Below are positions 1 through 64,000 of a stretch of DNA of 64,000 nt, piece by piece. This stretch comes from Saccharibacillus sacchari DSM 19268 (lineage in GTDB: Bacteria > Bacillota > Bacilli > Paenibacillales > Paenibacillaceae). The notes beneath the pieces are model-generated. The model saw only the letters and a program-made list of their open reading frames with translations. It did not search any database and was not told the origin of the DNA. How positions within the stretch are numbered: the first letter of the stretch is position 1; each line of letters begins with the position of its first letter. The stretch covers positions 3,881,307 through 3,945,306 of the forward strand of contig NZ_KK073875.1 in NCBI RefSeq assembly GCF_000585395.1, written 5' to 3'. The translations under genes were made by a program, and so were the position numbers.

Positions 1-898
1 GGGCCAGCCAGTTGTCGGCGAACTTCACGTTTTCGGCCAAGTCCGGCGCGACGGACACGACTTTCGTTCCTTTGTATCGCACTTCCGTCATAAAGTGGGC
101 ATCCGGCGTACGCGTCAGCGGCACGTTCGAGCCCCACATCATCAGATAACTGGAGTTGTACCAGTCCGACGATTCAGGCACGTCCGTCTGCTCGCCCCAG
201 ATTTGCGGCGAAGCCGGCGGAAGGTCGGCGTACCAATCGTAGAAGCTGAGCATTTCGCCGCCGAGCAGCGAGATGAAACGTGCGCCGGAAGCGTAGCTGA
301 CCATCGACATGGCCGGAATCGGCGTGAAGCCCGCAATCCGGTCCGGACCATATTTGCGGATGGTGTAGATCAGCTGTGCAGAGATCAGCTGAAGCGCGTC
401 GTCCCAGTTAACGCGGATATGGCCGCCTTTGCCGCGAGCTTTTTTGTATTCCATAGACTTGGCCGGATTTTCGACGATGCTGGCCCAAGCTTTGATCGGG
501 TCCTGATGCTCGCGCAGAGCTGCTTCCCACATCCGGAAAAGCTTGCCGCGCATATATGGATATTTCACGCGCAGCGGACTGTATTCATACCAAGAGAACG
601 TCGCGCCCCGCGGGCAACCACGCGGTTCGAACTCCGGCATGTCGGCTCCGCAGGACGGATAGTCGATTTGTTGGTTTTCCCAAGTGATGATGCCGTTCTT
701 TACGAATACTTTCCAACTGCACGATCCGGTACAGTTGACGCCGTGCGTCGTGCGCACGACTTTATCGTGGGACCAACGTTGGCGGTAGACGTTTTCCCAT
801 TCTCTGTTTTTCTCTTCGAGGATCGACCAACTATCGGAATAGCTTTCGACCGGTTTGAAAAAGTTGAGTCCGAATTTTCTTTTCGTCGGATTCTTCAT
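1..898 (-). CDS. narG: respiratory nitrate reductase alpha subunit, 5' part only
   Basis: Only the first 299 residues are in the window; the gene continues past the left edge. NarG is the molybdenum subunit of membrane-bound nitrate reductase and reduces nitrate to nitrite with electrons from menaquinol. Visible: THGVNCTGSC near residue 50 followed about 35 residues later by PSCG, the His-Cys3 ligand set of the FS0 [4Fe-4S] cluster, and DLPPASPQIWGEQTDVPE near residue 225, the region that holds the molybdenum-binding aspartate in the family, then WYNSSYLMMWGSN. The N-terminus (MKNPTKRKFG) has no export signal. The ATG at 898 has GGAG 13 nt upstream, rather far; a GTG four codons earlier is nearly on top of that GGAG. 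narHJI would lie to the left. ModAB and nirBD in the same window fit nitrate respiration. Confidence 0.96.
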   Translation of the reverse strand, partial: MKNPTKRKFGLNFFKPVESYSDSWSILEEKNREWENVYRQRWSHDKVVRTTHGVNCTGSCSWKVFVKNGIITWENQQIDYPSCGADMPEFEPRGCPRGATFSWYEYSPLRVKYPYMRGKLFRMWEAALREHQDPIKAWASIVENPAKSMEYKKARGKGGHIRVNWDDALQLISAQLIYTIRKYGPDRIAGFTPIPAMSMVSYASGARFISLLGGEMLSFYDWYADLPPASPQIWGEQTDVPESSDWYNSSYLMMWGSNVPLTRTPDAHFMTEVRYKGTKVVSVAPDLAENVKFADNWLA

Positions 899-960
899 CG
901 GATGATCCACACTCCTTTTCGGTTACTTTCATTATGAAAGACCGGGAGTCGGCATCCCAT

Positions 961-974
961 TAGGGAATGTCCTA
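961..974. promoter_or_regulatory. possible NreC-type operator upstream of narG
   Basis: TAGGGAATGTCCTA is an imperfect dyad 63 bp upstream of the narG start. Staphylococcal NreC sites are described as TAGGG-N4-CCCTA-like, and this differs at one arm position. No nre genes are in the window, so the link is a guess from motif shape and position. Confidence 0.25.
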
Positions 975-1026
975 TTGCGTGGGAGGAAAACCCTAAACGC
1001 GTGGAAAAGGTGGGGGGTGCGAGGTG

Positions 1027-1165
1027 GCGCTGCGGGAGAAATTCGTTCAGGACGCTGTCTCACGCATAAAACCTTCGGTTTTACGCGTTCAAAGGCCAAC
1101 ATATCGCTGAATGTTACCGCAGGTTTTCTTCGAAAGCCTGTATTTCACTGAATTTCTCCCTTCGC
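1027..1165 (+). repeat. modular structured repeat, copy 1 (with 3' module)
   Basis: 139 bp. Starts GCGCTGCGGGAGAAATTC and ends GAATTTCTCCCTTCGCT, so its ends pair (GGGAGAAATTC with GAATTTCTCCC). Inside lie GCTGTCTC, a hairpin (CGCATAAAACC with GGTTTTACGCG around a TTC loop), TTCAAAGGC, and then an optional 3' module with two short hairpins (the second is CAGG...CCTG around TTTTCTTCGAAA). Six more copies of the family occur in the window. It sits between the 3' end of the merR-type gene and the narG promoter region. Confidence 0.85.
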
Positions 1166-1250
1166 TTGGCTCGCTGTTCTATCAATTTAATAATGCTAAA
1201 CTTCACAAAACCGGTTATACAACTTGCCTATTAGGTCAAGTTTTCGTTCG

Positions 1251-1432
1251 TTCTTGCGAATAAGCAAGAATTTAATGAGGGTTTTCGCTATTTGCGATGA
1301 TTGTTGCTAAAAAGCAGAAATTATTGGCCTAAACGGCTGATTTGGGGAGATGAGCGCGATGATTGTTGCTTATACGCAGGAATTGACTCGTTTTTCATGT
1401 TAATCGGCTTAAAATGTTGCTTTTTAGCAAGA
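1251..1432. repeat. four iterated short palindromes TTGC-N6-GCA
   Basis: Units with TTGC at 1254, 1304, 1366 and 1417 follow TTGCNNNNNNGCARGAA: TTGCGAATAAGCAAGAA, TTGCTAAAAAGCAGAAA, TTGCTTATACGCAGGAA, TTGCTTTTTAGCAAGAA. The middle bases differ and the arms are kept. Units two and three also share the 14-mer GCGATGATTGTTGC. Spacing is 50, 62 and 51 bp. This fills the non-coding gap between structured repeat copy 1 and the end of the merR-type gene; I see no gene there. Confidence 0.6.
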
Positions 1433-1443
1433 ATCGGAGTCGA

Positions 1444-1878
1444 TCACTCGAAGTCTGCATGTTCCGCTTGCATGTCTGACTTCGATTGCGTTTTTGATTT
1501 CGCAGCGGATTCGGAGCGTTCCATGTTTCGGAAGAATTCAATCTTATAATCGATCTTGTCGAGGGAGTCTTGGAGTTCTTTCATTTGTTCGACGACTTTT
1601 TCGCGGTAGGTTTCCATGAATTCGCGTCTTGCGGTGGCGCTGGAGGTTTGGCCGTTTTTGGGTATATTGAACAATTTGATTTCTTGTACGCTTAAGCCCA
1701 ATTTACGAAAATAGGTGATGACCTGGAACCAGGCGATATCGGATGCGGAGTAGATACGGTAACCGTTTGCGTCGCGCTGGATGCCGTCGATGAGTCCTTC
1801 TTGCTCGTAATAGCGCAGCGTATGTACGCTGAGCCCCGTCTCTGCTGCGACTTGTTTGCTTGAGAATGTAGTTTCCAT
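1444..1878 (-). CDS. MerR family transcriptional regulator
   Basis: 144-residue regulator. Residues 1-70 form the MerR winged helix: SSKQVAAETGLSVHTLRYYEQEGLI is the family's N-terminal signature, with GYRIYSASDIAWFQVI following. Residues from about 85 form the dimerising coiled coil, and the last 20 are polar. No cysteine cluster for a metal is seen, so it belongs with the aldehyde/stress-type MerR proteins rather than metal sensors. I chose the ATG at 1878 because the MerR fold begins there; a longer reading frame upstream would run into the promoter. It is transcribed divergently from an SDR/epimerase gene, and the 19-bp-spaced promoter between them (1908-1938) is the expected target, so the protein probably controls its neighbour and perhaps itself. 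Confidence 0.9.
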   Translation of the reverse strand: METTFSSKQVAAETGLSVHTLRYYEQEGLIDGIQRDANGYRIYSASDIAWFQVITYFRKLGLSVQEIKLFNIPKNGQTSSATARREFMETYREKVVEQMKELQDSLDKIDYKIEFFRNMERSESAAKSKTQSKSDMQAEHADFE

Positions 1879-1907
1879 GCCCGCATCATAGCACGAAAAA
1901 TAAACTC

Positions 1908-1938
1908 TTGCTATAGAGTTCACTTTATAGTTTAGGCT
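1908..1938 (+). promoter_or_regulatory. MerR-type promoter with 19-bp spacer and operator dyad
   Basis: -35 TTGCTA at 1908-1913 and -10 TAGGCT at 1933-1938 are 19 bp apart, the lengthened spacing typical of MerR-activated promoters. The spacer lies in the near-perfect dyad CTATAGAGT-TC-ACTTTATAG (one mismatch, 1911-1930). It points at the SDR gene that starts at 1981. Confidence 0.75.
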
Positions 1939-1980
1939 GTGTTTGTAGCAATCAAATCAACCGGGCTGGAGGCGTCATTT

Positions 1981-2862
1981 ATGAAAGTATTTGTAACGGG
2001 AGCAACAGGTTTTGTCGGAACCGCGGTCGTGCGGGACTTGTTGGAGGCCGGACACGAAGTCGTAGGACTTGCGCGTTCGGGCAAAGGCGAAGAAGCGTTA
2101 AAAGCGGCGGGAGCCGAGGTCTTGCGCGGTTCGCTCAAAGATTTGGACAGCTTGCGCCGCGGAGCGGAGCAGTCGGACGGCGTCATTCATTTGGCGTACA
2201 TTCATGACTTTTCGGACCGCGAAGCGTCTGAAAAGGCCGACCGCCAAGCCACCGAAGCGATCGGCGAAGCGTTAAAAGGTACCGGCAAACCATTCGTGCT
2301 GACGTCAGGAATGCTCATGATGCGGCAAGACGTCGTTAATACAGAAAACGACCTGGCGGCCGGAACCGGACGCTATGCCGAAGTCGCGGTCGATACATTG
2401 GCGGAAAAAGGCATCCGTTCTTCAGTAGTCCGACTCTCTCCAACCGTTCACGGTGAACATGATTACGGATTTGTTCGCGCCTTGGTACAAATCGCGCAAC
2501 AAAAAGGCTTTTCCGCTTACACGGGCGACGGTTCCAACCATTGGCCCGCCGTGCATCGTTCGGACGCGGCACGCCTGTTCCGCCTGGCCGTCGAATCCAC
2601 CCCGGCCGGTTCGCGCCTTCACGGCGTAGCCGAAGAAGGCATCCCCTTCCTTTCGATTGCCGAAGCGATCGGACGCCATCTGAATCTCCCCGTCCGTTCG
2701 ATCTCCGCCGACCAAGCCGCGTCTCATTTCGGCTGGCTGAACTTCGCCGCATCCGCCAATTGCCAAGCCTCCAGCGCCCAAACCCAACAACTTCTCAACT
2801 GGCACCCTGAGCACCCGGACCTTCTGTCCGACCTCGAAGCAGGCTATTATTTTACGGATTAA
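1981..2862 (+). CDS. SDR family NAD(P)-dependent epimerase/dehydratase-like oxidoreductase
   Basis: 293 residues. The N-terminus MKVFVTGATGFVG is the Rossmann GxxGxxG motif of extended short-chain dehydrogenases; VIHLAYIHDFSD and the RLSPTVHGEHDYGF stretch continue the atypical SDR (NAD-dependent epimerase) fold. The usual YxxxK is replaced by a GRYAEVAVD region, so a classical catalytic lysine is not evident. Cytoplasmic; substrate unknown. The ATG at 1981 has GGAGG 9 nt upstream and the fold starts there. It is preceded by a MerR-type promoter, so expression is probably inducible through the divergent MerR regulator. Such pairs are often induced by electrophiles, but nothing here proves that. 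Confidence 0.85.
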   Translation: MKVFVTGATGFVGTAVVRDLLEAGHEVVGLARSGKGEEALKAAGAEVLRGSLKDLDSLRRGAEQSDGVIHLAYIHDFSDREASEKADRQATEAIGEALKGTGKPFVLTSGMLMMRQDVVNTENDLAAGTGRYAEVAVDTLAEKGIRSSVVRLSPTVHGEHDYGFVRALVQIAQQKGFSAYTGDGSNHWPAVHRSDAARLFRLAVESTPAGSRLHGVAEEGIPFLSIAEAIGRHLNLPVRSISADQAASHFGWLNFAASANCQASSAQTQQLLNWHPEHPDLLSDLEAGYYFTD

Positions 2863-2966
2863 AAAACGCCCTAAAAGGTCTTAAAAAGTACTGTAAAGTA
2901 CTATATAGATACCAGCCATCGTCCATAAAAAGTCGATGGCCTCCATTCCCTCAAATTCCCCACAAA

Positions 2967-3003
2967 AAAACGTTCGCAAAAGTTGTTTCTTTTGCGAACG
3001 TTC
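2967..3003 (-). terminator. terminator of the two-component operon
   Basis: Read on the minus strand, a 14-bp stem (AACGTTCGCAAAAG with its complement around a 6-nt loop) is followed by a run of seven T. It lies about 100 nt past the end of the YesN-type gene. Confidence 0.75.
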
Positions 3004-3006
3004 ACC

Positions 3007-3062
3007 TTGTCTAGAAATGCCAACGTAGCTGGTTTCCCCCGCCTACGTAACTTTCTAGACAA
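3007..3062. repeat. nested hairpin in the 3' region of the two-component operon
   Basis: Outer arms TTGTCTAGAAA and TTTCTAGACAA enclose inner arms ACGTAG and CTACGT, with an unpaired GC-rich core between. There is no T-run, so it is not a simple terminator. It sits between the stop codon at 3105 and the terminator at 2967-3003, so it would be in the transcript. Confidence 0.5.
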
Positions 3063-3104
3063 CCTCGAACTTTTGCAAAAGAAAACTTCATTTTGCAGAC
3101 TTTT

Positions 3105-3854
3105 TCACCTCCTCATCTCCGAAGGCGACTTATCAAAATAAGCATGAAAATGCGTATAAAAATACCCCAGATTCGAATACCCGACCGAATGCGCGATGCT
3201 GGCAATTTTATCGTCCGTCGACAAGATCCGTTCGCGCGCCTTCAGCATCCGGTAGGCCATCACATATTCCGAGAATTTGATTTTGGTTTCTTTCAAAAAA
3301 ATCTGCCCCAGATACGTCCCGTTCATGCGGAACTGCTCGGCGACCATTTTCAGCGTGATATTTTGCTCATATTCCGTTTTAACGGTCAATAAAATATGAT
3401 TCGTGAGTTTGGACAAGCTATCATATCGCACGCCCAGCACGGGGTCCAAATTAACATCGCTCGTCCCTTCCAACGTTCCGTGCAGGTCTTCGACGATGAT
3501 TTTTTCCACGACCTCTTGCAATTTAGAGCGATTGACGGGCTTGAGCAGATAGTCCTTCACGCCGCAGCGGATCGCTTCCCTGGCGTATTCGAACTCGTTG
3601 TACCCGCTCATGATGATGTATTTGGTCGGCAATCCGAGTCCGTTTAGCTTGCTGATCGCTTCATATCCGCGGTCTTTGCCGATGCAGATGTCGAAGATCG
3701 CGATGTCCGGGTAAATGGCGACGGCTTTCGAGATCGCATCGTCCGCCGTCTCGCTGGTCTCGATGCAGCCGAATCCGTACTTTTCCCAGTCCAGCGTTCG
3801 CTTCATGCCTTCCAAAATTTGCGGTTCGTCATCCACAATCAGAAGTTTGTACAT
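3105..3854 (-). CDS. yesN: YesN-type response regulator with AraC DNA-binding domain
   Basis: 249 residues. Receiver domain 1-120 starts MYKLLIVDDEPQ, with phosphoacceptor D55 in IAIFDICIG and the conserved lysine in KDYLLKPVN. The C-terminal 100 residues carry two AraC helix-turn-helix units (ITLKMVAEQFRMNGTYLGQIF; KIASIAHSVGYSNLGYFYTHF) ending in the usual SPSEMRR. It acts in the cytoplasm as an activator of nearby sugar genes in this family. The ATG at 3854 has GGGAG 9 nt upstream; an upstream TTG in frame is unlikely. The gene overlaps the end of the kinase gene by 26 nt, so the two are translationally coupled. Together with the upstream ABC genes the arrangement suggests control of an oligosaccharide uptake system. 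Confidence 0.93.
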   Translation of the reverse strand: MYKLLIVDDEPQILEGMKRTLDWEKYGFGCIETSETADDAISKAVAIYPDIAIFDICIGKDRGYEAISKLNGLGLPTKYIIMSGYNEFEYAREAIRCGVKDYLLKPVNRSKLQEVVEKIIVEDLHGTLEGTSDVNLDPVLGVRYDSLSKLTNHILLTVKTEYEQNITLKMVAEQFRMNGTYLGQIFLKETKIKFSEYVMAYRMLKARERILSTDDKIASIAHSVGYSNLGYFYTHFHAYFDKSPSEMRR

Positions 3855-5607
3855 GGATCGCAACTCCCTTCGGAATCATCACGGATACTTTCACGCCAGC
3901 TTCTTCATTATTCTCGATATGCAGCGCAAATCCTTCTCCATAGAAAAAATGCAGCCGAGTGCTTACGTTATGCAGCCCAATGCTGGTCACGGGAGCGTCG
4001 TCTTTGCGGGACAAGCTGCTGCGAATATGCGCCAAGCGTTCTTCCGCGATCCATTTTCCGTTGTCCACGATCTCCAGGTTGAAATGAGTCTCCGACTCCC
4101 AACCGTTAACCATCAGCAGATTGAACGCATTGCTTGAATTGAATCCATGGACAAAAAAGTTCTCGGCAAGCGGCTGCATCCAGAACTTGACGGTAGGCAG
4201 CGCCGACAGCGTCTCATCCACATTGAACTGATAATAGAAACGATCCGGATATTTGAATTCCATGATTTTCAGATACTCGCGCAGCAAGGAAAGCTCTTTG
4301 TCGATCGTGATGATATTTTCGTGCTTCACCATATCCCGGTATAACGCGCCAAGCGTCGCAATCGCGTCCGAAGTCTCCATATCGCGATTCACCAGAGCTT
4401 TGGAGCGGATCGCTTCCAGCGTATTATAAAGGAAATGAGGGTTAATCTGATTTTGTAGCGCTTTCATTTCTGTCTCCTGCTGTTTGAGTTTCAATAAGTA
4501 TTCGGTTCGGATATGTTTGTCCAACTGTCGGACCATATCTTCCAGCTCTCTGGCGATCATCCCGTATTCATTGCGTCGATATCGGGCCGGGGTGTCGGGA
4601 GTGAAATCTGCTGTTTTGACACGGCCGATCGAATGAATAATATGATGGAGAAAGCGTGCATCGTCTCGCAGATTATAGACAATAAGCGTCAAGACGCTAA
4701 TCATCGCCAGCAATACAATCAGGAAAACAGATAAAAGCGTCCCCCATCGTTCGCGAATCATCGTGCCCAGATCCACCCAACTAACGAAGCTGTAATCGAA
4801 TTTGGTTGAGGTAAAAGTGGTAAAAAAGATGCCGTCAAGCCCACCGGTAGACAGATATCCTTGTGCCCGTCCATCTGCCAATGCGCGCGCAACCCGTTCG
4901 TTGTTGCCTTCCTCGGTTGAAAAGTCGGGATAGACTTCGCCGTTCATTCCAATCAGCGCCGAACGACTAATGCCTTCATTAATAGAGCTGCCAAATACTC
5001 GATCGCTGCCCACCACAAAACGCAGTTCCCCTAGCTTTCGCGAAATTTCATTGGGGTCCGACAAACTTTCCCGATAAATAAAACCTCGATTGATCGAAGC
5101 GCCGAACATCTCGTCTTCGTCGGGTACCTGGAATTTGAAGCGGGTATTTCCGTTTTTGTCGAAGCGAAGCACGTTGGCTTTCCCCTCGGCGTGCAGGCTG
5201 ACTTGAATGATATCTCCCTGCCCTCCGCCATATAAAAAGGACTCCACATCATCCGGAAAAGAGATCATCGGCTGTTCGACGCGACTGGCTTCAAGTCTCG
5301 CGGAAAAGTATTGTTCAGCGCTGCTGCCTAAAAAATACCGTACATCGGCCATTAGCCCGCTGTTCAGGTACACGCGCTGCATATAAGCTTCAATCCGATC
5401 GGCGTTATGTTGCAGCGTATTCTCGACTCCGGCAAAGGTGCTTGCGGCTTGATTGCGAGCATTATCGACCCATTGAACAAAAAGGATGGCGCAGGTCAGC
5501 AAGCCTATAGCCATTCCGATGGATACGACGAATATCGCATACGCTATGAATTTGCTTCGATAAATCTTGATTTGCAAAAAGGATAAGGCAGGCGCCTCCT
5601 TTGCCAT
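3829..5607 (-). CDS. yesM: YesM-type sensor histidine kinase
   Basis: 592 residues, membrane sensor. First membrane segment at about 20-42, extracytoplasmic sensing domain to about 280, second membrane segment about 288-312 (LLSVFLIVLLAMISVLTL), HAMP-like linker, then the His_kinase domain with QNQINPHFLYNTLEAIR (phosphoacceptor His near 391) and a GHKL ATPase with FWMQPLAENFFVHGF and SIGLHNVSTRL. It should phosphorylate the YesN-type partner that follows and overlaps it. The start is odd: the ATG at 5607 has no ribosome site upstream, a TACAAT -10-like box lies 7 nt before it, and AAAGGAGG occurs just inside the frame. A leaderless start or a later non-ATG start is possible. Confidence 0.92.
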   Translation of the reverse strand: MAKEAPALSFLQIKIYRSKFIAYAIFVVSIGMAIGLLTCAILFVQWVDNARNQAASTFAGVENTLQHNADRIEAYMQRVYLNSGLMADVRYFLGSSAEQYFSARLEASRVEQPMISFPDDVESFLYGGGQGDIIQVSLHAEGKANVLRFDKNGNTRFKFQVPDEDEMFGASINRGFIYRESLSDPNEISRKLGELRFVVGSDRVFGSSINEGISRSALIGMNGEVYPDFSTEEGNNERVARALADGRAQGYLSTGGLDGIFFTTFTSTKFDYSFVSWVDLGTMIRERWGTLLSVFLIVLLAMISVLTLIVYNLRDDARFLHHIIHSIGRVKTADFTPDTPARYRRNEYGMIARELEDMVRQLDKHIRTEYLLKLKQQETEMKALQNQINPHFLYNTLEAIRSKALVNRDMETSDAIATLGALYRDMVKHENIITIDKELSLLREYLKIMEFKYPDRFYYQFNVDETLSALPTVKFWMQPLAENFFVHGFNSSNAFNLLMVNGWESETHFNLEIVDNGKWIAEERLAHIRSSLSRKDDAPVTSIGLHNVSTRLHFFYGEGFALHIENNEEAGVKVSVMIPKGVAIHVQTSDCG

Positions 5608-5724
5608 ATTTGTTATTGTAGCACCTGATGCGGAAAGGATGTGCAGCAGAAAAACCCGAACGGCGATTGGATTCCGTTTGGGTTCCGCTGAGGGGAAAAT
5701 CCTGTTCGTTGGGGAAGGTTGAGG

Positions 5725-5819
5725 GCTGCGGGAGAAATTCGTTCAAGCCGCTGTCTCACGCATAAAACCTTCGGTTTTACGCGTTCAAAGGCGTCTTTCA
5801 CTGAATTTCTCCCTCCGCT
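5725..5819 (+). repeat. modular structured repeat, copy 2 (minimal form)
   Basis: 95 bp, the shortest copy: outer stem, GCTGTCTC, the same internal hairpin as copy 1 (TAAAACC-TTC-GGTTTTA), TTCAAAGGCGTCTTTCACTGAATTTCTCCCTCCGC-type 3' end without any module. It lies 47 nt past the stop of the solute-binding protein gene and 118 nt before the kinase start. Confidence 0.85.
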
Positions 5820-5866
5820 CCTCGCTTCGCTCAACTTAAATCTTTTCCTATACGCTTCACTTATTT

Positions 5867-7357
5867 TTACTTAAAATAAGCTTCGATTTGTTCTTGGGCG
5901 GCTTGGACGATGGTGTCCATGCCGGCGGCTTTCATTTCGGCTTCGACTTTAGGGACGATGACGGCCGGGTCGGAAGCGCCGGTGATGAGTTCGGCTTTGT
6001 ATTTGTCCCATACGGCTTTGGTGTTGGCGACTTCGGTGGTCAGGTTGCTGATGTCGAGTGCGAAGCCGAGCGTGGACGACGGTGTGGCTTCTTCGTTCAG
6101 CTTACGCACTTGCTCCCATTGGTCTTCCGGTGCGCCTTTTGTGACGGCCAGGTTGAAGAATGTGCCTTGGGTGTAAGCGGCGAGCGGCCAGGTGTCGCTG
6201 ACGCGTTCGATCACTTTTTCGCCGTCTACGCTGTTGTAATCGACGCCGAGTTCGCCGAACGCGAGCATGTTGCGCAGTTTCGGATCGGTGTTGACCAATT
6301 CCAGATACTTCAAGGCTTCGTTTTTGTATTTGGAGTTTGCGGAAATGGCGTTCAGAGAGCCTTGGATCGTGCTTGTGGTGTAGAGAGGGCCGAATACTTG
6401 GACCATATCGTACTTTTCGACGCCTTCGTTGATCTGATAGTTGGCTTCTGCGCCAGGGAAAGCTTGGGCGCTGAAGAACGGGCGTGCCTTCTCGGCTTCG
6501 CCGCGTGTCGGCGCGTCAGGGTTGACGATGCCGTCTTGGTACCATTGGTGGAGCAGCGTCAGGTTTTCCATAATATCCGGTTGGTTGAGCGTAAACACGA
6601 CTTTACGGGATTGATCGTCGACTTTTACGCCGATCGGTTGCAGTCCCAATGTGAGGTCGTCGTAGCCGTTGAACAAGCCCGGGAATCCGTCGCCTTGGGT
6701 CAAAGACAGCGGGTAGTAGCTTTTGCCTTCGCCGGCTTTCATGTCGCGGAACGGCTTATCGAGATCACTGAGCGTTTTGATGTTGTTCAGGTCGATGCCG
6801 TATTTCTGCACGTAAGTATCGTCGAAGATCCAATACTGGGTCAGCGAAGAGTCTTTATACGTAGGAACCGAATAGATTTTGCCGCCGATCTTCGCTCCGT
6901 CCCAGACCGTTTCCGGGATGAATTTGTACAGTTCCGGCGATTCGCTCTGCACCAGGTCGGTCAGGTCTGCGAAAGCGCCCATCGAGACTTGCTGGTTGTA
7001 TTTGCCGCTGTTGGTGAACATGATATCGAATGGTTCTCCGGTGTTCACGATCGTATTGATCTTGGTGTCCCAATCGGCCCAGCTTGCGACGCGGATATCG
7101 ATCTTGACGCCGATTTTTTCCGCTGTGTACTCATTCATGGCAGCGAGGGCTTTGTCGAAGTTGCTCGGAACCTGACCGCCGATCGTCCACCAGACCAATG
7201 TCGGCACTTCACCCGAATCTGCGGAGCCGCTATCCGTTTGCCCCGAAGAATCCGTCGTGCCGCTGGTGCCGGAACCTCCTCCGCTGCATGCGGCTAGCAC
7301 AGACATCAGCAGCATGACCGTGCAGAACATGGAAAAGAATTTGCCTCTTTTTTTCAT
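5867..7357 (-). CDS. lplA: extracellular sugar-binding lipoprotein of an ABC transporter
   Basis: 496 residues. Signal peptide MKKRGKFFSMFCTVMLLMSVLAAC with lipobox LAAC and the modified cysteine at 24, followed by a Gly/Ser-rich linker (SGGGSGTSG), then a family 1 solute-binding domain (TLVWWTIGGQVP, DIMFTNSGKYNQQ, DLTDLVQSE). It would be anchored outside the membrane and deliver an oligosaccharide to the two permeases encoded upstream. Length and the LplB/YtcP-type partners match the LplA group; the sugar is not known. The ATG at 7357 has AGGGGG 8 nt upstream. No ATPase gene is present, as is usual because a shared MsmX-type ATPase serves these transporters. Last gene of the ABC operon before structured repeat copy 2. 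Confidence 0.93.
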   Translation of the reverse strand: MKKRGKFFSMFCTVMLLMSVLAACSGGGSGTSGTTDSSGQTDSGSADSGEVPTLVWWTIGGQVPSNFDKALAAMNEYTAEKIGVKIDIRVASWADWDTKINTIVNTGEPFDIMFTNSGKYNQQVSMGAFADLTDLVQSESPELYKFIPETVWDGAKIGGKIYSVPTYKDSSLTQYWIFDDTYVQKYGIDLNNIKTLSDLDKPFRDMKAGEGKSYYPLSLTQGDGFPGLFNGYDDLTLGLQPIGVKVDDQSRKVVFTLNQPDIMENLTLLHQWYQDGIVNPDAPTRGEAEKARPFFSAQAFPGAEANYQINEGVEKYDMVQVFGPLYTTSTIQGSLNAISANSKYKNEALKYLELVNTDPKLRNMLAFGELGVDYNSVDGEKVIERVSDTWPLAAYTQGTFFNLAVTKGAPEDQWEQVRKLNEEATPSSTLGFALDISNLTTEVANTKAVWDKYKAELITGASDPAVIVPKVEAEMKAAGMDTIVQAAQEQIEAYFK

Positions 7358-7439
7358 AAACCTTACCCCCTCTTTCGTGTTTGGTAGGCTTGCTTATATG
7401 GTTCGATGACCGATAACGCCTTATTGCGCGATGCCGGGA

Positions 7440-8369
7440 TCACCCTTTGATCGAACCCACTGTCAATCCGGCGATAAAGTAACGCTGGAAGAAGGGGTAA
7501 GCGAACGCCACGGGCACGACGATGAGAATCGCCACGGCCATACGCGCGGTTTCTTTCGGCATGTTTGCGACCAGTGTCGCATAGCTGACTCCCATGCTGG
7601 AAGCGTTTCTCGCCAAGGCGTCCACGTTGCTCATCAGATTGTTCAGCAGCGCTTGCAGCGAGTACAGATCCTGATCGTTGATGTACAGCATGGACTGGAA
7701 CCAGTCGTTCCAATACCCGAAGCAAAGGAACAACCCGATTGTCGCCAGTACCGGAAGCGAGATTGGCATGATAATGGAGAAGAAAATACGTAACTGACTC
7801 GCTCCGTCGATCTCCGCCGATTCAACAATCCCGTCGGGAATCGTACTGCGGAAAAACGTTTTGCAAATAATGACGTTGAACGAAGATACCGCAAGCGGTA
7901 GAATCAGCGCCCAGATCGTGTCTTTTAACCCAAGCAGGTTGGCGTTGATATAGTAGCTGGACACCAGGCCGCCATTGAAGACCATCGGAATGAACACAAC
8001 CCAGGTGAGGAAGCTTTTGAGCTTGTAGTTCGGTTGTGCCAGCACGTATCCCATCGAAGCGGTCAGCAGCACGCCGATCACGGTTCCGATGACGGTCACC
8101 AATACCGATACGCCGAACGCCCGTAAAATGACCGTCCCCTGCTGAATGATAAATCCGTACGCCTCCACCGAGAAAACGGTCGGAAACATATGGTAACCCG
8201 TCTGCCGGATCGAATCTTCGCTGGAAAATGAAATCGATACAATAACCAGAATCGGTACGACGCACACGAGCGCAAGGAGGATAAACACCAGATGGAACAG
8301 GATATTCATCCCTTTTCCAATCCGGTTGTATCGGTCGAGTCCGCTCGTCGCTTCACTTTTCGCTGCCAT
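7440..8369 (-). CDS. ytcP: carbohydrate ABC transporter permease, YtcP/LplC type
   Basis: 309 residues with six predicted membrane segments, the first at about 23-45 (ILFHLVFILLALVCVVPILVIV). The inner-membrane permease signature ESAEIDGASQLRIFFSIIMPISLP (EAA loop, contact site for the ATPase) is near residue 195. The C-terminus ends FFQRYFIAGLTVGSIKG, typical for the group. It pairs with the LplB-type permease encoded 13 nt upstream. The ATG at 8369 has AAAGGAGG 7 nt before it. A 78-nt gap separates it from the binding-protein gene. Confidence 0.94.
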   Translation of the reverse strand: MAAKSEATSGLDRYNRIGKGMNILFHLVFILLALVCVVPILVIVSISFSSEDSIRQTGYHMFPTVFSVEAYGFIIQQGTVILRAFGVSVLVTVIGTVIGVLLTASMGYVLAQPNYKLKSFLTWVVFIPMVFNGGLVSSYYINANLLGLKDTIWALILPLAVSSFNVIICKTFFRSTIPDGIVESAEIDGASQLRIFFSIIMPISLPVLATIGLFLCFGYWNDWFQSMLYINDQDLYSLQALLNNLMSNVDALARNASSMGVSYATLVANMPKETARMAVAILIVVPVAFAYPFFQRYFIAGLTVGSIKG

Positions 8370-8382
8370 AGACTCGCCTCCT

Positions 8383-9318
8383 TTACATCATTGCGCTTTC
8401 CGAATCGATACGGCGAACGATCCAGTTGGCAAACAAAATCGTGATACAGCCCATGACCGATTGGACGAAAGCCGCTGCCGACGCCATGCCTACGGTCGCC
8501 GTTTTCAGCTGCTTGTACACCAATACGTCCAGGGTCGTGGTGACATTGAACAAGGAATTGGAGTCTCGCGGAACCTGGTAGAATAAACCGAAGTCCGTGT
8601 AGAAAATACGCCCGACCGCCAAAATGAACATCATGACGATGACCAGTTTCATCATCGGCAGCGTGATGTACTTCGTCTGCTGCCAGATCGAAGCCCCGTC
8701 AATCACGGCTGCTTCGTAATAAGTGCTGTCAATGCCGGTGATGGTTGCCAGATACACGACCATGCCGTAACCGATCCCTTTCCAAACGTTCATGAAAATC
8801 AGGAAATACGGCCAATACTGGGGTTCCATGTACCAGTTCACCGATTCTGCACCCATTCCGTTCAGCGCTTGGTTCGCGATCCCTTTATCGAAGCTCAGGA
8901 AAGCCCAAATGACGGCAGAAACGACGACCCAAGACAGGAAATACGGCAAAAACATCATCGTTTGATATACTTTGCCCGCTCTGCTGTTGTGCAGGCGTCC
9001 GATCATCAGCGCCAGCGTGACCGGAATCAGAATGCCGAGCAGGATGAAAATGATGTTATAGCCCAACGTATTGCGGATGGTGATCCACGCGTCGTTGGAC
9101 TTGAACAGGAACTCGAAGTTTTTCCATCCCGACCATGGGCTGTTGAATACGTTGCTCAAAAAGCCGCCGGAGATTTTAAAATCTTTGAATGCGATGATGA
9201 CTCCGAACATGGGCAGGAAGCAGAAAAGTATGTACCAGATTGTGGTGGGCAGTGCGAGTAAGGTGAGTTCGGTATCCTGCTTGCGCCAACGCGGGCGCTT
9301 TTGTTTTTCTTTTTTCAT
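8383..9318 (-). CDS. lplB: carbohydrate ABC transporter permease, LplB type
   Basis: 311 residues, first gene of the ABC operon. Six membrane segments (first about 22-42, LLALPTTIWYILFCFLPMFGVIIAF) and the EAA loop EAAVIDGASIWQQTKYITLP near residue 200. N-terminus is strongly basic (KKEKQKRPRWRKQ), as is usual for LplB. I take the ATG at 9318, 5 nt after GGGG; a GTG two codons earlier would sit on the ribosome site. Membrane partner of the YtcP-type permease. A perfect catabolite-repression element lies 52 bp upstream. Confidence 0.94.
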   Translation of the reverse strand: MKKEKQKRPRWRKQDTELTLLALPTTIWYILFCFLPMFGVIIAFKDFKISGGFLSNVFNSPWSGWKNFEFLFKSNDAWITIRNTLGYNIIFILLGILIPVTLALMIGRLHNSRAGKVYQTMMFLPYFLSWVVVSAVIWAFLSFDKGIANQALNGMGAESVNWYMEPQYWPYFLIFMNVWKGIGYGMVVYLATITGIDSTYYEAAVIDGASIWQQTKYITLPMMKLVIVMMFILAVGRIFYTDFGLFYQVPRDSNSLFNVTTTLDVLVYKQLKTATVGMASAAAFVQSVMGCITILFANWIVRRIDSESAMM

Positions 9319-9369
9319 GTTCACCCCGTCCCCCGTGTAGTGGATTTGATGTGCTGTATTCAGGATATA

Positions 9370-9383
9370 AGAAACCGCTTACA
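9370..9383 (-). promoter_or_regulatory. cre site (CcpA binding) upstream of the sugar ABC operon
   Basis: Minus-strand TGTAAGCGGTTTCT matches the cre consensus TGWAANCGNTNWCW at every defined position. It lies 52 bp before the lplB start, close to where the promoter must be, so glucose repression by CcpA is likely. Confidence 0.75.
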
Positions 9384-9518
9384 TTTGAATAGATTAGAAA
9401 CGTTAGACTTCAGGCGGGAAACGTTAGATCAAAGGGAGAAAAATTCGACCTTTGATCTAACGTCGGGGAATTTACCTTAAAGTCCTGTTCGCGGGAGCTC
9501 GCGGGGGCGCTGCGGGGC

Positions 9519-9656
9519 ACTGCGGGAGAAATTCGTTCGAGCCGCTGTCTCAAGCAGAAAGCCTTCGGCTTTCCGCTTTCAAAGGCCAACATATTGCTGA
9601 ATGTTACCGCAGGTTTTCTTCGAAAACCTGTATTTCACTGAATTTCTCCCTCCGCT
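9519..9656 (+). repeat. modular structured repeat, copy 3 (with 3' module)
   Basis: 138 bp. Same architecture as copy 1, but the internal hairpin is AAGCAGAAAGCC paired with GGCTTTCCGCTT: both arms have changed together. The 3' module (AACAT...ATGTT and CAGG...CCTG hairpins) is nearly identical to that of copy 1. It lies between the terminator of the mod operon and the promoter of the sugar ABC operon. Confidence 0.85.
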
Positions 9657-9790
9657 CTCGCTCGTCCGTGAAGGACTTCAAGGCAATTCGACGACGTTGG
9701 CAAGGTCTCATTTTGGGGGAAGAGAGTAAAAAGAAAAAGCTCTGGTTTCTTAAAGTGCGCTCAAAAGGAGTGCTTGAGAGAATGGCAAAG

Positions 9791-9976
9791 AAATAAATGC
9801 GGATATACAGTTATTTTCAGCAGATACGTGCAGGAGAAGAAATAGATACGATTATACAGTTATTTAGAGAATAATAAAGTGGAAAACAGAAAATACGATG
9901 AAATAAATGGATATATGTATGTATTGGCTTGATTAAGCCGAAAATGAAGAAATTAAATGGATATTCGCATTTATTT
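9791..9976. repeat. four iterated AT-rich palindromes AAATAAAT...TTATTT
   Basis: Units at 9791-9816, 9840-9865, 9901-9925 and 9950-9976 share AAATA-AT at the left, a GGATAT-like centre and (T)TATT(T) at the right, e.g. AAATAGAT...ACAGTTATTT. Units one and two share ATACAGTTATTT. The gap 9657-10115 contains these units and nothing else I can name; no gene is supported. Confidence 0.55.
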
Positions 9977-10115
9977 TACGGAAGACATTCTTGAACTGTA
10001 AGAGGAAGTTTGGAACGTCGGAGGATGCGGAGATTGCGCGGGACTGTGGATCATCATACATCAGCTTGGAAAGGGCAGAAAAGGAAAGGATACGTTTGTT
10101 GAATTGAATAGAAAA

Positions 10116-10162
10116 TAAAAAAACGTCCCGAAGCCTTTAAGATGGGCTTCGGGACGTTTTTT
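10116..10162 (-). terminator. terminator of the mod operon
   Basis: 13-bp perfect stem ACGTCCCGAAGCC paired with GGCTTCGGGACGT around a 9-nt loop, followed on the minus strand by a run of seven T. It starts at the modB stop codon. Confidence 0.9.
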
Positions 10163-10842
10163 CAAGAAGATCGGCGTCCCGTAAGAAGAAGCAGGACGAA
10201 TGAAACGGCGACGATCGCGATGGTCCAGGCCCAGGCCAGGGACAGATGGCCGGAGTCGACGGCTACGTAGATCGCGGTCGGAACAGTCTGGGTTCGGCCC
10301 GGGATGTTGCCGGCGATCATAAGCGTGGCACCGAACTCGCCTAGGCTTCGGGCGAAGCCCAGGACGTAGGCGGTTTTTAGAGAAGGCGCGATTAACGGCA
10401 GCGTGATATGCCGGAAGACTTGCCATTCGTTAGCCCCGATGGAGCGGCCGGCGTCTTCGAGGTCGCGGTCGACGGCTTCGAATCCGGTTACGGTCGTGCG
10501 ATAGACCAGTGGGAAAGCGACGACTACCGCTGCAATGACGGCGGCCTGCCAAGAGAAGATCACGGTTGAATGGAAGATTTTTTCGATCAATCCGCCCAAC
10601 CATCCCCGACGCCCGAGCAGGATCAGCAGCAGGAAACCGACCACAGTCGGCGGCAGCACGAGCGGAAGCATAAAGACTGTCTCCAGCACCGTTTTGCCTC
10701 GAAAAGTCTCGCGACGAGACATGCACCAGGCGACTGCGGTTCCAAGTAATATGGCGATAACGCTCGCCAGCAGCGCGACTTGGAGCGAAAGGCGGATCGG
10801 CGACCAATATTCGCTCCAGCCGATGTCCGCTAAAGTCATCAT
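10162..10842 (-). CDS. modB: molybdate ABC transporter permease ModB
   Basis: 226 residues with five to six membrane segments (first about 17-40). The ATPase-contact loop is EDAGRSIGANEWQVFRHITLP near residue 145, followed by FARSLGEFGATLMIAGNIPGRT, the ModB/CysT signature. It forms the membrane channel for molybdate delivered by ModA. Its ATG overlaps the modA stop (ATGATG over TGA), so translation is coupled and no separate strong ribosome site is seen. No modC ATPase gene follows; the operon ends in a terminator. Bacillus subtilis YvgL-YvgM has the same two-gene form. The molybdate would feed the molybdopterin cofactor of nitrate reductase. Confidence 0.94.
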   Translation of the reverse strand: MMTLADIGWSEYWSPIRLSLQVALLASVIAILLGTAVAWCMSRRETFRGKTVLETVFMLPLVLPPTVVGFLLLILLGRRGWLGGLIEKIFHSTVIFSWQAAVIAAVVVAFPLVYRTTVTGFEAVDRDLEDAGRSIGANEWQVFRHITLPLIAPSLKTAYVLGFARSLGEFGATLMIAGNIPGRTQTVPTAIYVAVDSGHLSLAWAWTIAIVAVSFVLLLLTGRRSS

Positions 10843-11705
10843 TGTGCGACGGAGAAGCCGTAGCCAGTCAGAACATCCAGTGCTTCCGGCGTTTGCAGGT
10901 AGTCATAGAAAGCTTGCGCCGCTTCTTGGTGCTCCGTTGATTTGACGATACCGATTGGATAATTGATTGGCGAGTAGCTGCTTGCTTCAACATCGAAGGC
11001 CACTTTGACTTGATCTGAAGTTAGCGCATCCGTTTTGTAGACGAAGCCTGCATCTGCATTGCCTGTCTCTGTATATTGAAGCACTTGGCGCACGTCTTTG
11101 CCTTGCACCATTTTATCTTGCAGCGAATCCCATAGCCCGGCGTTGGTCAGCGCTTCTTGCGCATACTTGCCAGCAGGAACGCTGTCCGGAATACCGATCG
11201 CAACATGCTTGACGCTATCGCCAGTCAGATCCTCGATCTTCGTTATAGCGGTTTGCGCATCTTTCGGTACGACGACAACGAGCGTATTGGTCAACCAGTT
11301 CTTTTCTTGCTCGTCTTCGATCAAGCCTCCGTCCAGCAGCGCCTGCATGTTTTTGGTTGACGCGGACAAGAACAAATCAGCCGGTGCGCCTTGTTCGATT
11401 TGCTGTTGAAGAGCACCCGAAGCACCGAAGTTGAACTCCAGCTTCACGTTAGAATTGGCAGCTTCGTATGTTTTTTGGATATCATTCAAAGCATCCGTCA
11501 AACTGGCCGCAGCCGAGATCGTCAGCGTAACCGATTCGGTTGTCGGAGCGACGGTATCATTGCCGTTTGCTTCAGTGGTACTGTCTGTTTGTTGACTGGC
11601 GCCCTGAGTTGCGGTTGGCTCGGCAGGCTTGGCCCCGCAAGCTGCCAAAATCAGCAGCAACGCAAGCATGGGCAACAGGAAGATATTTAGTTTTCTTTTG
11701 ATCAT
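10839..11705 (-). CDS. modA: molybdate-binding lipoprotein ModA
   Basis: 288 residues. Lipoprotein signal peptide MIKRKLNIFLLPMLALLLILAAC with the lipidated cysteine at 23, then a Thr/Gln-rich linker, then the ModA fold: VTLTISAAASLTDALNDIQKTYE, FGASGALQQQIEQGAPADLFLSAS and KVAFDVEASSYSPINYPIGIVK. The SAAASL and GASGALQQQI turns carry the oxyanion-binding serines of the family. Extracytoplasmic binding of molybdate or tungstate. The ATG at 11705 has GAGGAG 8 nt upstream. First gene of modAB. Confidence 0.94.
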   Translation of the reverse strand: MIKRKLNIFLLPMLALLLILAACGAKPAEPTATQGASQQTDSTTEANGNDTVAPTTESVTLTISAAASLTDALNDIQKTYEAANSNVKLEFNFGASGALQQQIEQGAPADLFLSASTKNMQALLDGGLIEDEQEKNWLTNTLVVVVPKDAQTAITKIEDLTGDSVKHVAIGIPDSVPAGKYAQEALTNAGLWDSLQDKMVQGKDVRQVLQYTETGNADAGFVYKTDALTSDQVKVAFDVEASSYSPINYPIGIVKSTEHQEAAQAFYDYLQTPEALDVLTGYGFSVAQ

Positions 11706-11871
11706 GATTCGTGCTCCTCTTTTCTATTCGTTAAAATTTACAATACACAAACTTGCTTGTTCAGTCTACGCCCGGACAATTGAAAAAGCGATTCGGGAAA
11801 CCCCCTTTTATCAAACAAGGATTTGTTGAGACTTGGCGAACATCGAACGGTTTTCGTTAATCCTATACGTG

Positions 11872-11924
11872 AAAAAAAGGCAATCTCCTTATCCCCTGCT
11901 TAAGGGAGTTAGGGTAGCCTTTTC
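11872..11924 (-). terminator. terminator after hemY
   Basis: Minus-strand hairpin (AAAAGGC...CTCC with GGAG...GCC) followed by seven T, just past the hemY stop. The stem has internal mismatches but the T-run is good. Confidence 0.6.
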
Positions 11925-11934
11925 GATGTCGCGA

Positions 11935-13515
11935 TCAAGAAGCCGATTCGCATTTTTCTGGTTCGCGCATAAGCGCAGGAAGTCCTTCAAGCAGACTCAC
12001 TGCCGCATCTCTCCCCCCTGCCACGCAGTCGGGAATACCTACGCCGTTATAGCCTGCACCGCAAAGCAGCACGCCCGGAAGCGATTTTTCCACATCAGAA
12101 CGAACTTCGTTCATCATCTCCACATGTCCCACCGGATACTGAGGCATTGCGGATAGACAGCGGCTGACCTCGGCCCATTGCGGTACGGTATTCAGCCCCG
12201 TCAGCTCGCGCAGATCGCGCTTCGCCGCTTCGATCAACTCGCGATCCTCCATATTTGTCCATTGCTGCGCGCCGGAACGTCCGATGTAGGTTCGCAGCAA
12301 CGTTTGTCCCTCGGGTGCTACATGCTGCCATTTGGTTGACGACCAGGTACACGCTGTAATCAGCCGGCCTTCTTTTCTCGGAACCAGGAAGCCGGAGCGC
12401 TCGAACGAGATATTCAGATCCGAAGTTCGGTACGCCAATGCGATATTCGCCACCGATACATAGTCAATTTCCCGTAACCGCTGCGCAGTAGGTACCTCTT
12501 TGTTCAATAATCGTGCAGCTTCAAATGCCGGCAAAGCGCAGATCACGCCGTCAGCTTTTAAGCATTGACCGCCCTCCAGAGTAACTTCATAGCGATGAAT
12601 GTCCTTTTTAATGAAAGAAACAGCCCGATCTCCTGTAATGACCTGAACTCCCGAGTCGCGCAGATACTGTTCCAGACGTGCCACCAATGCCGACAATCCG
12701 CCTTGATAGGATAAAAACATGCTTTTGGACAGCTTGCCGGAAAGAGCGGGTGCGCGTCCTGTTTTGCCGGGGATCGAAGATGGACTTCCATTACCGGACG
12801 GAGTTTGATTCGACTTCGAACCTTTAGCCGGATTTCCTTTCGGACGTCCGCCGCCGCGCGCCATGCCTTTGATCAGACTGCCTTCTCTCTCTTCCATCGC
12901 TTTGAACTGAGGAAAGGTCGCGTTCAGGCTGAGCGAGCGCGTATCTCCGGCGTAAATCCCGGCCAGAAGCGGCTCGGTGATCCGTTCGAGCACTTCTTTT
13001 CCCAGACGCCGCTCGATAAAATCGCCCAGCGCTTCATCCCCTTCCTCCTGCTTCTTGGGCAAGACGAGATCAAGCGCGGCGCGCAGTTTGCCCATCGGCG
13101 AGATTAATCCGGTTCGGATGAACGGAGACAGCTTGGTCGGGATCCCCAGAATGAAACCCATCGGCATCGGATGCATTTTCCCTTTGTGCAGGATGTAGCT
13201 GGTTTTCGCATCCGGATTGGTCGGAACGAGTTCGCCTGTCAGACCCAGCTCTGCGGTTAAGTCCAGGATAGCCGTTTTGCGTGCGATAAACGAATCCGGG
13301 CCTTTTTCGATCAAGCAGCCGTCCCGATTTTCCGTACGCAGTCGACCGCCGAGCTGTTCACTCTCCTCGACTAACGTGATTTCAAGCGAAATCCCTTGCT
13401 CCTTGGCTTGTTTGGATAAGTAGAAAGCAGAAGCCAGCCCACTGATCCCGCCTCCGAGCACCAGGATTCGCCGCGGAGTTGAACGTGTCGCCGTTGTCTG
13501 ATTCGTTGCTGTCAT
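11935..13515 (-). CDS. hemY: coproporphyrinogen III / protoporphyrinogen oxidase
   Basis: 526 residues. FAD-binding motif ILVLGGGISGLASAFYLSK at about 16-35 and GGRLRTENRDGCLIEKGPDSF next to it; C-terminal LLCGAGYNGVGIPDCVAGGRDAA is the second FAD motif. In Gram-positives this enzyme (HemY, also CgoX) oxidises coproporphyrinogen III in heme synthesis, using oxygen, on the inner membrane face. A low-complexity insert of about 45 residues (GGGRPKGNPAKGSKSNQTPS onward, near residue 230) splits the substrate domain and is unusual. The ATG at 13515 overlaps the stop of the radical SAM gene (ATGA), giving translational coupling; GGAG lies 10 nt upstream. Confidence 0.92.
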   Translation of the reverse strand: MTATNQTTATRSTPRRILVLGGGISGLASAFYLSKQAKEQGISLEITLVEESEQLGGRLRTENRDGCLIEKGPDSFIARKTAILDLTAELGLTGELVPTNPDAKTSYILHKGKMHPMPMGFILGIPTKLSPFIRTGLISPMGKLRAALDLVLPKKQEEGDEALGDFIERRLGKEVLERITEPLLAGIYAGDTRSLSLNATFPQFKAMEEREGSLIKGMARGGGRPKGNPAKGSKSNQTPSGNGSPSSIPGKTGRAPALSGKLSKSMFLSYQGGLSALVARLEQYLRDSGVQVITGDRAVSFIKKDIHRYEVTLEGGQCLKADGVICALPAFEAARLLNKEVPTAQRLREIDYVSVANIALAYRTSDLNISFERSGFLVPRKEGRLITACTWSSTKWQHVAPEGQTLLRTYIGRSGAQQWTNMEDRELIEAAKRDLRELTGLNTVPQWAEVSRCLSAMPQYPVGHVEMMNEVRSDVEKSLPGVLLCGAGYNGVGIPDCVAGGRDAAVSLLEGLPALMREPEKCESAS

Positions 13516-14696
13516 GATTGTAGTTCTCCTCTCAACGTTACCGGAATATACGTGCAACTCGGATCGCTTTCCAAAAAATCACCCGTGACGGCAAACGCGC
13601 GAGCACGCGAGCCGCCGCATAATTGCTTGAATTCGCATGCGCCGCATTTGCCCTTTAATCGATTCTTGTCGCGCAGGCTTCGCATAACGGCAGAGTTGCG
13701 GTAAATGTCCTCCAGCGCCTCTTCCCGGACATTTCCGCATTTTACGGGCAGGAATCCGCTTGGATAGACGTCTCCGATATGGCTGATAAAAAGGAAGCCG
13801 TCGCCGTCATTCACTCCTTTGGGAGCGCGTCCGAGCACGTCGGCACGTTTGAATCCGCCTTTCGACGCCGGCACCGCATGAGCGGCACGCATCGAAAAAG
13901 GGTTCCCGAACGATGAATCCATAGCTCCGATCGAGGTATCCGTGGTTGAATCCGCCTTCGTACGCTTCGCGGATAGCTGCACGGCCACTCGGCGGTAATG
14001 CGGCGCTTCGGTGGCTTTGACGCCGTACGGCATCCGCTGTCCCACCTCATACAACCATTCCATCACTTCTTCGTGTTCTTCGGCGCTGATCATATCTTTT
14101 TGCGCGGCACGACCGGTTGGAATCAGGAAAAAAAGACTCCAAAGCACGACGCCCATCTCTTTGACCTTTTCCGAAATGGCCTCCAAGTCATGCAAATTGT
14201 AACGGGACACCGTCGTGTTGACCTGAATCGGAATCCCCAGCTCCTGCAAATAGCCGATGCCGCGCATGGTTGTATCGAAAGACCCTACCGTTCCGCGAAA
14301 GTGATCGTGAATTTCGGTACAAGAACCGTCAAGACTGAACGCCCAACGCGAGAGTCCGACTTCTTTCGCTTTTTCGACAGCACTCCGGGTCACGCGCGGC
14401 GTGGCGCTGGGAGTCATGGACACGGACAATCCCTTTTCTTCAATCGCGTAGCGGGCAAGCTCGAACAGATCGGGACGCATCAGCGGATCACCGCCCGTGA
14501 ACACCAATAACGGGTTATTCATTAGCGCGATTCGATCAATCAGCGCGCGGCCTTCTTCATGCGAGAGTTGATTGGGATCGGCCCGGTATTGAGCTTCCGC
14601 CCGGCAGTGCAGACATTTAAGCGCGCAGGCGCGGGTCACTTCCCAGATGACGATAAAAGGATCGACGGCATAATCGCGCGGGGCCGGCATATTCAT
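13512..14696 (-). CDS. radical SAM/SPASM protein of the BA_1875 (TIGR04053-like) type
   Basis: 394 residues. Radical SAM cluster CALKCLHC near residue 20 after IWEVTRA, GGDPLMRPD and DGSCTEIHDHFRGTVGSFD follow the AhbD/PqqE-like pattern. C-terminal SPASM region from about 310: VYPSGFLPVKCGNVREE and GKCGACEFKQLCGGSRAR...DPSC, enough cysteines for extra clusters. Relatives act on heme precursors or peptides; its overlap with hemY suggests a tetrapyrrole step or a heme-related maturation, but the reaction is unknown. A central insert of about 40 polar residues (KRTKADSTTDTSIGAMDSSF) is unlike AhbD. The ATG at 14696 has AAAGGAG 9 nt upstream; longer frames upstream run into the YwiC gene. Confidence 0.88.
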   Translation of the reverse strand: MNMPAPRDYAVDPFIVIWEVTRACALKCLHCRAEAQYRADPNQLSHEEGRALIDRIALMNNPLLVFTGGDPLMRPDLFELARYAIEEKGLSVSMTPSATPRVTRSAVEKAKEVGLSRWAFSLDGSCTEIHDHFRGTVGSFDTTMRGIGYLQELGIPIQVNTTVSRYNLHDLEAISEKVKEMGVVLWSLFFLIPTGRAAQKDMISAEEHEEVMEWLYEVGQRMPYGVKATEAPHYRRVAVQLSAKRTKADSTTDTSIGAMDSSFGNPFSMRAAHAVPASKGGFKRADVLGRAPKGVNDGDGFLFISHIGDVYPSGFLPVKCGNVREEALEDIYRNSAVMRSLRDKNRLKGKCGACEFKQLCGGSRARAFAVTGDFLESDPSCTYIPVTLRGELQS

Positions 14697-14710
14697 GGGG
14701 CAAGACTCCT

Positions 14711-15391
14711 TTACAGATAGACGATCAATACGGAAACGTACAACATCACGGCAAAAACAAGTTCGGCGATTCCCGTTTGTTTGACCTTCAGCTTCTGCTT
14801 GGGCAGCACGATCGCGCGCGCCAGCAGAATCGCAAACGGAATCGCAAGCGGAAGGCTTAACCAGGCTGCAAAAGGAATCAACAGCGAGTGGTAAGCGATC
14901 GACAGACGGTAATAACGAGGGTTCTTTTTCTCGCGAATAATCGTCTTGACATACAGCGCGGTACCGATGAAATACAGACCCAGCATCATGAACAGCAGCG
15001 TGGTCTTCGTCCAATCTGCTTCATGGCCCGCCGACACGTACACGACTGGGTAAATGAAGGAGCAAAACAACAGGATCGCCACGATATCATTGAGCAGCGC
15101 GCGTTCATTTTTGGATTTGGCATAATAGGCGGGGATCGCGAAGGTCACCAGCAACAGTACGCCATAGCCAATCAACTTGGGTTCGGATAGCACAACAATG
15201 ATCGTAAGCGGAATCAAGATCAGACCGTACACTAGCGACGGCTTCAGGTAACGATCCTTTTTCCCTGTTTTGATCCATTGAAGCACGGGAAAGCTAAACA
15301 AATACATAGACAGCCAACACAGAAACAACGGAAGATGCAACAATGTGGCTCCGGCAACGGACATTCCAAGCAAAAACGGAAGCATCAGCAT
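14711..15391 (-). CDS. ywiC: YwiC-like membrane protein (start uncertain)
   Basis: 226 residues from the first in-frame ATG, mostly hydrophobic with about six membrane segments. The family starts with a stretch like YIPNQHGAWAM, and exactly that is encoded in frame just upstream (to about 15433), preceded by a strong AAGGAGGGG. The only ATG after that ribosome site (15435) is one base out of frame. So either a non-standard start (ATC or GTT) is used, or one base has been lost. ywiC lies beside narK-fnr in Bacillus subtilis; the function is unknown. Here it is the first gene of a run with the radical SAM gene and hemY, 14 nt apart. Confidence 0.8.
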   Translation of the reverse strand: MLMLPFLLGMSVAGATLLHLPLFLCWLSMYLFSFPVLQWIKTGKKDRYLKPSLVYGLILIPLTIIVVLSEPKLIGYGVLLLVTFAIPAYYAKSKNERALLNDIVAILLFCSFIYPVVYVSAGHEADWTKTTLLFMMLGLYFIGTALYVKTIIREKKNPRYYRLSIAYHSLLIPFAAWLSLPLAIPFAILLARAIVLPKQKLKVKQTGIAELVFAVMLYVSVLIVYL

Positions 15392-15485
15392 GGCCCATGC
15401 GCCGTGCTGATTCGGAATATAGCGGTTGATAACATTCCCCTCCTTACGGGTTTATTGTATAAAACGTTACCGAAGGCGACCAATC

Positions 15486-15497
15486 AGGGACTTCCCT
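15486..15497. promoter_or_regulatory. possible NreC-like GGG-N4-CCC dyad
   Basis: AGGGACTTCCCT lies between the divergent ywiC and hemerythrin genes. The motif shape resembles NreC sites and the one near narG, but such a short dyad occurs by chance several times in a window of this size. Confidence 0.2.
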
Positions 15498-15614
15498 TTT
15501 TCGCTCCGGGAAATGCCTAACCGAACCGCCGCACGCGTCCGTGCATGCTATACTGGACGCGTTGAAACAAGTGCGTTGACCACGCTAAAAGAATTCGGAA
15601 AGGTGGAGCTAAAT

Positions 15615-16040
15615 ATGGGAGGACCCTCACTACGCCAACACCATGCCCATCATGCGATTCATGAAGGAGCACTAAGCGGCGCGATTGATAAAACGGAAGA
15701 ACTGGAAGAACTGATTCAGACAGAAGGTATAGAAAATGCGCGTCAAGCTGCGGATCAGCTGCTCGGTTATTGGGTGACGCGGGTGCTCAGCCATGCGGAT
15801 GCGGAAGAAGAAGGGTTTTATGAAGAAATGGCCGGAGAAGATCCCGATCTGAAACTGGCTGTTGTAAAACTGACGCGCGATCACGATATTTTGCGCATGA
15901 TCGTCGCGGATCTTGTGACCCAGCTGCCCAAGAGCGGCCCGACTCCAGAAATGATGCGTTTGTTCTACTCATTGATTACGGTAAATGCGATTCACAGTCG
16001 TGAAGAAGAACGGCTATTGTTCGAGGAGCGCTCGAAATGA
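15615..16040 (+). CDS. hemerythrin domain protein
   Basis: 141 residues. Histidine/acid pattern of a bacterial hemerythrin: [14 protein letters not shown] near the start, [14 protein letters not shown] near residue 60, TRDHDILR near 90 and [15 protein letters not shown] near the end. Four helices with a di-iron site; family members bind oxygen or NO, or store iron, in the cytoplasm. The ATG at 15615 has AGGTGGAG 7 nt upstream and the fold begins there; upstream codons in frame are non-coding in character. A TATACT -10 box lies about 70 nt upstream. It is divergent from ywiC and overlaps the next gene by 4 nt (ATGA), so it is made together with the SEC-C protein. Its setting fits a role in nitrosative or oxygen stress. 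Confidence 0.85.
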
Positions 16041-17941
16041 ATCTGCTCTCTCCTGTCGTTTCCGTAGGACGAAATGATCCCTGTCCGTGCGGCAGCGGAT
16101 TCAAATATAAGAAATGCTGCGCGCAGCGCGACGAAGTTTCTCGCAGCCTGGCAACCCGGCAAGCGGCGCTGGAATCGGTACTCCGGCAATTCTTCACGGC
16201 TCATCCCCGCCCGTCCGAGCAGAAGGCATTATCGGCTTGGAAAAATGAATTGGCCCCTCGTCTTAAAGCCGCTTATGGTGCGGAAAAAACGGACGCGGTC
16301 GTCGGGGATACGTTTTTCTTCAGCGAAGCTGTAGACATCTGGAATGCGTTTGTACGCGAGCAATCGGCAGATCCCGCCCATGCGGCAATTGCCGATGCTT
16401 TAAAAAGCTGGGTCGATCCGCAATTCGCGGTGCTGCGTGTTCTGGGACAAGACTCGATGTCAGCAGGAACGACCACAAGTATGAGCGTTCGCGCCGTGGA
16501 AGTATTGAGCGGTGAAGCCCTTAAGTTGCGTACAGATGATTCCTTCCGTCCTGCCGCCGGTACAATCGTCCTCGGTTTTTGGCTTCCGGGGGCCGGTCTT
16601 GAAGCTCCGAAAGTTGCGTTGAACAGTCTTGTGTTGGTCGAAGAACCTGACGATGATGCGGTGCTGCGTTTGGAGCAACTAAGGCGCGACCCGAAGGCTC
16701 TTGATCTTAAGACCTTTTACCGTTCGAATATCGCTTCGGTGTACGAAGCCTTCGGCGAAGCGATAGCGTCAAACGATTCGTCTTCTTCCGAAGAAGAGCT
16801 GCACGAATCGATAACGGAAGCGATTCGCAGGCTGGACGCATTCCTGATCCGACACGACGTGAAGCATGATCGTCTGATGGATACCACCTTTCGATTCCTG
16901 AAACGCAAACGCCACAAACCGGATGCCGGTACAGCGGCGGCAGCGGCGATTCGTTTTGCCCTGGATCAAGACTGGCTGACGAATGACTGGGATGCAGAAC
17001 GGCTGACGGAAAAATTCGGCGCAAACCCTGAAGAAACCGTACGTTTGGCACAAGAAATGGCGAATTTCGAGCAAAAAACTTCGGCTTACCGCGAAGAAGA
17101 AGAAATCATCGGTTTCCGGGTCGGAACCGATCCGATGCTCGACGAGTTCCGCCAATGGCGACTCTACATGCACATTAAGGATTTGGACATTCAAGGCGAA
17201 GCTGCGCTGCGCCGTCAGATGGACTACTTCTCGGGAATTCCCTACTCTCCTGCCACGGCCGGCGAGGAAGCGCAGCTGCGTGCCTATGAAGCTTATCTGG
17301 CAAAAGAAACTGAATTACGTTTTAAAAAAATGTCCGAGGCTCGTCAACTGGACCCCGATAATGCAGATGCGTTGCTGTTGGCTGCCGGATTCGAGACCGA
17401 TGTTGTTGAACGCCAAGTTCTGCTGCAACACGCGGAGCAATCGGCTCTTCAATCGTTCGAGGCGGATATCCAACCGGTCTGGCTGCATATTCCCAACCGC
17501 CCTTATTTGCGCGCTTTGATGCAAGCAGCTCTGGAAGATTGGGAGCAAGCCCGATGGAATGAAGCGTTTGAACGGTTCTACCGGCTGCTTCGCTTGAACC
17601 CTGCCGATCATCAGGGAGCACGCTACCCTGCGTTATCCGCATTAATTGCCCGAGGCGATCTTCAAGCTGCCCAAGGATTGTTGGCCCATTATGCCGAGGG
17701 TGCCGGGGACAATGCGATCTATCGCTGGTTCGACTGGGCGATTCATTATCGACAGGATCGCTTGGAAAAAGCTGCCGAGGAACTTTATCAAACGGCAGTC
17801 GAAGCTAATCCTTATGTAGAAAAGCGGGTTCGCAATCGGCCTGAAGCCGAGCCTTATCCGCAATCCGCGGTGATGACGCCAAGATCGCCGGAGGAAGCTG
17901 AATTCATATGGACGATGATTCGTCCGGGGCTTTTTCATTAA
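16037..17941 (+). CDS. SEC-C motif protein with TPR-like C-terminus
   Basis: 634 residues. Near residue 12, [19 protein letters not shown] is a full SEC-C zinc-binding motif (Cys-x-Cys-x8-Cys-Cys), as at the C-terminus of SecA, but here at the N-terminus. The middle is acidic and helical; from about residue 440 the repeated helix pairs ([55 protein letters not shown]) are TPR-like. SEC-C domains bind zinc and often act as protein-interaction adapters. The start overlaps the hemerythrin stop by 4 nt, so expression is coupled. Function not known; a chaperone or adapter role is a guess. Confidence 0.88.
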
Positions 17942-17970
17942 GAATGTCTTGTTTGGCTGGGCGTGCTGAG

Positions 17971-18083
17971 GCGCTGCGGGAGAAATTCGGTCAAGACGCT
18001 GTCTCACTCGGAAACATGGATGAAGATTCGAGAAGTAGCTTTCCGCGTTCAAAGGCGTCTTGACCTGAATTTCTCCCTCCGCT
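17971..18083 (+). repeat. modular structured repeat, copy 4 (minimal form, long stem)
   Basis: 113 bp. Here the outer stem is longest: GAAATTC-GGTCAAGACGC at the left pairs with GCGTCTTGACC-TGAATTTC at the right. The internal hairpin is CGGAAA...TTTCCG with a long loop. No modules. It starts 30 nt past the SEC-C gene stop and lies between two convergent genes. Confidence 0.85.
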
Positions 18084-18174
18084 TAGCATGCTCGCTCAAA
18101 AAAGATTCTTAAAGAAAAGAGCTTGGGGTTAGGTTTTAGGGTAAGGCAAAGATAGATCACATAGATAAAGAAAA

Positions 18175-18212
18175 TGGTTTCTGACGGCGTGATGCCGTTG
18201 GGAACTTTTTTA
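18175..18212 (+). terminator. terminator after structured repeat copy 4
   Basis: GTTTC...ACGGC paired with GCCGT...GGAAC, then six T. It would end the SEC-C transcript after reading through repeat copy 4. Confidence 0.6.
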
Positions 18213-18267
18213 TTTAAGTACATCGTGCGTAGTAAAAGTTAATTAAAATGCTTGAGGGGCTGCTTTT

Positions 18268-18723
18268 TTACACGCCGTAGCGTACTTCGTACTCGCAGCG
18301 GTCGTCGCCGGAGACGTTGCATTTGACTTCGCGGACGCGGGCGGCGCGGCCGGTGACGCGGTGCAGGGCGCCTTCGAGGATTGCGCCTTCCAGGTCGCAG
18401 ACCATTTTGCCTTCGAGCACGGGGAGTCCTTCGCAGAAGCAGTCGTCTACGGCGATGCGCATGCCCTTCTCGTCTTGATGCACGATGCTTGGGATTCCGA
18501 TTTTCAGTTCTTCGAACATCCTCAGGATGTCTTCAACCGAGGATACGGGCAAAGATTCGCCGATCTTGCGGCCGATGGTTGCGGTTGTGCTTTTTCCGCC
18601 CATCGGGAGAGCTTGATACATGCCGATCAAGCGAATGGTGCGAAATAATTCCAACGGGACCTGATCCCCCAGTTTATCGCGTGCGATGGATTTCATATCT
18701 GCAAATTCGAATGTGTCTTTCAT
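18268..18723 (-). CDS. V4R domain protein
   Basis: 151 residues. The C-terminal part (GKMVCDLEGAILEGALHRVTG, VREVKCNVSGDDRCEYEVRY) matches the V4R (4-vinyl reductase) small-molecule-binding fold, with conserved cysteines in DDCFCEG, KMVCD, KCNV and DRCEYE. V4R proteins bind small hydrophobic ligands or metals and are often regulators. The ATG at 18723 has GGTGG about 8 nt upstream. It stands alone, divergent from the ferredoxin-NADP reductase gene across a 230-bp spacer that carries a Fur box. Function unknown. Confidence 0.8.
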   Translation of the reverse strand: MKDTFEFADMKSIARDKLGDQVPLELFRTIRLIGMYQALPMGGKSTTATIGRKIGESLPVSSVEDILRMFEELKIGIPSIVHQDEKGMRIAVDDCFCEGLPVLEGKMVCDLEGAILEGALHRVTGRAARVREVKCNVSGDDRCEYEVRYGV

Positions 18724-18861
18724 GGTCAGACCACCTTCTTTGGATTTGCGACGGGCCGGATTGCCTTGCGCTTGCCCTTCGTATCGAAAGTGTAGCCGAC
18801 TTGCCGAGCGGGTCGAGTGATTGCGGTCACGTCTTTTTTTGAGGCCTTTTCGGAAATGGTG

Positions 18862-18891
18862 TTGTCTTTTTCTTGAAACTGTTGGTATACT
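18862..18891 (+). promoter_or_regulatory. sigma-A promoter of the ferredoxin-NADP reductase gene
   Basis: TTGTCT and TATACT with an 18-bp spacer, just upstream of the Fur box at 18899. Confidence 0.55.
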
Positions 18892-18898
18892 TACTTTT

Positions 18899-18917
18899 GA
18901 TATTGAGAATCATTATC
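18899..18917. promoter_or_regulatory. Fur box
   Basis: GATATTGAGAATCATTATC matches 17 of 19 positions of the Fur consensus GATAATGATAATCATTATC. It covers the expected transcription start, 39 bp before the reductase ATG, so the gene should be repressed by iron. Confidence 0.8.
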
Positions 18918-18955
18918 TTTTGAGATATACATATATTAAGGGAGGCCATATCAGG

Positions 18956-20008
18956 ATGGAAAACCATGAAGTCTATGACGTAACGATTATCGGCGGAGGG
19001 CCGGCCGGGCTCTTTTCCGCTTTCTATAGCGGTCTGCGCGAGATGAAGACGAAGATTATCGAGTATCAACCGTTCTTGGGCGGCAAGGTTCACGTATACC
19101 CCGAGAAAATGATCTGGGACGTCGGCGGCTTGACGCCGATGCCGGCCGCCAAGCTGATCGAACAAATGGTAGCGCAAGGCCAAACGTTCAAGCCGGACGT
19201 CGTGCTGAACGAGAAAGTGACGTCGATCGCGCGCTCGGAAGACGGCGAACATTTCGTGCTGCATACTTTGTCCGGCGATCAACATCATTCGAAAACGATC
19301 ATTTTGGCCGTCGGCGGAGGCATTCTTAATCCGACCAAACTCGACATTGAGGGCGCGGAGCGCTTCGAAGTGACGAACCTTCACTACACCGTCAAATCGA
19401 TCGCTCGTTTCAAAGACAAGACGGTTCTGATTTCCGGAGGAGGCCATTCGGCGGTGGACTGGGCCAACGAGCTTGCGCCTTTCGCGAAAAAAGTGTACCT
19501 GACCTACCGCAAGGAAGAACTTAAAGGGCACGAAGCCGATATTACCCGAATGAAAGCCAACGGCGTGGAGCTGCTGCTTAACGCTACCATCAAAACGCTT
19601 GTCGCCAACGAAGACCATTCAGCGATCGGCACCGTATTGATGGAGAAAAACGATTCGCAAGAAGATTTCGAACTCACCGTGGACGACGTGATTATCAGCC
19701 ACGGATACGAGCGGGATACCGAACTGCTCAAAAAGAGCGAGATCAAAATCGAGATGAACGAATACCAAATCCTTGCTTCTTCTTCAAGCGAGACGTCCGT
19801 GCCGGGCATCTTCGCCGCCGGAGACGTCGTTCATTACGACGGAAAAGTGCATCTGATCGCAGGCGCGTTCCATGATGCGGCGAATGCCGTCAACAAAGCG
19901 AAACAGTTCGTCACGCCCGATGCGCGCGGTTACGGCATGGTCTCTTCCCACAATGATCTGTTCAAAGAGAAAAATCGCGAGATCATGAAAGAACTTTACA
20001 GCAACTAG
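18956..20008 (+). CDS. yumC: ferredoxin/flavodoxin-NADP reductase, YumC type
   Basis: 350 residues. FAD motif VTIIGGGPAGLFSAFYSG at about 10-27 and NADPH motif VLISGGGHSAVDWANELAP near residue 160, with IFAAGDVVHYDGKVHLIAGAFHDAANAVN near the C-terminus: the thioredoxin-reductase-like ferredoxin-NADP reductase of Gram-positives, without the CxxC of thioredoxin reductase. It moves electrons between NADPH and ferredoxin or flavodoxin in the cytoplasm. The ATG at 18956 follows GGGAGG by about 11 nt; an upstream frame would include the promoter. The Fur box implies iron-starvation induction, consistent with a role in releasing or mobilising iron. Confidence 0.94.
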   Translation: MENHEVYDVTIIGGGPAGLFSAFYSGLREMKTKIIEYQPFLGGKVHVYPEKMIWDVGGLTPMPAAKLIEQMVAQGQTFKPDVVLNEKVTSIARSEDGEHFVLHTLSGDQHHSKTIILAVGGGILNPTKLDIEGAERFEVTNLHYTVKSIARFKDKTVLISGGGHSAVDWANELAPFAKKVYLTYRKEELKGHEADITRMKANGVELLLNATIKTLVANEDHSAIGTVLMEKNDSQEDFELTVDDVIISHGYERDTELLKKSEIKIEMNEYQILASSSSETSVPGIFAAGDVVHYDGKVHLIAGAFHDAANAVNKAKQFVTPDARGYGMVSSHNDLFKEKNREIMKELYSN

Positions 20009-20056
20009 CAGCTTGCCTTTAGCGTTGAAAAGGTAATAGTCTTTGCGAAATCGACG

Positions 20057-20092
20057 AATCCCCGGCTGCCAGCATGCGGCTTGGGGATTTTT
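20057..20092 (+). terminator. terminator after yumC
   Basis: AATCCCC paired with GGGGATT around a partly paired 20-nt loop, ending in five T. Confidence 0.7.
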
Positions 20093-20279
20093 GCGTTCAG
20101 CGATTCGAAAGCTGCATCCGCCCTCCCCTTTTCCCTCGAAATCAGCCGTTTCCCGCAACTTTTCCTGCATTCTCGCCGCCTAATTAACCAATGTTAGATT
20201 TCCTTTCTCCGCGCGATCTTGTACAATGAAAGACATAGCGTTTATTTTAATGAAGCAAGTATCGAAACGGAGGCCTATC

Positions 20280-21512
20280 ATGTCGGATTTTCAAACAAAC
20301 CTTAACAAATACGCCGAACTCGCGGTAAAAGTCGGTGTGAACGTACAGCCTGGACAAATTCTGATGATCGATGCAGGCGTGGAATCGCTCGAATACGTGC
20401 GTCTGGTCGTTAAACATGCCTACGCGGCCGGTGCTAAGCTGGTCAAAGTGAATCTCGCAGACGAAGCCATCACTCGCATGCGTTACGATCTTGCGCCGGA
20501 CGATTCGTTCGAGATTGCACCGAAGTGGACGGCGGCGGAACGCGAAGAATTGGCGGAAAACGGCGGAGCGATGCTGGCTGTCATCTCCAACAATCCCGAT
20601 CTGCTGAACGGAGTCGATCCGAACCGTATCTCTACTCTGCAAAAAGTATCCGGTGAAGCGCTCAGCAAATATCGCCAATACGTGCAGTCCGATAAGCTGG
20701 CTTGGTCGATCGTAGCCGTTCCTTCGGCAGCTTGGGCGGCTAAAGTCTTCCCTCACCTGCCTGAAAACGAGCAAATCCCGGCCATGTGGGAAGCCATCTT
20801 CAAGGCCGTTCGCGTGGATCAACCTGATCCGGTCGCGGCTTGGCAGCAGCATATCGCCACGCTGAACGACAAATCGACCTATCTGAACAGTAAAAAATAC
20901 AAAGCTCTCCATTACACGGCGCCGGGAACGGATCTTACGATCGAGCTTCCACCGACGCATCTGTGGGTAGCTGCGGATAGCGAAAGCGAGCGCGGAACGG
21001 CATTCGTGGCCAACATGCCTACGGAAGAAGTATTCACCGCCGCACTCAAAACCGGCGTAAGCGGAACCGTATCGAGCACGAAGCCTTTGAGCTACGGCGG
21101 TAACATCATCGACAACTTCACGCTGACGTTCGAAAACGGACGCATCGTGGACGTGAAAGCCGAGCAAGGCGAAGAAACGTTGAAACGTCTCGTCGAGATG
21201 GACGAAGGCTCGCATTACATCGGCGAAGTGGCACTCGTGCCGCATAAATCCCCGATCTCCGAGTCCGGCATTCTTTACTACAATACGCTGTTCGACGAGA
21301 ACGCTTCGAACCACCTGGCGATCGGCAGCGCGTATGCGTTCAACATTGAAGGCGGCAAAGCGATGTCTCGCGAAGAGCTCGCCGAAGCCGGAATCAACCA
21401 AAGTCTTGCGCATGTCGACTTCATGATCGGTTCTGCCGAAATGAACATTGACGGGATTACGCAAGACGGCACGGCCGAGCCTGTTTTCCGCGGCGGAAAC
21501 TGGGCGTTTTAA
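20280..21512 (+). CDS. ampS: M29 family aminopeptidase
   Basis: 410 residues, the standard length for M29 (AmpS/AmpT, thermophilic aminopeptidase) enzymes. Metal ligands of the two-metal site can be seen in ANMPTEEVFTAA (Glu), VDEGSHYIGEVALVPHKSPIS-type region (Glu, His) and NHLAIGSAYAF and LAHVDFMIGS (His, His, Asp). It removes N-terminal amino acids from peptides in the cytoplasm and has no signal peptide. The ATG at 20280 has CGGAGG 6 nt upstream. Single gene with its own terminator. Confidence 0.94.
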   Translation: MSDFQTNLNKYAELAVKVGVNVQPGQILMIDAGVESLEYVRLVVKHAYAAGAKLVKVNLADEAITRMRYDLAPDDSFEIAPKWTAAEREELAENGGAMLAVISNNPDLLNGVDPNRISTLQKVSGEALSKYRQYVQSDKLAWSIVAVPSAAWAAKVFPHLPENEQIPAMWEAIFKAVRVDQPDPVAAWQQHIATLNDKSTYLNSKKYKALHYTAPGTDLTIELPPTHLWVAADSESERGTAFVANMPTEEVFTAALKTGVSGTVSSTKPLSYGGNIIDNFTLTFENGRIVDVKAEQGEETLKRLVEMDEGSHYIGEVALVPHKSPISESGILYYNTLFDENASNHLAIGSAYAFNIEGGKAMSREELAEAGINQSLAHVDFMIGSAEMNIDGITQDGTAEPVFRGGNWAF

Positions 21513-21530
21513 TCGATTGACGGCATAATG

Positions 21531-21571
21531 AAAGCCCTCCATTCCCTTTTCGGGAAGTCGGAGGGCTTTTT
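21531..21571. terminator. bidirectional terminator between ampS and the alcohol dehydrogenase gene
   Basis: AAAGCCCTCC paired with GGAGGGCTTT, with T-runs for the plus strand and a short A-run on the other side; it sits between two convergent genes. Confidence 0.85.
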
Positions 21572-21606
21572 CTTTGCTTGAAAATGACGAAGGCGACTTT
21601 ATTTCA

Positions 21607-22749
21607 TTACGGTTTAAGCACGACCTTGATGCAATCTTCCTTCTTGCTATCGAAAATGTCGTAGGCATGCTCCGCTTCGTCCAGCGACAGGCGGTGCGTA
21701 ATGATGTCGGTCGGATCGAGCTGTCCCGTTTTGATTTGGTTGAAAAGCTCCGGCATATAATGGATGACCGGCGCTTGTCCCGTCTTGATCGTCACGTTGC
21801 GCTCGAAGATATGACCGAACGGGAAATTGTTGTAGCGCAATCCGTAGACGCCCGTTACTTGAATCGTGCCGAATTTGCGAACGACGTTGGAAGCCATATG
21901 GAACGCGCCCAACCCTCCGCCTTGGAGCTTAAGCTTCGTTTCGACCTTTTCCATAAACGTTTTCTCGGAATCCAGGCCTACGCAGTCGATGACCACGTCC
22001 GCTCCGCCGCTCGTGATTTCAAGCAAATGCTTGTCCAGATCGTCGTTTTCCATGAAGTTGAACGTCTCGACGCGATTGGTACGGCGCGCGTGTTCCAAGC
22101 GATACTCCACGTGATCGACCGCGATCACGCGTTTTGCCCCTTTTTGCCACGCGAATTTTTGTACCATCAGCCCGATCGGCCCGCAGCCTAGCACGATGAC
22201 CGTATCGCCTTTTTTGACGCCCGCGTTATCCACGCTCCAGTACGCGGTCGGGATCACGTCGGACAGCAGCAGCACCTGCTCGTCCGTTACTTCCGCGTCC
22301 GGCGGAATCACGAGCGGGCCGAAATTGCCGTAAGGCACTCTGAGCAGCTCGGCTTGGCCACCTGCGAAACCGCCGTACGTATGCGAATAGCCGAGCATCG
22401 CGCCCGTGTCTTTGGCCGGATTTTCGTTGGCGTTGTCGCACTGGCTTTCCATCTGATTTTGACAGAAGAAACATTGTCCGCAGGATACGTTAAAAGGAAT
22501 GATGACGCGGTCGCCTTTTTTGACATGCGTCACGTCGCTTCCGATTTCTTCGACGATGCCCATCGGTTCGTGCCCGATGATGTAGTCGTCGGTCATGCCC
22601 GGGATTTCGCCGTTGAACAAATGCAGGTCAGAGCCGCAAATCGAAGTCGAAGTGACCCGAATCAGAATATCGTCGCGTTTTTCGAGCTTTGGCGTCGCTA
22701 CGTCTTTCACTTTCACCTTGCGTTTGCCTTGATAAGTGAGTGCTTTCAT
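21607..22749 (-). CDS. zinc-dependent alcohol dehydrogenase (glutathione-independent formaldehyde dehydrogenase-like)
   Basis: 380 residues. Catalytic zinc ligands in TSICGSDLHLF (Cys near 38) and IIGHEPMGIVEEIGS (His/Glu near 60); structural zinc-type cysteines in SCGQCFFCQNQMESQC. NAD motif VIVLGCGPIGLMVQKFA near 185 then IAVDHVEYRL. The length and the late insertion match the FdhA-like long-chain MDR group. It oxidises an alcohol or aldehyde; substrate not known. I took the ATG at 22749: GGAG lies 11 nt upstream, while a nearer ATG three codons earlier is only 2 nt from it. Single minus-strand gene. Confidence 0.9.
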   Translation of the reverse strand: MKALTYQGKRKVKVKDVATPKLEKRDDILIRVTSTSICGSDLHLFNGEIPGMTDDYIIGHEPMGIVEEIGSDVTHVKKGDRVIIPFNVSCGQCFFCQNQMESQCDNANENPAKDTGAMLGYSHTYGGFAGGQAELLRVPYGNFGPLVIPPDAEVTDEQVLLLSDVIPTAYWSVDNAGVKKGDTVIVLGCGPIGLMVQKFAWQKGAKRVIAVDHVEYRLEHARRTNRVETFNFMENDDLDKHLLEITSGGADVVIDCVGLDSEKTFMEKVETKLKLQGGGLGAFHMASNVVRKFGTIQVTGVYGLRYNNFPFGHIFERNVTIKTGQAPVIHYMPELFNQIKTGQLDPTDIITHRLSLDEAEHAYDIFDSKKEDCIKVVLKP

Positions 22750-23003
22750 ATCGCCCATCGCTCCTTTTGACTGAACAGTATGTGTTTGAAAGGCTTTCCT
22801 CCCCTCATTAAACGAAATCGCCCATGAGTTAACATTATTTTTCCAGTCTCTTCATTCAGGCAGGTTTTCGATCCTTCCCGGTTCGTCAAAGATTGGTTCG
22901 CCTGCCGTACGGGTATAAAAGAGAAAGAAAGCGACGGTGCAAGCCCGCTCTTGCAGCTTGCAACCGGATCGCTAGGAACCGACTACGAATGGAGGCTTAC
23001 ATC

Positions 23004-23807
23004 ATGAAACACTTAAACGACTCCCAGATCGACACGCTTAAAAATCTTTTGCTGGAACAAAAAAGCGAGCTGGAGCAGCATTTTGGCAATTCGGAGGATA
23101 CGACTGAAGGCTTCGAGACGTCCCTGCGCGATTCCACGGGCGAATTATCTTCCGTCGATAACCATCCGGCCGATCTGGGCACCGAAGAATTTGAGCGCAG
23201 CCGGGACATGGCGATCGACAGCGACCTTTCCGATCGCCTCGACGAGGTCAATGCCGCGCTTCAACGTATTGAAGACGGCAGTTACGGCGTCGACGCGAAG
23301 ACCGGCAAAGAGATTCCGTTCGAGCGTCTTGAAGCCGTTCCGTATACCGCCTATAACGTCGATACGACGCCGGAAAATAATCCGATCACGGATTACCGTC
23401 CGGTCGAAGAAGACGTCATGACGCCTCCTCCTTCGGGTGCCGGAGAAAACCGTCAGGCCCATGCAGGCAAATTCGACGACTCGGATGCTTGGCAGGCGGT
23501 CGAGAGCTACGGAAATGCCGACTCGCCCGCCATGTCCACCAAACGCGACGTTGAAAGCTACGATCAGCTGTCGAGCGACAACAACGAAGGCGAAGGCGCG
23601 GTTGAATCCTATGAGAACTTCACGGCGAACGATATGACCGGAGGGAATCGCAGCGTAGAAATGACCCGCGCCGAGCGCGAATATGTCGAAGCCGGCGAAG
23701 GCGAAGCAGTTGCCGAAATCGACGAATCAGTCGACACCGAAGCCGCGCTGGAACAGGCGATCGAACGCGACGGCGTGAAATCCGGAAAAAGAAGCAGCGA
23801 CGAATAA
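23004..23807 (+). CDS. yteA: DksA/TraR-like (YteA-type) protein lacking zinc-finger cysteines
   Basis: 267 residues. Residues 1-125 follow the DksA/TraR plan: N-terminal coiled coil (LNDSQIDTLKNLLLEQKSELEQH), ADLGTEEFERSRDM, RLDEVNAALQRIEDGSYG and the globular part KEIPFERLEAVPYTAYNV. The four cysteines of the zinc finger are all absent (SYGVDAKTGKEIPF), beyond what is usual even in YteA. The second half is long, acidic and of low complexity, with AVESYGNAD, DVESYDQLS and AVESYENFT as a three-fold repeat, and looks disordered. Such proteins in Bacilli are of unknown or RNA-polymerase-related function. The ATG at 23004 has GGAGG 8 nt upstream; an earlier ATG in frame covers that site. A terminator follows. 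Confidence 0.82.
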   Translation: MKHLNDSQIDTLKNLLLEQKSELEQHFGNSEDTTEGFETSLRDSTGELSSVDNHPADLGTEEFERSRDMAIDSDLSDRLDEVNAALQRIEDGSYGVDAKTGKEIPFERLEAVPYTAYNVDTTPENNPITDYRPVEEDVMTPPPSGAGENRQAHAGKFDDSDAWQAVESYGNADSPAMSTKRDVESYDQLSSDNNEGEGAVESYENFTANDMTGGNRSVEMTRAEREYVEAGEGEAVAEIDESVDTEAALEQAIERDGVKSGKRSSDE

Positions 23808-23834
23808 AGAGTTTACGGAACAACGTAATCAAGC

Positions 23835-23866
23835 CGAGCCTCGGATATACATCCGGGGCTTTTTTA
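23835..23866 (+). terminator. terminator after the DksA-like gene
   Basis: AGCCTCGGAT paired with ATCCGGGGCT and six T. Confidence 0.85.
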
Positions 23867-24078
23867 TATGCTAATTTTTTGAATAGTTGTGCAAAAGGTA
23901 ATTAAATATCCAAAAACGATTCATTATATAATAAGAAAAAGCCCACCTTCTTCCTTCTTTCATGTAGAATAGGAGAATATTAAATTAATTTCTTCCGTTT
24001 CGACGAGTAGGCTTACATAAACGAATAGAATCGTAAGCAGCCGGATTCGTTCGGAACGCAACCGGGAAAGGAGCAAAT

Positions 24079-24666
24079 ATGGCTCAGCATCTTCAGATGC
24101 TCCTCAGCCATGAATTCGACGAACTTGACGAAGGCATGCAGGAGCTGATATATAACGAATACTATGATCTGGCCTACGGGGCCGTATTTTACATTGTGCG
24201 GGATCATGCGGCGGCCGAAGACGTCATTCAAGAAGCTTTCTTGAAATTGATCAGACGAAGACCGGAATTCGAAAACGAATCCAAGTTTTTCGCTTGGCTC
24301 AAGGTCGTAACGCGGAATAGCGCAATCAATGATTTAAGAAAAAATAAAAGACACCGTAACCATGTGGAAGCGGACAGCGTTCTTAATCATATAGAGGCTA
24401 AGCAGGATGCCGGAGCTTCGACCGAGAAAACGGTCGAGGTACGAATGATGGAGGAAGCGATCCTGCGGCATCTCGAAGACATGAAGCCGGAATACCGCGC
24501 GATCATTCTATATCGCTGGAAATACGGCATGTCGTACAAGGAAATCGCCGATTCGCTTGGCACCAGCGAAGACATTATCAGGCAAAGGCTCTTTAGGGCG
24601 AGGGAAAATATGCGCAAGGTGCTGCGCAAAGAATGGGAGGGCAGCGATGAAAGACGAAAAATTTGA
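24079..24666 (+). CDS. ECF-type RNA polymerase sigma factor
   Basis: 195 residues. Region 2: LIYNEYYDLAYGAVFYIVRDHAAAEDVIQEAFLKL and FFAWLKVVTRNSAINDLRKNK (the -10 binding part). Region 4 from about 135: LEDMKPEYRAIILYRWKYGMSYKEIADSLGTSEDIIRQRLFRARENMRK, the -35 binding helix-turn-helix. It directs RNA polymerase to a small stress regulon. The ATG at 24079 follows AAAGGAG by 5 nt. Its stop lies 20 nt inside the next gene, the probable anti-sigma factor, a normal ECF pair. The 5' leader contains GCTTAC...GTAAGC arms; I could not place an autoregulated promoter. Confidence 0.93.
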   Translation: MAQHLQMLLSHEFDELDEGMQELIYNEYYDLAYGAVFYIVRDHAAAEDVIQEAFLKLIRRRPEFENESKFFAWLKVVTRNSAINDLRKNKRHRNHVEADSVLNHIEAKQDAGASTEKTVEVRMMEEAILRHLEDMKPEYRAIILYRWKYGMSYKEIADSLGTSEDIIRQRLFRARENMRKVLRKEWEGSDERRKI

Positions 24667-25477
24667 CGAGCTGTTCGACGAAGCGTTTGAACGCGCCGCA
24701 AACTCCGCATCGCCGGTTGACCCGAAATCCCGCCGGGCATCCTGGCAGCGCGTGCAGCAGCACCGCATGCAGCATACCTCAAGAAGACGGCGCAAGCGCA
24801 TGGTCAGGTTGACCGGAGCCGCAGCCGGACTGATCCTGCTCGGATCCGTCGTATTCTCGGAACCGGTACGGACGGGAGCACTGACGCCGATTTATCAGAC
24901 GTTGTATACATGGAGTACAGGCGAAGTCGCGCTGACGACCGGAGAAAAAAAGCCGCTCCAAACCGAAGGCGCGCTGACCCCTCCTCCTCCGGAAGGCGTT
25001 CAAGCACCGATCTCGACTTCGGAAACCGGCGATTTCGAAGAACCCGTCATCACGGATTTCGTGACGACCGAGAGCCAACCGGCCACTTTGGAAGAAGTTC
25101 GCGAAAAACTGCCTTATACGATGCCCGAGTTTCCTCGGATTCCGGCTGATCTCAAGTTGGACAAGGTATACTTATCCGTTCCAGATGACGGTTCGACGCC
25201 GGAAGGGTATACTCTTTTGTATCGGGGAGAAGGAAATCGCGAAGCCATGCTCAGTGTCCAACTATTGGAAGAAGAAGAAAATGGCACGTACGGTTTCGGG
25301 CCTGGAGAGCTGAAGGAAGTTATATTGGATAACGGACTGGAAGCCCAATATGTCGGCAGGGAATACAATAGCTTGGTCCACACTATTCGTGGAAGGCTTG
25401 ACATTATGGTCAGCGGATCATTGACGGAAGAAGAGTTTCTTCAAATTGCCGGACATATCGTGGACGGCGAACCTTAA
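24647..25477 (+). CDS. probable membrane anti-sigma factor
   Basis: 276 residues. Cytoplasmic N-terminus (KDEKFDELFDEAFERA) with a very basic stretch (SRRRRKRM), one membrane segment at about 60-78 (LTGAAAGLILLGSVVFS), then an extracytoplasmic region with a DUF4367-like end (LDKVYLSVPDDG, GYTLLYRGEGNREAMLSVQ, VSGSLTEEEFLQIAGHI). It should bind and hold the ECF sigma factor encoded upstream, which it overlaps. No zinc anti-sigma HxxxCxxC motif is seen, so this is the DUF4367-type class. Between residues 100 and 115 is EGALTPPPPEG, almost the same as a stretch in the next secreted protein. The ATG at 24647 has GGGAGGG 5 nt upstream. Confidence 0.85.
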   Translation: MKDEKFDELFDEAFERAANSASPVDPKSRRASWQRVQQHRMQHTSRRRRKRMVRLTGAAAGLILLGSVVFSEPVRTGALTPIYQTLYTWSTGEVALTTGEKKPLQTEGALTPPPPEGVQAPISTSETGDFEEPVITDFVTTESQPATLEEVREKLPYTMPEFPRIPADLKLDKVYLSVPDDGSTPEGYTLLYRGEGNREAMLSVQLLEEEENGTYGFGPGELKEVILDNGLEAQYVGREYNSLVHTIRGRLDIMVSGSLTEEEFLQIAGHIVDGEP

Positions 25478-25520
25478 GAACGTAAAGAATAATCGTACGA
25501 GGGATCGCATGATTTCAAAT

Positions 25521-25554
25521 AAAAAGCTTCTTCCCGGGCGGGAAGAAGCTTTTT
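25521..25554. terminator. bidirectional terminator
   Basis: AAAAAGCTTCTTCCC and GGGAAGAAGCTTTTT, an almost perfect stem with A/T-runs on both sides, between the convergent anti-sigma and secreted-protein genes. Confidence 0.9.
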
Positions 25555-25574
25555 GCCGCGGATTGCCGAGATTA

Positions 25575-26138
25575 TTAGTTAGGCACGAATACGGTGCTGC
25601 TATAAATCGTACGGCTTTCCTTATTGATTCCGCTGGATGCCCAATGATCGGATTTGATTCGGTAATAATAACCTTTCGTTACGCTCAATGCGTAATTCAG
25701 GTTGTTATACGCAATTCCCGAGCTTTTGGTCCGCGTGCTTCCGAATTCTGTCCAATCGCTGCCTGTCCAACGTTCGAGGCCGGCCGTGACACCGCTTTGA
25801 GAAGCGGAAGCCGAACTTCTTGTTTCGGCGGAAATTTGCAGCGAAGAATTGCCCGACGTCGAAAGATTACTGTATGCTGAAACCAGATATTGGCTGGCCA
25901 TTAAACTTGATGCGAAACCTTCGTAATACAAAGTCGGCGGCGGCGGTGGCGTAAGCGCGCCCGGCTCCATCACAGATTCATTTAACGATCTTTCCGGCAG
26001 TGCCGTAAAAACATTGTCTGTCACAGGCGCTGATTCCGATGCTTGCCCGACCCCTGGAGCAGCGAACGATGCAGTAACCAAAGCAATAGCAGGGATAGCT
26101 AAAAGCTTGAAAAAATGAGTTTTTTTGTTTGTGTTCAT
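25575..26138 (-). CDS. secreted protein, DUF6147-like
   Basis: 187 residues. Signal peptide MNTNKKTHFFKLLAIPAIALVTASFAAPGVGQASE, with a likely cut after QA-S near 35. The mature part has PGALTPPPPPTLYYEG, then a beta-rich domain (SLQISAETRSSASASQSGVTAGLERWTG, YNNLNYALSVTKGYYYRIKSDHW) typical of small Bacillus exoproteins grouped as DUF6147. No catalytic motif. The ATG at 26138 follows GGGG by 7 nt; an inverted repeat lies just upstream (26154-26176). Its closeness to the ECF pair and the shared GALTPPPP stretch make it a possible target or partner, which is a guess. Confidence 0.75.
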   Translation of the reverse strand: MNTNKKTHFFKLLAIPAIALVTASFAAPGVGQASESAPVTDNVFTALPERSLNESVMEPGALTPPPPPTLYYEGFASSLMASQYLVSAYSNLSTSGNSSLQISAETRSSASASQSGVTAGLERWTGSDWTEFGSTRTKSSGIAYNNLNYALSVTKGYYYRIKSDHWASSGINKESRTIYSSTVFVPN

Positions 26139-26153
26139 TTTTATTCCCCTTTT

Positions 26154-26176
26154 CGTATGTAAATGTGTTACATACG
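26154..26176. promoter_or_regulatory. perfect dyad upstream of the secreted-protein gene
   Basis: CGTATGTAA-N5-TTACATACG, 9-bp perfect arms, placed right before the ribosome site of the gene starting at 26138. It could be an operator or an RNA hairpin in the leader. Confidence 0.5.
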
Positions 26177-26254
26177 TATATAACGAAACAGGAACCAATT
26201 TGGTTCCTGTTTTCTCCATTTTATATTAATTTATTTTTTGACTTCGCGAACTGC

Positions 26255-27982
26255 TCATATTTTGCGCTCACGACGGTACCATTCATAGATTTGCCGGGCA
26301 TCCGAAGCTTTCAATCGGGAGACGCTGATCGAAGAGCCGCCCGAACCGCCGAGCAAATGGGCTTTGATATTAAGCATCTGCCCTCTTCTTTGCCAACGGC
26401 TGCCTCCGACCCGGAAAGCCACGATATGCCGTTTCAGCGTGCAGTGCGTCTGTTTGGCGATCGCCCGATTGACGATTGTCAGCCGATCTCCGTCTAAAGC
26501 AGCTCCGCTGGTGCGGAAACTCCAGTAATCCAGACCGAATACGATCGGAACCAGCAGTAACGACCATAGGCCCATATGCGGGAAAAAGTAGATCAAGACC
26601 GCGGCCAAGACGGCGGTTACGATCAAGCCGATTCTGACATAGCCGAGTATCGCGCGTTTCGGAGGCTTCAACTCCGCAGCGGCAAATGTAAACTGCGGGA
26701 TGGTTTGCTCCAGTAGACTTGCGATCTGGGACCGCGGAATAAACGGATGCAAGGCGGGTGTCTCCTTCTCGCTTGAAGAAGATACGACATTGACCTCGAC
26801 ATGCGCGTACCCCAGCGCTTGCCGCAACCACCCTTCTCTGATCGTAACGGCCTGGACACGGGATGGATCGAACAAGAATTGCTTGCGTTCAAGCAATCCG
26901 TAGCGTACCGAAAGTCTCCCCCCGTCGCGGTATAAGGAAAATCCGGCAAATTTGACGATGAATAATACCAGTGACAGCAACCAGGCTGCAATCAAGGCTG
27001 CCGCAGCAATGATCAAGATGGCTTTAATGCCCGTAAAGTAGGCTTGGGCATTGCTGACCAGTTGGTTGACCCAGCGATCCGGCAGCAAATCGTCCGCGAA
27101 GGAAACGATACCGGCCACGAAGGCGACGGCCAAGCCGAGATTCATCTCGGTGAGGGCCGCTTGGAAAAGGCGGCCGGGGCCGAGCCGGTAGAGCAGCTCC
27201 GGCTCGCGGATCTTCGGTCGAGCGTCGGCCGCGACCGAAGGAGGTTGCGCCGCAGGCCCGCCTTCGGCGTGGCGTGCCTGCGGCGCGCGCGAATCCGGCG
27301 GGGCGAAGCCGTCCGCCGCGCCGGTTTCGCCCGGAACGGCCGAATCGCGCGGCGCTCGATTCGGAAGCTGCGCTCCTTCTTCATGAGGAGCGCCGGACGG
27401 AGCACCGTATGCTCCGTCCATTCTTTCCGGTCCCCCTGCTTGGACCGGAAACTCATTAGCGGCCGCCTGATCCTGGCCGCTTTCGCTTGCCGCGATCCCT
27501 GCGGCCGCATCATCGGCCTGATCGGGCAAGGCGATAGAGCGCTCGTTCAGAACGCGCTGAAGACGCTCCGCTTCCTCGCGCCTAAGCACGGGCAGCACGG
27601 CATCCCCTTCGCTGCCCCCTGGCGTCTCAATCTTCAATTGCACGACGCCCAGCAGACGCTGGATCAAAGGCTGTTCTTGGCTCACGGAGTGAATGCGCGA
27701 GTAATAAATAATTTTCTCGCTGCGTTGGATCAGACCTTTGCGAATCGTGATTCGGTCCGATTCTTCCTCATACGTGAACCTTTTCCAGCCGATGATTTCC
27801 ATGGCGCCTGTCAACAGGATCAAGGCTAACGCCCCGCCCATCACCCAATATACGGTAGGCGGAAATTTTCCGTTAGCGACGAACTGAATGCCGAAGATAA
27901 ACAGCAGCGGAACCAGACTGCGAATTAGCTTGAGCATGGAAAAGGCGATATACAGCGGAGACATCCGCTTCGGGCCGCTCAT
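26255..27982 (-). CDS. ydbT: YdbT-like PH domain membrane protein
   Basis: 575 residues. Three bacterial PH (bPH2) domains, each after a pair of membrane segments: first from about 65 (RFTYEEESDRITIRKGLIQRSEKIIYYSRIHSVSQEQPLIQRLLG), second near 355 (LYRDGGRLSVRYGLLERKQFLFDPSRVQAVTIREG), third at the C-terminus (LTIVNRAIAKQTHCTLKRHIVAFRVGGSRWQRRGQML). The pair YdbS-YdbT occurs throughout Bacilli; YdbT/YdbS have been tied to resistance to amylocyclicin-like bacteriocins. Between the first two domains is a 110-residue Ala/Gly/Pro-rich low-complexity insert coded by very GC-rich DNA. The ATG at 27982 overlaps the ydbS stop by 4 nt. Confidence 0.88.
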   Translation of the reverse strand: MSGPKRMSPLYIAFSMLKLIRSLVPLLFIFGIQFVANGKFPPTVYWVMGGALALILLTGAMEIIGWKRFTYEEESDRITIRKGLIQRSEKIIYYSRIHSVSQEQPLIQRLLGVVQLKIETPGGSEGDAVLPVLRREEAERLQRVLNERSIALPDQADDAAAGIAASESGQDQAAANEFPVQAGGPERMDGAYGAPSGAPHEEGAQLPNRAPRDSAVPGETGAADGFAPPDSRAPQARHAEGGPAAQPPSVAADARPKIREPELLYRLGPGRLFQAALTEMNLGLAVAFVAGIVSFADDLLPDRWVNQLVSNAQAYFTGIKAILIIAAAALIAAWLLSLVLFIVKFAGFSLYRDGGRLSVRYGLLERKQFLFDPSRVQAVTIREGWLRQALGYAHVEVNVVSSSSEKETPALHPFIPRSQIASLLEQTIPQFTFAAAELKPPKRAILGYVRIGLIVTAVLAAVLIYFFPHMGLWSLLLVPIVFGLDYWSFRTSGAALDGDRLTIVNRAIAKQTHCTLKRHIVAFRVGGSRWQRRGQMLNIKAHLLGGSGGSSISVSRLKASDARQIYEWYRRERKI

Positions 27983-28488
27983 TCTTCCGTCCTCCGAGCC
28001 AACTCCCCGATCGTTCGTTTCAAGCTTTCGGCTTCCTCTGCCTTCAGTCCGGCAATCGAGTGCGTGGTCGCCGCAGTTACGACCTTCAGTTCGGCTAATC
28101 CATACTTGCGAAGGATCGGCCCGCTCTCCAGTTTGACGTGCTGTACCTTAGTCATAGGAATCAGGGTCTCTGTAATGAAGAACAGACCCTTGCGAATCTC
28201 GACCTCCTCCTCGAAGATCGCGAAGCCGAATCGGTTATAGCGAATAACAGGAACCCGGAACGTAGCGAACACGAATAAGAGGGCAAAAACTAACGTAACC
28301 AGCCCGCCGATCCATAACGGTAACCAGCTCCATTCGAAAACAACGCCCAACACTGCCAAAGTCGCCGCAATCAGCAGCGGAAATATGTAGAAGCAGGCGC
28401 TTCCAAGGCGCGAAGCTGCAATCCAGTCTGGATGCAGGCGCCGGAAACGTTCTTCGCCTCTTTGTTGCTTTTCTTCATTCGATTCCAT
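27979..28488 (-). CDS. ydbS: YdbS-like PH domain membrane protein
   Basis: 169 residues. Two membrane segments at about 33-50 (ACFYIFPLLIAATLAVLG) and 58-78, then one bPH2 domain (EEVEIRKGLFFITETLIPMTKVQHVKLESGPILRKYGLAELKVVTAATTHSIAG). It is the partner of the YdbT-like protein encoded next, with stop and start overlapping. The ATG at 28488 has GGAGGGG 6 nt upstream; an ATG five codons earlier lies on that ribosome site. Confidence 0.88.
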   Translation of the reverse strand: MESNEEKQQRGEERFRRLHPDWIAASRLGSACFYIFPLLIAATLAVLGVVFEWSWLPLWIGGLVTLVFALLFVFATFRVPVIRYNRFGFAIFEEEVEIRKGLFFITETLIPMTKVQHVKLESGPILRKYGLAELKVVTAATTHSIAGLKAEEAESLKRTIGELARRTEE

Positions 28489-28610
28489 GATTTTCCCCTC
28501 CATGCCTTAAAGCGTAGCGATATTTGGGATGCAAGTCAATCAAACGCCAGCGTTCGCTCATCCGCCTGATTGGGGATACGCAAGCAGGTACGCTCAAGTT
28601 GCAGACACGC

Positions 28611-28654
28611 AAAAAAAAGACCGCCGAATAATTTCGGCGGTCTCTCTGTTTTTT
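28611..28654 (-). terminator. terminator after the CorC-type gene
   Basis: GACCGCCGA paired with TCGGCGGTC; on the minus strand it is followed by eight T. An imperfect T-run on the other side may also serve the plus strand. Confidence 0.85.
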
Positions 28655-28698
28655 GTTCCTTATCCTAGAGCGTGTCTCGGCCCGACTCAAGCTTTCGA

Positions 28699-30126
28699 TT
28701 ACGCACCCGCTTCGGCCCGCTTCGCTGTCAAAGCTGTCGACATCGCCGCTTCAGCTTCTAGTTCTTCACCAATCAACTCTGAATCGGCTGCATCCGTTTC
28801 GCGTTCAGTCATACGATCTTCCTCAGGCAACGGCTTCAAAATCCGCACCCGCGAAATCCGCTTCTGCTCCGTCTCGTCCACGATAAACGTACACCCTTCG
28901 TGATCGACCGACTGTCCTTTTTGCGGAGGCAGCGCGTCGATCCGGGCATATAACCAACCGCCGATCGTGTCATAGTCGTCAAAGTCGAGTTCAAAGCCAA
29001 ATTGATCGTTTACGTCTTCGATCAGCATCATGCCGTCGATCGAGTAGCTGAACTCTCCGGCTTGCTCCGTTTCAGGGCGCTCTTCTTCATCAAACTCGTC
29101 CTGAATCTCGCCCACGATCTCTTCCATGATGTCTTCCAGCGTAACCAGCCCGGCCGTACCGCCGTATTCATCGACCAGCATCGCGATTTGCGTACGGCTG
29201 CGCTGCATCAGCTTCATCAGTTCGCTGATCCGGATCGACTCCGGCACGGCGATGATTGGACGAATCAACTGGTCATAGTCGGCACCCGGCGAACGCATCA
29301 GATCCTTGATATGGATAAAACCGATGATATGGTCTTTGTCCTGTTCGCAGACTGGATAGCGGGTTCGCATACCGTCGTAGGCGATTTCAAGATTTTCCTC
29401 ATGCGACAAATTGGTGTACAGACAGATCATTTCCGTCCGCGGAATCATCACTTCGCGCGCGGTTGTATCGGCAAATTCGAAGATATTGTCCACGAGCGCC
29501 ATTTCCGTATTATCGATCAACCCGTTCTTGTTGCTTTCCTTCACCAGAATCCGAATTTCTTCTTCGGTGTGCGCAGAGTCCAGTTCGGAAGCCGGCTCGA
29601 TCCGCAGAAGCTTAAGCAGACCGTTCGCCATTCCGTTCAAGACCCAGATAAACGGATACATCATTTTGTAGAAAAAGACCATCGGAGCCGCCGCCGCAAG
29701 CGCCACCGCTTCCGTTTTGCGAATGGCCATCGACTTGGGAGCCAGCTCCCCGATCACGATGTGCAGCATAGTGATGATGATGAACGCGATCGCGACCGAG
29801 GTTCCGTGAATCGCCACCTCATTGTTCCAGCCGAAACTATGGAACAGCGGGCGCAGGAACGACGCGACCGCCGGTTCCCCGATCCAACCCAGGCCAAGCG
29901 ATGCCAGCGTAATCCCGAGCTGACACGCCGACAGATACGCATCCAGGTTTTGCACCATATTCCGGGCAAAACCCGCACGCTTACTTCCGCCGTCCGCCAT
30001 CGTGGCAATTCGGCTTTCACGAAGCCGCACCATCGCGAATTCCGCCGCTACAAAAAATCCGTTCAACCCGACAAGCAGCACAACCATTAAAATACTTAAC
30101 CAACCTGGCAAGGGGTCACTATTCAA
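28699..30126 (-). CDS. CNNM/CorC-type transporter (HlyC/CorC family)
   Basis: 475 residues. Residues 1-190 are the DUF21/CNNM membrane domain (LSILMVVLLVGLNGFFVAAEFAMVRLRESRI; AYLSACQLGITLASLGLGWIGEPAVA; LHIVIGELAPKSMAIRK), then two CBS domains (ATTAREVMIPRTEMICLY, ELMKLMQRSRTQIAMLVDEYGGTAGLVTLEDIMEEIVGEIQDE) and a CorC_HlyC domain to about 440. Such proteins move Mg2+ or Co2+ across the membrane, sensing nucleotide or Mg in the CBS part. The acidic tail of about 40 residues is extra. No ATG fits the N-terminus; TTG at 30126 is the likely start, with a GGGAT-type site about 7 nt upstream that is involved in a possible RNA switch (30134-30199). Confidence 0.9.
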   Translation of the reverse strand: MNSDPLPGWLSILMVVLLVGLNGFFVAAEFAMVRLRESRIATMADGGSKRAGFARNMVQNLDAYLSACQLGITLASLGLGWIGEPAVASFLRPLFHSFGWNNEVAIHGTSVAIAFIIITMLHIVIGELAPKSMAIRKTEAVALAAAAPMVFFYKMMYPFIWVLNGMANGLLKLLRIEPASELDSAHTEEEIRILVKESNKNGLIDNTEMALVDNIFEFADTTAREVMIPRTEMICLYTNLSHEENLEIAYDGMRTRYPVCEQDKDHIIGFIHIKDLMRSPGADYDQLIRPIIAVPESIRISELMKLMQRSRTQIAMLVDEYGGTAGLVTLEDIMEEIVGEIQDEFDEEERPETEQAGEFSYSIDGMMLIEDVNDQFGFELDFDDYDTIGGWLYARIDALPPQKGQSVDHEGCTFIVDETEQKRISRVRILKPLPEEDRMTERETDAADSELIGEELEAEAAMSTALTAKRAEAGA

Positions 30127-30312
30127 TATACATCCCGTTTCCGCGCCGCTTACCCAAGCGTTACGCTATCGGAAAACGGGTCCACCTCCTTCGTTTTCCT
30201 AAATAATGTTGAATCACCGTATCCGACGACTGTTCACTTTGAGGTCCCTTGACCCAAGCTAGCAACTCCCCAATTTTATTCACTCCGTTTCCAAGACGTA
30301 TACGTCACATTT
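30127..30312 (-). promoter_or_regulatory. structured leader with mutually exclusive hairpins before the CorC-type gene
   Basis: On the minus strand three segments compete: GGAAAACG (30199-30192), CCCGTTTTCCG (30180-30170) and CGGAAACGGG (30143-30134). The middle one can pair with either neighbour. Pairing with the last would bury the GGGAT ribosome site before the TTG start; pairing with the first frees it but closes a loop that holds AAGGAGG. An upstream part has CTTGGGTCAAGGGACC arms. It does not match the M-box or yybP-ykoY motifs as I know them. Confidence 0.4.
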
Positions 30313-30379
30313 TAGCTATAACTTTAATTATAATCGTAAGTTACCTCCAGCAAAATAGGAATGAAAGGTCAAAAAAGCC

Positions 30380-30405
30380 AAAAAACCGCCCTAAGGACGG
30401 TTTTA
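30380..30405 (-). terminator. terminator after the methyltransferase gene
   Basis: AAAACCG(T/C)CC stem around a short TTA loop, followed on the minus strand by six T. Confidence 0.75.
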
Positions 30406-30482
30406 AGTCGATCTTATCGATCCATTCTTGCTTCTCGCGTTCCCGCACGGTCTCGCTCACGCTTTTACGACGGTTCTTCCGA

Positions 30483-31274
30483 TTATTTATGCGCGATTAA
30501 GGTAAAAGTCTTCGGAATGCCTTTGTCGAAGCTGTCGCCGGATAAGTTGGGTTCCTCATCAAGCCGAACGATCACAAGGCTGTTTTGAGCTACCGCGGTC
30601 ACGATCTCCCCGAGATTCCATTTGCGTAGCAGAACCTTCGGCGGTTCGCCTTCTGCATACTTGGCAAAGGAAGCTTCTTGTTCTTCCAGCGACGTATCGA
30701 AGTAATCCCCGTCTACTTTATGCTTGCGAATCTTGGCCGTCGTTCCGCGCGAAGAAATGAGCTTCGTCGAAACCGGATGGAAATCGCGAAGCACAAATCG
30801 TCCGCCGGGCGCGAGCAGCGTCTGAACCACATTCATAAACGGATTCAAGTCCGTAAAGTAATGCAGGATGCCCATTTCCGCAAATACGATATCGAAGGTT
30901 CCGGCGAGATTCGTCACGTCCAGCTTGAGCACGTCCGAAACCATATAATCCAGCGGGACGCCCGCCGCTTCTGCCAACTCCAACGCATAACGCTGGTTGC
31001 CCGGCGAAAAGTCGACGACAGCAACCGAAGCACCGAGCAGTGCCAGCGCAACCGCTTTGCTTCCGTTGGAGCCCATCAGGTTCATAATTCGTTTGCCCGA
31101 AGGATCGCCGATCGCGTCTCCCAGAACGGACAACGACTTCAACGGCTGCTTGCCGATTCTCTCTGCCGCTTCATCGGGTCTTCCGAAGCGTTGCACCCAA
31201 GCCTCGTACGTTTCCTGATTCCAGGCCTCTTCGTTGAAAGGATGGGCAACATTCTGTTGTTCTTGATTGTTCAT
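30483..31274 (-). CDS. class I SAM-dependent methyltransferase
   Basis: 263 residues. The SAM site begins GKRIMNLMGSNGSKAVALALLGASVAVVDFSPGNQRYALELAE near residue 70 (a variant of the GxGxG motif I), with VSDVLKLDV as motif II and FDIVFAEMGILHYF following, then LLAPGGRFVLRDFHP as the post-motif region. Cytoplasmic; substrate not known. Its closest look-alikes are uncharacterised methyltransferases of Firmicutes. The ATG at 31274 has GGAAG 6 nt upstream. It follows the 489-residue unknown gene by 45 nt on the same strand and may be co-transcribed with it. Confidence 0.88.
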   Translation of the reverse strand: MNNQEQQNVAHPFNEEAWNQETYEAWVQRFGRPDEAAERIGKQPLKSLSVLGDAIGDPSGKRIMNLMGSNGSKAVALALLGASVAVVDFSPGNQRYALELAEAAGVPLDYMVSDVLKLDVTNLAGTFDIVFAEMGILHYFTDLNPFMNVVQTLLAPGGRFVLRDFHPVSTKLISSRGTTAKIRKHKVDGDYFDTSLEEQEASFAKYAEGEPPKVLLRKWNLGEIVTAVAQNSLVIVRLDEEPNLSGDSFDKGIPKTFTLIAHK

Positions 31275-31319
31275 ATTCGACTTCCTTTCGATACAGCGCT
31301 CAGGCAACTGAACGGCACG

Positions 31320-32789
31320 CTAATCCTGAACTAAAATAATTCCGCGTTCGACTGCCGGAGCCGAATCAGCTTTCAGCAATCGAATCGCTTGGAGTACGCG
31401 CAGATTCGGCAAATGCTGAAGATCTTCAAGCGTATGCACGTCGAACCAGCCGTCTTCTCCGTTCCAGAACGGAATAATCTGAAGCTGAACCTGCTGCCCG
31501 CTGCCGATGACGAGCTTCGTGACCTTCGACAAGTCCTCTTCCGTCAATACCAGACGCTCGAAATATTCTCGAACCTCGGGGATCGGTCGATCTCCTTCTT
31601 CGGCAATCGATATTTCGCGCAGTGCATACTCTTGGACGAATACGCCTACGTCGAAACGCGGAGTCAGCACGTTTTGTTTGTACATCAATTCCTCGATAAC
31701 CGCAAGTTTAAAGTTAAAGTCCGCAAATGAGATCCCCTTGACCCCATTTTTGGTGCTTGGCATGCTGTCGGCTTCGATCTGCGCAATAACCGCATTCGCC
31801 TGTCGCAGCGTCTCCGCCGCTTTCGCGGCCAGAGCGGTCTTGCGATGCTGGGTAACGGTCAAATCCAGCACCAGTCGTCGATCAGTGGATCTGGCGATCT
31901 GAAGCAAAGGCTGACGCAGCAGAGGATAATAGATGAACGTATCGATAAATTCATCAAATTGTTCATCCGACCATGCAGGCATATACCGTGCAAGTGCATC
32001 AGACACGGGGCGAATGCCGCGTTCAAGTACGGCAGCCCCCTCGCCCATGAAGGACGAAGCCAGACTGAAGTAAGCTTTACCCTTATTTTCCCTGGATTGA
32101 TCAAGATTCAGATAGAAGTGAATGAGCCGTGCAATCTCTTCGGCATAGCCGGGATGGTAACCCAGCATATAGATATGAACATGATTGCAAGCCGGATAAA
32201 ACATTCGAATCAACTCTGGGAGCAAGATGGATGCTTCAGAGCGCAAATCGTCATCATCCATGTAATGCGGATGGTTGAAATAGATTTCGAACAGTGCTGC
32301 GGCGGCGCGTGAAAGCTCACGAAAAACCGGATCGCGCCGATCGGCACTTTTCCCCTTCTCAATCCATTCGCGCAGCAATTCAAGCACACGCGTATGACTG
32401 GATCGCAATTCGTCCCGAAGTGCGTAAGAGCTTTCGATCGACGCCTTGCGAAGCGCAAAAAGCTCGGTTAATTTGGCTGTTTTTCGCGCAGATGTTGCTT
32501 CTGTGAACGGTTCTTTTTCCAAAATATTCAGCATCGTGTCATAAAACCATGCGCGTTCCTCGACGGTTAGCAGGACGAACATCGACCACGCTTCGTTGAT
32601 CCGTTCATCCACGCGCTTTTGGTTCTCTTCCTCAAGCTCGAAATCGTCCACCCACTCGAAAGAAGCCTCGATTATTGCCCGACCTTCCGGTTCAGGCGTG
32701 AATCCTTGCAACCGATTCAGCAATTGGTGCGAGAGTTCCGAGGGCTCCTCGTCGGGATTTGCCCGAAGCAGGGCTTGGAGCTTGGTCAT
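31320..32789 (-). CDS. uncharacterised protein (C-terminal DUF6892-like)
   Basis: 489 residues, cytoplasmic, no signal peptide or membrane segment. The N-terminal 300 residues are helical and acidic, with no motif I know. The last 140 residues (ISFADFNFKLAVIEELMYKQNVLTPRFDVGVFVQEYALREI, LVIGSGQQVQLQIIPFWNGEDGWFDVHTLEDLQHLPNLR) resemble the DUF6892 domain found in proteins of Paenibacillus, but I am unsure. The start ATG at 32789 has GGGAGG about 7 nt upstream. Followed by the methyltransferase gene. Confidence 0.7.
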   Translation of the reverse strand: MTKLQALLRANPDEEPSELSHQLLNRLQGFTPEPEGRAIIEASFEWVDDFELEEENQKRVDERINEAWSMFVLLTVEERAWFYDTMLNILEKEPFTEATSARKTAKLTELFALRKASIESSYALRDELRSSHTRVLELLREWIEKGKSADRRDPVFRELSRAAAALFEIYFNHPHYMDDDDLRSEASILLPELIRMFYPACNHVHIYMLGYHPGYAEEIARLIHFYLNLDQSRENKGKAYFSLASSFMGEGAAVLERGIRPVSDALARYMPAWSDEQFDEFIDTFIYYPLLRQPLLQIARSTDRRLVLDLTVTQHRKTALAAKAAETLRQANAVIAQIEADSMPSTKNGVKGISFADFNFKLAVIEELMYKQNVLTPRFDVGVFVQEYALREISIAEEGDRPIPEVREYFERLVLTEEDLSKVTKLVIGSGQQVQLQIIPFWNGEDGWFDVHTLEDLQHLPNLRVLQAIRLLKADSAPAVERGIILVQD

Positions 32790-33148
32790 CGTAGTTCCTC
32801 CCAGTACATATGTCCATTACGTAACAATTTTCGTTCCTATAATAGTAACATTTAGTTCACTCCCTGCACCAGCCCGGCTTTTTAGAATCTTTTCAAATTC
32901 TAATGAAATTCCGGGCGATTTTTGCCGTTTTTTACATCCCGTCAACGACACCCCCTTATTAATCAGGCAAAAGGCCTGTTTTATTGAAATTAGCGCTCAT
33001 TAAAATGGTTGTTTCGTTATGTATGACAGCAATATGTAAGACCTTGAGCCTACCTCCATCATAAGGCTTTCTGCGTTCTTTTCAAAGCCGAAGAGCCGGA
33101 ATATGCGCATCCTTCTTGATAGACGCACCAATTCCGGCTTTGGTTGGA
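32790..33148. other. gene-free spacer between the unknown gene and the fucosidase gene
   Basis: This 359-bp stretch holds the promoter region of the 489-residue gene, and at 33094-33142 an inverted pair (AGCCGGAAT...AATTCCGGCT, with GCGC...GCGT inside) beyond the fucosidase stop, possibly its 3' hairpin; it has no T-run. No gene is supported. Confidence 0.4.
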
Positions 33149-34594
33149 TTACGGGCGAAGGAAGTTTACGAACAATCGAGACAACGTCGGAAATGCCCGA
33201 TATTGCTTCATGCCGACCCGAATTTGCGAAGTCTGTATAGGATTAAAGCGTAATACTCTAAGATGTCCTACAGTGCCACCTTCCGCAACAGATTGCCATT
33301 CGCCGTCAGTTTCCGCGTCGCTTCCTACTATTTTTGCAAACACTTCAAAAGCTTCAATCCGTTGTCCCGACGCCAGATGTTCTCCCAATCCCAACGTATC
33401 GATCCACTGCGGCTGTTCCAACGTTAATTCAATCCAGGGCTCAATGTCACTCTTTTCCGGTTGCCAGAATGAAGAGGCTTCGCCGGAGTGACTCGATAAG
33501 ACGGCTTCCACGGAAACCTGGCCGCTAGACGTTCGTAAGGTCGCCCCCTGCATCAACGAAGTATCTTGAAGCTGTGAGATTCTCCGCCCCAGGTCCTCCA
33601 GCGCCAAACGATCCGGCCTAGCGATACGTCCCTGCGCATCGGGCGGTATATTGAGCAGGAACGTCGCATTGCCTCCAACCGCATTCAAATAAATCCCGAA
33701 CAACTCTTCGCCGCTTCGAACCTGGTCGTCTTCTTCCTGATGGTAGAACCAACCCGGACGAATCGAAGTGTTCACCTCGGCTGGGTACCAGACCCATTCG
33801 CCGTCATACGCCGCAATGGCCTTCCTGCTGCCCAAGTCTTCTTCCATCGAATTGAAAGAACGCGAGAACTCCCCATCGTCGGCCTGCTGCGACTTCTCGG
33901 CCGTCTTTTCGGCATCGCGCAGCGGCGCGGGCACGACGCTCCATTCCTGCTTCCTCGTCTGCCCCGCCTCGTTGCCGACCCAGCGAATATCCGGCCCGCA
34001 TACGCTGATCACGCAACCCGGCTGCAAACGGCGAATCACTTCATAGTAACGCTCCCAGTCATAAAATTGCTTTTTTCCGTTGGGACCTTCTCCGTTCGCT
34101 CCATCTAGCCAGACGCAGCCGATCTCGCCGTAATTCGTTAGCAGCTCCGTCAGCTGATCGATATAAAAGTCGTCGTAAGCTTCGCCTTCTCCATAGCTGC
34201 TCTCCGTCCGATCCCAAGGAGAAAGGTAGACCCCAAACTTCAATCCGTATTTCTGACAGGCCCCCGATACTTCCCGCACCAGATCGCCTTTGCCGTCGCG
34301 CCAAGGAGTGTAGGCAACGGTATGTTTCGAGTATTCGCTCGGCCACAGACAGAATCCGTCATGATGCTTACAAGTCAAGATCACCGCCCGCATACCGGAA
34401 CGTGCAAGAATCGCTATCCATTCCTCCGCATCGAGCGACTGCGGGTCGAAGATCGATAGGTCCTCATGGCCTTCGCCCCATTCGCGCCCGGTCATCGTAT
34501 TCATTCCGAAATGAATAAATCCATAGAACTCCAACCGCTGCCAAGCGAGTTGTCTTGCCGATGGAGCCACTTTCGCGATGTCATGCAAGTCCAT
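33149..34594 (-). CDS. alpha-L-fucosidase, GH29-like
   Basis: 481 residues. GH29 features: YGFIHFGMNTMTGREWG near 24, ILTCKHHDGFCLWPSEYSKHTV near 75, KFGVYLSPWDRTE near 120, and CVWLDGANG near 160 with the aspartate expected to be the nucleophile. The C-terminal part is a beta domain (FWQPEKSDIEPWIELTLEQPQWIDTLGLGEH) like a coagulation factor F5/8 module. It should remove terminal alpha-L-fucose from oligosaccharides. No signal peptide, so it acts inside the cell on imported sugars. The ATG at 34594 has AAGGAAGGG upstream. It is divergent from the GH30-type gene, only 135 bp apart, so the two probably share a regulator. Confidence 0.9.
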   Translation of the reverse strand: MDLHDIAKVAPSARQLAWQRLEFYGFIHFGMNTMTGREWGEGHEDLSIFDPQSLDAEEWIAILARSGMRAVILTCKHHDGFCLWPSEYSKHTVAYTPWRDGKGDLVREVSGACQKYGLKFGVYLSPWDRTESSYGEGEAYDDFYIDQLTELLTNYGEIGCVWLDGANGEGPNGKKQFYDWERYYEVIRRLQPGCVISVCGPDIRWVGNEAGQTRKQEWSVVPAPLRDAEKTAEKSQQADDGEFSRSFNSMEEDLGSRKAIAAYDGEWVWYPAEVNTSIRPGWFYHQEEDDQVRSGEELFGIYLNAVGGNATFLLNIPPDAQGRIARPDRLALEDLGRRISQLQDTSLMQGATLRTSSGQVSVEAVLSSHSGEASSFWQPEKSDIEPWIELTLEQPQWIDTLGLGEHLASGQRIEAFEVFAKIVGSDAETDGEWQSVAEGGTVGHLRVLRFNPIQTSQIRVGMKQYRAFPTLSRLFVNFLRP

Positions 34595-34729
34595 TACGGC
34601 ACTTCCCTTCCTTTAAAAAGATTCACTCCAAAAGCATAACCGATCTGCCCGAAAGATGCGCGTTTTCAGAGCGAGACGAACGATTCCCGGTTATACTATA
34701 GAAGAATTCGAATCTGAAGGAGGCGAATC

Positions 34730-36175
34730 ATGGGTAACGAACAAGCCGAAAATGCTGCCGTATCCTCGATCGAGGTCGATCTGTCCGTCAAGCATCAGAC
34801 TTTTGAAGGTTGGGGAACGTCTCTTGCCTGGTGGGCCAACGTTCTGGGCGGTTGGAGCAAGGCGCGCAGACGCGAGATTGTGGAAAAGCTGTATGCTGCG
34901 GAATCCGGAATCGGGATGAACATCGCTCGTTACAATATCGGAGGAACCAAAGATGCGGACGATCCTTTTTTGGACTACGGCAAAGCGATTTTATCTTTTC
35001 AAAACGAAGACGGAAGCTGGGACTGGTCGCGAGACGCGAACCAGCGGGAGATCATGCGGTTGATTCGCGATATGACCGATGAACCGATCTTTGAAGCCTT
35101 TTCCAACTGTCCGCCCTGGTGGATGACTCTTGCGTACGATCCGCAGCATCCGAACGGCGCGCAAGGCGCGACGACGGGAGGCATCGACGGCGGAGATAAC
35201 TTAAAACCCGGCTCGGAACGCGAATTTGCTCGTTATTTAGTCGAGGTTGTCCGGCATTTTCGAGATGAGCATGGGCTTACGTTCCGTACGCTGGCTCCGT
35301 TCAACGAACCCGTCGCAGGCTGGTGGAAGCATCGGATTACGAAGCAAGAAGGCGCGCAAATTCTGCCCGGGCAGCAGCAAATCGTGATCCGTGAGGCTGT
35401 TGAAGCTTTGCGGGAAGCCGGGCTTTCGGATACATCGGTCAGCGCATCGGACGAATCCTTTGTCGAGATGGCGCTGAATACATGGAATGCTTTCTCGCCT
35501 GAGATAAAAGCGCTGATTCCGCAAGTGAACACCCACACGTACAATGATTCAGGCTATGACCCAGAAAATTTCATGAAGACGGTTACATCTGATGGGAAAA
35601 AGCTTTGGATGTCTGAAGTTGGCTTTGAAAATGGAGCTCACCCGACAGATGATCCTCATTCGATGATCGGCGCAATACGGTTGGTTCAAGGCATCACCAA
35701 GGATTTGAAAATCATGCGTTCTGAAGCCTGGGTATACTGGCAAGCGGTTGAAAGCAATGTCAGCACGTGGGGATTGATCTTTGCTCCGTTTGAGCATAAT
35801 GAATCAGAGTCTTACTTCATGTACAAGCAATATTATGCACTCGGTAATTACAGTACATTCATTCGTCCGGGAAGCATTATTGTTCATAACGACGGCGAAA
35901 AATCGCTTGCGGCGTTTGACCCTGCTGCAAATCGTCTGACGATCGTAACGTACAACGACGGGGATGCGGAAACGGTAAGCTACTCTTATCAATTGCAAGG
36001 ACTTGCTTCGTTCGGCAATGGCGCACCGCTTCAAGCACGCATATACCGGACGAGCGCAGAAGAAAATCTGGCGGAGCTGGAGTCCATAACGCTGGAAAAG
36101 GGAAGCTTCACGGCTGAGGCTATTCCGGGATCTGTGACCACGTATGTAATCGATCAGGTGGCGGCAACAACATAA
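34730..36175 (+). CDS. GH30 family glycosidase (endo-beta-1,6-galactanase-like)
   Basis: 481 residues. GH30 signature: FEGWGTSLAWWANVLGGWSK near 25, GIGMNIARYNIGG near 60, FSNCPPWWMT near 125, acid/base Glu in LAPFNEPVAGWW near 188, and nucleophile Glu in KLWMSEVGFENG near 288. Ends in a beta domain of the GH30 type. It is closest to GH30 subfamily 5 (beta-1,6-galactanase-like), by feel rather than by search. No signal peptide, so a cytoplasmic role. The ATG at 34730 has GAAGGAGG 6 nt upstream. Divergent from the GH29 gene; both handle plant-type oligosaccharides. A terminator follows. Confidence 0.85.
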   Translation: MGNEQAENAAVSSIEVDLSVKHQTFEGWGTSLAWWANVLGGWSKARRREIVEKLYAAESGIGMNIARYNIGGTKDADDPFLDYGKAILSFQNEDGSWDWSRDANQREIMRLIRDMTDEPIFEAFSNCPPWWMTLAYDPQHPNGAQGATTGGIDGGDNLKPGSEREFARYLVEVVRHFRDEHGLTFRTLAPFNEPVAGWWKHRITKQEGAQILPGQQQIVIREAVEALREAGLSDTSVSASDESFVEMALNTWNAFSPEIKALIPQVNTHTYNDSGYDPENFMKTVTSDGKKLWMSEVGFENGAHPTDDPHSMIGAIRLVQGITKDLKIMRSEAWVYWQAVESNVSTWGLIFAPFEHNESESYFMYKQYYALGNYSTFIRPGSIIVHNDGEKSLAAFDPAANRLTIVTYNDGDAETVSYSYQLQGLASFGNGAPLQARIYRTSAEENLAELESITLEKGSFTAEAIPGSVTTYVIDQVAATT

Positions 36176-36177
36176 CC

Positions 36178-36222
36178 AAAAAGACCTTATCCGCACCCTA
36201 CGTGTCGGAAAAGGTCTTTATT
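36178..36222 (+). terminator. terminator after the GH30 gene
   Basis: AAAGACCTT...TCCG paired with CGGA...AAGGTCTTT; T-rich tail. Starts 3 nt past the stop. Confidence 0.75.
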
Positions 36223-36297
36223 TATTGCGATTCACGGGTCATCAAACCTCGCTTTGTTCCTTGGGGATTTGATTTGCTTACGAGTCGAACCGTTAAC

Positions 36298-36702
36298 TTA
36301 TTGTCCGGCGAAAAAGGCTTCGTTACCCGAATAGAAGTATCCGGTCGTATCGCTGAATACCACATAGTCGATGCAATTCAGGGGTACGACGGTACGTTGT
36401 CCATATTCGACGCTCAATACGATATGGTCGCTACCCGCCGCTTCAAGTCGTCCTTCAACCGAAGTTGACGTAAATCCGATATTCATTCCGGGTACGATGT
36501 AAAAAGTGCCTGTGCGTCCCAGATTATTTTGCAACGTAGAGATTACGTTGGGTTGTTCATAATTGGTTTGCGGAATGGACGCTTCGATCATCGGCGATCC
36601 GGATCTGGCCAACGGATTACGGAACCCTGCGCCGCCTCTTCCTGCCATGCCGTTCATGCCGCTGCTAATCCGATAGGTCACGGGTGAATAGGAATATTCC
36701 AT
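36298..36702 (-). CDS. gerQ: spore coat protein GerQ
   Basis: 134 residues. The second half, LGRTGTFYIVPGMNIGFTSTSVEGRLEAAGSDHIVLSVEYGQRTVVPLNCIDYVVF, is the GerQ (YwdL) core, where the protein is laid on the spore coat and cross-linked by transglutaminase in B. subtilis; it is needed for normal CwlJ function in germination. The N-terminus is low complexity (Gly, Ser, Met). The ATG at 36702 has GAGGAGGG 6 nt upstream. Shows the organism forms endospores. The sigma-K type promoter expected could not be placed. Confidence 0.9.
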   Translation of the reverse strand: MEYSYSPVTYRISSGMNGMAGRGGAGFRNPLARSGSPMIEASIPQTNYEQPNVISTLQNNLGRTGTFYIVPGMNIGFTSTSVEGRLEAAGSDHIVLSVEYGQRTVVPLNCIDYVVFSDTTGYFYSGNEAFFAGQ

Positions 36703-36911
36703 ATGAATCCCTCCTCGTTTTTGCGCGGATGTCCGCGAGTGGATAAAAATATGTTCACGTCCGCCCGGCTGTATCGTCCATTTAGAGAAGGTGAAATTGC
36801 GATTAGAGTACAATTCATGCTTTATATCCTTACTATTACCCGAGAGACGCAAAGGGCAAACCTTATTTTTACATCGAATATGGCAAAAAAGTGAAGAAGG
36901 AGCTAGAAATG

Positions 36912-37069
36912 GCGCTGCGGGAGAAATTACAAGCATAGGCTTCCGAAGTGCATTTCTTCGAAATGCTTCACAATCCGCTGTCTCGCCTGAGAATTTTAGA
37001 GTTGACCATAGGTGCAACTCTAAAATTCTCAGGCTTAAAGGCGTCTTTCACTGAATTACTCCCTCCGCT
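36912..37069 (+). repeat. modular structured repeat, copy 5 (with 5' module)
   Basis: 158 bp. Between the outer stem and GCTGTCTC it carries the 5' module ACAAGCATAGGCTTCCGAAG and GTGCATTTC-TTC-GAAATGC hairpins. The internal hairpin is a perfect 20-bp stem, GCCTGAGAATTTTAGAGTTG with its complement, quite unlike that of other copies. Lies between the SDR stop and the gerQ promoter region. Confidence 0.85.
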
Positions 37070-37122
37070 AGTTGTAGCGGCAGGAGGAATAAAAGAACAA
37101 AAGAATAAAACATAAAACGATT

Positions 37123-37152
37123 AAAGGCCTGCGCAAGATGCGCAGGCCGCTT
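37123..37152 (-). terminator. probable terminator after the SDR gene
   Basis: GGCCTGCGCA paired with TGCGCAGGCC around a 4-nt loop; on the minus strand followed by TTTAAT, a weak T-run. Confidence 0.55.
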
Positions 37153-37175
37153 CGGTACGAAATGTTCATTCTTTA

Positions 37176-37922
37176 TTACTCGGCGTAAATCATTTTCCGC
37201 GTCATTCCGCCGTCCAGGACCAATTCGGCTCCGGTCAGGAAGGTGTTGTCGGGGTGCGTGATGTACAGGCAGGCTCGGGCGACGTCTTCCGGGGTGCCTA
37301 CTCTGCCTATCGGATGTTGCTCGTGATCCTCTTGGCGCAGCTTATCGTATTCCTTGGTTTCGATCCAGCCCGGGCTGATGCAGTTGACTTGAATGCCGTC
37401 TCCTCCCAGCGAAACGGCTAGCGAATGGGTCAAAGCAAGGATCGCTCCTTTGGATGCCGCATAGGCTTCGAAATTGGGTTCGGACATGTGGGCGCGCGTC
37501 GAACATAAATTTACGACGGAGCCTTTTCCGTGCTTGCGCATATGCAAAGCGGCTTCCCGGGTTGCGAGGAACGTGCCGCGGACATTCGTATTCATGACAT
37601 CGTCCCATTCTTTGACGGTTAACTCATATGGAGACTTCCAAATCCCGAAGCCCGCATTGTTAATCAGGATATCAATTTGTCCGAAGGCTTCGATCGTTTC
37701 TCGCATGAGCTGCGTAATATCCGATTCGTTGGAGACATCGCACGGAATGAAGATCGCTTCCCCGCCCGAATTGCGGATTTCCGCAGCTGCTGCGGCTCCT
37801 TCGGGTTCTTGCGTATCGGCGAGCACGACACGTGCTCCTTTTTCAGCATAACTTTTAGCGACAGCTTTTCCGATTCCTTGAGCGGCGCCGGTTACGATCA
37901 CCGTCATCGATTCAAAACTCAT
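37176..37922 (-). CDS. SDR family oxidoreductase
   Basis: 248 residues, classical short-chain dehydrogenase. Cofactor motif TVIVTGAAQGIGKAVA at about 7-22 and LINNAGFG near 88; catalytic Ser in VNLCSTRAH near 140 and YAASKGA as the YxxxK pair near 155; ISPGWIET and the C-terminal FLTGAELVLDGGMTRK complete the pattern. It resembles glucose or polyol dehydrogenases and 3-oxoacyl reductases. NAD(H) or NADP(H) choice not clear; ADTQEPEG with an acidic residue after beta-2 favours NAD. The ATG at 37922 has GGGAG 11 nt upstream. Confidence 0.9.
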   Translation of the reverse strand: MSFESMTVIVTGAAQGIGKAVAKSYAEKGARVVLADTQEPEGAAAAAEIRNSGGEAIFIPCDVSNESDITQLMRETIEAFGQIDILINNAGFGIWKSPYELTVKEWDDVMNTNVRGTFLATREAALHMRKHGKGSVVNLCSTRAHMSEPNFEAYAASKGAILALTHSLAVSLGGDGIQVNCISPGWIETKEYDKLRQEDHEQHPIGRVGTPEDVARACLYITHPDNTFLTGAELVLDGGMTRKMIYAE

Positions 37923-37993
37923 CTTCTTGTCAGCTCCCTTCCCATTCTCACTGCTTTATTATTACCCAAACGCCTTGCTGAAGGAAACCAAAG

Positions 37994-38028
37994 CAAAAAG
38001 TCCTTCGCGGGGTGAGGCGAAAGACTTA
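37994..38028 (-). terminator. terminator after the small cysteine-rich gene
   Basis: AGTCTTTCGCC-like arm paired with GCGAAGGACT; on the minus strand followed by five T. Confidence 0.7.
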
Positions 38029-38111
38029 ATGTCCGGCAAGCGGATTTATTATGTGATTAAATTCACTTAATAGGGTGCAAAATATGTCTTCTGCACATCC
38101 GGGTGTCGGCG

Positions 38112-38294
38112 TTACGCGTAGTACATGTTCAGCAGTTGATTCGTTTCTGCATTTTCGTTCTCTTCGTTATTCAGCAGTCCTTGTTCAGCCCAGCAAGCCA
38201 AGCATTGTTCTTCGGTCTCGCAGAGATGTGCGTCTTCGCAGTTATAGCAAAGGTTCAGGTAGTTACGAGTCAGTTGAGCAGTTGCGGTGGTCAT
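38112..38294 (-). CDS. 60-residue cysteine-rich protein, probably Fnr-controlled
   Basis: 60 residues. The core CYNCEDAHLCETEEQCLAC (16-34) has five cysteines in a mirror-like order, Cys-x2-Cys-x5-Cys-x5-Cys-x2-Cys, which suggests binding of a metal or an iron-sulfur cluster. No signal peptide. The C-terminus is Asn/Glu-rich. The ATG at 38294 has AGGAG 9 nt upstream; longer frames run back into an AT-rich promoter region. A perfect Fnr-type palindrome lies 100 bp upstream (38394-38421) and a terminator follows. I do not recognise the family. Confidence 0.75.
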   Translation of the reverse strand: MTTATAQLTRNYLNLCYNCEDAHLCETEEQCLACWAEQGLLNNEENENAETNQLLNMYYA

Positions 38295-38393
38295 GTGGAT
38301 CACTCCTCGATTTAATTTAAGTTTAGGGTTGTTTGAGTTGTCGTTTTGTTTTGTTGCATTCTTTATATTTAAAAAATAACAGATTTTTCGATT

Positions 38394-38421
38394 AGATAAT
38401 GTGATTTTTTTCACATTATCT
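38394..38421. promoter_or_regulatory. perfect Fnr/CRP-type palindrome
   Basis: AGATAATGTGA-TTTTTT-TCACATTATCT: 11-bp perfect arms containing TGTGA-N6-TCACA, the Bacillus Fnr consensus. On the minus strand a TATTTT box lies at 38378-38373, which places this site about 41.5 bp upstream of a start near 38366, as for Fnr-activated promoters. Confidence 0.75.
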
Positions 38422-38463
38422 GAAATAAATTAAACTTTTCTGTTCGTTGTGTGGCTGACGTGC

Positions 38464-38661
38464 GACGCTGCGGGAGAAATTACAAGCATAGGCTTCCGAA
38501 GTGCATTTCTTCGAAATGCTTCACAAGACGCTGTCTCACCCGGAAAGTTGAATTGGATTTGAATAAGGAATCTTTCCGGGTTCAAAGGCGTCAACATAAA
38601 ACTTAATGTTACCTCAGGTTTTCTTCGAAATCCTGTATTTCACTGAATTTCTCCCTCCGCT
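38464..38661 (+). repeat. modular structured repeat, copy 6 (with 5' and 3' modules)
   Basis: 198 bp, the most complete copy. 5' module as in copy 5, GACGCTGTCTC, hairpin ACCCGGAAAG...CTTTCCGGGT, TTCAAAGGCGTC, then the 3' module AACATaaaacttaATGTT and CAGGTTTTC-TTC-GAAATCCTG, then the outer stem. Just upstream of copy 7, in opposite orientation. Confidence 0.85.
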
Positions 38662-38785
38662 TCTCCTTCGCTTTTTTATAAAAAGATAAAGGCGAAAAGC
38701 ACAATAAATGCACTCATGCGATTTTACTGCATAAGTACACTTATTGTTCGAATTATTTTTTAAATAACATCGAAGTATTAGACAA

Positions 38786-38818
38786 AATAAAAAGGTTGTC
38801 CTTATTTAGGACAACCCC
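38786..38818 (-). terminator. terminator after the beta-propeller lipoprotein gene
   Basis: GGTTGTCCT paired with AGGACAACC; on the minus strand followed by five T. It lies after repeat copy 7, so the transcript would include that copy. Confidence 0.8.
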
Positions 38819-38854
38819 ACCCCCTAGAAAATCCCTTCCCGAAATGAAGCGTAC

Positions 38855-39006
38855 AGCGGAGGGGAAAATTCAGTTCAATACGCCTTTGAACTCGGAAAAC
38901 CTTCAACTTAAATTTCAATCTAGTTTTCCGAGTGAGACAGCGGATTGTGAAGCATTTCGAAGAAATGCACTTCGGAAGCCTATGCTTGTAATTTTCCCCG
39001 CAGCGC
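38855..39006 (-). repeat. modular structured repeat, copy 7 (with 5' module)
   Basis: 152 bp on the minus strand: GCGCTGCGGGGAAAATTACAAGC start, 5' module, CCGCTGTCTC, hairpin ACTCGGAAAA...TTTTCCGAGT, TTCAAAGGCGT, ends GAATTTTCCCCTCCGCT. The outer stem has changed on both sides (GGGGAAAATT with AATTTTCCCC instead of GGGAGAAATT with AATTTCTCCC), again keeping the pairing. It begins 35 nt past the lipoprotein stop. Confidence 0.85.
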
Positions 39007-39040
39007 CCAAGCATCTTTCAACGGACAGGGTTTTCTCGAA

Positions 39041-40330
39041 TCAAATCACATGCCATGTGACGCCGCCGTCCAACGTTTGCAGAAGCAGAGAACGTCTCAA
39101 TTCGGTTTTGCCGATCAGCAGCCAGCCGACTTGATCGTCGACGAATTGGACTTGGAAGATCTCGGGGTACTTCTCCATGTTTTCGACGAGTTTGTCGTTT
39201 TTGGGAAGTGCTTTCCAGTTTTGTCCGCCGTCGGTCGTGCGATAGAACTGCGAGCCGATCGGAATCCATCCTTTTAGACGATCGGTAAATACCGGAGCAA
39301 TTTGCAGATTGAGCGATTCCTGGACAGGAAGCTTGAAAGCCACGTGTGTCCAAGCTACTCCGTTATTTTGCGTGAAATAACCATGATATTGGACGTTGTC
39401 GCGCTGCTTGCAGCCTACGGCTACCCAGGAACCTGCCGAGGTCTCGTACGCTTGCGGTTTCCCGCTTACGTAAGCATCGCAACTGCCGATCGGATTTTCT
39501 TCTCCCGCGAAAAACGACGAGGATTTAAACCAGTTGCGTCCGGCGTCTTTGGTTCGATAAAGCGCAGGGCGTCCCAGTTCCAGCATCGTGGCATAGCCGC
39601 TGCCGTTGGACTCGAAATGAATGCCCGATACGTAGCCGATATCCGGTAACGGATTTCCCGAACCACTCGGTTGGAAATCGCTTGCGGTACGCATGACCGT
39701 ATTCCAACTTTCTCCCCCGTCCAACGTCCGATAGAGCGTCTTATCCTCGCGGCCCGCAGTGGAAGACGTTTTGGTTGTCAGCAGCCAGCCGCGGTCGTTA
39801 TCGCTGAAAGATAACGCAACAGGCAATTCGTCGGTACGTCCCAATGTCGCAAGCGCCCAGTTCTCTCCGCCGTCGGAGGTGCGCAGAACGAGCGTTTCTT
39901 CGGCGATTCCCGCACTGCGGACAATCCAGCCGTGCTTCGTATCCGTGAAAAAGATTTCTTTTCCGTACTCGGGCACATTGGAGAACGTCACTTGTTCGGA
40001 AGGCGACAAAGGCGTCCAGTTCTTGCCGTTATTTTCGGTTAAGTACATCCGAAGCGCGCTTCGGGTAAGCCCCCAAGCCATTCCGGTCTTCCCGTCAAAT
40101 AGATGCATCTCCGTTAACCGGGTCTGCACCACGTATTCTTCATATTGATTGGCGCTGCCGCCCTCTTCGGGTTCGACAAGCGTAATTTCCTGGCCTCCAT
40201 CATCATCGGCCGTATTCGTCTGCACTATCGGTTCGGATGCCGCGTCTTCGGTCGAAGAGTCGCTTGTGCATCCGGCCAGCACAATCAGCATAGCAAGCAG
40301 AGGCAGCAACACCTTTTGCCTGATCCGCAT
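39041..40330 (-). CDS. lipoprotein with BNR/YCF48-like beta-propeller
   Basis: 429 residues. Lipobox signal MRIRQKVLLPLLAMLIVLAGC, lipidated Cys near 21, then an acidic linker. The rest holds repeated BNR/Asp-box motifs: TSDGGENW, TLDGGESW, TKDAGRNW, TTDGGQNW and TLDGGVTW, each about 60-80 residues apart, forming a sialidase-like or YCF48-type propeller. Outer face of the cell membrane. No catalytic sialidase residues could be assigned; likely a binding or assembly role. The ATG at 40330 has AAAGGGGG 8 nt upstream. Confidence 0.85.
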   Translation of the reverse strand: MRIRQKVLLPLLAMLIVLAGCTSDSSTEDAASEPIVQTNTADDDGGQEITLVEPEEGGSANQYEEYVVQTRLTEMHLFDGKTGMAWGLTRSALRMYLTENNGKNWTPLSPSEQVTFSNVPEYGKEIFFTDTKHGWIVRSAGIAEETLVLRTSDGGENWALATLGRTDELPVALSFSDNDRGWLLTTKTSSTAGREDKTLYRTLDGGESWNTVMRTASDFQPSGSGNPLPDIGYVSGIHFESNGSGYATMLELGRPALYRTKDAGRNWFKSSSFFAGEENPIGSCDAYVSGKPQAYETSAGSWVAVGCKQRDNVQYHGYFTQNNGVAWTHVAFKLPVQESLNLQIAPVFTDRLKGWIPIGSQFYRTTDGGQNWKALPKNDKLVENMEKYPEIFQVQFVDDQVGWLLIGKTELRRSLLLQTLDGGVTWHVI

Positions 40331-40428
40331 TGCAGCCGCCCCCTTTGAGTTTCGAATAATGTCGCACGGAGCGCAATTCCTTCGTCATTATAGCATAAAA
40401 GGCCATAGCCTTCGCAACTGCGTTCGCC

Positions 40429-41115
40429 TCACCCTATCCAGAGGTAAATCGGGACGAACAATAATGAGGTGACGATTCCCGAAAGCCCCATGCCGAGCGC
40501 GCTGAAGCTGCCTGCCGTTTCCGATTCCTGCAAGCTGCGCGCCGTACCGAAACCATGCGCGGCGCTTCCCATCGCCAAGCCGAACGAGACGGGATCCCGA
40601 AGACCGAGTCGATATAAAAAAGCCGGACCCAACACGCCTCCGAGAACGCCCGTTACGACGCTGAACATTACGGAGAGCTCCGGCGTTCCGCCCAGCGATC
40701 TGGAGATTTCGATTCCGATCGGCGAACTGACCGATTTCGGCAAAATGCTGAGCAGCACCTCATGCGAGCCGCGGGTGACGTATACGAGCAGTCCCGCGCT
40801 GACGATGCCCGTAATCGATCCCGCCAGCACGGAAACCGAGATTGTTTTGAGCCGCTCGCGAATCAGTTTGCGATGCTTGTAAATCGGCACCCCGAGCGCC
40901 ACGGTCGCCGGGCCGAGCAGGCTCGTCAACAGCCCGACCTCGCCTTGAAAATCGGCGATCGGAAAGCGTACCAAAGCCAGAACAATCAGAATGATCGCGC
41001 TGCTGCTCAGGATCGGATGCAGCCAAGGCAATCTCGTCTGGATCCCTCTGGCAAGAGCATAAGCGCCTATTGTTAAAGTAAGACCAAAAAGCGGATCATG
41101 CAGAAAGTTTTCCAT
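40429..41115 (-). CDS. lrgB: LrgB/PftB-type membrane protein
   Basis: 228 residues with about eight hydrophobic segments. Signature LTSLLGPATVALGVPIYKH, SVSSPIGIEISRSLGGTPELSVMFSVVTGVLGGVLGPAFL and MGSAAHGFGTARSLQES is that of the LrgB/CidB/YohK family. With LrgA-like partners these proteins have been described both as holin/antiholin modulators and as pyruvate transporters (PftAB/YsbAB in B. subtilis, LrgAB in S. mutans). The ATG at 41115 has AAGGAGG 9 nt upstream and lies inside the end of the lrgA gene (20-nt overlap). Confidence 0.92.
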   Translation of the reverse strand: MENFLHDPLFGLTLTIGAYALARGIQTRLPWLHPILSSSAIILIVLALVRFPIADFQGEVGLLTSLLGPATVALGVPIYKHRKLIRERLKTISVSVLAGSITGIVSAGLLVYVTRGSHEVLLSILPKSVSSPIGIEISRSLGGTPELSVMFSVVTGVLGGVLGPAFLYRLGLRDPVSFGLAMGSAAHGFGTARSLQESETAGSFSALGMGLSGIVTSLLFVPIYLWIG

Positions 41116-41464
41116 CCTGGGCAACCTCCTTCTGCTTCGGCTGCGTTTTCTTGGCAACCGTTCCGGTCACCCATAGCACGGCAAATGTACTTCCCACTAT
41201 GCCAACCGCGATCGACACAGCATTGTTGCCAAGAAACGGAATCAGTGCCGCCGCTCCGATCACGTAGGGGATAAAAAATAGCAAAAGATGCCCCGTCAAT
41301 AAGTTCGCGGCTTGTTCGACCCATTCCAACTTCACGACTTTTCCGAATAATGCAGCCAAAAACAACAACAAACCGATAACATTGCCCGGTAACGGAAGAT
41401 GCAACGCATCGTGCAGCAGCACGCCGGCCAGGCTGAATCCGAGCAGAATCGCAAACCCGCGCAT
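41096..41464 (-). CDS. lrgA: LrgA/CidA-type membrane protein
   Basis: 122 residues with four membrane segments (LLGFSLAGVLLHDALHL, PGNVIGLLLFLAALFG, LLTGHLLLFFIPYVIGAAALIPF, VSIAVGIVGSTFAVLWVTGTV), the LrgA/CidA plan with its LPxPGxVIGLxLLF motif (LHLPLPGNVIGLLLFLAALF). Basic C-terminal tail. First gene of lrgAB. Divergent from lactate dehydrogenase 215 bp away, which supports the pyruvate-transport reading. The ATG at 41464 has GAGG 10 nt upstream. Confidence 0.92.
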   Translation of the reverse strand: MRGFAILLGFSLAGVLLHDALHLPLPGNVIGLLLFLAALFGKVVKLEWVEQAANLLTGHLLLFFIPYVIGAAALIPFLGNNAVSIAVGIVGSTFAVLWVTGTVAKKTQPKQKEVAQDGKLSA

Positions 41465-41601
41465 AATCGTTCAACCTCTTTTCCGCCGGTTCACCGCAGT
41501 AATCCCGGATACTTGTTCAAACATTTTATCATTATAACAAAACTCGACAGGATTCGCGCAAAGACATTTGCCACAATTCCGTGACATGTTGCTTGTTAGC
41601 G

Positions 41602-41616
41602 TGTAAACTGGTTACA
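41602..41616. promoter_or_regulatory. dyad TGTAA-N5-TTACA upstream of ldh
   Basis: TGTAA-ACTGG-TTACA lies 63 bp before the ldh start, in the promoter area. Regulator unknown; it is not a Rex site (TTGTGAA-N4-TTCACAA). Confidence 0.35.
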
Positions 41617-41678
41617 AAGTTGAGAGGGTCTTTTTATTCCTCCCATCCCATATCCTGAAGAAATGGAGTGATTTGGAC

Positions 41679-42608
41679 ATGACTACCCCATCCTCGCGTT
41701 CCCGCCGTGTCGTCGTGATTGGCACGGGCGACGTAGGAGCAACTACCGCTTATACCCTGCTGCTGAGGCAGCGCATGACCGAACTCGTTTTGATTGACGT
41801 GAACAAGGAATTGGCACTGGGCCAGGCACTGGACATGAATCACGGTCTGCCGTTCGTCGGCGGCGTGAAAGTATGGGCCGGCGATTATTCCGACTGCAAA
41901 GACGCGGCCGTGATTATCATCGCGGCAGGCGCAGCCCAGCGTCCGGGCGAGACGCGTATCGATCTGCTCAACCGCAACGCAGGCATCTTCGACCAAATCA
42001 TCGGCAATATCGTGAAGTACAACGACAACGGGATCATTCTCGTCGCGACAAACCCGGTGGATATTCTCTCGTACGTTTCGTACAAGAAGAGCGGTTGGCC
42101 GGCTCATCGCGTGATCGGTTCGGGTACGCTGCTCGATAGCGCCCGCTTCCGTTATCTGATCGGTCAGCAAAAACACCTCGATCCGCGAAGCATCCACGCG
42201 CATATCATCGGCGAGCACGGCGATTCCGAGCTTCCGGTATGGAGCATGGCGAACGTTGCCGGCGCGGATCTGGCCTTGTCGGAAAGCACGCAGGACGAGA
42301 TCTTTGAAAACACCAAAAACGCGGCGTACGCGATCATCAATGCCAAAGGCTCGACGTACTATGCAATCGCCCTTGCGCTGGACCGGATCGTAACCGCGAT
42401 TTTGCAGAACGAAAGCTCGGTTCTCAACGTCTCGACCTTGTTGGATAACTATCACGGCATTTCCGACGTTTATCTCGGCCTGCCTTGCGTCGTTGACAGC
42501 ACCGGCGTGCGCGAGCACCTGGAGATTCCGATGAACGACAAAGAGCTTGAGCTGCTAAACGCTTCGGCTAACAAGCTCAAATCGGAAATCGCGAAAGTCA
42601 ATCTGTAA
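41679..42608 (+). CDS. ldh: L-lactate dehydrogenase
   Basis: 309 residues. NAD motif VVVIGTGDVGATTAYTLL at about 11-28 and VLIDVNKE with the Asp that selects NAD. Substrate loop GAAQRPGETRIDLLNRN with the two arginines near residue 85-95, LVATNPVDIL, and the catalytic pair in AHIIGEHGDSELPVWS (His near 179). It reduces pyruvate to lactate in fermentation. No fructose-bisphosphate site could be judged. The ATG at 41679 has GGAG 10 nt upstream; a TTG two codons earlier is also possible. Cytoplasmic; strong terminator follows. Confidence 0.93.
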   Translation: MTTPSSRSRRVVVIGTGDVGATTAYTLLLRQRMTELVLIDVNKELALGQALDMNHGLPFVGGVKVWAGDYSDCKDAAVIIIAAGAAQRPGETRIDLLNRNAGIFDQIIGNIVKYNDNGIILVATNPVDILSYVSYKKSGWPAHRVIGSGTLLDSARFRYLIGQQKHLDPRSIHAHIIGEHGDSELPVWSMANVAGADLALSESTQDEIFENTKNAAYAIINAKGSTYYAIALALDRIVTAILQNESSVLNVSTLLDNYHGISDVYLGLPCVVDSTGVREHLEIPMNDKELELLNASANKLKSEIAKVNL

Positions 42609-42627
42609 AATCAGCTTTCCCGCGTGT

Positions 42628-42675
42628 AAAAAGCCCCCAGCTCTCCATGGAGAGTTTGGGGGCTTCGCTTTTTTC
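42628..42675 (+). terminator. terminator after ldh
   Basis: AAGCCCCCA-CTCTCC paired with GGAGAG-TTGGGGGCTT, then a T-run after CGC. Confidence 0.85.
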
Positions 42676-42696
42676 GCAAGACGGCAGGTTCGACTA

Positions 42697-43788
42697 TCAT
42701 ACGCGGACAATCTCCGCACGCAGCAAGCGCCCGGAAGACGCATCGCAGACGAATTCGCTCTCTTCAATCCATACCAGGGAAGCTTGCTCCACTCCGTTCG
42801 AATCCCTGCCTTGGCACACGTAATACGGCAGAACCCGAATATGCTCTTTGAGCTTCTCCCAGGCTTCATTCTCCGACAACCTAGGTTTATACAAGGCTTC
42901 GGCGAAACGTTCGGGACGCAAGCGGCGAAAATGCAGTTCGTCCGACGCGGCCGCGAGCTTTCCGCTGCGACGCTCGACATACAAATCCAGGCAAGCCCCA
43001 AGCACGGGAAGCCCGTTCACCAAACGATAAACGCGTACATGGGCAAATCCGCCACTTGCCGCCCGGAACGAGGAGAGCTGCCTGCCTGCGAGAAAAGCCC
43101 AGCGATAAGCCCGCGGTTTTGTCGAGCGCAGCAGATAATCCAGCACGGCGCTGCGAGCACGTCTCAGCTCATCCCGATCCAGCGGCTCGGGTCTTCTGGA
43201 ATCGGAGACGGGAATACGCCCCTGGAGAGGCCGCATGGGCGCTGAAACACTTCGTTTCGCTGAAGAACTCCCTCCGCGCAGGTCAATCCATTCCCAGGGA
43301 CCCAGCTTTTCTCCTTGCAGCACGCGCTTGCCATTTTGATCATAGAGTCTTGGGGGGAACAGGTAAAAAGGAATCACGGCAGATACATCCAACGCATAGG
43401 CGCTTCGAATACACGAATGGTCCTCCGGTACCTGGATCGACGTTGGCGGACGATCCATCGGCTCCGATTCGAACTGACAAGGTGCCCAGTCTGTTTTCAA
43501 ATCGCTGAGTTCGCCGGAAGCCTTCATGCGGATAAACAATTGGGGACCGCGGTAAAAGGGAATTTCACAGTGATGCCGAGCATACTCCAACCGCATTTCG
43601 TCATTATCCAACTCAACAGCGCGAATCGGTAACAAGTCTTTCGGATTGATATCGGGCCTCACGCGTGAAAGATGTTCTTCCGCCAGAGCCGCATAATGCG
43701 AACTCTCTTCATCCGACAAAAAGCGTATGCCGCCGAAGCCTTCTTTTCGAACTCTGGATCGCGAGTCTTTGTTGTTAGGTCTGGTCAA
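42697..43788 (-). CDS. uncharacterised protein with YcdB/PepSY-like C-terminus
   Basis: 363 residues, no signal peptide, rich in Arg and Ser in the middle. The C-terminal 130 residues (FAHVRVYRLVNGLPVLGACLDLYVERRSGKL; SENEAWEKLKEHI; EFVCDASSGRLLRAEI) follow the pattern of YcdB/YcdC repeats with a PepSY-like end, usually found in spore or cell-envelope proteins. N-terminal part unrecognised. The likely start is TTG at 43788 with GGGGAG 6 nt upstream; no ATG fits. It is 21 nt from the DUF3900-like gene and on the same strand, so probably one transcript. Confidence 0.65.
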   Translation of the reverse strand: MTRPNNKDSRSRVRKEGFGGIRFLSDEESSHYAALAEEHLSRVRPDINPKDLLPIRAVELDNDEMRLEYARHHCEIPFYRGPQLFIRMKASGELSDLKTDWAPCQFESEPMDRPPTSIQVPEDHSCIRSAYALDVSAVIPFYLFPPRLYDQNGKRVLQGEKLGPWEWIDLRGGSSSAKRSVSAPMRPLQGRIPVSDSRRPEPLDRDELRRARSAVLDYLLRSTKPRAYRWAFLAGRQLSSFRAASGGFAHVRVYRLVNGLPVLGACLDLYVERRSGKLAAASDELHFRRLRPERFAEALYKPRLSENEAWEKLKEHIRVLPYYVCQGRDSNGVEQASLVWIEESEFVCDASSGRLLRAEIVRV

Positions 43789-43809
43789 AGGCTTCTCCCC
43801 CTCTACCTA

Positions 43810-44904
43810 TTAATAAGGCAGACCGTCATCTCCGGGTTCTTCCCGTCGTTCAAGCAGGCGCTTCGCCACGGTCTCGAAGTCTTCCGGCTGAAGCAGCTCG
43901 ATCGGGGAATGCCCCTTGTCGAACACAAACGATTCGCCTTCCAAAATAACGGCATAGCGTCCATTCAGCCGCGTGATATGCACCCCGTAACCGAAGTCGG
44001 CCAGCAGACCTTTGATTTGCGAATTGCCCAGTTTAAAACGAACCTCGATATCCGGCTGGAATTCCGTGATCCGCTCGGCTGCTTCCATCACCTGTTCCGG
44101 TTCCCATTTTTGCTGGATATCGCGCTTGTCGCTGGCTGTCCAGAGTTCCAGATCGTGTTCTTCGCGCTGGCGTTCTTCGCTCGTTTCGTCCGGCCACTTT
44201 TCTTCGACGTAAGTCTGCACGAATTCCATGACTCGATCGTTCACGATCTCGGGCATGGACTGCTCGTAGACGACGAATTTCAAAAAGTCCTCGAAATAAC
44301 GCGCGTGCGAAGGTTGGTGGATCTTGAGTTCCCAGTCCTCCGTCATCCCGGCTTCCGGCATATGCGGGTACATGATCGATTTGATGCTTTTCGTGCTGAT
44401 CGCCATTTCGACTTCGTCAATCAGATTCTGCTCGTCCGAAATGCGCGCGATCTTATTCTCGAAGTCGCATTTCATCACGAAAATAAACGGATCGTCGGAA
44501 TGGGTCGGCATTTTGGCACGGGTCAGTACCAATGCGCCTCCTCGAACCGATCCGGTGTCCAGGTAGTTTCGCACCAGATCGTCGCAGGCATTTTTGAAAT
44601 CTTCTTTGCCGTCGGCGGTCCGCATCCGGTTGAACATATTGAAGTTGGGATTGCTGTCCAGCTCGTAGCCAGGTTCGACGATAAACGTGCCGATCTTGGT
44701 CGGAGCTTGCTCGGTCAACGGATTCTTTTCCACTTTGCGTTTCGCGATCCGAGAGAACTCGCTGTCGAGAAATTTTTTCACGGGACTATCTTCGTAATCG
44801 TAATCGTCCATGGTCTGGTAATGCTTGTAGCCTCTCGCGCCCTGGCCTTCCCGGCCCTCCACCTGAATGACGAAAAACGATAAAAATTCAATATCAAAAC
44901 GCAT
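43810..44904 (-). CDS. DUF3900-like protein
   Basis: 364 residues, cytoplasmic, acidic. The opening FDIEFLSFFVIQVEGREGQGARGYKHYQTMDDYDYEDSPVKKFLDSEF and the LTEQAPTKIGTFIVEPGYELDSNPNFNMFNRMR block are those I associate with DUF3900/DUF3898 proteins of Bacilli, of unknown function; the N-terminal part is somewhat like nucleoid-associated NdpA-type proteins. No catalytic motif is seen. The ATG at 44904 has AGAAGGGG about 10 nt upstream. Followed closely by the YcdB-like gene. Confidence 0.75.
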   Translation of the reverse strand: MRFDIEFLSFFVIQVEGREGQGARGYKHYQTMDDYDYEDSPVKKFLDSEFSRIAKRKVEKNPLTEQAPTKIGTFIVEPGYELDSNPNFNMFNRMRTADGKEDFKNACDDLVRNYLDTGSVRGGALVLTRAKMPTHSDDPFIFVMKCDFENKIARISDEQNLIDEVEMAISTKSIKSIMYPHMPEAGMTEDWELKIHQPSHARYFEDFLKFVVYEQSMPEIVNDRVMEFVQTYVEEKWPDETSEERQREEHDLELWTASDKRDIQQKWEPEQVMEAAERITEFQPDIEVRFKLGNSQIKGLLADFGYGVHITRLNGRYAVILEGESFVFDKGHSPIELLQPEDFETVAKRLLERREEPGDDGLPY

Positions 44905-45069
44905 AATTCTTTAAACCCCTTCTGCCTCCGATTTACGCCGGGCGCATTCGGAAGGCGGTAATGGCTGCCTTGTCATGCCCATCGCTTTCCGGCAGCAAAT
45001 TGCTTGTCTGCCTACGATAGCACGACCGTCAAAAATGAACAATCTCAGAAAGAAAATTCGTTGAAAGAT

Positions 45070-45109
45070 AAAAAAAACGCGACCTGCCGTTATCGACGTA
45101 GGCCGCGCT
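45070..45109 (-). terminator. terminator after the 114-residue gene
   Basis: GCGCG-CCT-CGT paired with ACG-AGG-CGCG with small bulges; eight T on the minus strand. Confidence 0.75.
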
Positions 45110-45126
45110 GATTGATCTCGGATGTT

Positions 45127-45471
45127 TTATTTTCCCTGGCGCTGCTGCATGAATTCCAATCCTTTTTGCAGCAGTTCCTTCATGGAACCGAACTGCGTGT
45201 TGGCATTGACCTTCTCGTCCAATTCCTGCGGATGAACGTTCTGAAGCGCGTTCGGGTCGCTGCCGCCGATGCCGAATTTCTGGAGCATTTCCGCAGCGGA
45301 CTTGAACGGCGTGTACTTTTGCAAAAACTCCGAATTCAGCAATTGGTCCAGCGGAAGCTTTTGCAGAATTTCGTTAAGCGGAAGTTTATTGGCCATTTCG
45401 CTTAAGCCGCTCAGGTCCCCCTGCTTCAGTTTGTTAAACGCGTCTCCCAAACCTCCAAGATTAAATCCCAT
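45127..45471 (-). CDS. 114-residue hypothetical protein
   Basis: 114 residues, helical, rich in Leu, Gln and Asn (FNKLKQGDLSGLSEMANKLPLNEILQKLPLDQLLNSEFLQKYTPFKSAAEMLQKFG). No signal peptide or membrane segment. Good ribosome site (AAGGAGG, 8 nt) before the ATG at 45471. It follows the recombinase gene by 27 nt, so likely cotranscribed. Not recognised. Confidence 0.7.
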   Translation of the reverse strand: MGFNLGGLGDAFNKLKQGDLSGLSEMANKLPLNEILQKLPLDQLLNSEFLQKYTPFKSAAEMLQKFGIGGSDPNALQNVHPQELDEKVNANTQFGSMKELLQKGLEFMQQRQGK

Positions 45472-45498
45472 ACGTACCGCCTCCTTATCGAATATACT

Positions 45499-46449
45499 CT
45501 ACCCGTTTTTACCCGAATTGCCCGGTAGCTTAACATCCAATCGGCTCATCGCCTCTTCCTTTTCCCGATTCGAGACGTGGGTATATACCGTCGTCGTCTG
45601 AATCGAGGAGTGGCCGAGCATCTCCTGCACCGTCCGCAGATCCGCCCCTCGACGCAGCAGCATCGTGGCGAACGAGTGGCGCAGCTTATGGCTGGAATAC
45701 GGAATTCGCTGATGCGGCTCCAAGTCCTGCTGAAAACGATCGAACGTATCGGCCGCCAACTGCTGGATCGCTCGAATCGACATCCGGCGTCCCTTCTGCG
45801 AAACGAACAGCGCTTCCTCTCGATCCGTCCACGGCGACAGCCGCTGCGAGATCGCTTCTTCCAGCACGCCCATTACCGCTTCCGGTACAGGCAGCGTACG
45901 CCATTTGCGCCCTTTGCCGAACACTTGCAGCGTCCGCCGCTCCGCATTGTAATGGGAAACGTTGAGCGCGTGCACCTCGCCGACCCGAAGCCCCATATAA
46001 GCCATCAGCAAAAAAATTGCCAAGTTGCGTTCCCGATACTTGCCGTCGACCGCTTCGAGAAATTCGCCGATCTGTCGTTCATCCATATACACGGGTGCGC
46101 GGTTCTTTTCCGTCTTAGCCTTTTTGATTCCGATCGCCGGATTGTGTTCGATCATTTCCAATTCCATTAATGCTTTATAAAAGCAGTGAATCGCGGCATG
46201 TTTGCGGTTCCGCGTGGCGTCTCCCGATCCGTTCCTTCTGGCATTGGACAGGAAGGACATCACATGAATCTTTTTCACCGCGTCCAGCTCTTTTCCGCTT
46301 AATCCCAATAAAAACTGCCGCACGTCGCTCAAGTAATTTTTTTGCGTATAGTCCGTATATCCCGCGTCCTGCATCCAAATCAGGAACGCTTCCAGATACT
46401 CGGCATAATCCTCAAGCACCTCATCGTCGGGAATCCGAATGGTTGCCAT
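45499..46449 (-). CDS. tyrosine recombinase, XerC/XerD type
   Basis: 316 residues. N-terminal SAM-like DNA-binding domain (LEAFLIWMQDAGYTDYTQKNYLSDVRQFL), catalytic domain from about 125 with Arg in MGLRVGEVHALN, beta-hairpin Lys in GKGRKWRTLPVP, HKLRHSFATMLL (His-x2-Arg), LGHSSIQTTTVYTHV with the last His and the nucleophile Tyr. It should resolve chromosome dimers or act on a mobile element. No phage or IS genes surround it, and it is co-oriented with the 114-residue gene, so a chromosomal Xer-like role is more likely. I favour the ATG at 46449 (GGAG 11 nt upstream); one three codons earlier is 2 nt from that site. Confidence 0.9.
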   Translation of the reverse strand: MATIRIPDDEVLEDYAEYLEAFLIWMQDAGYTDYTQKNYLSDVRQFLLGLSGKELDAVKKIHVMSFLSNARRNGSGDATRNRKHAAIHCFYKALMELEMIEHNPAIGIKKAKTEKNRAPVYMDERQIGEFLEAVDGKYRERNLAIFLLMAYMGLRVGEVHALNVSHYNAERRTLQVFGKGRKWRTLPVPEAVMGVLEEAISQRLSPWTDREEALFVSQKGRRMSIRAIQQLAADTFDRFQQDLEPHQRIPYSSHKLRHSFATMLLRRGADLRTVQEMLGHSSIQTTTVYTHVSNREKEEAMSRLDVKLPGNSGKNG

Positions 46450-46627
46450 TTCCTGCATCGCTCCGCTTCTGCTTGTTCAAAAAGTGACTTCTATAATATT
46501 GTGAATCAATCGGGCCGCGTTATGCAAGCTTTAAATCGATTTCACAAGATTGAGAAGTAACAAAAGAAGAAGATCAAGCGTCAATAATAAGGAAGGTAAA
46601 AAATGGAACGCAGGAGGTGAACATTGG

Positions 46628-46702
46628 ATGCAAGCGGACAAAAGCATTTGGTCGACACTTGTTCTTTTCCTGATTTCATTTTTAAATCTTTTTTTTAAAT
46701 AA
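46628..46702 (+). CDS. 24-residue hydrophobic peptide, possible type I toxin-like
   Basis: MQADKSIWSTLVLFLISFLN followed by LFFK: short polar start, one membrane segment (about residues 8-23) and a basic end. GGAGGTGA lies 7-10 nt upstream of the ATG; a TTG six nt earlier opens a different, less sensible frame. Too short for the usual gene finding. Small single-span peptides with a strong ribosome site are typical of type I toxins or small regulatory membrane peptides. I see no sure antisense RNA promoter. Confidence 0.45.
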   Translation: MQADKSIWSTLVLFLISFLNLFFK

Positions 46703-46718
46703 TAAAGCGGTTATTATA

Positions 46719-46736
46719 ACATAATTAATATTATGT
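46719..46736. promoter_or_regulatory. 18-bp dyad, site A (ACATAAT-N4-ATTATGT)
   Basis: ACATAATTAATATTATGT, perfect 7-bp arms around TAAT, about 40 bp upstream of the PQQ-type propeller start. It is followed by AAACATA. Sites C, D and E in the window have the same layout. Confidence 0.5.
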
Positions 46737-46774
46737 AAACATATTTTCAAACTATAAAAAAAGGAGAACTCCTT

Positions 46775-48094
46775 ATGATCCCTTTCAAACGTTCCAGCGC
46801 TATTTTAATTTCGGCAGGCCTGCTTTTTTCGCTCGCTCCTATTTCCGCAGCGGCTCCCGCTACATCTTACGTCAATCCGATCATTCACTCTTCTGAATCC
46901 GAAACCATTTCCGAGCTTAAGCCTGTCTGGAGCGTCAATACGTTTACGTCGAATCCCGGAATTTCAGCGGTCATTTCGGGAAACCTGGTCGTTTATCCCG
47001 CTAAAAACAACTTGGAAGCAGCGAATGCCGCAACCGGAAAAAAGGTCTGGACGGCTGCTTTTATTCCCGCTTCCGAACTGATTACGGGCAACGGAACTCT
47101 GTATTTCGTTGACTCCAAAGGAATGTTGGTCGGATTAAACGCCAAGACCGGTAAGGCGTTATGGAAAACGAAAACCGGCTTCGCCGCTCAAACTGACGGA
47201 TTTACGGCAAAGCTCGTTAACGGAACCTTATATATCGGCGGGCCGCGCGAGCTTCAAGCCTATAATCCCGCAACCGGCAAACGATTATGGAAACAGTCGA
47301 CCGAAAGCGAATACGGCGGGCCGTCCGTTCAAGGCGTTTACGACGGCGTGCTGGTGACATCTGCCGTAGTAAGCGGAGCGCTGACCGTCGATTTTTACAA
47401 CGGCTACGATCCGAAAACGGGCAAAGAACTTTGGGTGCTCGGCGGCAGCCACGGACCAGTGCTTCATTATCAAAAAGGTCATATTTATATGCGGGAGCAG
47501 TCGTTGACCGGCAATATGGATCATGCGGCGATACTCGATAAAGTAAATGTCAAAACAGGCAAAACGACCGCTACGTACAAGTATGTCGAAGTGGAAGACG
47601 GATTGTATCAAAGCGCGCAACAAATCGTAATCGATCAGGAAAATGTCTATATCGCGATGCCCCGGTATGAAAAAGGCAGACTCGAAGGCTTTTCTTCGGC
47701 CTTATATCGTTTCAAGTTGGATCAACAACCCGACAATACGCAACCTGCGCTTTACGAAGACCGGGGCGATTTTTTGGCGGGCCCTTATCTCAATCGGTTT
47801 TTCGTGCAAAAAGGACTGGAGCTGCAATCCGTTCCGATTAACGGGAAGATGTCCCAAAGTTACGCGATGTCCGATAATCCGGTTTCCCGTCTGGACCTGA
47901 AAGGAAACGGCGCTTATGTAGGACTCAGCGACGGACAATTGTACCTGATCGATATCGCGTCCGGAAAAACGTTGGGCGTCGTTCGTGCCGGAGGGCGCAC
48001 ATACGGAGAAACGCTGCTTGCAGGCAATATGGCGATCGTTCAGGCGGAAAACAAACTGATCGTGATCAAACGTCCGGCGGCTTTGACAAAATAA
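46775..48094 (+). CDS. secreted PQQ-type beta-propeller protein
   Basis: 439 residues. Signal peptide MIPFKRSSAILISAGLLFSL and cut near APISAAA-AP (about 30). Then repeated propeller blades: LEAANAATGKKVWTA, LVGLNAKTGKALWKT, LQAYNPATGKRLWKQ, YDPKTGKELWV, VNVKTGKTTA, and near the end LYLIDIASGKTLGVV. The TGKxLW motif marks PQQ-like (BamB-type) repeats. No metal or PQQ residues are clear. Exported; probably a binding protein. The ATG at 46775 has AAGGAG 9 nt upstream. The AT-rich leader carries dyad site A. Confidence 0.85.
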   Translation: MIPFKRSSAILISAGLLFSLAPISAAAPATSYVNPIIHSSESETISELKPVWSVNTFTSNPGISAVISGNLVVYPAKNNLEAANAATGKKVWTAAFIPASELITGNGTLYFVDSKGMLVGLNAKTGKALWKTKTGFAAQTDGFTAKLVNGTLYIGGPRELQAYNPATGKRLWKQSTESEYGGPSVQGVYDGVLVTSAVVSGALTVDFYNGYDPKTGKELWVLGGSHGPVLHYQKGHIYMREQSLTGNMDHAAILDKVNVKTGKTTATYKYVEVEDGLYQSAQQIVIDQENVYIAMPRYEKGRLEGFSSALYRFKLDQQPDNTQPALYEDRGDFLAGPYLNRFFVQKGLELQSVPINGKMSQSYAMSDNPVSRLDLKGNGAYVGLSDGQLYLIDIASGKTLGVVRAGGRTYGETLLAGNMAIVQAENKLIVIKRPAALTK

Positions 48095-48272
48095 ATAGAT
48101 AAAATCGAACTTCAAAAACCATAATTTGGAATTTAATTCTGTTTCAAAAAATTAAATTTTGCGTTATATCATTACGAAGAGTTTCGTTTCCTCAGAACTT
48201 CCGTACTTTCAGCTTGTTGATCCGAATCCCAATTTGCCGAGGTGCAACGCGCACCCGAAAGGAGCTTTATCC

Positions 48273-49220
48273 ATGACAGACGCCAAGAAACCCGTACTTG
48301 AACCCGCAGCCCAGAAATTCGCAGACGACAATTCGAAGCCTCCCTTCTTGCCCGATCTCGGTCCGGAAAAAGGTCGCGAAACGGTAGACGAAGTTCAGTC
48401 CGGCGAAGTGTTCAAGCCCGATGTCGATATCGAAGACAAAACGATTGCCGGAGGACCGAAAGGCGAAGTTTCGATTCGAATCGTGCGTCCGAAAGGTACG
48501 ACCGGCACGCTGCCCGTTCTGCTGTATATCCACGGCGCCGGTTGGGTATTCGGCGACGCGCATACGCATGATCGCTTGATTCGCGAATTGGCGGTAGGTT
48601 CGGATGTCGCGGTCGTCTTCCCGAATTACAGCCGTTCCCCGGAAAACAAATATCCGGTCGCGATCAAAGAAATTTACGCGACGCTGGAATGGATTTCTTC
48701 GCAGAGCGAAGCCGAAGGCTTCGATACTTCCAAGCTCTTCGTCGGCGGCGATAGCGTCGGCGGCAACATGACGGCAGCGATCACGTTGATGGCGAAAGAA
48801 CGCAGCGGTCCGAAAATCGCGAAGCAGCTGCTGTTCTATCCGGTCACGGACGCTTCCTTCGAAACGGAATCGTATAACCAGTTCGCGGAAGGCTACTTCT
48901 TGATGAAAGAAGGCATGAAGTGGTTCTGGGATCAATACACGACCGATCCGGCTGAACGCGACCAAATCACGGCTTCCCCGCTGCGCGCGACAACCGAACA
49001 GCTGCAAGGTCTGCCGGAAGCGCTGGTCATTACGGGCGAAGCCGACGTACTGCGCGACGAAGGCGAAGCCTATGCGAACAAACTCCGCGAAGCCGGCGTT
49101 CCGGTAACGGCGGTTCGTTTCCAAGGGATTATTCACGACTTCGTGATGCTGAACGTCATGGCCGAAACGAATGCGAAAAAGGGCGCTCTGCTGTTGGCGA
49201 ACGCTTGGTTGAAGGCCTAA
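48273..49220 (+). CDS. alpha/beta hydrolase, hormone-sensitive lipase (family IV) type
   Basis: 315 residues. Oxyanion motif LPVLLYIHGAGWVFGDAHTHD (HGAGW, a variant of HGGGW), nucleophile in FVGGDSVGGNMTAAI (GDSVGG; Ser near 165), acid Asp in ITGEADVLRDEGE and catalytic His in GIIHDFVML. Ester or acyl hydrolase of the HSL family; no signal peptide, so cytoplasmic. The ATG at 48273 follows GAAAGGAG by 8 nt and is the first after the non-coding leader. A strong terminator follows. Confidence 0.9.
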   Translation: MTDAKKPVLEPAAQKFADDNSKPPFLPDLGPEKGRETVDEVQSGEVFKPDVDIEDKTIAGGPKGEVSIRIVRPKGTTGTLPVLLYIHGAGWVFGDAHTHDRLIRELAVGSDVAVVFPNYSRSPENKYPVAIKEIYATLEWISSQSEAEGFDTSKLFVGGDSVGGNMTAAITLMAKERSGPKIAKQLLFYPVTDASFETESYNQFAEGYFLMKEGMKWFWDQYTTDPAERDQITASPLRATTEQLQGLPEALVITGEADVLRDEGEAYANKLREAGVPVTAVRFQGIIHDFVMLNVMAETNAKKGALLLANAWLKA

Positions 49221-49225
49221 TCGTA

Positions 49226-49259
49226 CAAAAAGCCGCTCCTCGGAGCGGCTTTTTGTTTT
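49226..49259 (+). terminator. terminator after the esterase gene
   Basis: AGCCGCTCC paired with GGAGCGGCT around a short TC loop, followed by five T. Confidence 0.9.
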
Positions 49260-49263
49260 GCTT

Positions 49264-49663
49264 AGCCTTTTAACCGATACGGCTCCCCAAGCGGGGCTGC
49301 CGGAAGTCATAACCCGAAATACGGTTACTGGTCGGGTAATACGGAAGAACAGTAGTCGTTTCAAGCACAGCGGATAATATTCGTACCCATTTTTTTGGTA
49401 TAGATCCGGCTACTGGCAAAATCGTCAAAACCGAAAACTACGGCTTATCTCCAGACGCCCGTTCGTCCGCCGATCTTCCTGCACATGTTGCGGTAACCGG
49501 AGTTCGCGTTGCGGGAGATTTTGTCTTTGATAAGAAAAGCGGCCGTGCATGGGGCATGCTTCCGACGAGATCTCATTTGTTCGGCTTGCCTTTCGTCAAA
49601 GACGGAAAGTTTTTCATTCAGACCTTATCGGATTTGATTGTACTGGATTTTCCCGGCAGTTAA
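49264..49663 (+). pseudogene. 5'-truncated, frameshifted remnant of a propeller-type gene
   Basis: The frame ending at 49663 reads GIDPATGKIVKTENYGLSPD, DFVFDKKSGRAWGMLP, GLPFVKDGKFFIQTLSDLIVLDF: a PQQ-type blade pattern. It opens right after a TAA at 49337 without any start codon. In another frame just upstream, 49268-49354 reads PSGAAGSHNPKYGYWSGNTEEQ and would continue smoothly after adding one base near 49355. So it is the end of a longer gene that has lost its 5' part and suffered a frameshift. Confidence 0.65.
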
Positions 49664-49680
49664 CGATAATATAATTATGT
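49662..49680. promoter_or_regulatory. 18-bp dyad variant, site B
   Basis: AACGATAATATAATTATGT, one base short in the middle compared with sites A, C, D and E. It starts at the pseudogene stop and is followed by AAAC, CTATATGGAG. Confidence 0.3.
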
Positions 49681-49714
49681 AAACTATATGGAGTTGAATA
49701 TTCTTTTCCGCAAA

Positions 49715-49764
49715 CGAAAACCCCGCCCTTTTTCATGTTTCAAGGATTTAAGGACGGGATTTTC
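49715..49764 (-). terminator. terminator after trpS
   Basis: AAAATCCCGTCCTT paired with AAGGGCGGGGTTTT on the minus strand, loop about 20 nt. Confidence 0.75.
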
Positions 49765-49791
49765 GTGCACTTTTTTAAAATTGACAAGCTT

Positions 49792-50787
49792 CTAATCGAA
49801 CGTGACGAAGCCCATCGCTTTCTTCGCCGCTAACAGCGTTTTCCCCGCTTCTTCGTTCGCTTTTCGCGCGCCGCGCTTCAAAATCTCGTCCAGCTCTGGC
49901 GAGTTCACGATTTCATGGAAACGCTGCTGGATCGGTTGCAGTTTGGCGATCACGACTTCGGCCAGTTCTTTTTTGAAAGCTCCGTAACCTTGTCCGTCGA
50001 AGCGGCGTTCTACGTCTTCGGTAGAGACTTCGGCGAACAGGGAGTACAGTTCGATCAGATTGCTGACGGCGGGTTTGGACTCCCAGTCGTAGCGTACCTG
50101 TCCGTCTGAATCGGTCACCGCGCGAGAGAACTTTTTACGGATCGCGGCAGGTTCGTCCAACATCAGGATATAACTGGCTTGATTCGGGTTGCTTTTGCTC
50201 ATCTTTTTGTGTGGATCATCCAGCCCCATGACTCGGCAGCCGATGTCTTGGACGATGGCTTCTGGTACGATGAACGTTTGGCCGAAGCGGCTGTTGAATC
50301 GGTTGGCCAAGTCGCGCGTCAATTCCAAATGCTGCGTCTGATCTTCGCCTACAGGGACATGGGTCGCTTGGTACAGCAGAATGTCCGAAGCCATCAGAGC
50401 GGGATACGTGAACAACGATGCGCTGACGCCTTCTTTTCCGTCCGACTTCTCTTTGAACTGCGTCATCCGGTTCAGCTCGCCGAAATGCGCCTGCGTCTCC
50501 ATGATCCATCCAAGCTCGGCGTGTGCGGGAACTTGCGATTGAAGGAAGATCGTAGATTTTTCCGGGTCAATGCCTGCCGCCACGTAATACGCCGCAATCT
50601 CACGCGAACGCTGATGCAGCTCTTTCGGATCTTGAGCAACGGTCACGGCGTGAAGATCCGGCACGAAAAAGAAACTCTCAAATTCATGCTGAAACTTTAC
50701 GAACTGACTAAGCGCGCCTGCGTAGCCTCCAATGTTCAGATCACCGCTTGGTTTGATGCCGGATAAAATGCGTTTGCTTGTACTCAT
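49792..50787 (-). CDS. trpS: tryptophan-tRNA ligase
   Basis: 331 residues, the normal length. Class I synthetase: near the N-terminus ILSGIKPSGDLNIGGYAGAL carries the HIGH-like motif (here NIGG), KMSKSN near 195 is the KMSKS loop, and LMASDILLYQATHVPVGEDQTQHLEL is the specific core of TrpRS. Charges tRNA-Trp in the cytoplasm. The ATG at 50787 has AAGGAG 9 nt upstream. Upstream is a T-box with a TGG specifier, so expression rises when uncharged tRNA-Trp builds up. Confidence 0.96.
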   Translation of the reverse strand: MSTSKRILSGIKPSGDLNIGGYAGALSQFVKFQHEFESFFFVPDLHAVTVAQDPKELHQRSREIAAYYVAAGIDPEKSTIFLQSQVPAHAELGWIMETQAHFGELNRMTQFKEKSDGKEGVSASLFTYPALMASDILLYQATHVPVGEDQTQHLELTRDLANRFNSRFGQTFIVPEAIVQDIGCRVMGLDDPHKKMSKSNPNQASYILMLDEPAAIRKKFSRAVTDSDGQVRYDWESKPAVSNLIELYSLFAEVSTEDVERRFDGQGYGAFKKELAEVVIAKLQPIQQRFHEIVNSPELDEILKRGARKANEEAGKTLLAAKKAMGFVTFD

Positions 50788-50834
50788 TCTTATTCTCTCC
50801 TTGAATTCAATTGAACAATTACCCGATAAAAAAC

Positions 50835-51115
50835 GCAAAAAAGACACTCCATCCCCGTTAAAGGGACGAAGTGTCTAGATACGCTCCGCGGTACCACCCG
50901 AATTTCAGCCGAAATCGACTGCTCTTGGACCCGTCAAGACGACTAACGGGGTTCCCCGAGATAACGGAGGGAAGCCGTCGGCGCCTACTGCCCGCAGAGT
51001 GCGGGGTTCAGACCGAAGCGAATGGACCCATTCACCGAACGTCGTCATGCCGGACCTTGCACCGATCGCCGGCTCGCTGAGATGACTCTTGTTTGGGCTA
51101 CTCTTTCCATTCTTA
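50835..51115 (-). promoter_or_regulatory. T-box leader of trpS
   Basis: The minus-strand T-box sequence GGGTGGTACCGCG lies at 50899-50887. The terminator (GACACTTCGTCCC with its complement and six T) is at 50837-50877. The stem I specifier reads TGG (Trp) at about 51030-51028 within GAATGGGTCC. It controls transcription by binding tRNA-Trp. Confidence 0.93.
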
Positions 51116-51198
51116 GCTTTTGTTATGGGTAGTTGTTGTAGGCAAGTGTACGCGATCCATCGGGAAAAAGCAACTTTCCATCGTTTAAGAGGGTTTGT

Positions 51199-51723
51199 TT
51201 ATTGAAGCGTGATCTCTTTTGACCAGGTTGCTTCTTGTCCGGCATCATTGGAGAACACGAATGAAATCTCACCTTGTTCTCCTTTTTGCTCATTGGGATA
51301 CAGGAAGCCGGAAAATTGTCCGTCGCCGCTGATGTAAAAGCCGTCTCCGCCGCTTGCTCCGTTTTCCCGTGCTTGCTCGTATGTCGTGATTACAGGGTCT
51401 CCCTCACCGTGCCATTGCATTTCGCGCAGCGCATAACCTTGCGGTATCTTTTTAAACGAGAAGGTCAAGCCTCCGCTCTCGATCGGCATCTCCGTCTGAT
51501 CGAGCACGACCAGAATTTGCGAATCCTCATCCTCTGCTCCTTGATCGGCAGCCGCATCGGCTTCGTCAGCAGGTTCCGTATTCTGAGACGCCTCGTTCGA
51601 TGGATTCGTAACGGCAGTTCCTTCCGAAACGTTCTCTGCCGGAGCCGCATTTTGCCCGCAGGCGCTTAACATAAGCATTCCGGCAACCAAGGCGATGCTC
51701 GCTAACCGGGGGTGTCTATTCAT
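51199..51723 (-). CDS. lipoprotein of the second two-component operon
   Basis: 174 residues. Signal MNRHPRLASIALVAGMLMLSAC with lipidated Cys near 22, then a low-complexity Glu/Ala/Asp stretch to about 65, then a small beta domain (SQILVVLDQTEMPIESGGLTFSFKKIPQGYALREMQWHGEGD; GQFSGFLYPNEQKGEQGEISFVFS). No enzyme motif. Its start overlaps the kinase stop by 8 nt, so it is co-expressed with the kinase and may sense or modulate its signal. Confidence 0.8.
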   Translation of the reverse strand: MNRHPRLASIALVAGMLMLSACGQNAAPAENVSEGTAVTNPSNEASQNTEPADEADAAADQGAEDEDSQILVVLDQTEMPIESGGLTFSFKKIPQGYALREMQWHGEGDPVITTYEQARENGASGGDGFYISGDGQFSGFLYPNEQKGEQGEISFVFSNDAGQEATWSKEITLQ

Positions 51724-53503
51724 GCTCTTCCCTCTCCTCTTCTACGGCTGAAGCTTCGCGCAATGTAAAACGAAAAGCAACGCCTTTCTCTGTATTCGCC
51801 GCATCATAATCGCTTCCATGCAGCTCCAAAATATGCTTGACGATGGCGAGTCCCAACCCTGTCCCGCCGGAACGACGATCCCGGGAACGTTCCGCCCGAT
51901 AAAATTGTTCCCAAATCCGCTCCAGGTCTTCCTTCGGAATCGGTTCTCCGTCATTTTCGATCATGATCTCTGCAACTTCAGAATCCAAGCGCCGCAACGA
52001 AATTCGGATCTCCCCCGCTTCGCGCGCATGCCGAACCGCATTGCTGAGCAGGTTGATCAGCACCTGATCGATTCGGCGCGGGTCGGCAATGACCTGAAGC
52101 TGAGCTTCGCCGATTAGATGCACCTTCAGACGTCGGCTCTCGATCTGTTCGGTCAACGAATCAAGCAGCGAACGCACATGAACGGCCATATCCATTTTCT
52201 CCGGCTTGAGCTTAATTGCTTTAGCTTCGAAACGGGAAAGCTGGAGCATGTCCATGATCAGGGCGTTCATGCGATCCGTCTCTCCGACGATCAGTTGCAG
52301 ATAACGTTCGCGTTTGTCCGCGGCCACGTCGTCTTGCAACCCTTCCGCAAAGCCTTTCACGATCCCCAGCGGCGTCTTCAACTCATGCGAGATATTGGCG
52401 ATCAATTCTTTGCGCAGTTCCTCGGCACGCACTTTTTCCTCGACTTCATGTTCCAGCGCGGTATTGGTTTCGGACAGCTTGCGCAGTGCCGCGTCGAGAT
52501 TATGTCCCAATGTATCCAGATTGCGAGATAATTCGCCGAACTCGTCATGCGAACGAATCGCCCTGCCTTCATCCGGCGTAAAATCAAGCGCGGCCATACG
52601 CGACGAGGTCAGGCTGAGACGAATCAATGGACGAGACACCATCCGAGAGTAGACAAACGATAACAACAGCAAAACGACCACGATCATAGGCGCCAGATAC
52701 ACGAAGTAGCGTTGGAGCATTCCAACGGCCTCGCCCAAAGGTTGAAGAGATGCCAAAGCAAACGCGTAACCCTCCGGCTTCCCTTGCTCATCTAAAATCG
52801 GAACTAAAATACGTAAATAAGGAATCCCGCTCCAATCATCGTTCCATTCGCTGGTCAGCGTTTCGCCGGAACTTACGCGCTTTTCCACATCTGAAGAGTC
52901 GGCATTGCGCCAATCCGTCAACGCTTCGTCGATTCTCGTATTCGCGTAAAAAGGATTAAACTCTTGGTTCTCCGGCAGCACCAATTCGGTAATAGTCCCT
53001 TTTGCACGAGCAAATCCGCTTTCAGGCCGAGGCTCCTCGCTTTGCAGCGTAACGGGTTGCATCAACGTATCCCGCTCATCCATGTAGATTCCGTCCGCCA
53101 CCAGCTCCTCGCCTACCCGAAGGCCGGAAGGGACGTCCGAAGCGGTCATCCCTTCCGAGGATAATAGAAGCGTGATCGGTTTGTTATCAGAGGTTTGCAA
53201 AGAAATGAAATAAGGATCAAGACTTCGGCGTTCGAAACCGGTATTCAAGATTGCGAGCGAAGCTTTGTTTTCATTCGTGAATTGCCCAAGAATGCGCGCC
53301 GTCGCAACAGGGTCATTACCCGCTTCCGCATACTGTACGCTAAAATCGCGCATACTTTTTTCCAAATCGTCCGTCTTCACTGTCTGATAAAAGCGTTCGA
53401 AAAACAAGCTTTGCGCAATCAGAATCAAAGCGAAGATACTCAGCGTAACCAGCGACGTCACTCCGAACAGTTTCAAAACAATACTAATCTTCTTCATCTT
53501 CAT
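51716..53503 (-). CDS. OmpR-class sensor histidine kinase
   Basis: 595 residues. Membrane segment at about 12-32, extracytoplasmic sensing domain to about 270, second membrane segment about 272-292 (VYLAPMIVVVLLLLSFVYS), HAMP to about 350, coiled coil, HisKA with IANISHELKTPLGIVKGFAEG (His near 375), then the ATPase with N-box LINLLSNAVRHAR, G1 ERIWEQFYRAERSRDRRSGGTGLGLAIVKHI and the F/G2 boxes. Phosphorylates the OmpR-type partner whose gene is directly upstream. Its ATG at 53503 immediately follows the regulator stop. Confidence 0.93.
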   Translation of the reverse strand: MKMKKISIVLKLFGVTSLVTLSIFALILIAQSLFFERFYQTVKTDDLEKSMRDFSVQYAEAGNDPVATARILGQFTNENKASLAILNTGFERRSLDPYFISLQTSDNKPITLLLSSEGMTASDVPSGLRVGEELVADGIYMDERDTLMQPVTLQSEEPRPESGFARAKGTITELVLPENQEFNPFYANTRIDEALTDWRNADSSDVEKRVSSGETLTSEWNDDWSGIPYLRILVPILDEQGKPEGYAFALASLQPLGEAVGMLQRYFVYLAPMIVVVLLLLSFVYSRMVSRPLIRLSLTSSRMAALDFTPDEGRAIRSHDEFGELSRNLDTLGHNLDAALRKLSETNTALEHEVEEKVRAEELRKELIANISHELKTPLGIVKGFAEGLQDDVAADKRERYLQLIVGETDRMNALIMDMLQLSRFEAKAIKLKPEKMDMAVHVRSLLDSLTEQIESRRLKVHLIGEAQLQVIADPRRIDQVLINLLSNAVRHAREAGEIRISLRRLDSEVAEIMIENDGEPIPKEDLERIWEQFYRAERSRDRRSGGTGLGLAIVKHILELHGSDYDAANTEKGVAFRFTLREASAVEEEREEHE

Positions 53504-54190
53504 TCAACTCTCGTTTCCGAACTCGAACTTGTATCCCGTCCCGATCACCGTGCGGATCAACCGCCCTTCGTCACCCAACTTGGCTCGAAGCTTTTTGATA
53601 TGCGTATCCACTGCCCGGGTATCGCCGTAATAATCCATTCCCCAGACCGCATTCAGAATTTCGTCGCGTTCAAGCACTTTTCCCATATTTCGCGTAAGGA
53701 GAATCAGTAGATCATACTCCTTCGGAGACAGCGTGATCCCTTCTCCTGCGACTTCCACGGCATGCGCTTGGCGGTCAATCGTCAGTGTTCCATAAACCAA
53801 CCGATCATCCTCGCGCCCAAGAGTGCCTTCTGCCCGCTTGAGTAACGCAGTCGCGCGAGCCACAAGCACTTTCGGGCTAAAAGGCTTGGTTACGTACTCG
53901 TCGGCCCCCAGCTCAAAGCCCATGATCTGATCATCATCGTCGGCCCGCGCCGTAATGATAATGATCGGAACGCCGGACTTTTTGCGCACGCGCCGGCAGA
54001 CCGACCAACCGTCGATCTCCGGCATCATAATATCGAGCACGATCAGATCCACTTCGTGCTCTTCGAATAACTCCAGGGCTTCACGGCCGTTATCCGCTTC
54101 GAGCACATGCCAATTTTCTTTTTTAAAATAATCGGTCATAAACTCGCGCATCAGCACGTCGTCTTCCACCAACATAATCGTTCTCTTCAT
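53504..54190 (-). CDS. OmpR/PhoB-type response regulator
   Basis: 228 residues. Receiver MKRTIMLVEDD with D53 in VDLIVLDIMMPEIDG and the Lys in ADEYVTKPFSP; DNA-binding winged helix from about 130 with GITLSPKEYDLLILLTRNMGKVLERDEILNAVWG and TRAVDTHIKKLRAKLGDEGRLIRTVIGTGYKFE. Cytoplasmic transcription factor. The ATG at 54190 has GGAG 10 nt upstream; longer frames upstream lack the fold. First gene of the regulator-kinase-lipoprotein operon. Confidence 0.94.
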   Translation of the reverse strand: MKRTIMLVEDDVLMREFMTDYFKKENWHVLEADNGREALELFEEHEVDLIVLDIMMPEIDGWSVCRRVRKKSGVPIIIITARADDDDQIMGFELGADEYVTKPFSPKVLVARATALLKRAEGTLGREDDRLVYGTLTIDRQAHAVEVAGEGITLSPKEYDLLILLTRNMGKVLERDEILNAVWGMDYYGDTRAVDTHIKKLRAKLGDEGRLIRTVIGTGYKFEFGNES

Positions 54191-54274
54191 TAGATATGCA
54201 CTCCGATTCTCCGGGTTTTCCGCCTCTTTCATGCTACCCGGAGACGGACAGACTGTCAAAATGCTCAGAGGCGG

Positions 54275-54751
54275 TTACTTATTCACGGCATAAACGGCAA
54301 TCTTGCCATCGAACTGACTGATCCACAATTGTCCGTTGCCTACCATAACCCCTTGCCAATTGGCGAACAAGTCTTCTTCGATCGCATATCCCAATGTTCG
54401 TTTTACTTCAGGGGTCATAATCGAATCATACTTGGCAATAAAACGAGCCGGGGTCCGGAACTTATACGTCTTGCCATTCGTGTTCACGTTCAACGGATAA
54501 CTGATCATCGAAGCCACAGCCTTTTTATCGTTTTTGGCCACCGCCTGCTGAAGCTTGACGAAGAAGGTATGGAACGCCGCAGGATCATCAATACCGGCTA
54601 CTTCGTAAGGATTGCTTTTTTGCGTCGATTGAGCGGCAGTCTTGGCACTTGTTTCCGCTGCTGAAGCCGTATCGGCTGGCGTCCAGGAAGTACCGATAAT
54701 CGCTGTGCCTGCAAGTGTCGCGCTCAAAAGAAGTTTGGTTGTTTTATTCAT
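54275..54751 (-). CDS. secreted protein of unknown function
   Basis: 158 residues. Signal peptide MNKTTKLLLSATLAGTAIIGTS with a cut near ASA-AE (about 32). The mature part is small and globular: PAAFHTFFVKLQQAVAKNDKKAVASMISYPLNVNTNGKTYKFRTPARFIAKYDSIMTP, resembling secreted domains in which an NTF2-like or DUF-type fold is likely. It lies 84 nt upstream of the regulator and could be in the same operon or a target of it. The ATG at 54751 has AGGAGG 9 nt upstream. Confidence 0.75.
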   Translation of the reverse strand: MNKTTKLLLSATLAGTAIIGTSWTPADTASAAETSAKTAAQSTQKSNPYEVAGIDDPAAFHTFFVKLQQAVAKNDKKAVASMISYPLNVNTNGKTYKFRTPARFIAKYDSIMTPEVKRTLGYAIEEDLFANWQGVMVGNGQLWISQFDGKIAVYAVNK

Positions 54752-54869
54752 AGTAGAATGCCTCCTGTTTGTTTGGGATGCTTTAAGTATAAAAAAGCCA
54801 TGTGTAGTCCGCGTGTACATGGTGTGGAATTTCGAGTACATTGAGGATGATTAACATGTAGTTCGATGT

Positions 54870-55217
54870 GGCGCGGAATGGATCGAGAACGTCGAAAAAA
54901 TCGTATGTTCTACAACATTGGAAAGTGTCGAATGGAACAACTCCAGATTGGTCAAAGAAAACATCAAAGAAGAAATCGAAACCCTCAAGCAACAATCCGG
55001 CGGAGACCTGGTGATTCTGGGCAGCCCGAGACTCGCTCAGCATCTGATGCAACTTGGGTTAGTAGATGTATACAAAATTACAGTCTCTCCCGTGTTGGTC
55101 GGAAATGGGCTGCGTTTGTTCGAAGGACTTGACAAGATGGTGAATCTTAAACTCGTCGAAAACAAAACGTTCGATTCCGGAGCGATTGGTTTGGTGTATT
55201 ATACTATAGTTTCATAA
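54870..55217 (+). pseudogene. 5'-truncated remnant of a dihydrofolate reductase family (RibD C-terminal) gene
   Basis: The frame AEWIENVEKIVCSTTLESVE, SRLVKENIKEEIETLKQQSG, GDLVILGSPRLAQHLMQLGL, VDVYKITVSPVLVGNGLRLF is the C-terminal half of a YwjB/YyaP-like reductase. No start codon or N-terminal half precedes it: an in-frame TGA-rich spacer begins near 54865. The remnant still ends with a proper stop at 55215-55217 and is followed by a terminator. It was cut off, probably by a deletion. Confidence 0.75.
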
Positions 55218-55229
55218 TTATTGTTATGT
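55212..55229. promoter_or_regulatory. 18-bp dyad, site C
   Basis: TCATAATTATTGTTATGT, same layout as site A (7-N4-7), with the remnant's stop codon inside it. Followed by AAACATA as at sites A and D. Confidence 0.4.
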
Positions 55230-55379
55230 AAACATATACGGTGACGGTTTTTTTCTCTATTGTCGAGAGTAGATTTTTCATAAAAACATGAAGGGAATAA
55301 TTAGAAAAACAATCGTTTTAACCCTTCGATTAAGGTTACCAAGGAGCTTTCTTTAGTAGAATTAATCGATTTAAAAGGA

Positions 55380-55414
55380 AACAGCGTATAATTTATATTA
55401 TACGCTGTTTTTTT
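55380..55414 (+). terminator. terminator after the reductase remnant
   Basis: ACAGCGTATAA paired with TTATACGCTGT around a short AT loop, then seven T. A short frame (VTKELSLVELIDLKGNSV) ends at the start of the hairpin; it may be a bit of an older gene. Confidence 0.8.
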
Positions 55415-55431
55415 GGGCTTGTTAAACGCAT

Positions 55432-55920
55432 TTATAAGACAGACTTCAGTAATTGTATCCCGTTTCGAAATACGACCTGCAGCACTTTTAGATCGACGTC
55501 TGTCCAAGTGGGTGTAAAGTATTCTCCGTCTTTCCTCAAAGCCGAAGGGTTTGTCCCATAGAAAATCCTCTCATAAATCGGAGTCATTTCTTTCCGATCT
55601 CCATAAAACGGAAGTTCTAATGAATATGCCGCATCGCCAATCATGTTCCAAAAGGTTAAAAAGCGATAGCAATCCAATGTTCGGGTGTCTTCGATTTGAT
55701 CCAATTCGCGGCGGAGTAGGTCAATATCCAAAAAGATAGCCTCTAAATCTGCCGGCTGCTTGTTCTTTTCTTCGCAACAAGCAACGGCTTCTTGTTCGGA
55801 ACGGAAAGTTCGAAGTTTAGAACTTTGGGTCAAAAATCCGTCTTTTTCATCCGTATACCAGATACATCTATATTCCAGACCGTTAAACTGAAATACGATA
55901 GGATAGTGTTCGCGCGACAT
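55432..55920 (-). CDS. 162-residue hypothetical protein
   Basis: 162 residues, cytoplasmic, acidic with many aromatic residues (YPIVFQFNGLEYRCIWYTDEKDGFLTQSSKLRTFRSEQEAVACCEE, ...TLDCYRFLTFWNMIGDAAYSLELPFYGDRKEM, PIYERIFYGTNPSALRKDGEYFTPTWTD). No motif I recognise; size and composition resemble immunity-type proteins of polymorphic toxin systems, but no toxin is near. It follows the small membrane protein gene, start only 1 nt after its stop. The ATG at 55920 has GGCGGA upstream. Confidence 0.65.
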   Translation of the reverse strand: MSREHYPIVFQFNGLEYRCIWYTDEKDGFLTQSSKLRTFRSEQEAVACCEEKNKQPADLEAIFLDIDLLRRELDQIEDTRTLDCYRFLTFWNMIGDAAYSLELPFYGDRKEMTPIYERIFYGTNPSALRKDGEYFTPTWTDVDLKVLQVVFRNGIQLLKSVL

Positions 55921-55921
55921 A

Positions 55922-56242
55922 TCATTCCGCCTTTTCAAAGGTCGGATTTCTCCAGCAAACTCCGACAAAAAATACGGCCAGCCCTATGAGCAATAGATAT
56001 AAATCCAAAGCAGGCATAAGAAAACTAAAACCGCTCTTATAACTCACAGCTATGCTGAAAGCAATCAGAATGGCGCCCAGAGACATGATCCTGCCGCTGT
56101 TCAGATTTTTGCGATATACGGTAAAAGCAGCAATCAGCCCGATCAAGATGATAGACAGCATAAGAATTACGATGATTTTAAAGCCCGGTTCCTGCGTGAT
56201 ATGAAATAACGAATAGAACGAATCTCTATCTTCCTGCCCCAT
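55922..56242 (-). CDS. 106-residue membrane protein
   Basis: 106 residues with three membrane segments: about 22-41 (IIVILMLSIILIGLIAAFTV), 51-70 (IMSLGAILIAFSIAVS) and 77-96 (ALDLYLLLIGLAVFFVGV). Not recognised. The ATG at 56242 has GGAGG 8 nt upstream. It lies between hemD and the 162-residue gene on the same strand, 20 nt past hemD's stop, so it may be read from the nir operon. Confidence 0.65.
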   Translation of the reverse strand: MGQEDRDSFYSLFHITQEPGFKIIVILMLSIILIGLIAAFTVYRKNLNSGRIMSLGAILIAFSIAVSYKSGFSFLMPALDLYLLLIGLAVFFVGVCWRNPTFEKAE

Positions 56243-56262
56243 CTTCCCGCCTCCTCTTATTT

Positions 56263-57069
56263 TTATTCGAAGAAGCGTCCGATCTCCACGATCATGCTGC
56301 CCATTCGTTCGACTTGAGGAACCAGCATACGTTCAATTCCTCTGCTGCGCAGCGCATCCGCCGTAACTTTGCCGACGGCAGCGGCCAAAACATGATTTTC
56401 GAATACTTCTTTCAACTCGGCTTCGCACCCGGTTTCCTGCGCATAATCGAACAAATAGTTCACTTGAACTTGAGTCGTGAAACAAACGGCATCCACCTGC
56501 TTCTGCAGCAGTTCTTCGGTCAACGTCTGCAACGTTTCCTGTTCCGGCGCATGATACCGGTAAGGCAGCACCGCTTGCGTTTTCATGCCCGGTTGACTTT
56601 CGATGAATTCATGAATTTGCGCCGTCAATTCGCCATGCAGCTGCATCCAGACGCGGCAACCGTCAAAATCGAACAATCGCAGTTTGTCGATCATGTTGGC
56701 AATGGTACCGTCATCGGCGCTTACCGCGGGGTGAACCCCCGATTTTTTCAACAGGGCATTGGTTCGATAACCGCGGCAGGCTACTTTGGCATTTTTGAGT
56801 TTCTCCACAAACTGTTCCGTGATCCCCAACCGTTCCGCCGCCGTATAAATCGCCTCGTAACCGATACCCGTCGTAAAGATTACCCAATCGATATCCTTCT
56901 CCATAAATTGCCGCACATCCTGTTCGATCTCCGACGGATTCGCGGGAATCAAGCCTTGCAAGGGGCGTACCAACGCGGTACCGCCCCGGCGTTCGATGAC
57001 TTCCGCCATATCTTCCGGGATTTTGGATCCGGCAATTACGATTTTTTTCCCTTCCAATCCTTTAGCCAT
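56263..57069 (-). CDS. hemD: uroporphyrinogen-III synthase
   Basis: 268 residues. HemD-like fold: GKKIVIAGSKIPEDMAEVIERRGGTALVRPLQ, IDWVIFTTGIGYEAIYTAAERLG, VDAVCFTTQVQVNYLFDYAQ and HVLAAAVGKVTADALRSRGI, VERMGSMIVEIGRFF. It closes hydroxymethylbilane to uroporphyrinogen III, the branch to siroheme, the cofactor of nitrite reductase. Overlaps nirD's end by 8 nt and lies in the nir operon, so it probably serves siroheme supply for NirB. The ATG at 57069 has GGAGGGG 11 nt upstream. Confidence 0.9.
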   Translation of the reverse strand: MAKGLEGKKIVIAGSKIPEDMAEVIERRGGTALVRPLQGLIPANPSEIEQDVRQFMEKDIDWVIFTTGIGYEAIYTAAERLGITEQFVEKLKNAKVACRGYRTNALLKKSGVHPAVSADDGTIANMIDKLRLFDFDGCRVWMQLHGELTAQIHEFIESQPGMKTQAVLPYRYHAPEQETLQTLTEELLQKQVDAVCFTTQVQVNYLFDYAQETGCEAELKEVFENHVLAAAVGKVTADALRSRGIERMLVPQVERMGSMIVEIGRFFE

Positions 57070-57427
57070 TGCGTTTTTCCCCTCCGTCCTTCGGAATTCC
57101 GATATGCACGTCATTCCCTTCGAGTTGTACCGGATAGGTTCGAACTTGTCCCGTATCCGGTTCCATAACCTGCCCGTCCGTCAGTCGGATGCGCCAATCG
57201 CAGATCGGATCGTAGAGAATCGTTCCGGAAACGATGCCCTCAACCAACGTGCCTCCTTTAGGACCGGGGCTTTTGTTTTCAAGAGCAAACCATTCGCTGT
57301 CCGATGTTTTGAATACTGCAACATCCCGCTGCTCGATCGCGACTTTTCTGCCGATCCGCTCGATAAAATCGTCGACTGTACCGATCCGGTAATACGCATA
57401 ATCCTTATCCGGCGAATTTGATGACAT
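57062..57427 (-). CDS. nirD: nitrite reductase small subunit
   Basis: 121 residues. The Rieske-like fold of NirD (DYAYYRIGTVDDFIERIGRKVAIEQRDVAVFKTSDSEWFALENKSPGPKGGTLVEGIVSGTILYDPICDWRIRL) but the iron-sulfur Cys and His pairs are absent (NKSPGPKGG in place of CPHRGG, ILYDPICDWRI in place of CPLHDW). This matches the E. coli NirD type, in which the subunit has no cluster. Partner of NirB in the cytoplasm. ATG at 57427 with AGGAGG 8 nt upstream; nirB ends 11 nt before it. Confidence 0.9.
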   Translation of the reverse strand: MSSNSPDKDYAYYRIGTVDDFIERIGRKVAIEQRDVAVFKTSDSEWFALENKSPGPKGGTLVEGIVSGTILYDPICDWRIRLTDGQVMEPDTGQVRTYPVQLEGNDVHIGIPKDGGEKRNG

Positions 57428-57438
57428 AAAGCACCCTC

Positions 57439-59886
57439 CTATTCTTTGTTTTTGACGGCCGAAACGCGAAGGTCGTCAAACATCTTCTCGCGCAAATTCG
57501 AGTTCTCCAGAATCTCGTTCCACGGTTCCTGCACACGGCTGAGCGCCTGCTCGATTCGTTCGACCAACGCCCGACGGTTATCTATATCGTTGATTATCCG
57601 ATCGGCAATCGATTGCAGGCCGACCCGCTCCACCCAATCCGACGTCCGTTCGAGGTATTTGCCGGTTTCCCGGTAATGTTGGATGAATGCCGCAACGATC
57701 TCCACTAATTCTTCATCCGTTCTTACCTTGACTAACAGTTCGGCCAGTCTGGCTTTGATTCCGCCGTTGCCGCCCACGTAGATTTCCCAGGCCCCTTCGT
57801 TGCCGACGATCCCGATATCTTTGGTAGCCGACTCGGCGCAGTTGCGCGGACAACCGTTGACCGCCATTTTGAATTTCGCGGGCATATCCAGCCGTTCGAA
57901 CTTTTTCTCGAGCAGAATGCCCATGCCCATCGAATCTTTGGTGCCGAACCGGCAGAACTGGGAGCCTACGCAGGTTTTTACCGTTCGCAGCGCTTTCGCA
58001 TAGGCATAACCGGACGGCATGTCGAGGTCTTTCCAGATATTCGGCAAATCTTCTTTTTTGATCCCGAGCAGATCGAGACGCTGGCCGCCTGTCACTTTGA
58101 CCATTTTGACATTGTATTTAACCGCGACATCCGCGATCAGGCGCAGGTCTTCAGGCGTGGTTACGCCGCCGTACATCCGCGGCACGACGCCGAAAGTACC
58201 GTCTTTCTGAATATTGGCATGCATTCGTTCGTTCACGAGACGCGAATCCCGCTCGTCCACATGTTCCTCCGGCCAGATCATCCCCAGATAATAGTTCAGG
58301 GCCGGACGACATTTGGAACAGCCTTCTTTATTACTCCACTCCAAGGCATAGCGCACTTCTTTCGAAGTGATCAGCCCCTTTTGCTTGATCTCGCTCACTA
58401 CTTCGTCCCGACTGAGCGTCGTACAGGCGCAGATCGCTTCTTTTTTGGCAGCCGCCGAGTCATATTGATCGCCGAGCACATGTTGAAGAATCTGTTCGAC
58501 AACGGGACGGCAGCCGCCGCAGGAACGGCAAGCGCTGGTTGTCGCTTTGATTTCCTCTACCGTGGTAAGTCCGTTTTCGGAGATGGCATCCACGATTTTT
58601 TTTTTGCTTACGCCGTTGCAGCCGCATACGATCTCTTCGTCGGCCAATTCGGCCACCGTATTTGCGGTCTCCGGTGCTCCCTGTCCGACAATCGCCGTAT
58701 GGATCGCTTCGGTCATTACCGTGCCTGTCCGAATCCATTGCTGCAGACGGGACATTTCGCGGCCGTCTCCGATCAGGATCCCGCCTACGATGCGACCGTT
58801 TCGCATCAGCACTTTTTTGTAAATACGCCGCCAATCGTCATGCATCCGCACGATCGACAAGTCTTCGGCATCCATGAACTCGCCGGCCGAAAAGACGTCG
58901 ACCCCGGAAATTTTGAGCTGAGTGGACACGGTCGAGCCTTCGTACGGGTCGGTTTCAACGCCGCAAAGATGTTTGGCCAATACGGCCCCTTGTTCGAACA
59001 ACGGCGCAACCAGACCGTACGATACGCCGCGGTGTTCGTTACACTCCCCGATCGCGTATACGTCCGGCACCGAAGTCCGCATATAATCATCGACGAGGAT
59101 CCCCCGGTTGACTTCGATGCCGCTCGCTTTGGCAAGCTCGATATTCGGCTTGATTCCTGCGGCCATTACTACAAACTCCGCCTCGAGCTCCGTTCCGTCC
59201 GTGAATCGGATCCCGCTTACTCGGTCTTCGCCAATGAACTCGGCTGTTTGTTTGCCCGTAGCGAATTTCAGACCCTGGCTTTCGAGTTCGGTCTGCAGCA
59301 TACGTGCCGCCGTAGCGTCGAGCTGACGTTCCATCAGTTCTTTGAACAAGTGAACCACTGTTACGTCCATGCCTAGTTTCGACAATCCTTTGGCTGCTTC
59401 AAGCCCCAGCAGCCCTCCTCCGATCACTGCCGCTTTTTTGTACGCATCCGCAGTGTGCAGCATTTCTTCGCAATCCGAGATATCGCGGAATCCGATAATC
59501 CCCTCTTTGTCCGCTCCCGGGACAGGCAGCATAAAAGGTCTGGAACCTGTAGCGATAATAAGTCTGTCGTAAAAAACCTTTGCTCCGTTATCCGCTTCCA
59601 CCGTTTTTTCGCGGGTATCGATTGCCGTGACATGGGTTCCCGTGTGCAGGTCGATGCCGTGCTCCCGGTACCACGCGTAATCGTTCAGAATAATTTCTTC
59701 GATCGATTTGCTCTTTTCCAGCACATACGATAACTGAATACGATTATAATTCGGATAAGGCTCTCCGCCGAAAATGGTAATATGGTAACTGTTCGGCGCA
59801 AGCTTTAAGATATGTTCCACGGTGTTGATGCCGGCCATACCGTTTCCTACAATAACCAATCGCTTACGTTCCTGAATATTTTCCAT
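57439..59886 (-). CDS. nirB: NADH-dependent nitrite reductase large subunit
   Basis: 815 residues. FAD/NAD part: LVIVGNGMAGINTVEHIL at the start, ADKEGIIGFRDISD, AAVIGGGLLGLEAAKGLSKLGMDV; BFD-type [2Fe-2S] region near 430-470 (IVCGCNGVSKKKIVDAI, SACRSCGGCRPVVEQIL) and a second Cys set in ICACTTLSRDEVV, GCSKCRPALNYYL; sulfite/nitrite reductase domains with TCVGSQFCRFGTKDS and AVNGCPRNCAESATKDIG, the four Cys of the [4Fe-4S]/siroheme centre. Reduces nitrite to ammonium with NADH in the cytoplasm. ATG at 59886, AAAGGAGG 7 nt upstream. First gene of nirB-nirD-hemD; dyad site D lies 130 bp upstream. Confidence 0.96.
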   Translation of the reverse strand: MENIQERKRLVIVGNGMAGINTVEHILKLAPNSYHITIFGGEPYPNYNRIQLSYVLEKSKSIEEIILNDYAWYREHGIDLHTGTHVTAIDTREKTVEADNGAKVFYDRLIIATGSRPFMLPVPGADKEGIIGFRDISDCEEMLHTADAYKKAAVIGGGLLGLEAAKGLSKLGMDVTVVHLFKELMERQLDATAARMLQTELESQGLKFATGKQTAEFIGEDRVSGIRFTDGTELEAEFVVMAAGIKPNIELAKASGIEVNRGILVDDYMRTSVPDVYAIGECNEHRGVSYGLVAPLFEQGAVLAKHLCGVETDPYEGSTVSTQLKISGVDVFSAGEFMDAEDLSIVRMHDDWRRIYKKVLMRNGRIVGGILIGDGREMSRLQQWIRTGTVMTEAIHTAIVGQGAPETANTVAELADEEIVCGCNGVSKKKIVDAISENGLTTVEEIKATTSACRSCGGCRPVVEQILQHVLGDQYDSAAAKKEAICACTTLSRDEVVSEIKQKGLITSKEVRYALEWSNKEGCSKCRPALNYYLGMIWPEEHVDERDSRLVNERMHANIQKDGTFGVVPRMYGGVTTPEDLRLIADVAVKYNVKMVKVTGGQRLDLLGIKKEDLPNIWKDLDMPSGYAYAKALRTVKTCVGSQFCRFGTKDSMGMGILLEKKFERLDMPAKFKMAVNGCPRNCAESATKDIGIVGNEGAWEIYVGGNGGIKARLAELLVKVRTDEELVEIVAAFIQHYRETGKYLERTSDWVERVGLQSIADRIINDIDNRRALVERIEQALSRVQEPWNEILENSNLREKMFDDLRVSAVKNKE

Positions 59887-60016
59887 AGTGGCCCTCCTTT
59901 TTGGACAACAGATTGTTAATCCGTTAGCCTTCCATTATTCACTAACCAACATGTAGAACAAAAAAACTAATTTTACAATAAAAGATGATTTGGTTTTTAA
60001 AAGTTATATTAAGTTA

Positions 60017-60034
60017 ACATAATAAAAAATATGT
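60017..60034. promoter_or_regulatory. 18-bp dyad, site D, upstream of nirB
   Basis: ACATAATAAAAAATATGT, same layout as site A with one arm mismatch, followed by AAACATA. Located 131 bp before the nirB start in an AT-rich region. Confidence 0.45.
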
Positions 60035-60104
60035 AAACATAAAGCTTGCTATCCTTTTCTTGCGCATGCGCTTACACGCGTAAGCACGATGCCCGGCAAT
60101 CATA

Positions 60105-60142
60105 CAAAAAAAGCGAAGAGCCGCTGCTCTTCGCTTTTTTTG
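60105..60142. terminator. terminator between 3-hydroxyacyl-CoA dehydrogenase gene and the nir operon
   Basis: AAAAAGCGAAGAGC paired with GCTCTTCGCTTTTT; A/T-runs on both sides, so it works in either direction. Confidence 0.9.
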
Positions 60143-60147
60143 TATGA

Positions 60148-61047
60148 TTAACCTTTCAAAAACCCTGGCTCCCGATAACTCGGATTCGGATACGTATAGA
60201 ACCCTTCTCCCGTCGCTTTACCGAGCTTTCCTTTGTCGATATACTCCGTTTTCAACAGCTCGGCTACCGCTTGATAATCGGCATCTCCGGTTTGATCCGC
60301 TCTTGTTTTGGCTACGTGATAAGCGGTATTGATGCCGACGATATCCAGCATGCCGAACGGCCCGACCGGAGCGCCGGTGCCGACCATCCAAGTTTTGTCG
60401 ATCGTTTCAATATCGGCGACGCCTGTCACGAGCAGCTTCTGCGCCGAACTAAGCAGCGGAACAAGCAGCGAATTGACGATATAGCCGGGCTGTTCTTTTT
60501 GTATCGGCAGAGCGACCATCCCTATTTCTTTGGCGAAATTCACGACGTCGTTGAAGACCTGCTCGTCCGTGCCCGAATGTCTCATGACTTCGCCCGTGTT
60601 GTTTTTCCAAATCTCGTTCGCGAAGTGCAAGGCCAAAAATTTGTCCGGCCGTCCGGTCGCGTCCACGAATTGGCTCGGCAGTAGCGTGGACGAATTGGTT
60701 GCGAAAATCGTATGCGCCGGAGCGACTTTCGCCAACTTTTCGTAAAACTCGATCTTGATCGGCACGGATTCCGGTACCGATTCGATCACCAGGTCGGCGT
60801 TGGCCGCAGCTGCAGCAAGATCGCTTTGGAACGTCAAACGTCCCCAAGCCGCTTCCAACTCTTCATTCGAAGTACCTAGATCCGCCGCGTATCGCGGTTT
60901 AAGCTTTTCGATTCTGTCTTTAGCCTTTTCCAACGCTTCGTCATTGATGTCATATACCGTTACCTCGAATCTGTGAAGGGCGGTTTGAAAAGCGATCTGA
61001 CTGCCCAATACGCCGCTGCCTGCGATCAAAATATTCGTGTAGCTCAT
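60148..61047 (-). CDS. 3-hydroxyacyl-CoA dehydrogenase family protein
   Basis: 299 residues. NAD motif ILIAGSGVLGSQIAFQTAL (GxGxxG variant GSGVLG) at about 6-24, YDINDEALEKAK after beta-2, SVPESVPIKIEFYEKL, HTIFATNSSTLLPSQF and the catalytic His in FLALHFANEIWKNNTGEVM (HxxN dyad). The C-terminal domain has PGYIVNSLLVPLLSSAQKLL. A 3-hydroxybutyryl-CoA or related dehydrogenase; cytoplasmic. The ATG at 61047 fits the fold; a TTG two codons earlier is possible. Single gene with its own terminator. Confidence 0.88.
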   Translation of the reverse strand: MSYTNILIAGSGVLGSQIAFQTALHRFEVTVYDINDEALEKAKDRIEKLKPRYAADLGTSNEELEAAWGRLTFQSDLAAAAANADLVIESVPESVPIKIEFYEKLAKVAPAHTIFATNSSTLLPSQFVDATGRPDKFLALHFANEIWKNNTGEVMRHSGTDEQVFNDVVNFAKEIGMVALPIQKEQPGYIVNSLLVPLLSSAQKLLVTGVADIETIDKTWMVGTGAPVGPFGMLDIVGINTAYHVAKTRADQTGDADYQAVAELLKTEYIDKGKLGKATGEGFYTYPNPSYREPGFLKG

Positions 61048-61152
61048 TTTCAAACATTCCTTTCGATTTTGATCTCATATATAAATATATTCATATCCCT
61101 TGTCTTTATCTTAATCCTTATTTAAATTTTAAGCAACTTAATTTCTAGCTAT

Positions 61153-62649
61153 TTATGCACTTTGCATGATGCAGATGACGTGATCGAAGTTCGATTGGCG
61201 AAGATCGGCATCTCTGATCCAAAAGTAAATCCGTCCCGTATCGCCCCAATCGGAGTCAGGCGCATCGTCGGAATCGATCTGAAGCAGCAGTCTCCATTCC
61301 AAAGCCTCGCGCGCAAATTTCGCCTTCTCGTCGTCGCTGAGACCGGTATCAAAGGTGCTCCATTTCAACATTCTCGCACAATGATTTTGCATATCGCCTT
61401 GAATTTGGTCGGGATGCCCCATCAACCTATGCAAAGGCGAATGATACATTTGCGGTTCGCTTAAGTTTCCGCAGAAGGTATTCCAATAACGCTCATACTT
61501 GACGCGATCGAAGTCCCATCCGAGGCCCAATTCTTCGAGATAAGCCGATTCCGATTCGGGTACGCATAGATCCGGAACGAACGCGATTGACGCCGGAGAC
61601 AAAACGACTTTGGGGTCTGCTTGCATCAGCGATTCCGGTATATCGAGACGCTTCAATTCATCGAATGCATAGGAAGGCGTATAGATCACTTTGCAAGTCG
61701 TCGGATCGCCGTCAAATGCATAATCGTCATACATGGCCGCAGAAGCGTAGAAAAAAGAAAGCAGGCCGTTCGCGGGCAGCGAAAGCGCATGGTCTTGCGG
61801 CAGTTCGGTCAGATTGATTTGCGCTATAAAAGTATAAGGGCAATCGTCCCACTCCGGCCACGATATCCCTTCAGGAAGATCGGCTCCTCCGCCTACCCGA
61901 CTCGTCCCTGTAACAATATCCGCATCCTTGATCGCTTGAAGTTCCATCTTCAATGAAGGAAACAGCAGCTTGCCGATCTCCGTTCGATATTCTTCTAATC
62001 CTGCGTCTGCCAGCTTTTGCAGGATGAACTCGGGATTCAGACGCTGTTCGGGAGTCGGTTGTTCATAAACGTAAAAGCCGTCGTCCTCGATTTTGAGCAG
62101 CGATTCCGGGCGTTCTGAAGCAAATTCCAGCAGCTTGATTGCAGGTTCGCGTTCTTCGTAACGATTGCTGTGCGGCAGCACGATCGCTTTAACCAATCCA
62201 AGTCCGGAGAGATCTTGCTCGGGCGTGCTTTCCGTGCCTGCGCCTAAAAATCGGGCATGTTCGATCGTGGTTCCGAGTACGGCTGCTCCGGCGCTATGCC
62301 CGATCAGAAGATGTCCCTGATGATGCAGCTGCCGCAGTATGCGATCCGCTCCCGACTCCTTCAACTCCGCGAGGATCGCAAAAGGATCGCCGCCGTTCAG
62401 GTAAATGATCGGATAGTCTTTCAACCGCTCTGCCGGCACATGCGCCAGATCGAAAAAGTCGACTTCGAACTCCAACCCTTCCAATAATTCTCGCGTTCGA
62501 AAAGCATGATGGTTGCCGGCCGCATGTTCCGGAGCCGTTTTTGCCATAATCGCCGCTTTGCGTTCCAGATTCGTTTGCTCGACGATTTCGATCAACCGCT
62601 TTTGAGCTTCCGGAAGGTATAGGCCGCTGGAATTGAGCAAGATTTGCAT
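61153..62649 (-). CDS. fusion of S51 peptidase-like (PepE) domain and DUF1963
   Basis: 498 residues. Residues 1-230: class I glutamine-amidotransferase-like fold of peptidase E, with IIYLNGGDPFAILAELKE (NGGD motif), LLIGHSAGAAVLGTTIEHA (nucleophile Ser in GHSAG, near 130) and AIVLPHSNRYEE (His). From about 260: DUF1963 (YwqG) with DIVTGTSRVGGGADLPEGISWPEW, PYTFIAQINLTELP, HRLMGHPDQIQGDM, LLLQIDSD and GRIYFWI. The two parts are joined without a stop and usually occur apart. Cytoplasmic. The ATG at 62649 has AGGAG 7 nt upstream; upstream extra codons run over the dyad site E. Confidence 0.88.
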   Translation of the reverse strand: MQILLNSSGLYLPEAQKRLIEIVEQTNLERKAAIMAKTAPEHAAGNHHAFRTRELLEGLEFEVDFFDLAHVPAERLKDYPIIYLNGGDPFAILAELKESGADRILRQLHHQGHLLIGHSAGAAVLGTTIEHARFLGAGTESTPEQDLSGLGLVKAIVLPHSNRYEEREPAIKLLEFASERPESLLKIEDDGFYVYEQPTPEQRLNPEFILQKLADAGLEEYRTEIGKLLFPSLKMELQAIKDADIVTGTSRVGGGADLPEGISWPEWDDCPYTFIAQINLTELPQDHALSLPANGLLSFFYASAAMYDDYAFDGDPTTCKVIYTPSYAFDELKRLDIPESLMQADPKVVLSPASIAFVPDLCVPESESAYLEELGLGWDFDRVKYERYWNTFCGNLSEPQMYHSPLHRLMGHPDQIQGDMQNHCARMLKWSTFDTGLSDDEKAKFAREALEWRLLLQIDSDDAPDSDWGDTGRIYFWIRDADLRQSNFDHVICIMQSA

Positions 62650-62668
62650 AATAAACTCCTCTAGTTTT

Positions 62669-62686
62669 ACATAATTATAATTACGT
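62669..62686. promoter_or_regulatory. 18-bp dyad, site E
   Basis: ACATAATTATAATTACGT, same layout as site A with one changed base in the right arm. It lies 20 bp before the start of the S51/DUF1963 gene. Minus-strand TATAATTATGTAAA is shared with site B. Confidence 0.4.
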
Positions 62687-62709
62687 ATCATTTTAATGCA
62701 TTTGTATCT

Positions 62710-63678
62710 TTACTTTACCTGAGCAAAAGCACGTCCGGCGATATCGGCAAACTGCGCCACATCGCCGGGACTGCAATCGATCGCCCAGCGCAGCTTGTCG
62801 AACGAACGCAAAACGAACAGCTTTTTCGTCTCCTCGAGGACGGAAACCGGAAGTCCGTAACCTTTCAAAAAAGCCGAAATTTCGTCGTCGCCGGGTCTTC
62901 CTTCGATCATTTGAATCAGCATAAGCTGCATCAGGTCCACATGAGGAACCGGGCCGACTTCCGCGCTGCCCCAATCGATCAGTACGATATGCGGAGACGT
63001 GGTACCCGGCACGTCGCTTACTAAGATATTTTTCAACGACAAGTCGCCGTGGTTCAATCCGAAATGCCATTCTTGGCCCGCCAAACTTTCGAAAAGCTCG
63101 CGTGCCTGCCGGGATTGAGCCGATGTAATCACGCCTAACTCCAACAGCCGGTCTTCATCGTTCAAGCTTTCGATATTGTAGCGCAGATAACCGTTCCAGC
63201 TCCCGTCCGAGCCCGGATGCGGCGGGGAAAAGAACGTTCCGCGTTGCGGATCCGACAGGTTCTCGCCGTATCCTCTCACCGGAATGCGATGAAGACGCGC
63301 CGCGTATTGGCCGATAACGGACCATAACAAAGCAGGATCAGCCGAGTGATCGAGCCCGTTTACGCCGTTTTCAAAACTCTGAATCATATAAGGAATTTCG
63401 TCGCATCGTCCCAGTTCCAGCACTTCCGGTCCCGGAATTCCGGCAAGCCGAGCTTGTTCCATGCACCACGTTTCCTTCAAGTAAATATCGCTCGCGCGCG
63501 AATCTTCGGTGTTCATGCGGATCACGATCCGACGTCCTGACGTTTCCGCGATCCAGACTTCGTTAACGAAGCCTTTGCCGAGGATCGGAGAAACTGAGAC
63601 GTCAGGAGCGGTAGCGCTTTCTTTTTTGAAAAAAGCTTCCGCGATCCGGATCGCAAGCTGTTTCGTTTGTCCGCTCAT
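62710..63678 (-). CDS. aminoglycoside phosphotransferase family protein
   Basis: 322 residues, kinase-like fold. N-lobe LGKGFVNEVWIAETSGRRIVIRMN with the Lys/Arg-type beta strand, catalytic loop HFGLNHGDLSLKNILVSD (HGD...N) near 215, and IDWGSAEVGP as the DFG-like Mg site near 240. Such proteins phosphorylate aminoglycosides, choline or homoserine-like substrates; the actual one is not known. The ATG at 63678 has AAGGAG 10 nt upstream and overlaps the upstream gene stop by 4 nt. Confidence 0.88.
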   Translation of the reverse strand: MSGQTKQLAIRIAEAFFKKESATAPDVSVSPILGKGFVNEVWIAETSGRRIVIRMNTEDSRASDIYLKETWCMEQARLAGIPGPEVLELGRCDEIPYMIQSFENGVNGLDHSADPALLWSVIGQYAARLHRIPVRGYGENLSDPQRGTFFSPPHPGSDGSWNGYLRYNIESLNDEDRLLELGVITSAQSRQARELFESLAGQEWHFGLNHGDLSLKNILVSDVPGTTSPHIVLIDWGSAEVGPVPHVDLMQLMLIQMIEGRPGDDEISAFLKGYGLPVSVLEETKKLFVLRSFDKLRWAIDCSPGDVAQFADIAGRAFAQVK

Positions 63679-63980
63679 GGGCTGCTGTCTCCTTCTTTTC
63701 CGGTTTCCTTCAATTCCATGTTCAAGACGTCCAGCAGCGAGTAAAAAAAGATCATGGAACGCAGCGGAGTCGCGGAATCCTTATGCCTGTCCAGGAATTC
63801 GTCTTTGAACAGAAACGCTTTTCTATGCCAGTTCCGATCGTACATTCCGCCGAACAGGCCGAAAAAGGCATTGGACAGCATAGATGCGAAAATAACGAGG
63901 CGCAAGTCTCGGCTTTGCCGGCTTCGCGCTCCTTTAACCACCGCATATTCGCTTGCCCATAGTTCTGCCAAGGACATCAT
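63675..63980 (-). CDS. 101-residue hypothetical protein at the right edge
   Basis: About 101 residues: LAELWASEYAVVKGARSRQSRDLRLVIFASMLSNAFFGLFGGMYDRNWHRKAFLFKDEFLDRHKD and TPLRSMIFFYSLLDVLNM. One hydrophobic stretch (VIFASMLSNAFFGLFGG), basic and aromatic elsewhere. Not recognised. Of four candidate ATGs near 63986-63977 I chose 63980, 6 nt after GGAG; because the window ends at 64000, a longer N-terminus cannot be excluded. It overlaps the phosphotransferase gene by 4 nt. Confidence 0.55.
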   Translation of the reverse strand: MMSLAELWASEYAVVKGARSRQSRDLRLVIFASMLSNAFFGLFGGMYDRNWHRKAFLFKDEFLDRHKDSATPLRSMIFFYSLLDVLNMELKETGKEGDSSP

Positions 63981-64000
63981 CGTCATCTCCGGCGCGCCAG

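Follow-up and report, generated by a model that had tools for sequence, protein, structure and literature searches.

Structured intergenic repeats of Saccharibacillus as likely non-autonomous elements with IS1182-type ends that can duplicate terminator hairpins

Results

The structured intergenic repeats found in a 64-kb stretch of the genome of Saccharibacillus sacchari DSM 19268 (64,000 nucleotides, hereafter the window) are likely members of a superfamily of non-autonomous palindromic MITEs with IS1182-type ends, which is present in Paenibacillaceae and relatives and targets intrinsic terminator hairpins. The window copies are of type II with mostly eroded ends, and would belong to this superfamily by their shared core and arms and by the few hairpin duplications seen in type II copies elsewhere.

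Repeat copies in the window

The original prediction of seven structured repeats was confirmed by re-reading and by a covariance model, as was the assignment of their hairpin modules. The copies, all covariance-model matches, are:

Copy 1: 1021..1174, plus strand, type II, 3' hairpin module at roughly 1097-1142
Copy 2: 5717..5827, plus strand, type II, without module
Copy 3: 9511..9664, plus strand, type II, 3' module
Copy 4: 17965..18091, plus strand, type II, without module
Copy 5: 36906..37077, plus strand, type II, 5' module at roughly 36929-36973
Copy 6: 38459..38669, plus strand, type II, 5' and 3' modules
Copy 7: 38847..39012, minus strand, type II, 5' module

The general plan of end and box motifs described earlier holds, with small deviations in copy 1 (end TTCGCT), copy 5 (end AATTACTCCC, together with TTAAAGGC) and copy 7, in which GGGGAAAATT/AATTTTCCCC constitute a compensated change. 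No eighth copy was detected in the 64-kb window at E<=1 with default filters of the covariance-model search. Copy 4 begins 24 nt past the stop of a predicted gene (16037-17941, plus strand) and is followed by a convergent predicted gene (18268-18723, minus strand); copy 7 lies 29 nt past the stop of a predicted gene on the minus strand (39041-40330) and forms an inverted pair with copy 6, their 3' ends facing each other. Several of the sites are recognisable in S. endophyticus: the site of copy 1 also holds a copy, the site of copy 2 is shared with a different central hairpin, at the site of copy 3 the arms are present and the core is absent, and at the site of copy 5 the left half is missing.

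Family size and anatomy

The repeats had been described as a seven-copy family, which is correct for the window; the family itself is not limited to seven but extends genome-wide in Saccharibacillus. The host genome contains at least 150 copies, all 150 matches listed having E<=1.8e-11 (covariance-model E-values are rough), and 52 copies counted in 0.8 Mb extrapolate to roughly 390 per genome; the total is probably several hundred. An exact two-box pattern yields 57 matches genome-wide and none for the reversed control. Further copies, whose absence would have spoken against a family, are abundant in the host and in related genomes. Copy counts given below combine two related species, including orthologous copies, and one set of 49 matches counts two copies split at locus boundaries.

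The repeats extend beyond the limits first described: their arms continue past the model by about 33 nt on the left and 30 nt on the right. Elements are roughly 160-280 nt long. From outside to inside, a terminal repeat resembling TCAGGYTGTCGAGAAAGT is followed by long arms with imperfect pairing and by an asymmetric conserved core (CGCTGT ... AAAGGCG), which encloses an apical hairpin; the hairpin modules are optional. Types I and II were assigned by short text patterns. In an alignment of the seven window copies and seven others, 93.6% of 420 cells are paired and 11 of 30 pairs have changed on both sides, a degree of pairing reached by none of 500 shuffled controls.

Duplication of terminator hairpins

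Empty sites, which the original prediction had proposed to look for in relatives, were found between two species that are about 90% identical. Here, empty sites contain one terminator and filled sites contain the same terminator twice. For example, the lone terminator GGGAGCGCTAAGCGCTCCTTTTTTT of one species corresponds to a hairpin-element-hairpin arrangement in its relative, and a second such site was also seen; CGATATGCCC..GGGCATATCG occurs once at the empty and twice at the filled site. One duplication of 16 bp is located at the top of a 36-bp palindrome. Direct repeats in the flanks reach a score of at least 28 in 10 of 145 copies, compared with 0.3 expected from mismatched flanks. Thirteen duplications at the element junction are 18-36 bp long, and their length correlates with the span of the hairpin (0.60 for the left and 0.79 for the right side); three of the 13 derive from type II copies. 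Most copies lack a recognisable duplication, and the left end of many type II copies, a few bases past a stop codon, is not recognisable.

Reading the alignments of 18 sites at which a copy is 'absent' in one of the two species, we assigned five to insertion with hairpin duplication (B146518, B164672, B525401, B723552, A83129), one to clean insertion without it (A625470) and eight to core deletions or remnants, some of them uncertain. Two sites hold another variant, and the remaining two, B476068 and A12734 (the latter classed as type II despite ends resembling type I), fall outside these classes. In other families of the order a direct score of at least 28 is found in 7 of 41 copies, almost all of them in a single genome, against an expectation of 0.03; genome G051 has exact hairpin duplications of 18 and 21 bp adjoining TGTCGAGAAACCC.

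Terminal repeats and IS1182-family partners

The repeats share the terminal motif TGTCGAGAAA with IS1182-family elements of the host genome and the genus. Type I ends match TCGAGAAAGT within 2 mismatches in 43 of 60 cases, compared with 3 in an equal number of control windows; for type II, the type of the window, the terminal motif is found at 18 of 232 ends and in 6 of an equal number of control windows. The insertion sequences at host loci L174 and L176 carry TGTCGAGAAAC. The L174 transposase matches the IS1182 model NF033551 in each of its two ORFs, the first with 212 bits and the second with 287.7 bits (cut-off 270), hence its reading frame is split; the L177 transposase is encoded by a single ORF (460 bits). 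A DDE domain (PF13751) was found in 4 of 16 genomes of the genus, and S. endophyticus (G015) has no PF13751 match at E<=1e-8.

At the insertion-sequence loci L173, L174, L176 and L177 a duplicated hairpin is directly followed by the terminal repeat. Judged by eye, the flanks of L172 are unlike each other, and L178 has an 8-bp repeat in place of the hairpin duplication. A duplicated terminator hairpin flanks most of these IS1182-family elements and a minority of the repeat copies.

An IS1182-type transposase would act in trans and recognise the hairpin or cruciform that the terminator forms as DNA. The ends of the element would be joined to both strands at the base of the hairpin stem, and filling of the gaps would copy the whole hairpin; with the whole hairpin duplicated, both neighbouring genes would therefore keep a terminator. 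After insertion, copies may persist at fixed sites, swap or lose internal modules, lose the core, or appear inverted; one site points to recombination between related hairpin modules.

Genomic position

According to our own simple gene finder, which is not an annotation, copies mostly adjoin the 3' ends of genes. In 0.8 Mb per species, 89 gaps hold an element, of which 6 are divergent and 35 convergent; of 682 element-free gaps of at least 100 nt, 158 are divergent and 81 convergent (Fisher p=1.6e-4 for divergent). Divergent placement accounts for 4 of 139 copies in a larger set, and for 1 of 55 and 4 of 35 copies in other genera.

Alternative explanations

The original prediction offered three readings. 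A mobile element agrees with the terminal repeats, duplications and empty sites. The RNA reading, taken broadly as a structured family that has spread and been maintained because it works in 3' UTRs as a terminator, as a stability element or as a processed small RNA, we regard as rather unlikely. Such a family would account for conserved unpaired bases together with covarying stems, and for orientation: not-type-I copies within 60 nt of a stop codon are co-oriented with the gene in 62 cases and opposite in 3 (type II is here pooled with the 12 of 139 copies left untyped, as in the flank and G.U/A.C counts), yet 32 of 101 type II copies are antisense to both neighbours. A strand-specific excess of G.U over A.C exists in outer stems of Saccharibacillus (185:114), where stop-proximal sense copies have 84:38 versus 23:24 for antisense copies (Fisher p=0.02), but these counts are not independent owing to orthologous copies of two species and fixed family differences. 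Order-wide, two sets show no G.U excess, either in inner stems (G.U:A.C 21:16 and 11:15) or in outer stems (41:52 and 39:57), the first set including a few Saccharibacillus loci. The lack of strand bias in order-wide pairing favours a DNA structure over RNA, and since the bias is missing from both order-wide sets an RNA function is not claimed; a reading in terms of RNA only was rejected on this contrast. Terminal repeats and whole-hairpin duplications, moreover, are marks of transposition. Right flanks are significantly enriched in T in the convergent group only (p=0.001), so that exaptation of type II copies as terminators is kept as a possibility. Stop-proximal copies in Saccharibacillus are nonetheless co-oriented and have a G.U excess.

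Comparison with Rfam, also proposed earlier, gave no match to any known family: at the gathering cut-off, the window and 12 order-wide loci contain T-box and tRNA matches only, and at E<=10 two stretches give sub-threshold matches only, mostly to microRNA hairpins.

The third reading, in which the palindromes are retained for a role in chromosome structure or as putative protein-binding sites, much as for REP/BIME sequences, is very improbable. Many copies that mostly adjoin gene ends, and pairing kept across the order without strand bias, would fit it; insertion with target duplication does not, nor does the turnover of site content, as only 13 of 32 sites shared by the two species hold copies exceeding the 95th percentile of random same-type similarity.

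Relation to known elements

BOX repeats are modular in plan, and REP/BIME sequences with RAYT transposases are high-copy extragenic palindromes in alternating orientations. The present repeats resemble the latter in copy number, palindromic structure and alternating orientation, and differ by their length of roughly 160-280 nt, terminal repeats and long target duplications. They share with BOX, RUP and SPRITE of Streptococcus pneumoniae, going by the accessible text of PMC10969869, the character of structured intergenic repeats in many copies; the host is different, and the comparison is one of descriptions, not sequences. Bacterial MITEs as covered in the same text are likewise short and intergenic, with terminal inverted repeats, a stable hairpin and many copies, whereas here the target duplication comprises an entire terminator hairpin and varies in length, and an asymmetric core is common to repeats with different ends across the order.

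Similar in target choice are IS1272 and TnSha1 (Furi et al. 2016, PMC4923244; PMC5678879). The accessible parts of these papers describe an IS1182-family transposase, a hairpin target that is often a terminator without sequence consensus, and insertions immediately downstream of genes. They also describe that IS1272, a member of the IS1182 family, removes the target hairpin partly or wholly without duplication (PMC4923244, PMC5678879), while here the whole hairpin is doubled and the majority of copies are short structured sequences, presumably non-coding. Stem-loop replacement of the IS1272 type does not agree with the sites at which the target hairpin is duplicated. Duplication of a whole stem-loop is drawn for IS1272 as hypothetical pathway b, with no example given in the text accessible to us (Wan et al. 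2017, PMC5678879). An abundant element can arrive at safe sites by duplicating the terminator into which it inserts, the duplication length following the hairpin length, and the natural before-and-after sites make structure-guided transposition testable. No description of the repeats was found in the literature searched, which consisted mostly of papers without subscription (including the accessible parts of PMC4923244, PMC9208149, PMC12056078, PMC3852290, PMC10969869, PMC5670726, PMC12306157 and PMC5678879).

An order-wide core

Of 392 genomes sampled from the host's order, 341 contain the core, with CGCTGT and AAAGGCG on either side of a hairpin, and all 38 core-matching genomes of a class-wide sample belong to this order. 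It is therefore a very common genome part that is unnamed in Rfam and in the accessible literature. Between CGCTGT and AAAGGCG the hairpin occupies 46-54 nt, and AAAGGCG is followed by ACGCTNNCGCTC; unpaired bases are conserved and stems covary. The presence of IS1182 does not track the core: among 40 chosen genomes, NF033551 matches at E<=1e-20 occur in 9 of the 20 that lack the core and in 8 of the 20 that are rich in it, a missing association that transient invasion could account for. The GAGCGTGTTCAAAAAG repeats were also screened for a full-length partner element, and no inverted pair 1-2.5 kb apart was found among the places listed in four genomes, and a plasmid collection searched with one G051 element gave no match.

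These GAGCGTGTTCAAAAAG repeats are a second type in which the core recurs, with different ends and a duplication of about 3 bp. We tentatively suggest, as a reading somewhat short of even chances, that the core may be an ancient order-wide DNA module with a function of its own, bound by a protein as a folded hairpin with asymmetric strands and carried in repeats with unrelated ends. If true, several transposition systems would be carrying the core as a parasite or using it as a tool, and the doubled terminators would amount to a natural proof of target-site duplication defined by structure.

Copies in the window and in the host genome

All seven copies of the repeat in the window, and the optional hairpin modules assigned to them in the original prediction, are present as described. 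In a set of 14 copies (these seven and seven others) pairing is found in 93.6% of 420 cells, with both partners changed in 11 of the 30 pairs; 500 shuffles of the same set never reach that level. With the covariance model of the whole repeat, the host genome yields at least 150 scored candidates, every one at E≤1.8e−11, and a left-end pattern (up to 2 mismatches, both strands, right ends also taken in) matches 378 times and its reversed control 9 times. A scan of named genomes, which may omit records very close to the genome of the window, returns 50 stretches, all from Saccharibacillus, including 44 from S. endophyticus. The NCBI lineage of the host is Paenibacillaceae. Within the window, Rfam gives a sole gathering match:

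50859-51123, minus strand: T-box leader

At one host locus (L010, genome positions 4325470, 4325702 and 4326571) three copies lie inside 1.2 kb, and since two of them have identical scores the triplet suggests a local duplication.

Insertion and hairpin duplication

Comparison with S. endophyticus covers 0.8 Mb (699 kb aligned, 90.3% identity), with 52 copies in S. sacchari and 50 in the relative. The 52 host copies comprise 32 shared on the same strand, 3 shared on the opposite strand, 8 absent from the relative, 7 anchorless and 2 rearranged; for the 50 copies of S. endophyticus the corresponding numbers are 33, 4, 10, 3 and 0. In four clean site pairs the empty site consists of one terminator, and the filled site has the hairpin on both sides of the element. 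A fifth empty/filled site (A83129) has a diverged terminator on its empty side. Among 145 copies, 10 have direct repeats in their flanks at a score of at least 28, compared to 0.3 expected; thirteen duplications at element junctions (score at least 24) are 18-36 bp long. The loops match in direct orientation in all five cases compared by eye (A12734, L118, L126, L107 and L013). At only 13 of 32 shared sites does the similarity of the two copies exceed the 95th percentile for randomly drawn pairs of one type, and at the site A383210/B395277 the relative has lost the segment that separates two related hairpin modules.

Insertion sequences of the IS1182 family

The DDE domain PF13751 is present in 4 of 16 genomes of the genus. 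The insertion sequences in loci L172-L174 and L176 measure approximately 1.57 kb and have TCAGNNTGTCGAGAAAC as their ends; both ORFs of the L174 element match the IS1182 model NF033551. Duplicated hairpins flank the elements in L173, L174 and L176, as well as another IS1182 type in L177; no such duplication is seen at L172. Among eight such loci, core matches occur in L174 and L175 only, outside the insertion sequence and about 70-110 bp from its end. According to two papers (PMC4923244, PMC5678879), IS1272, a member of the IS1182 family, targets terminators and the hairpin is lost on insertion, whereas it is duplicated at the sites described here. Duplication of the whole stem-loop is, in PMC5678879, an alternative drawn for IS1272, and our repeat and insertion-sequence sites look like examples of this drawn outcome.

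A core shared across the order

Weak matches of the repeat model in other genera contain the same core (CGCTGT and AAAGGCG around a hairpin), and several of those in genome G051 also carry the terminal repeat and a duplicated hairpin. A core model built from 13 sequences, in whose alignment both partners vary in 9 of 17 pairs (a level reached by 0 of 500 shuffles), finds the core in 341 of 392 genomes and 37 of 49 genera of the order (E≤1e−4). Class-wide (E≤1e−5), the core is found in 38 of 398 genomes, every one from the order; the other 360 may include further members of the order. Six genomes hold 16 to 106 core copies each (150 candidates scored per genome). The order-wide loci comprise 71 core matches, of which 54 are unique with the exact motif and 50 of these lie outside Saccharibacillus; in the latter the inner segment measures 46-54 nt. 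Hairpin duplications beside TGTCGAGAAA-like ends recur in several other genera of the order. Flank repeats scoring at least 28 are found for 10 of 56 order-wide copies versus 0.84 expected, five of the ten coming from three tandem arrays. Direct core tandems spaced by about 200-360 bp occur in three other genomes (L249, L267, and L275 at 1501, 1706 and 1911).

A second type of end is found in G051 and a further genome, G137, where repeats of 110-206 nt (L344-L363) end in GAGCGTGTTCAAAAAG or a near variant. By motif search, 10 of the 20 fetched repeats contain the core. Reading of the printed flanks gives identical 3-base flanks for seven of the 20 (0.3 expected), with the core held by L353, L354 and L359:

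L345, L353, L354, L359, L360, L362, L363: GAGCGTGTTCAAAAAG-ended repeats with identical 3-base flanks

Position relative to genes

Positions refer to the calls of our own gene finder. A gene 3' end adjoins 48 of 49 repeat hits in 0.4 Mb of each of two species, a set that counts two copies twice owing to locus boundaries; 139 copies from a larger set that overlaps this one are tabulated by repeat type.

Gaps occupied by 139 repeat copies
Copies: convergent, sense tandem, antisense tandem, divergent
Type I: 10, 9, 7, 0
Type II: 47, 18, 32, 4
Untyped: 6, 4, 2, 0

In 0.8 Mb of each species, 6 of 89 element-bearing gaps are divergent versus 158 of 682 element-free gaps of at least 100 nt, and 35 versus 81 are convergent. 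Gene 3' ends are therefore favoured, and divergent gaps are avoided but not excluded. Untyped and type II copies located up to 60 nt from a stop share the orientation of the gene in 62 cases and oppose it in 3; for type I copies up to 90 nt away the counts are 18 and 7. In two type II copies near stops (L008 1488, plus strand; L006 1414, minus strand) the stretches just beyond the two conserved ends are complementary to each other, in copy-specific letters that include the stop codon in places.

Orientation of neighbouring copies and stem pairing

All 27 pairs of Saccharibacillus neighbours at most 700 nt apart are arranged with the 3' ends towards each other, a count that includes at least three orthologous duplicates and leaves out two copies divided by a locus boundary. 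One pair is in the window:

38459-39012: inverted pair, 3' ends facing

The order-wide inverted pairs are likewise arranged 3' to 3' in 11 of 11 cases, with L233, L237 and L245 contributed by Saccharibacillus:

L233, L237, L242, L243, L245, L247, L257, L283, L296, L317, L319: order-wide inverted pairs

Facing 5' ends were seen in none of these 27 and 11 pairs of inverted neighbours (at most 700 nt).

Stem mispairs show no excess of G.U over A.C in 56 order-wide copies, including a few from Saccharibacillus (inner stem 21:16, outer 41:52), nor in a second order-wide set of 41 (11:15 and 39:57). This fits pairing that is kept in DNA, or copying from arm to arm by template switching. The Saccharibacillus stems have an excess of G.U (inner 48:29, outer 185:114), which in the outer stem is most marked among sense-oriented untyped and type II copies.
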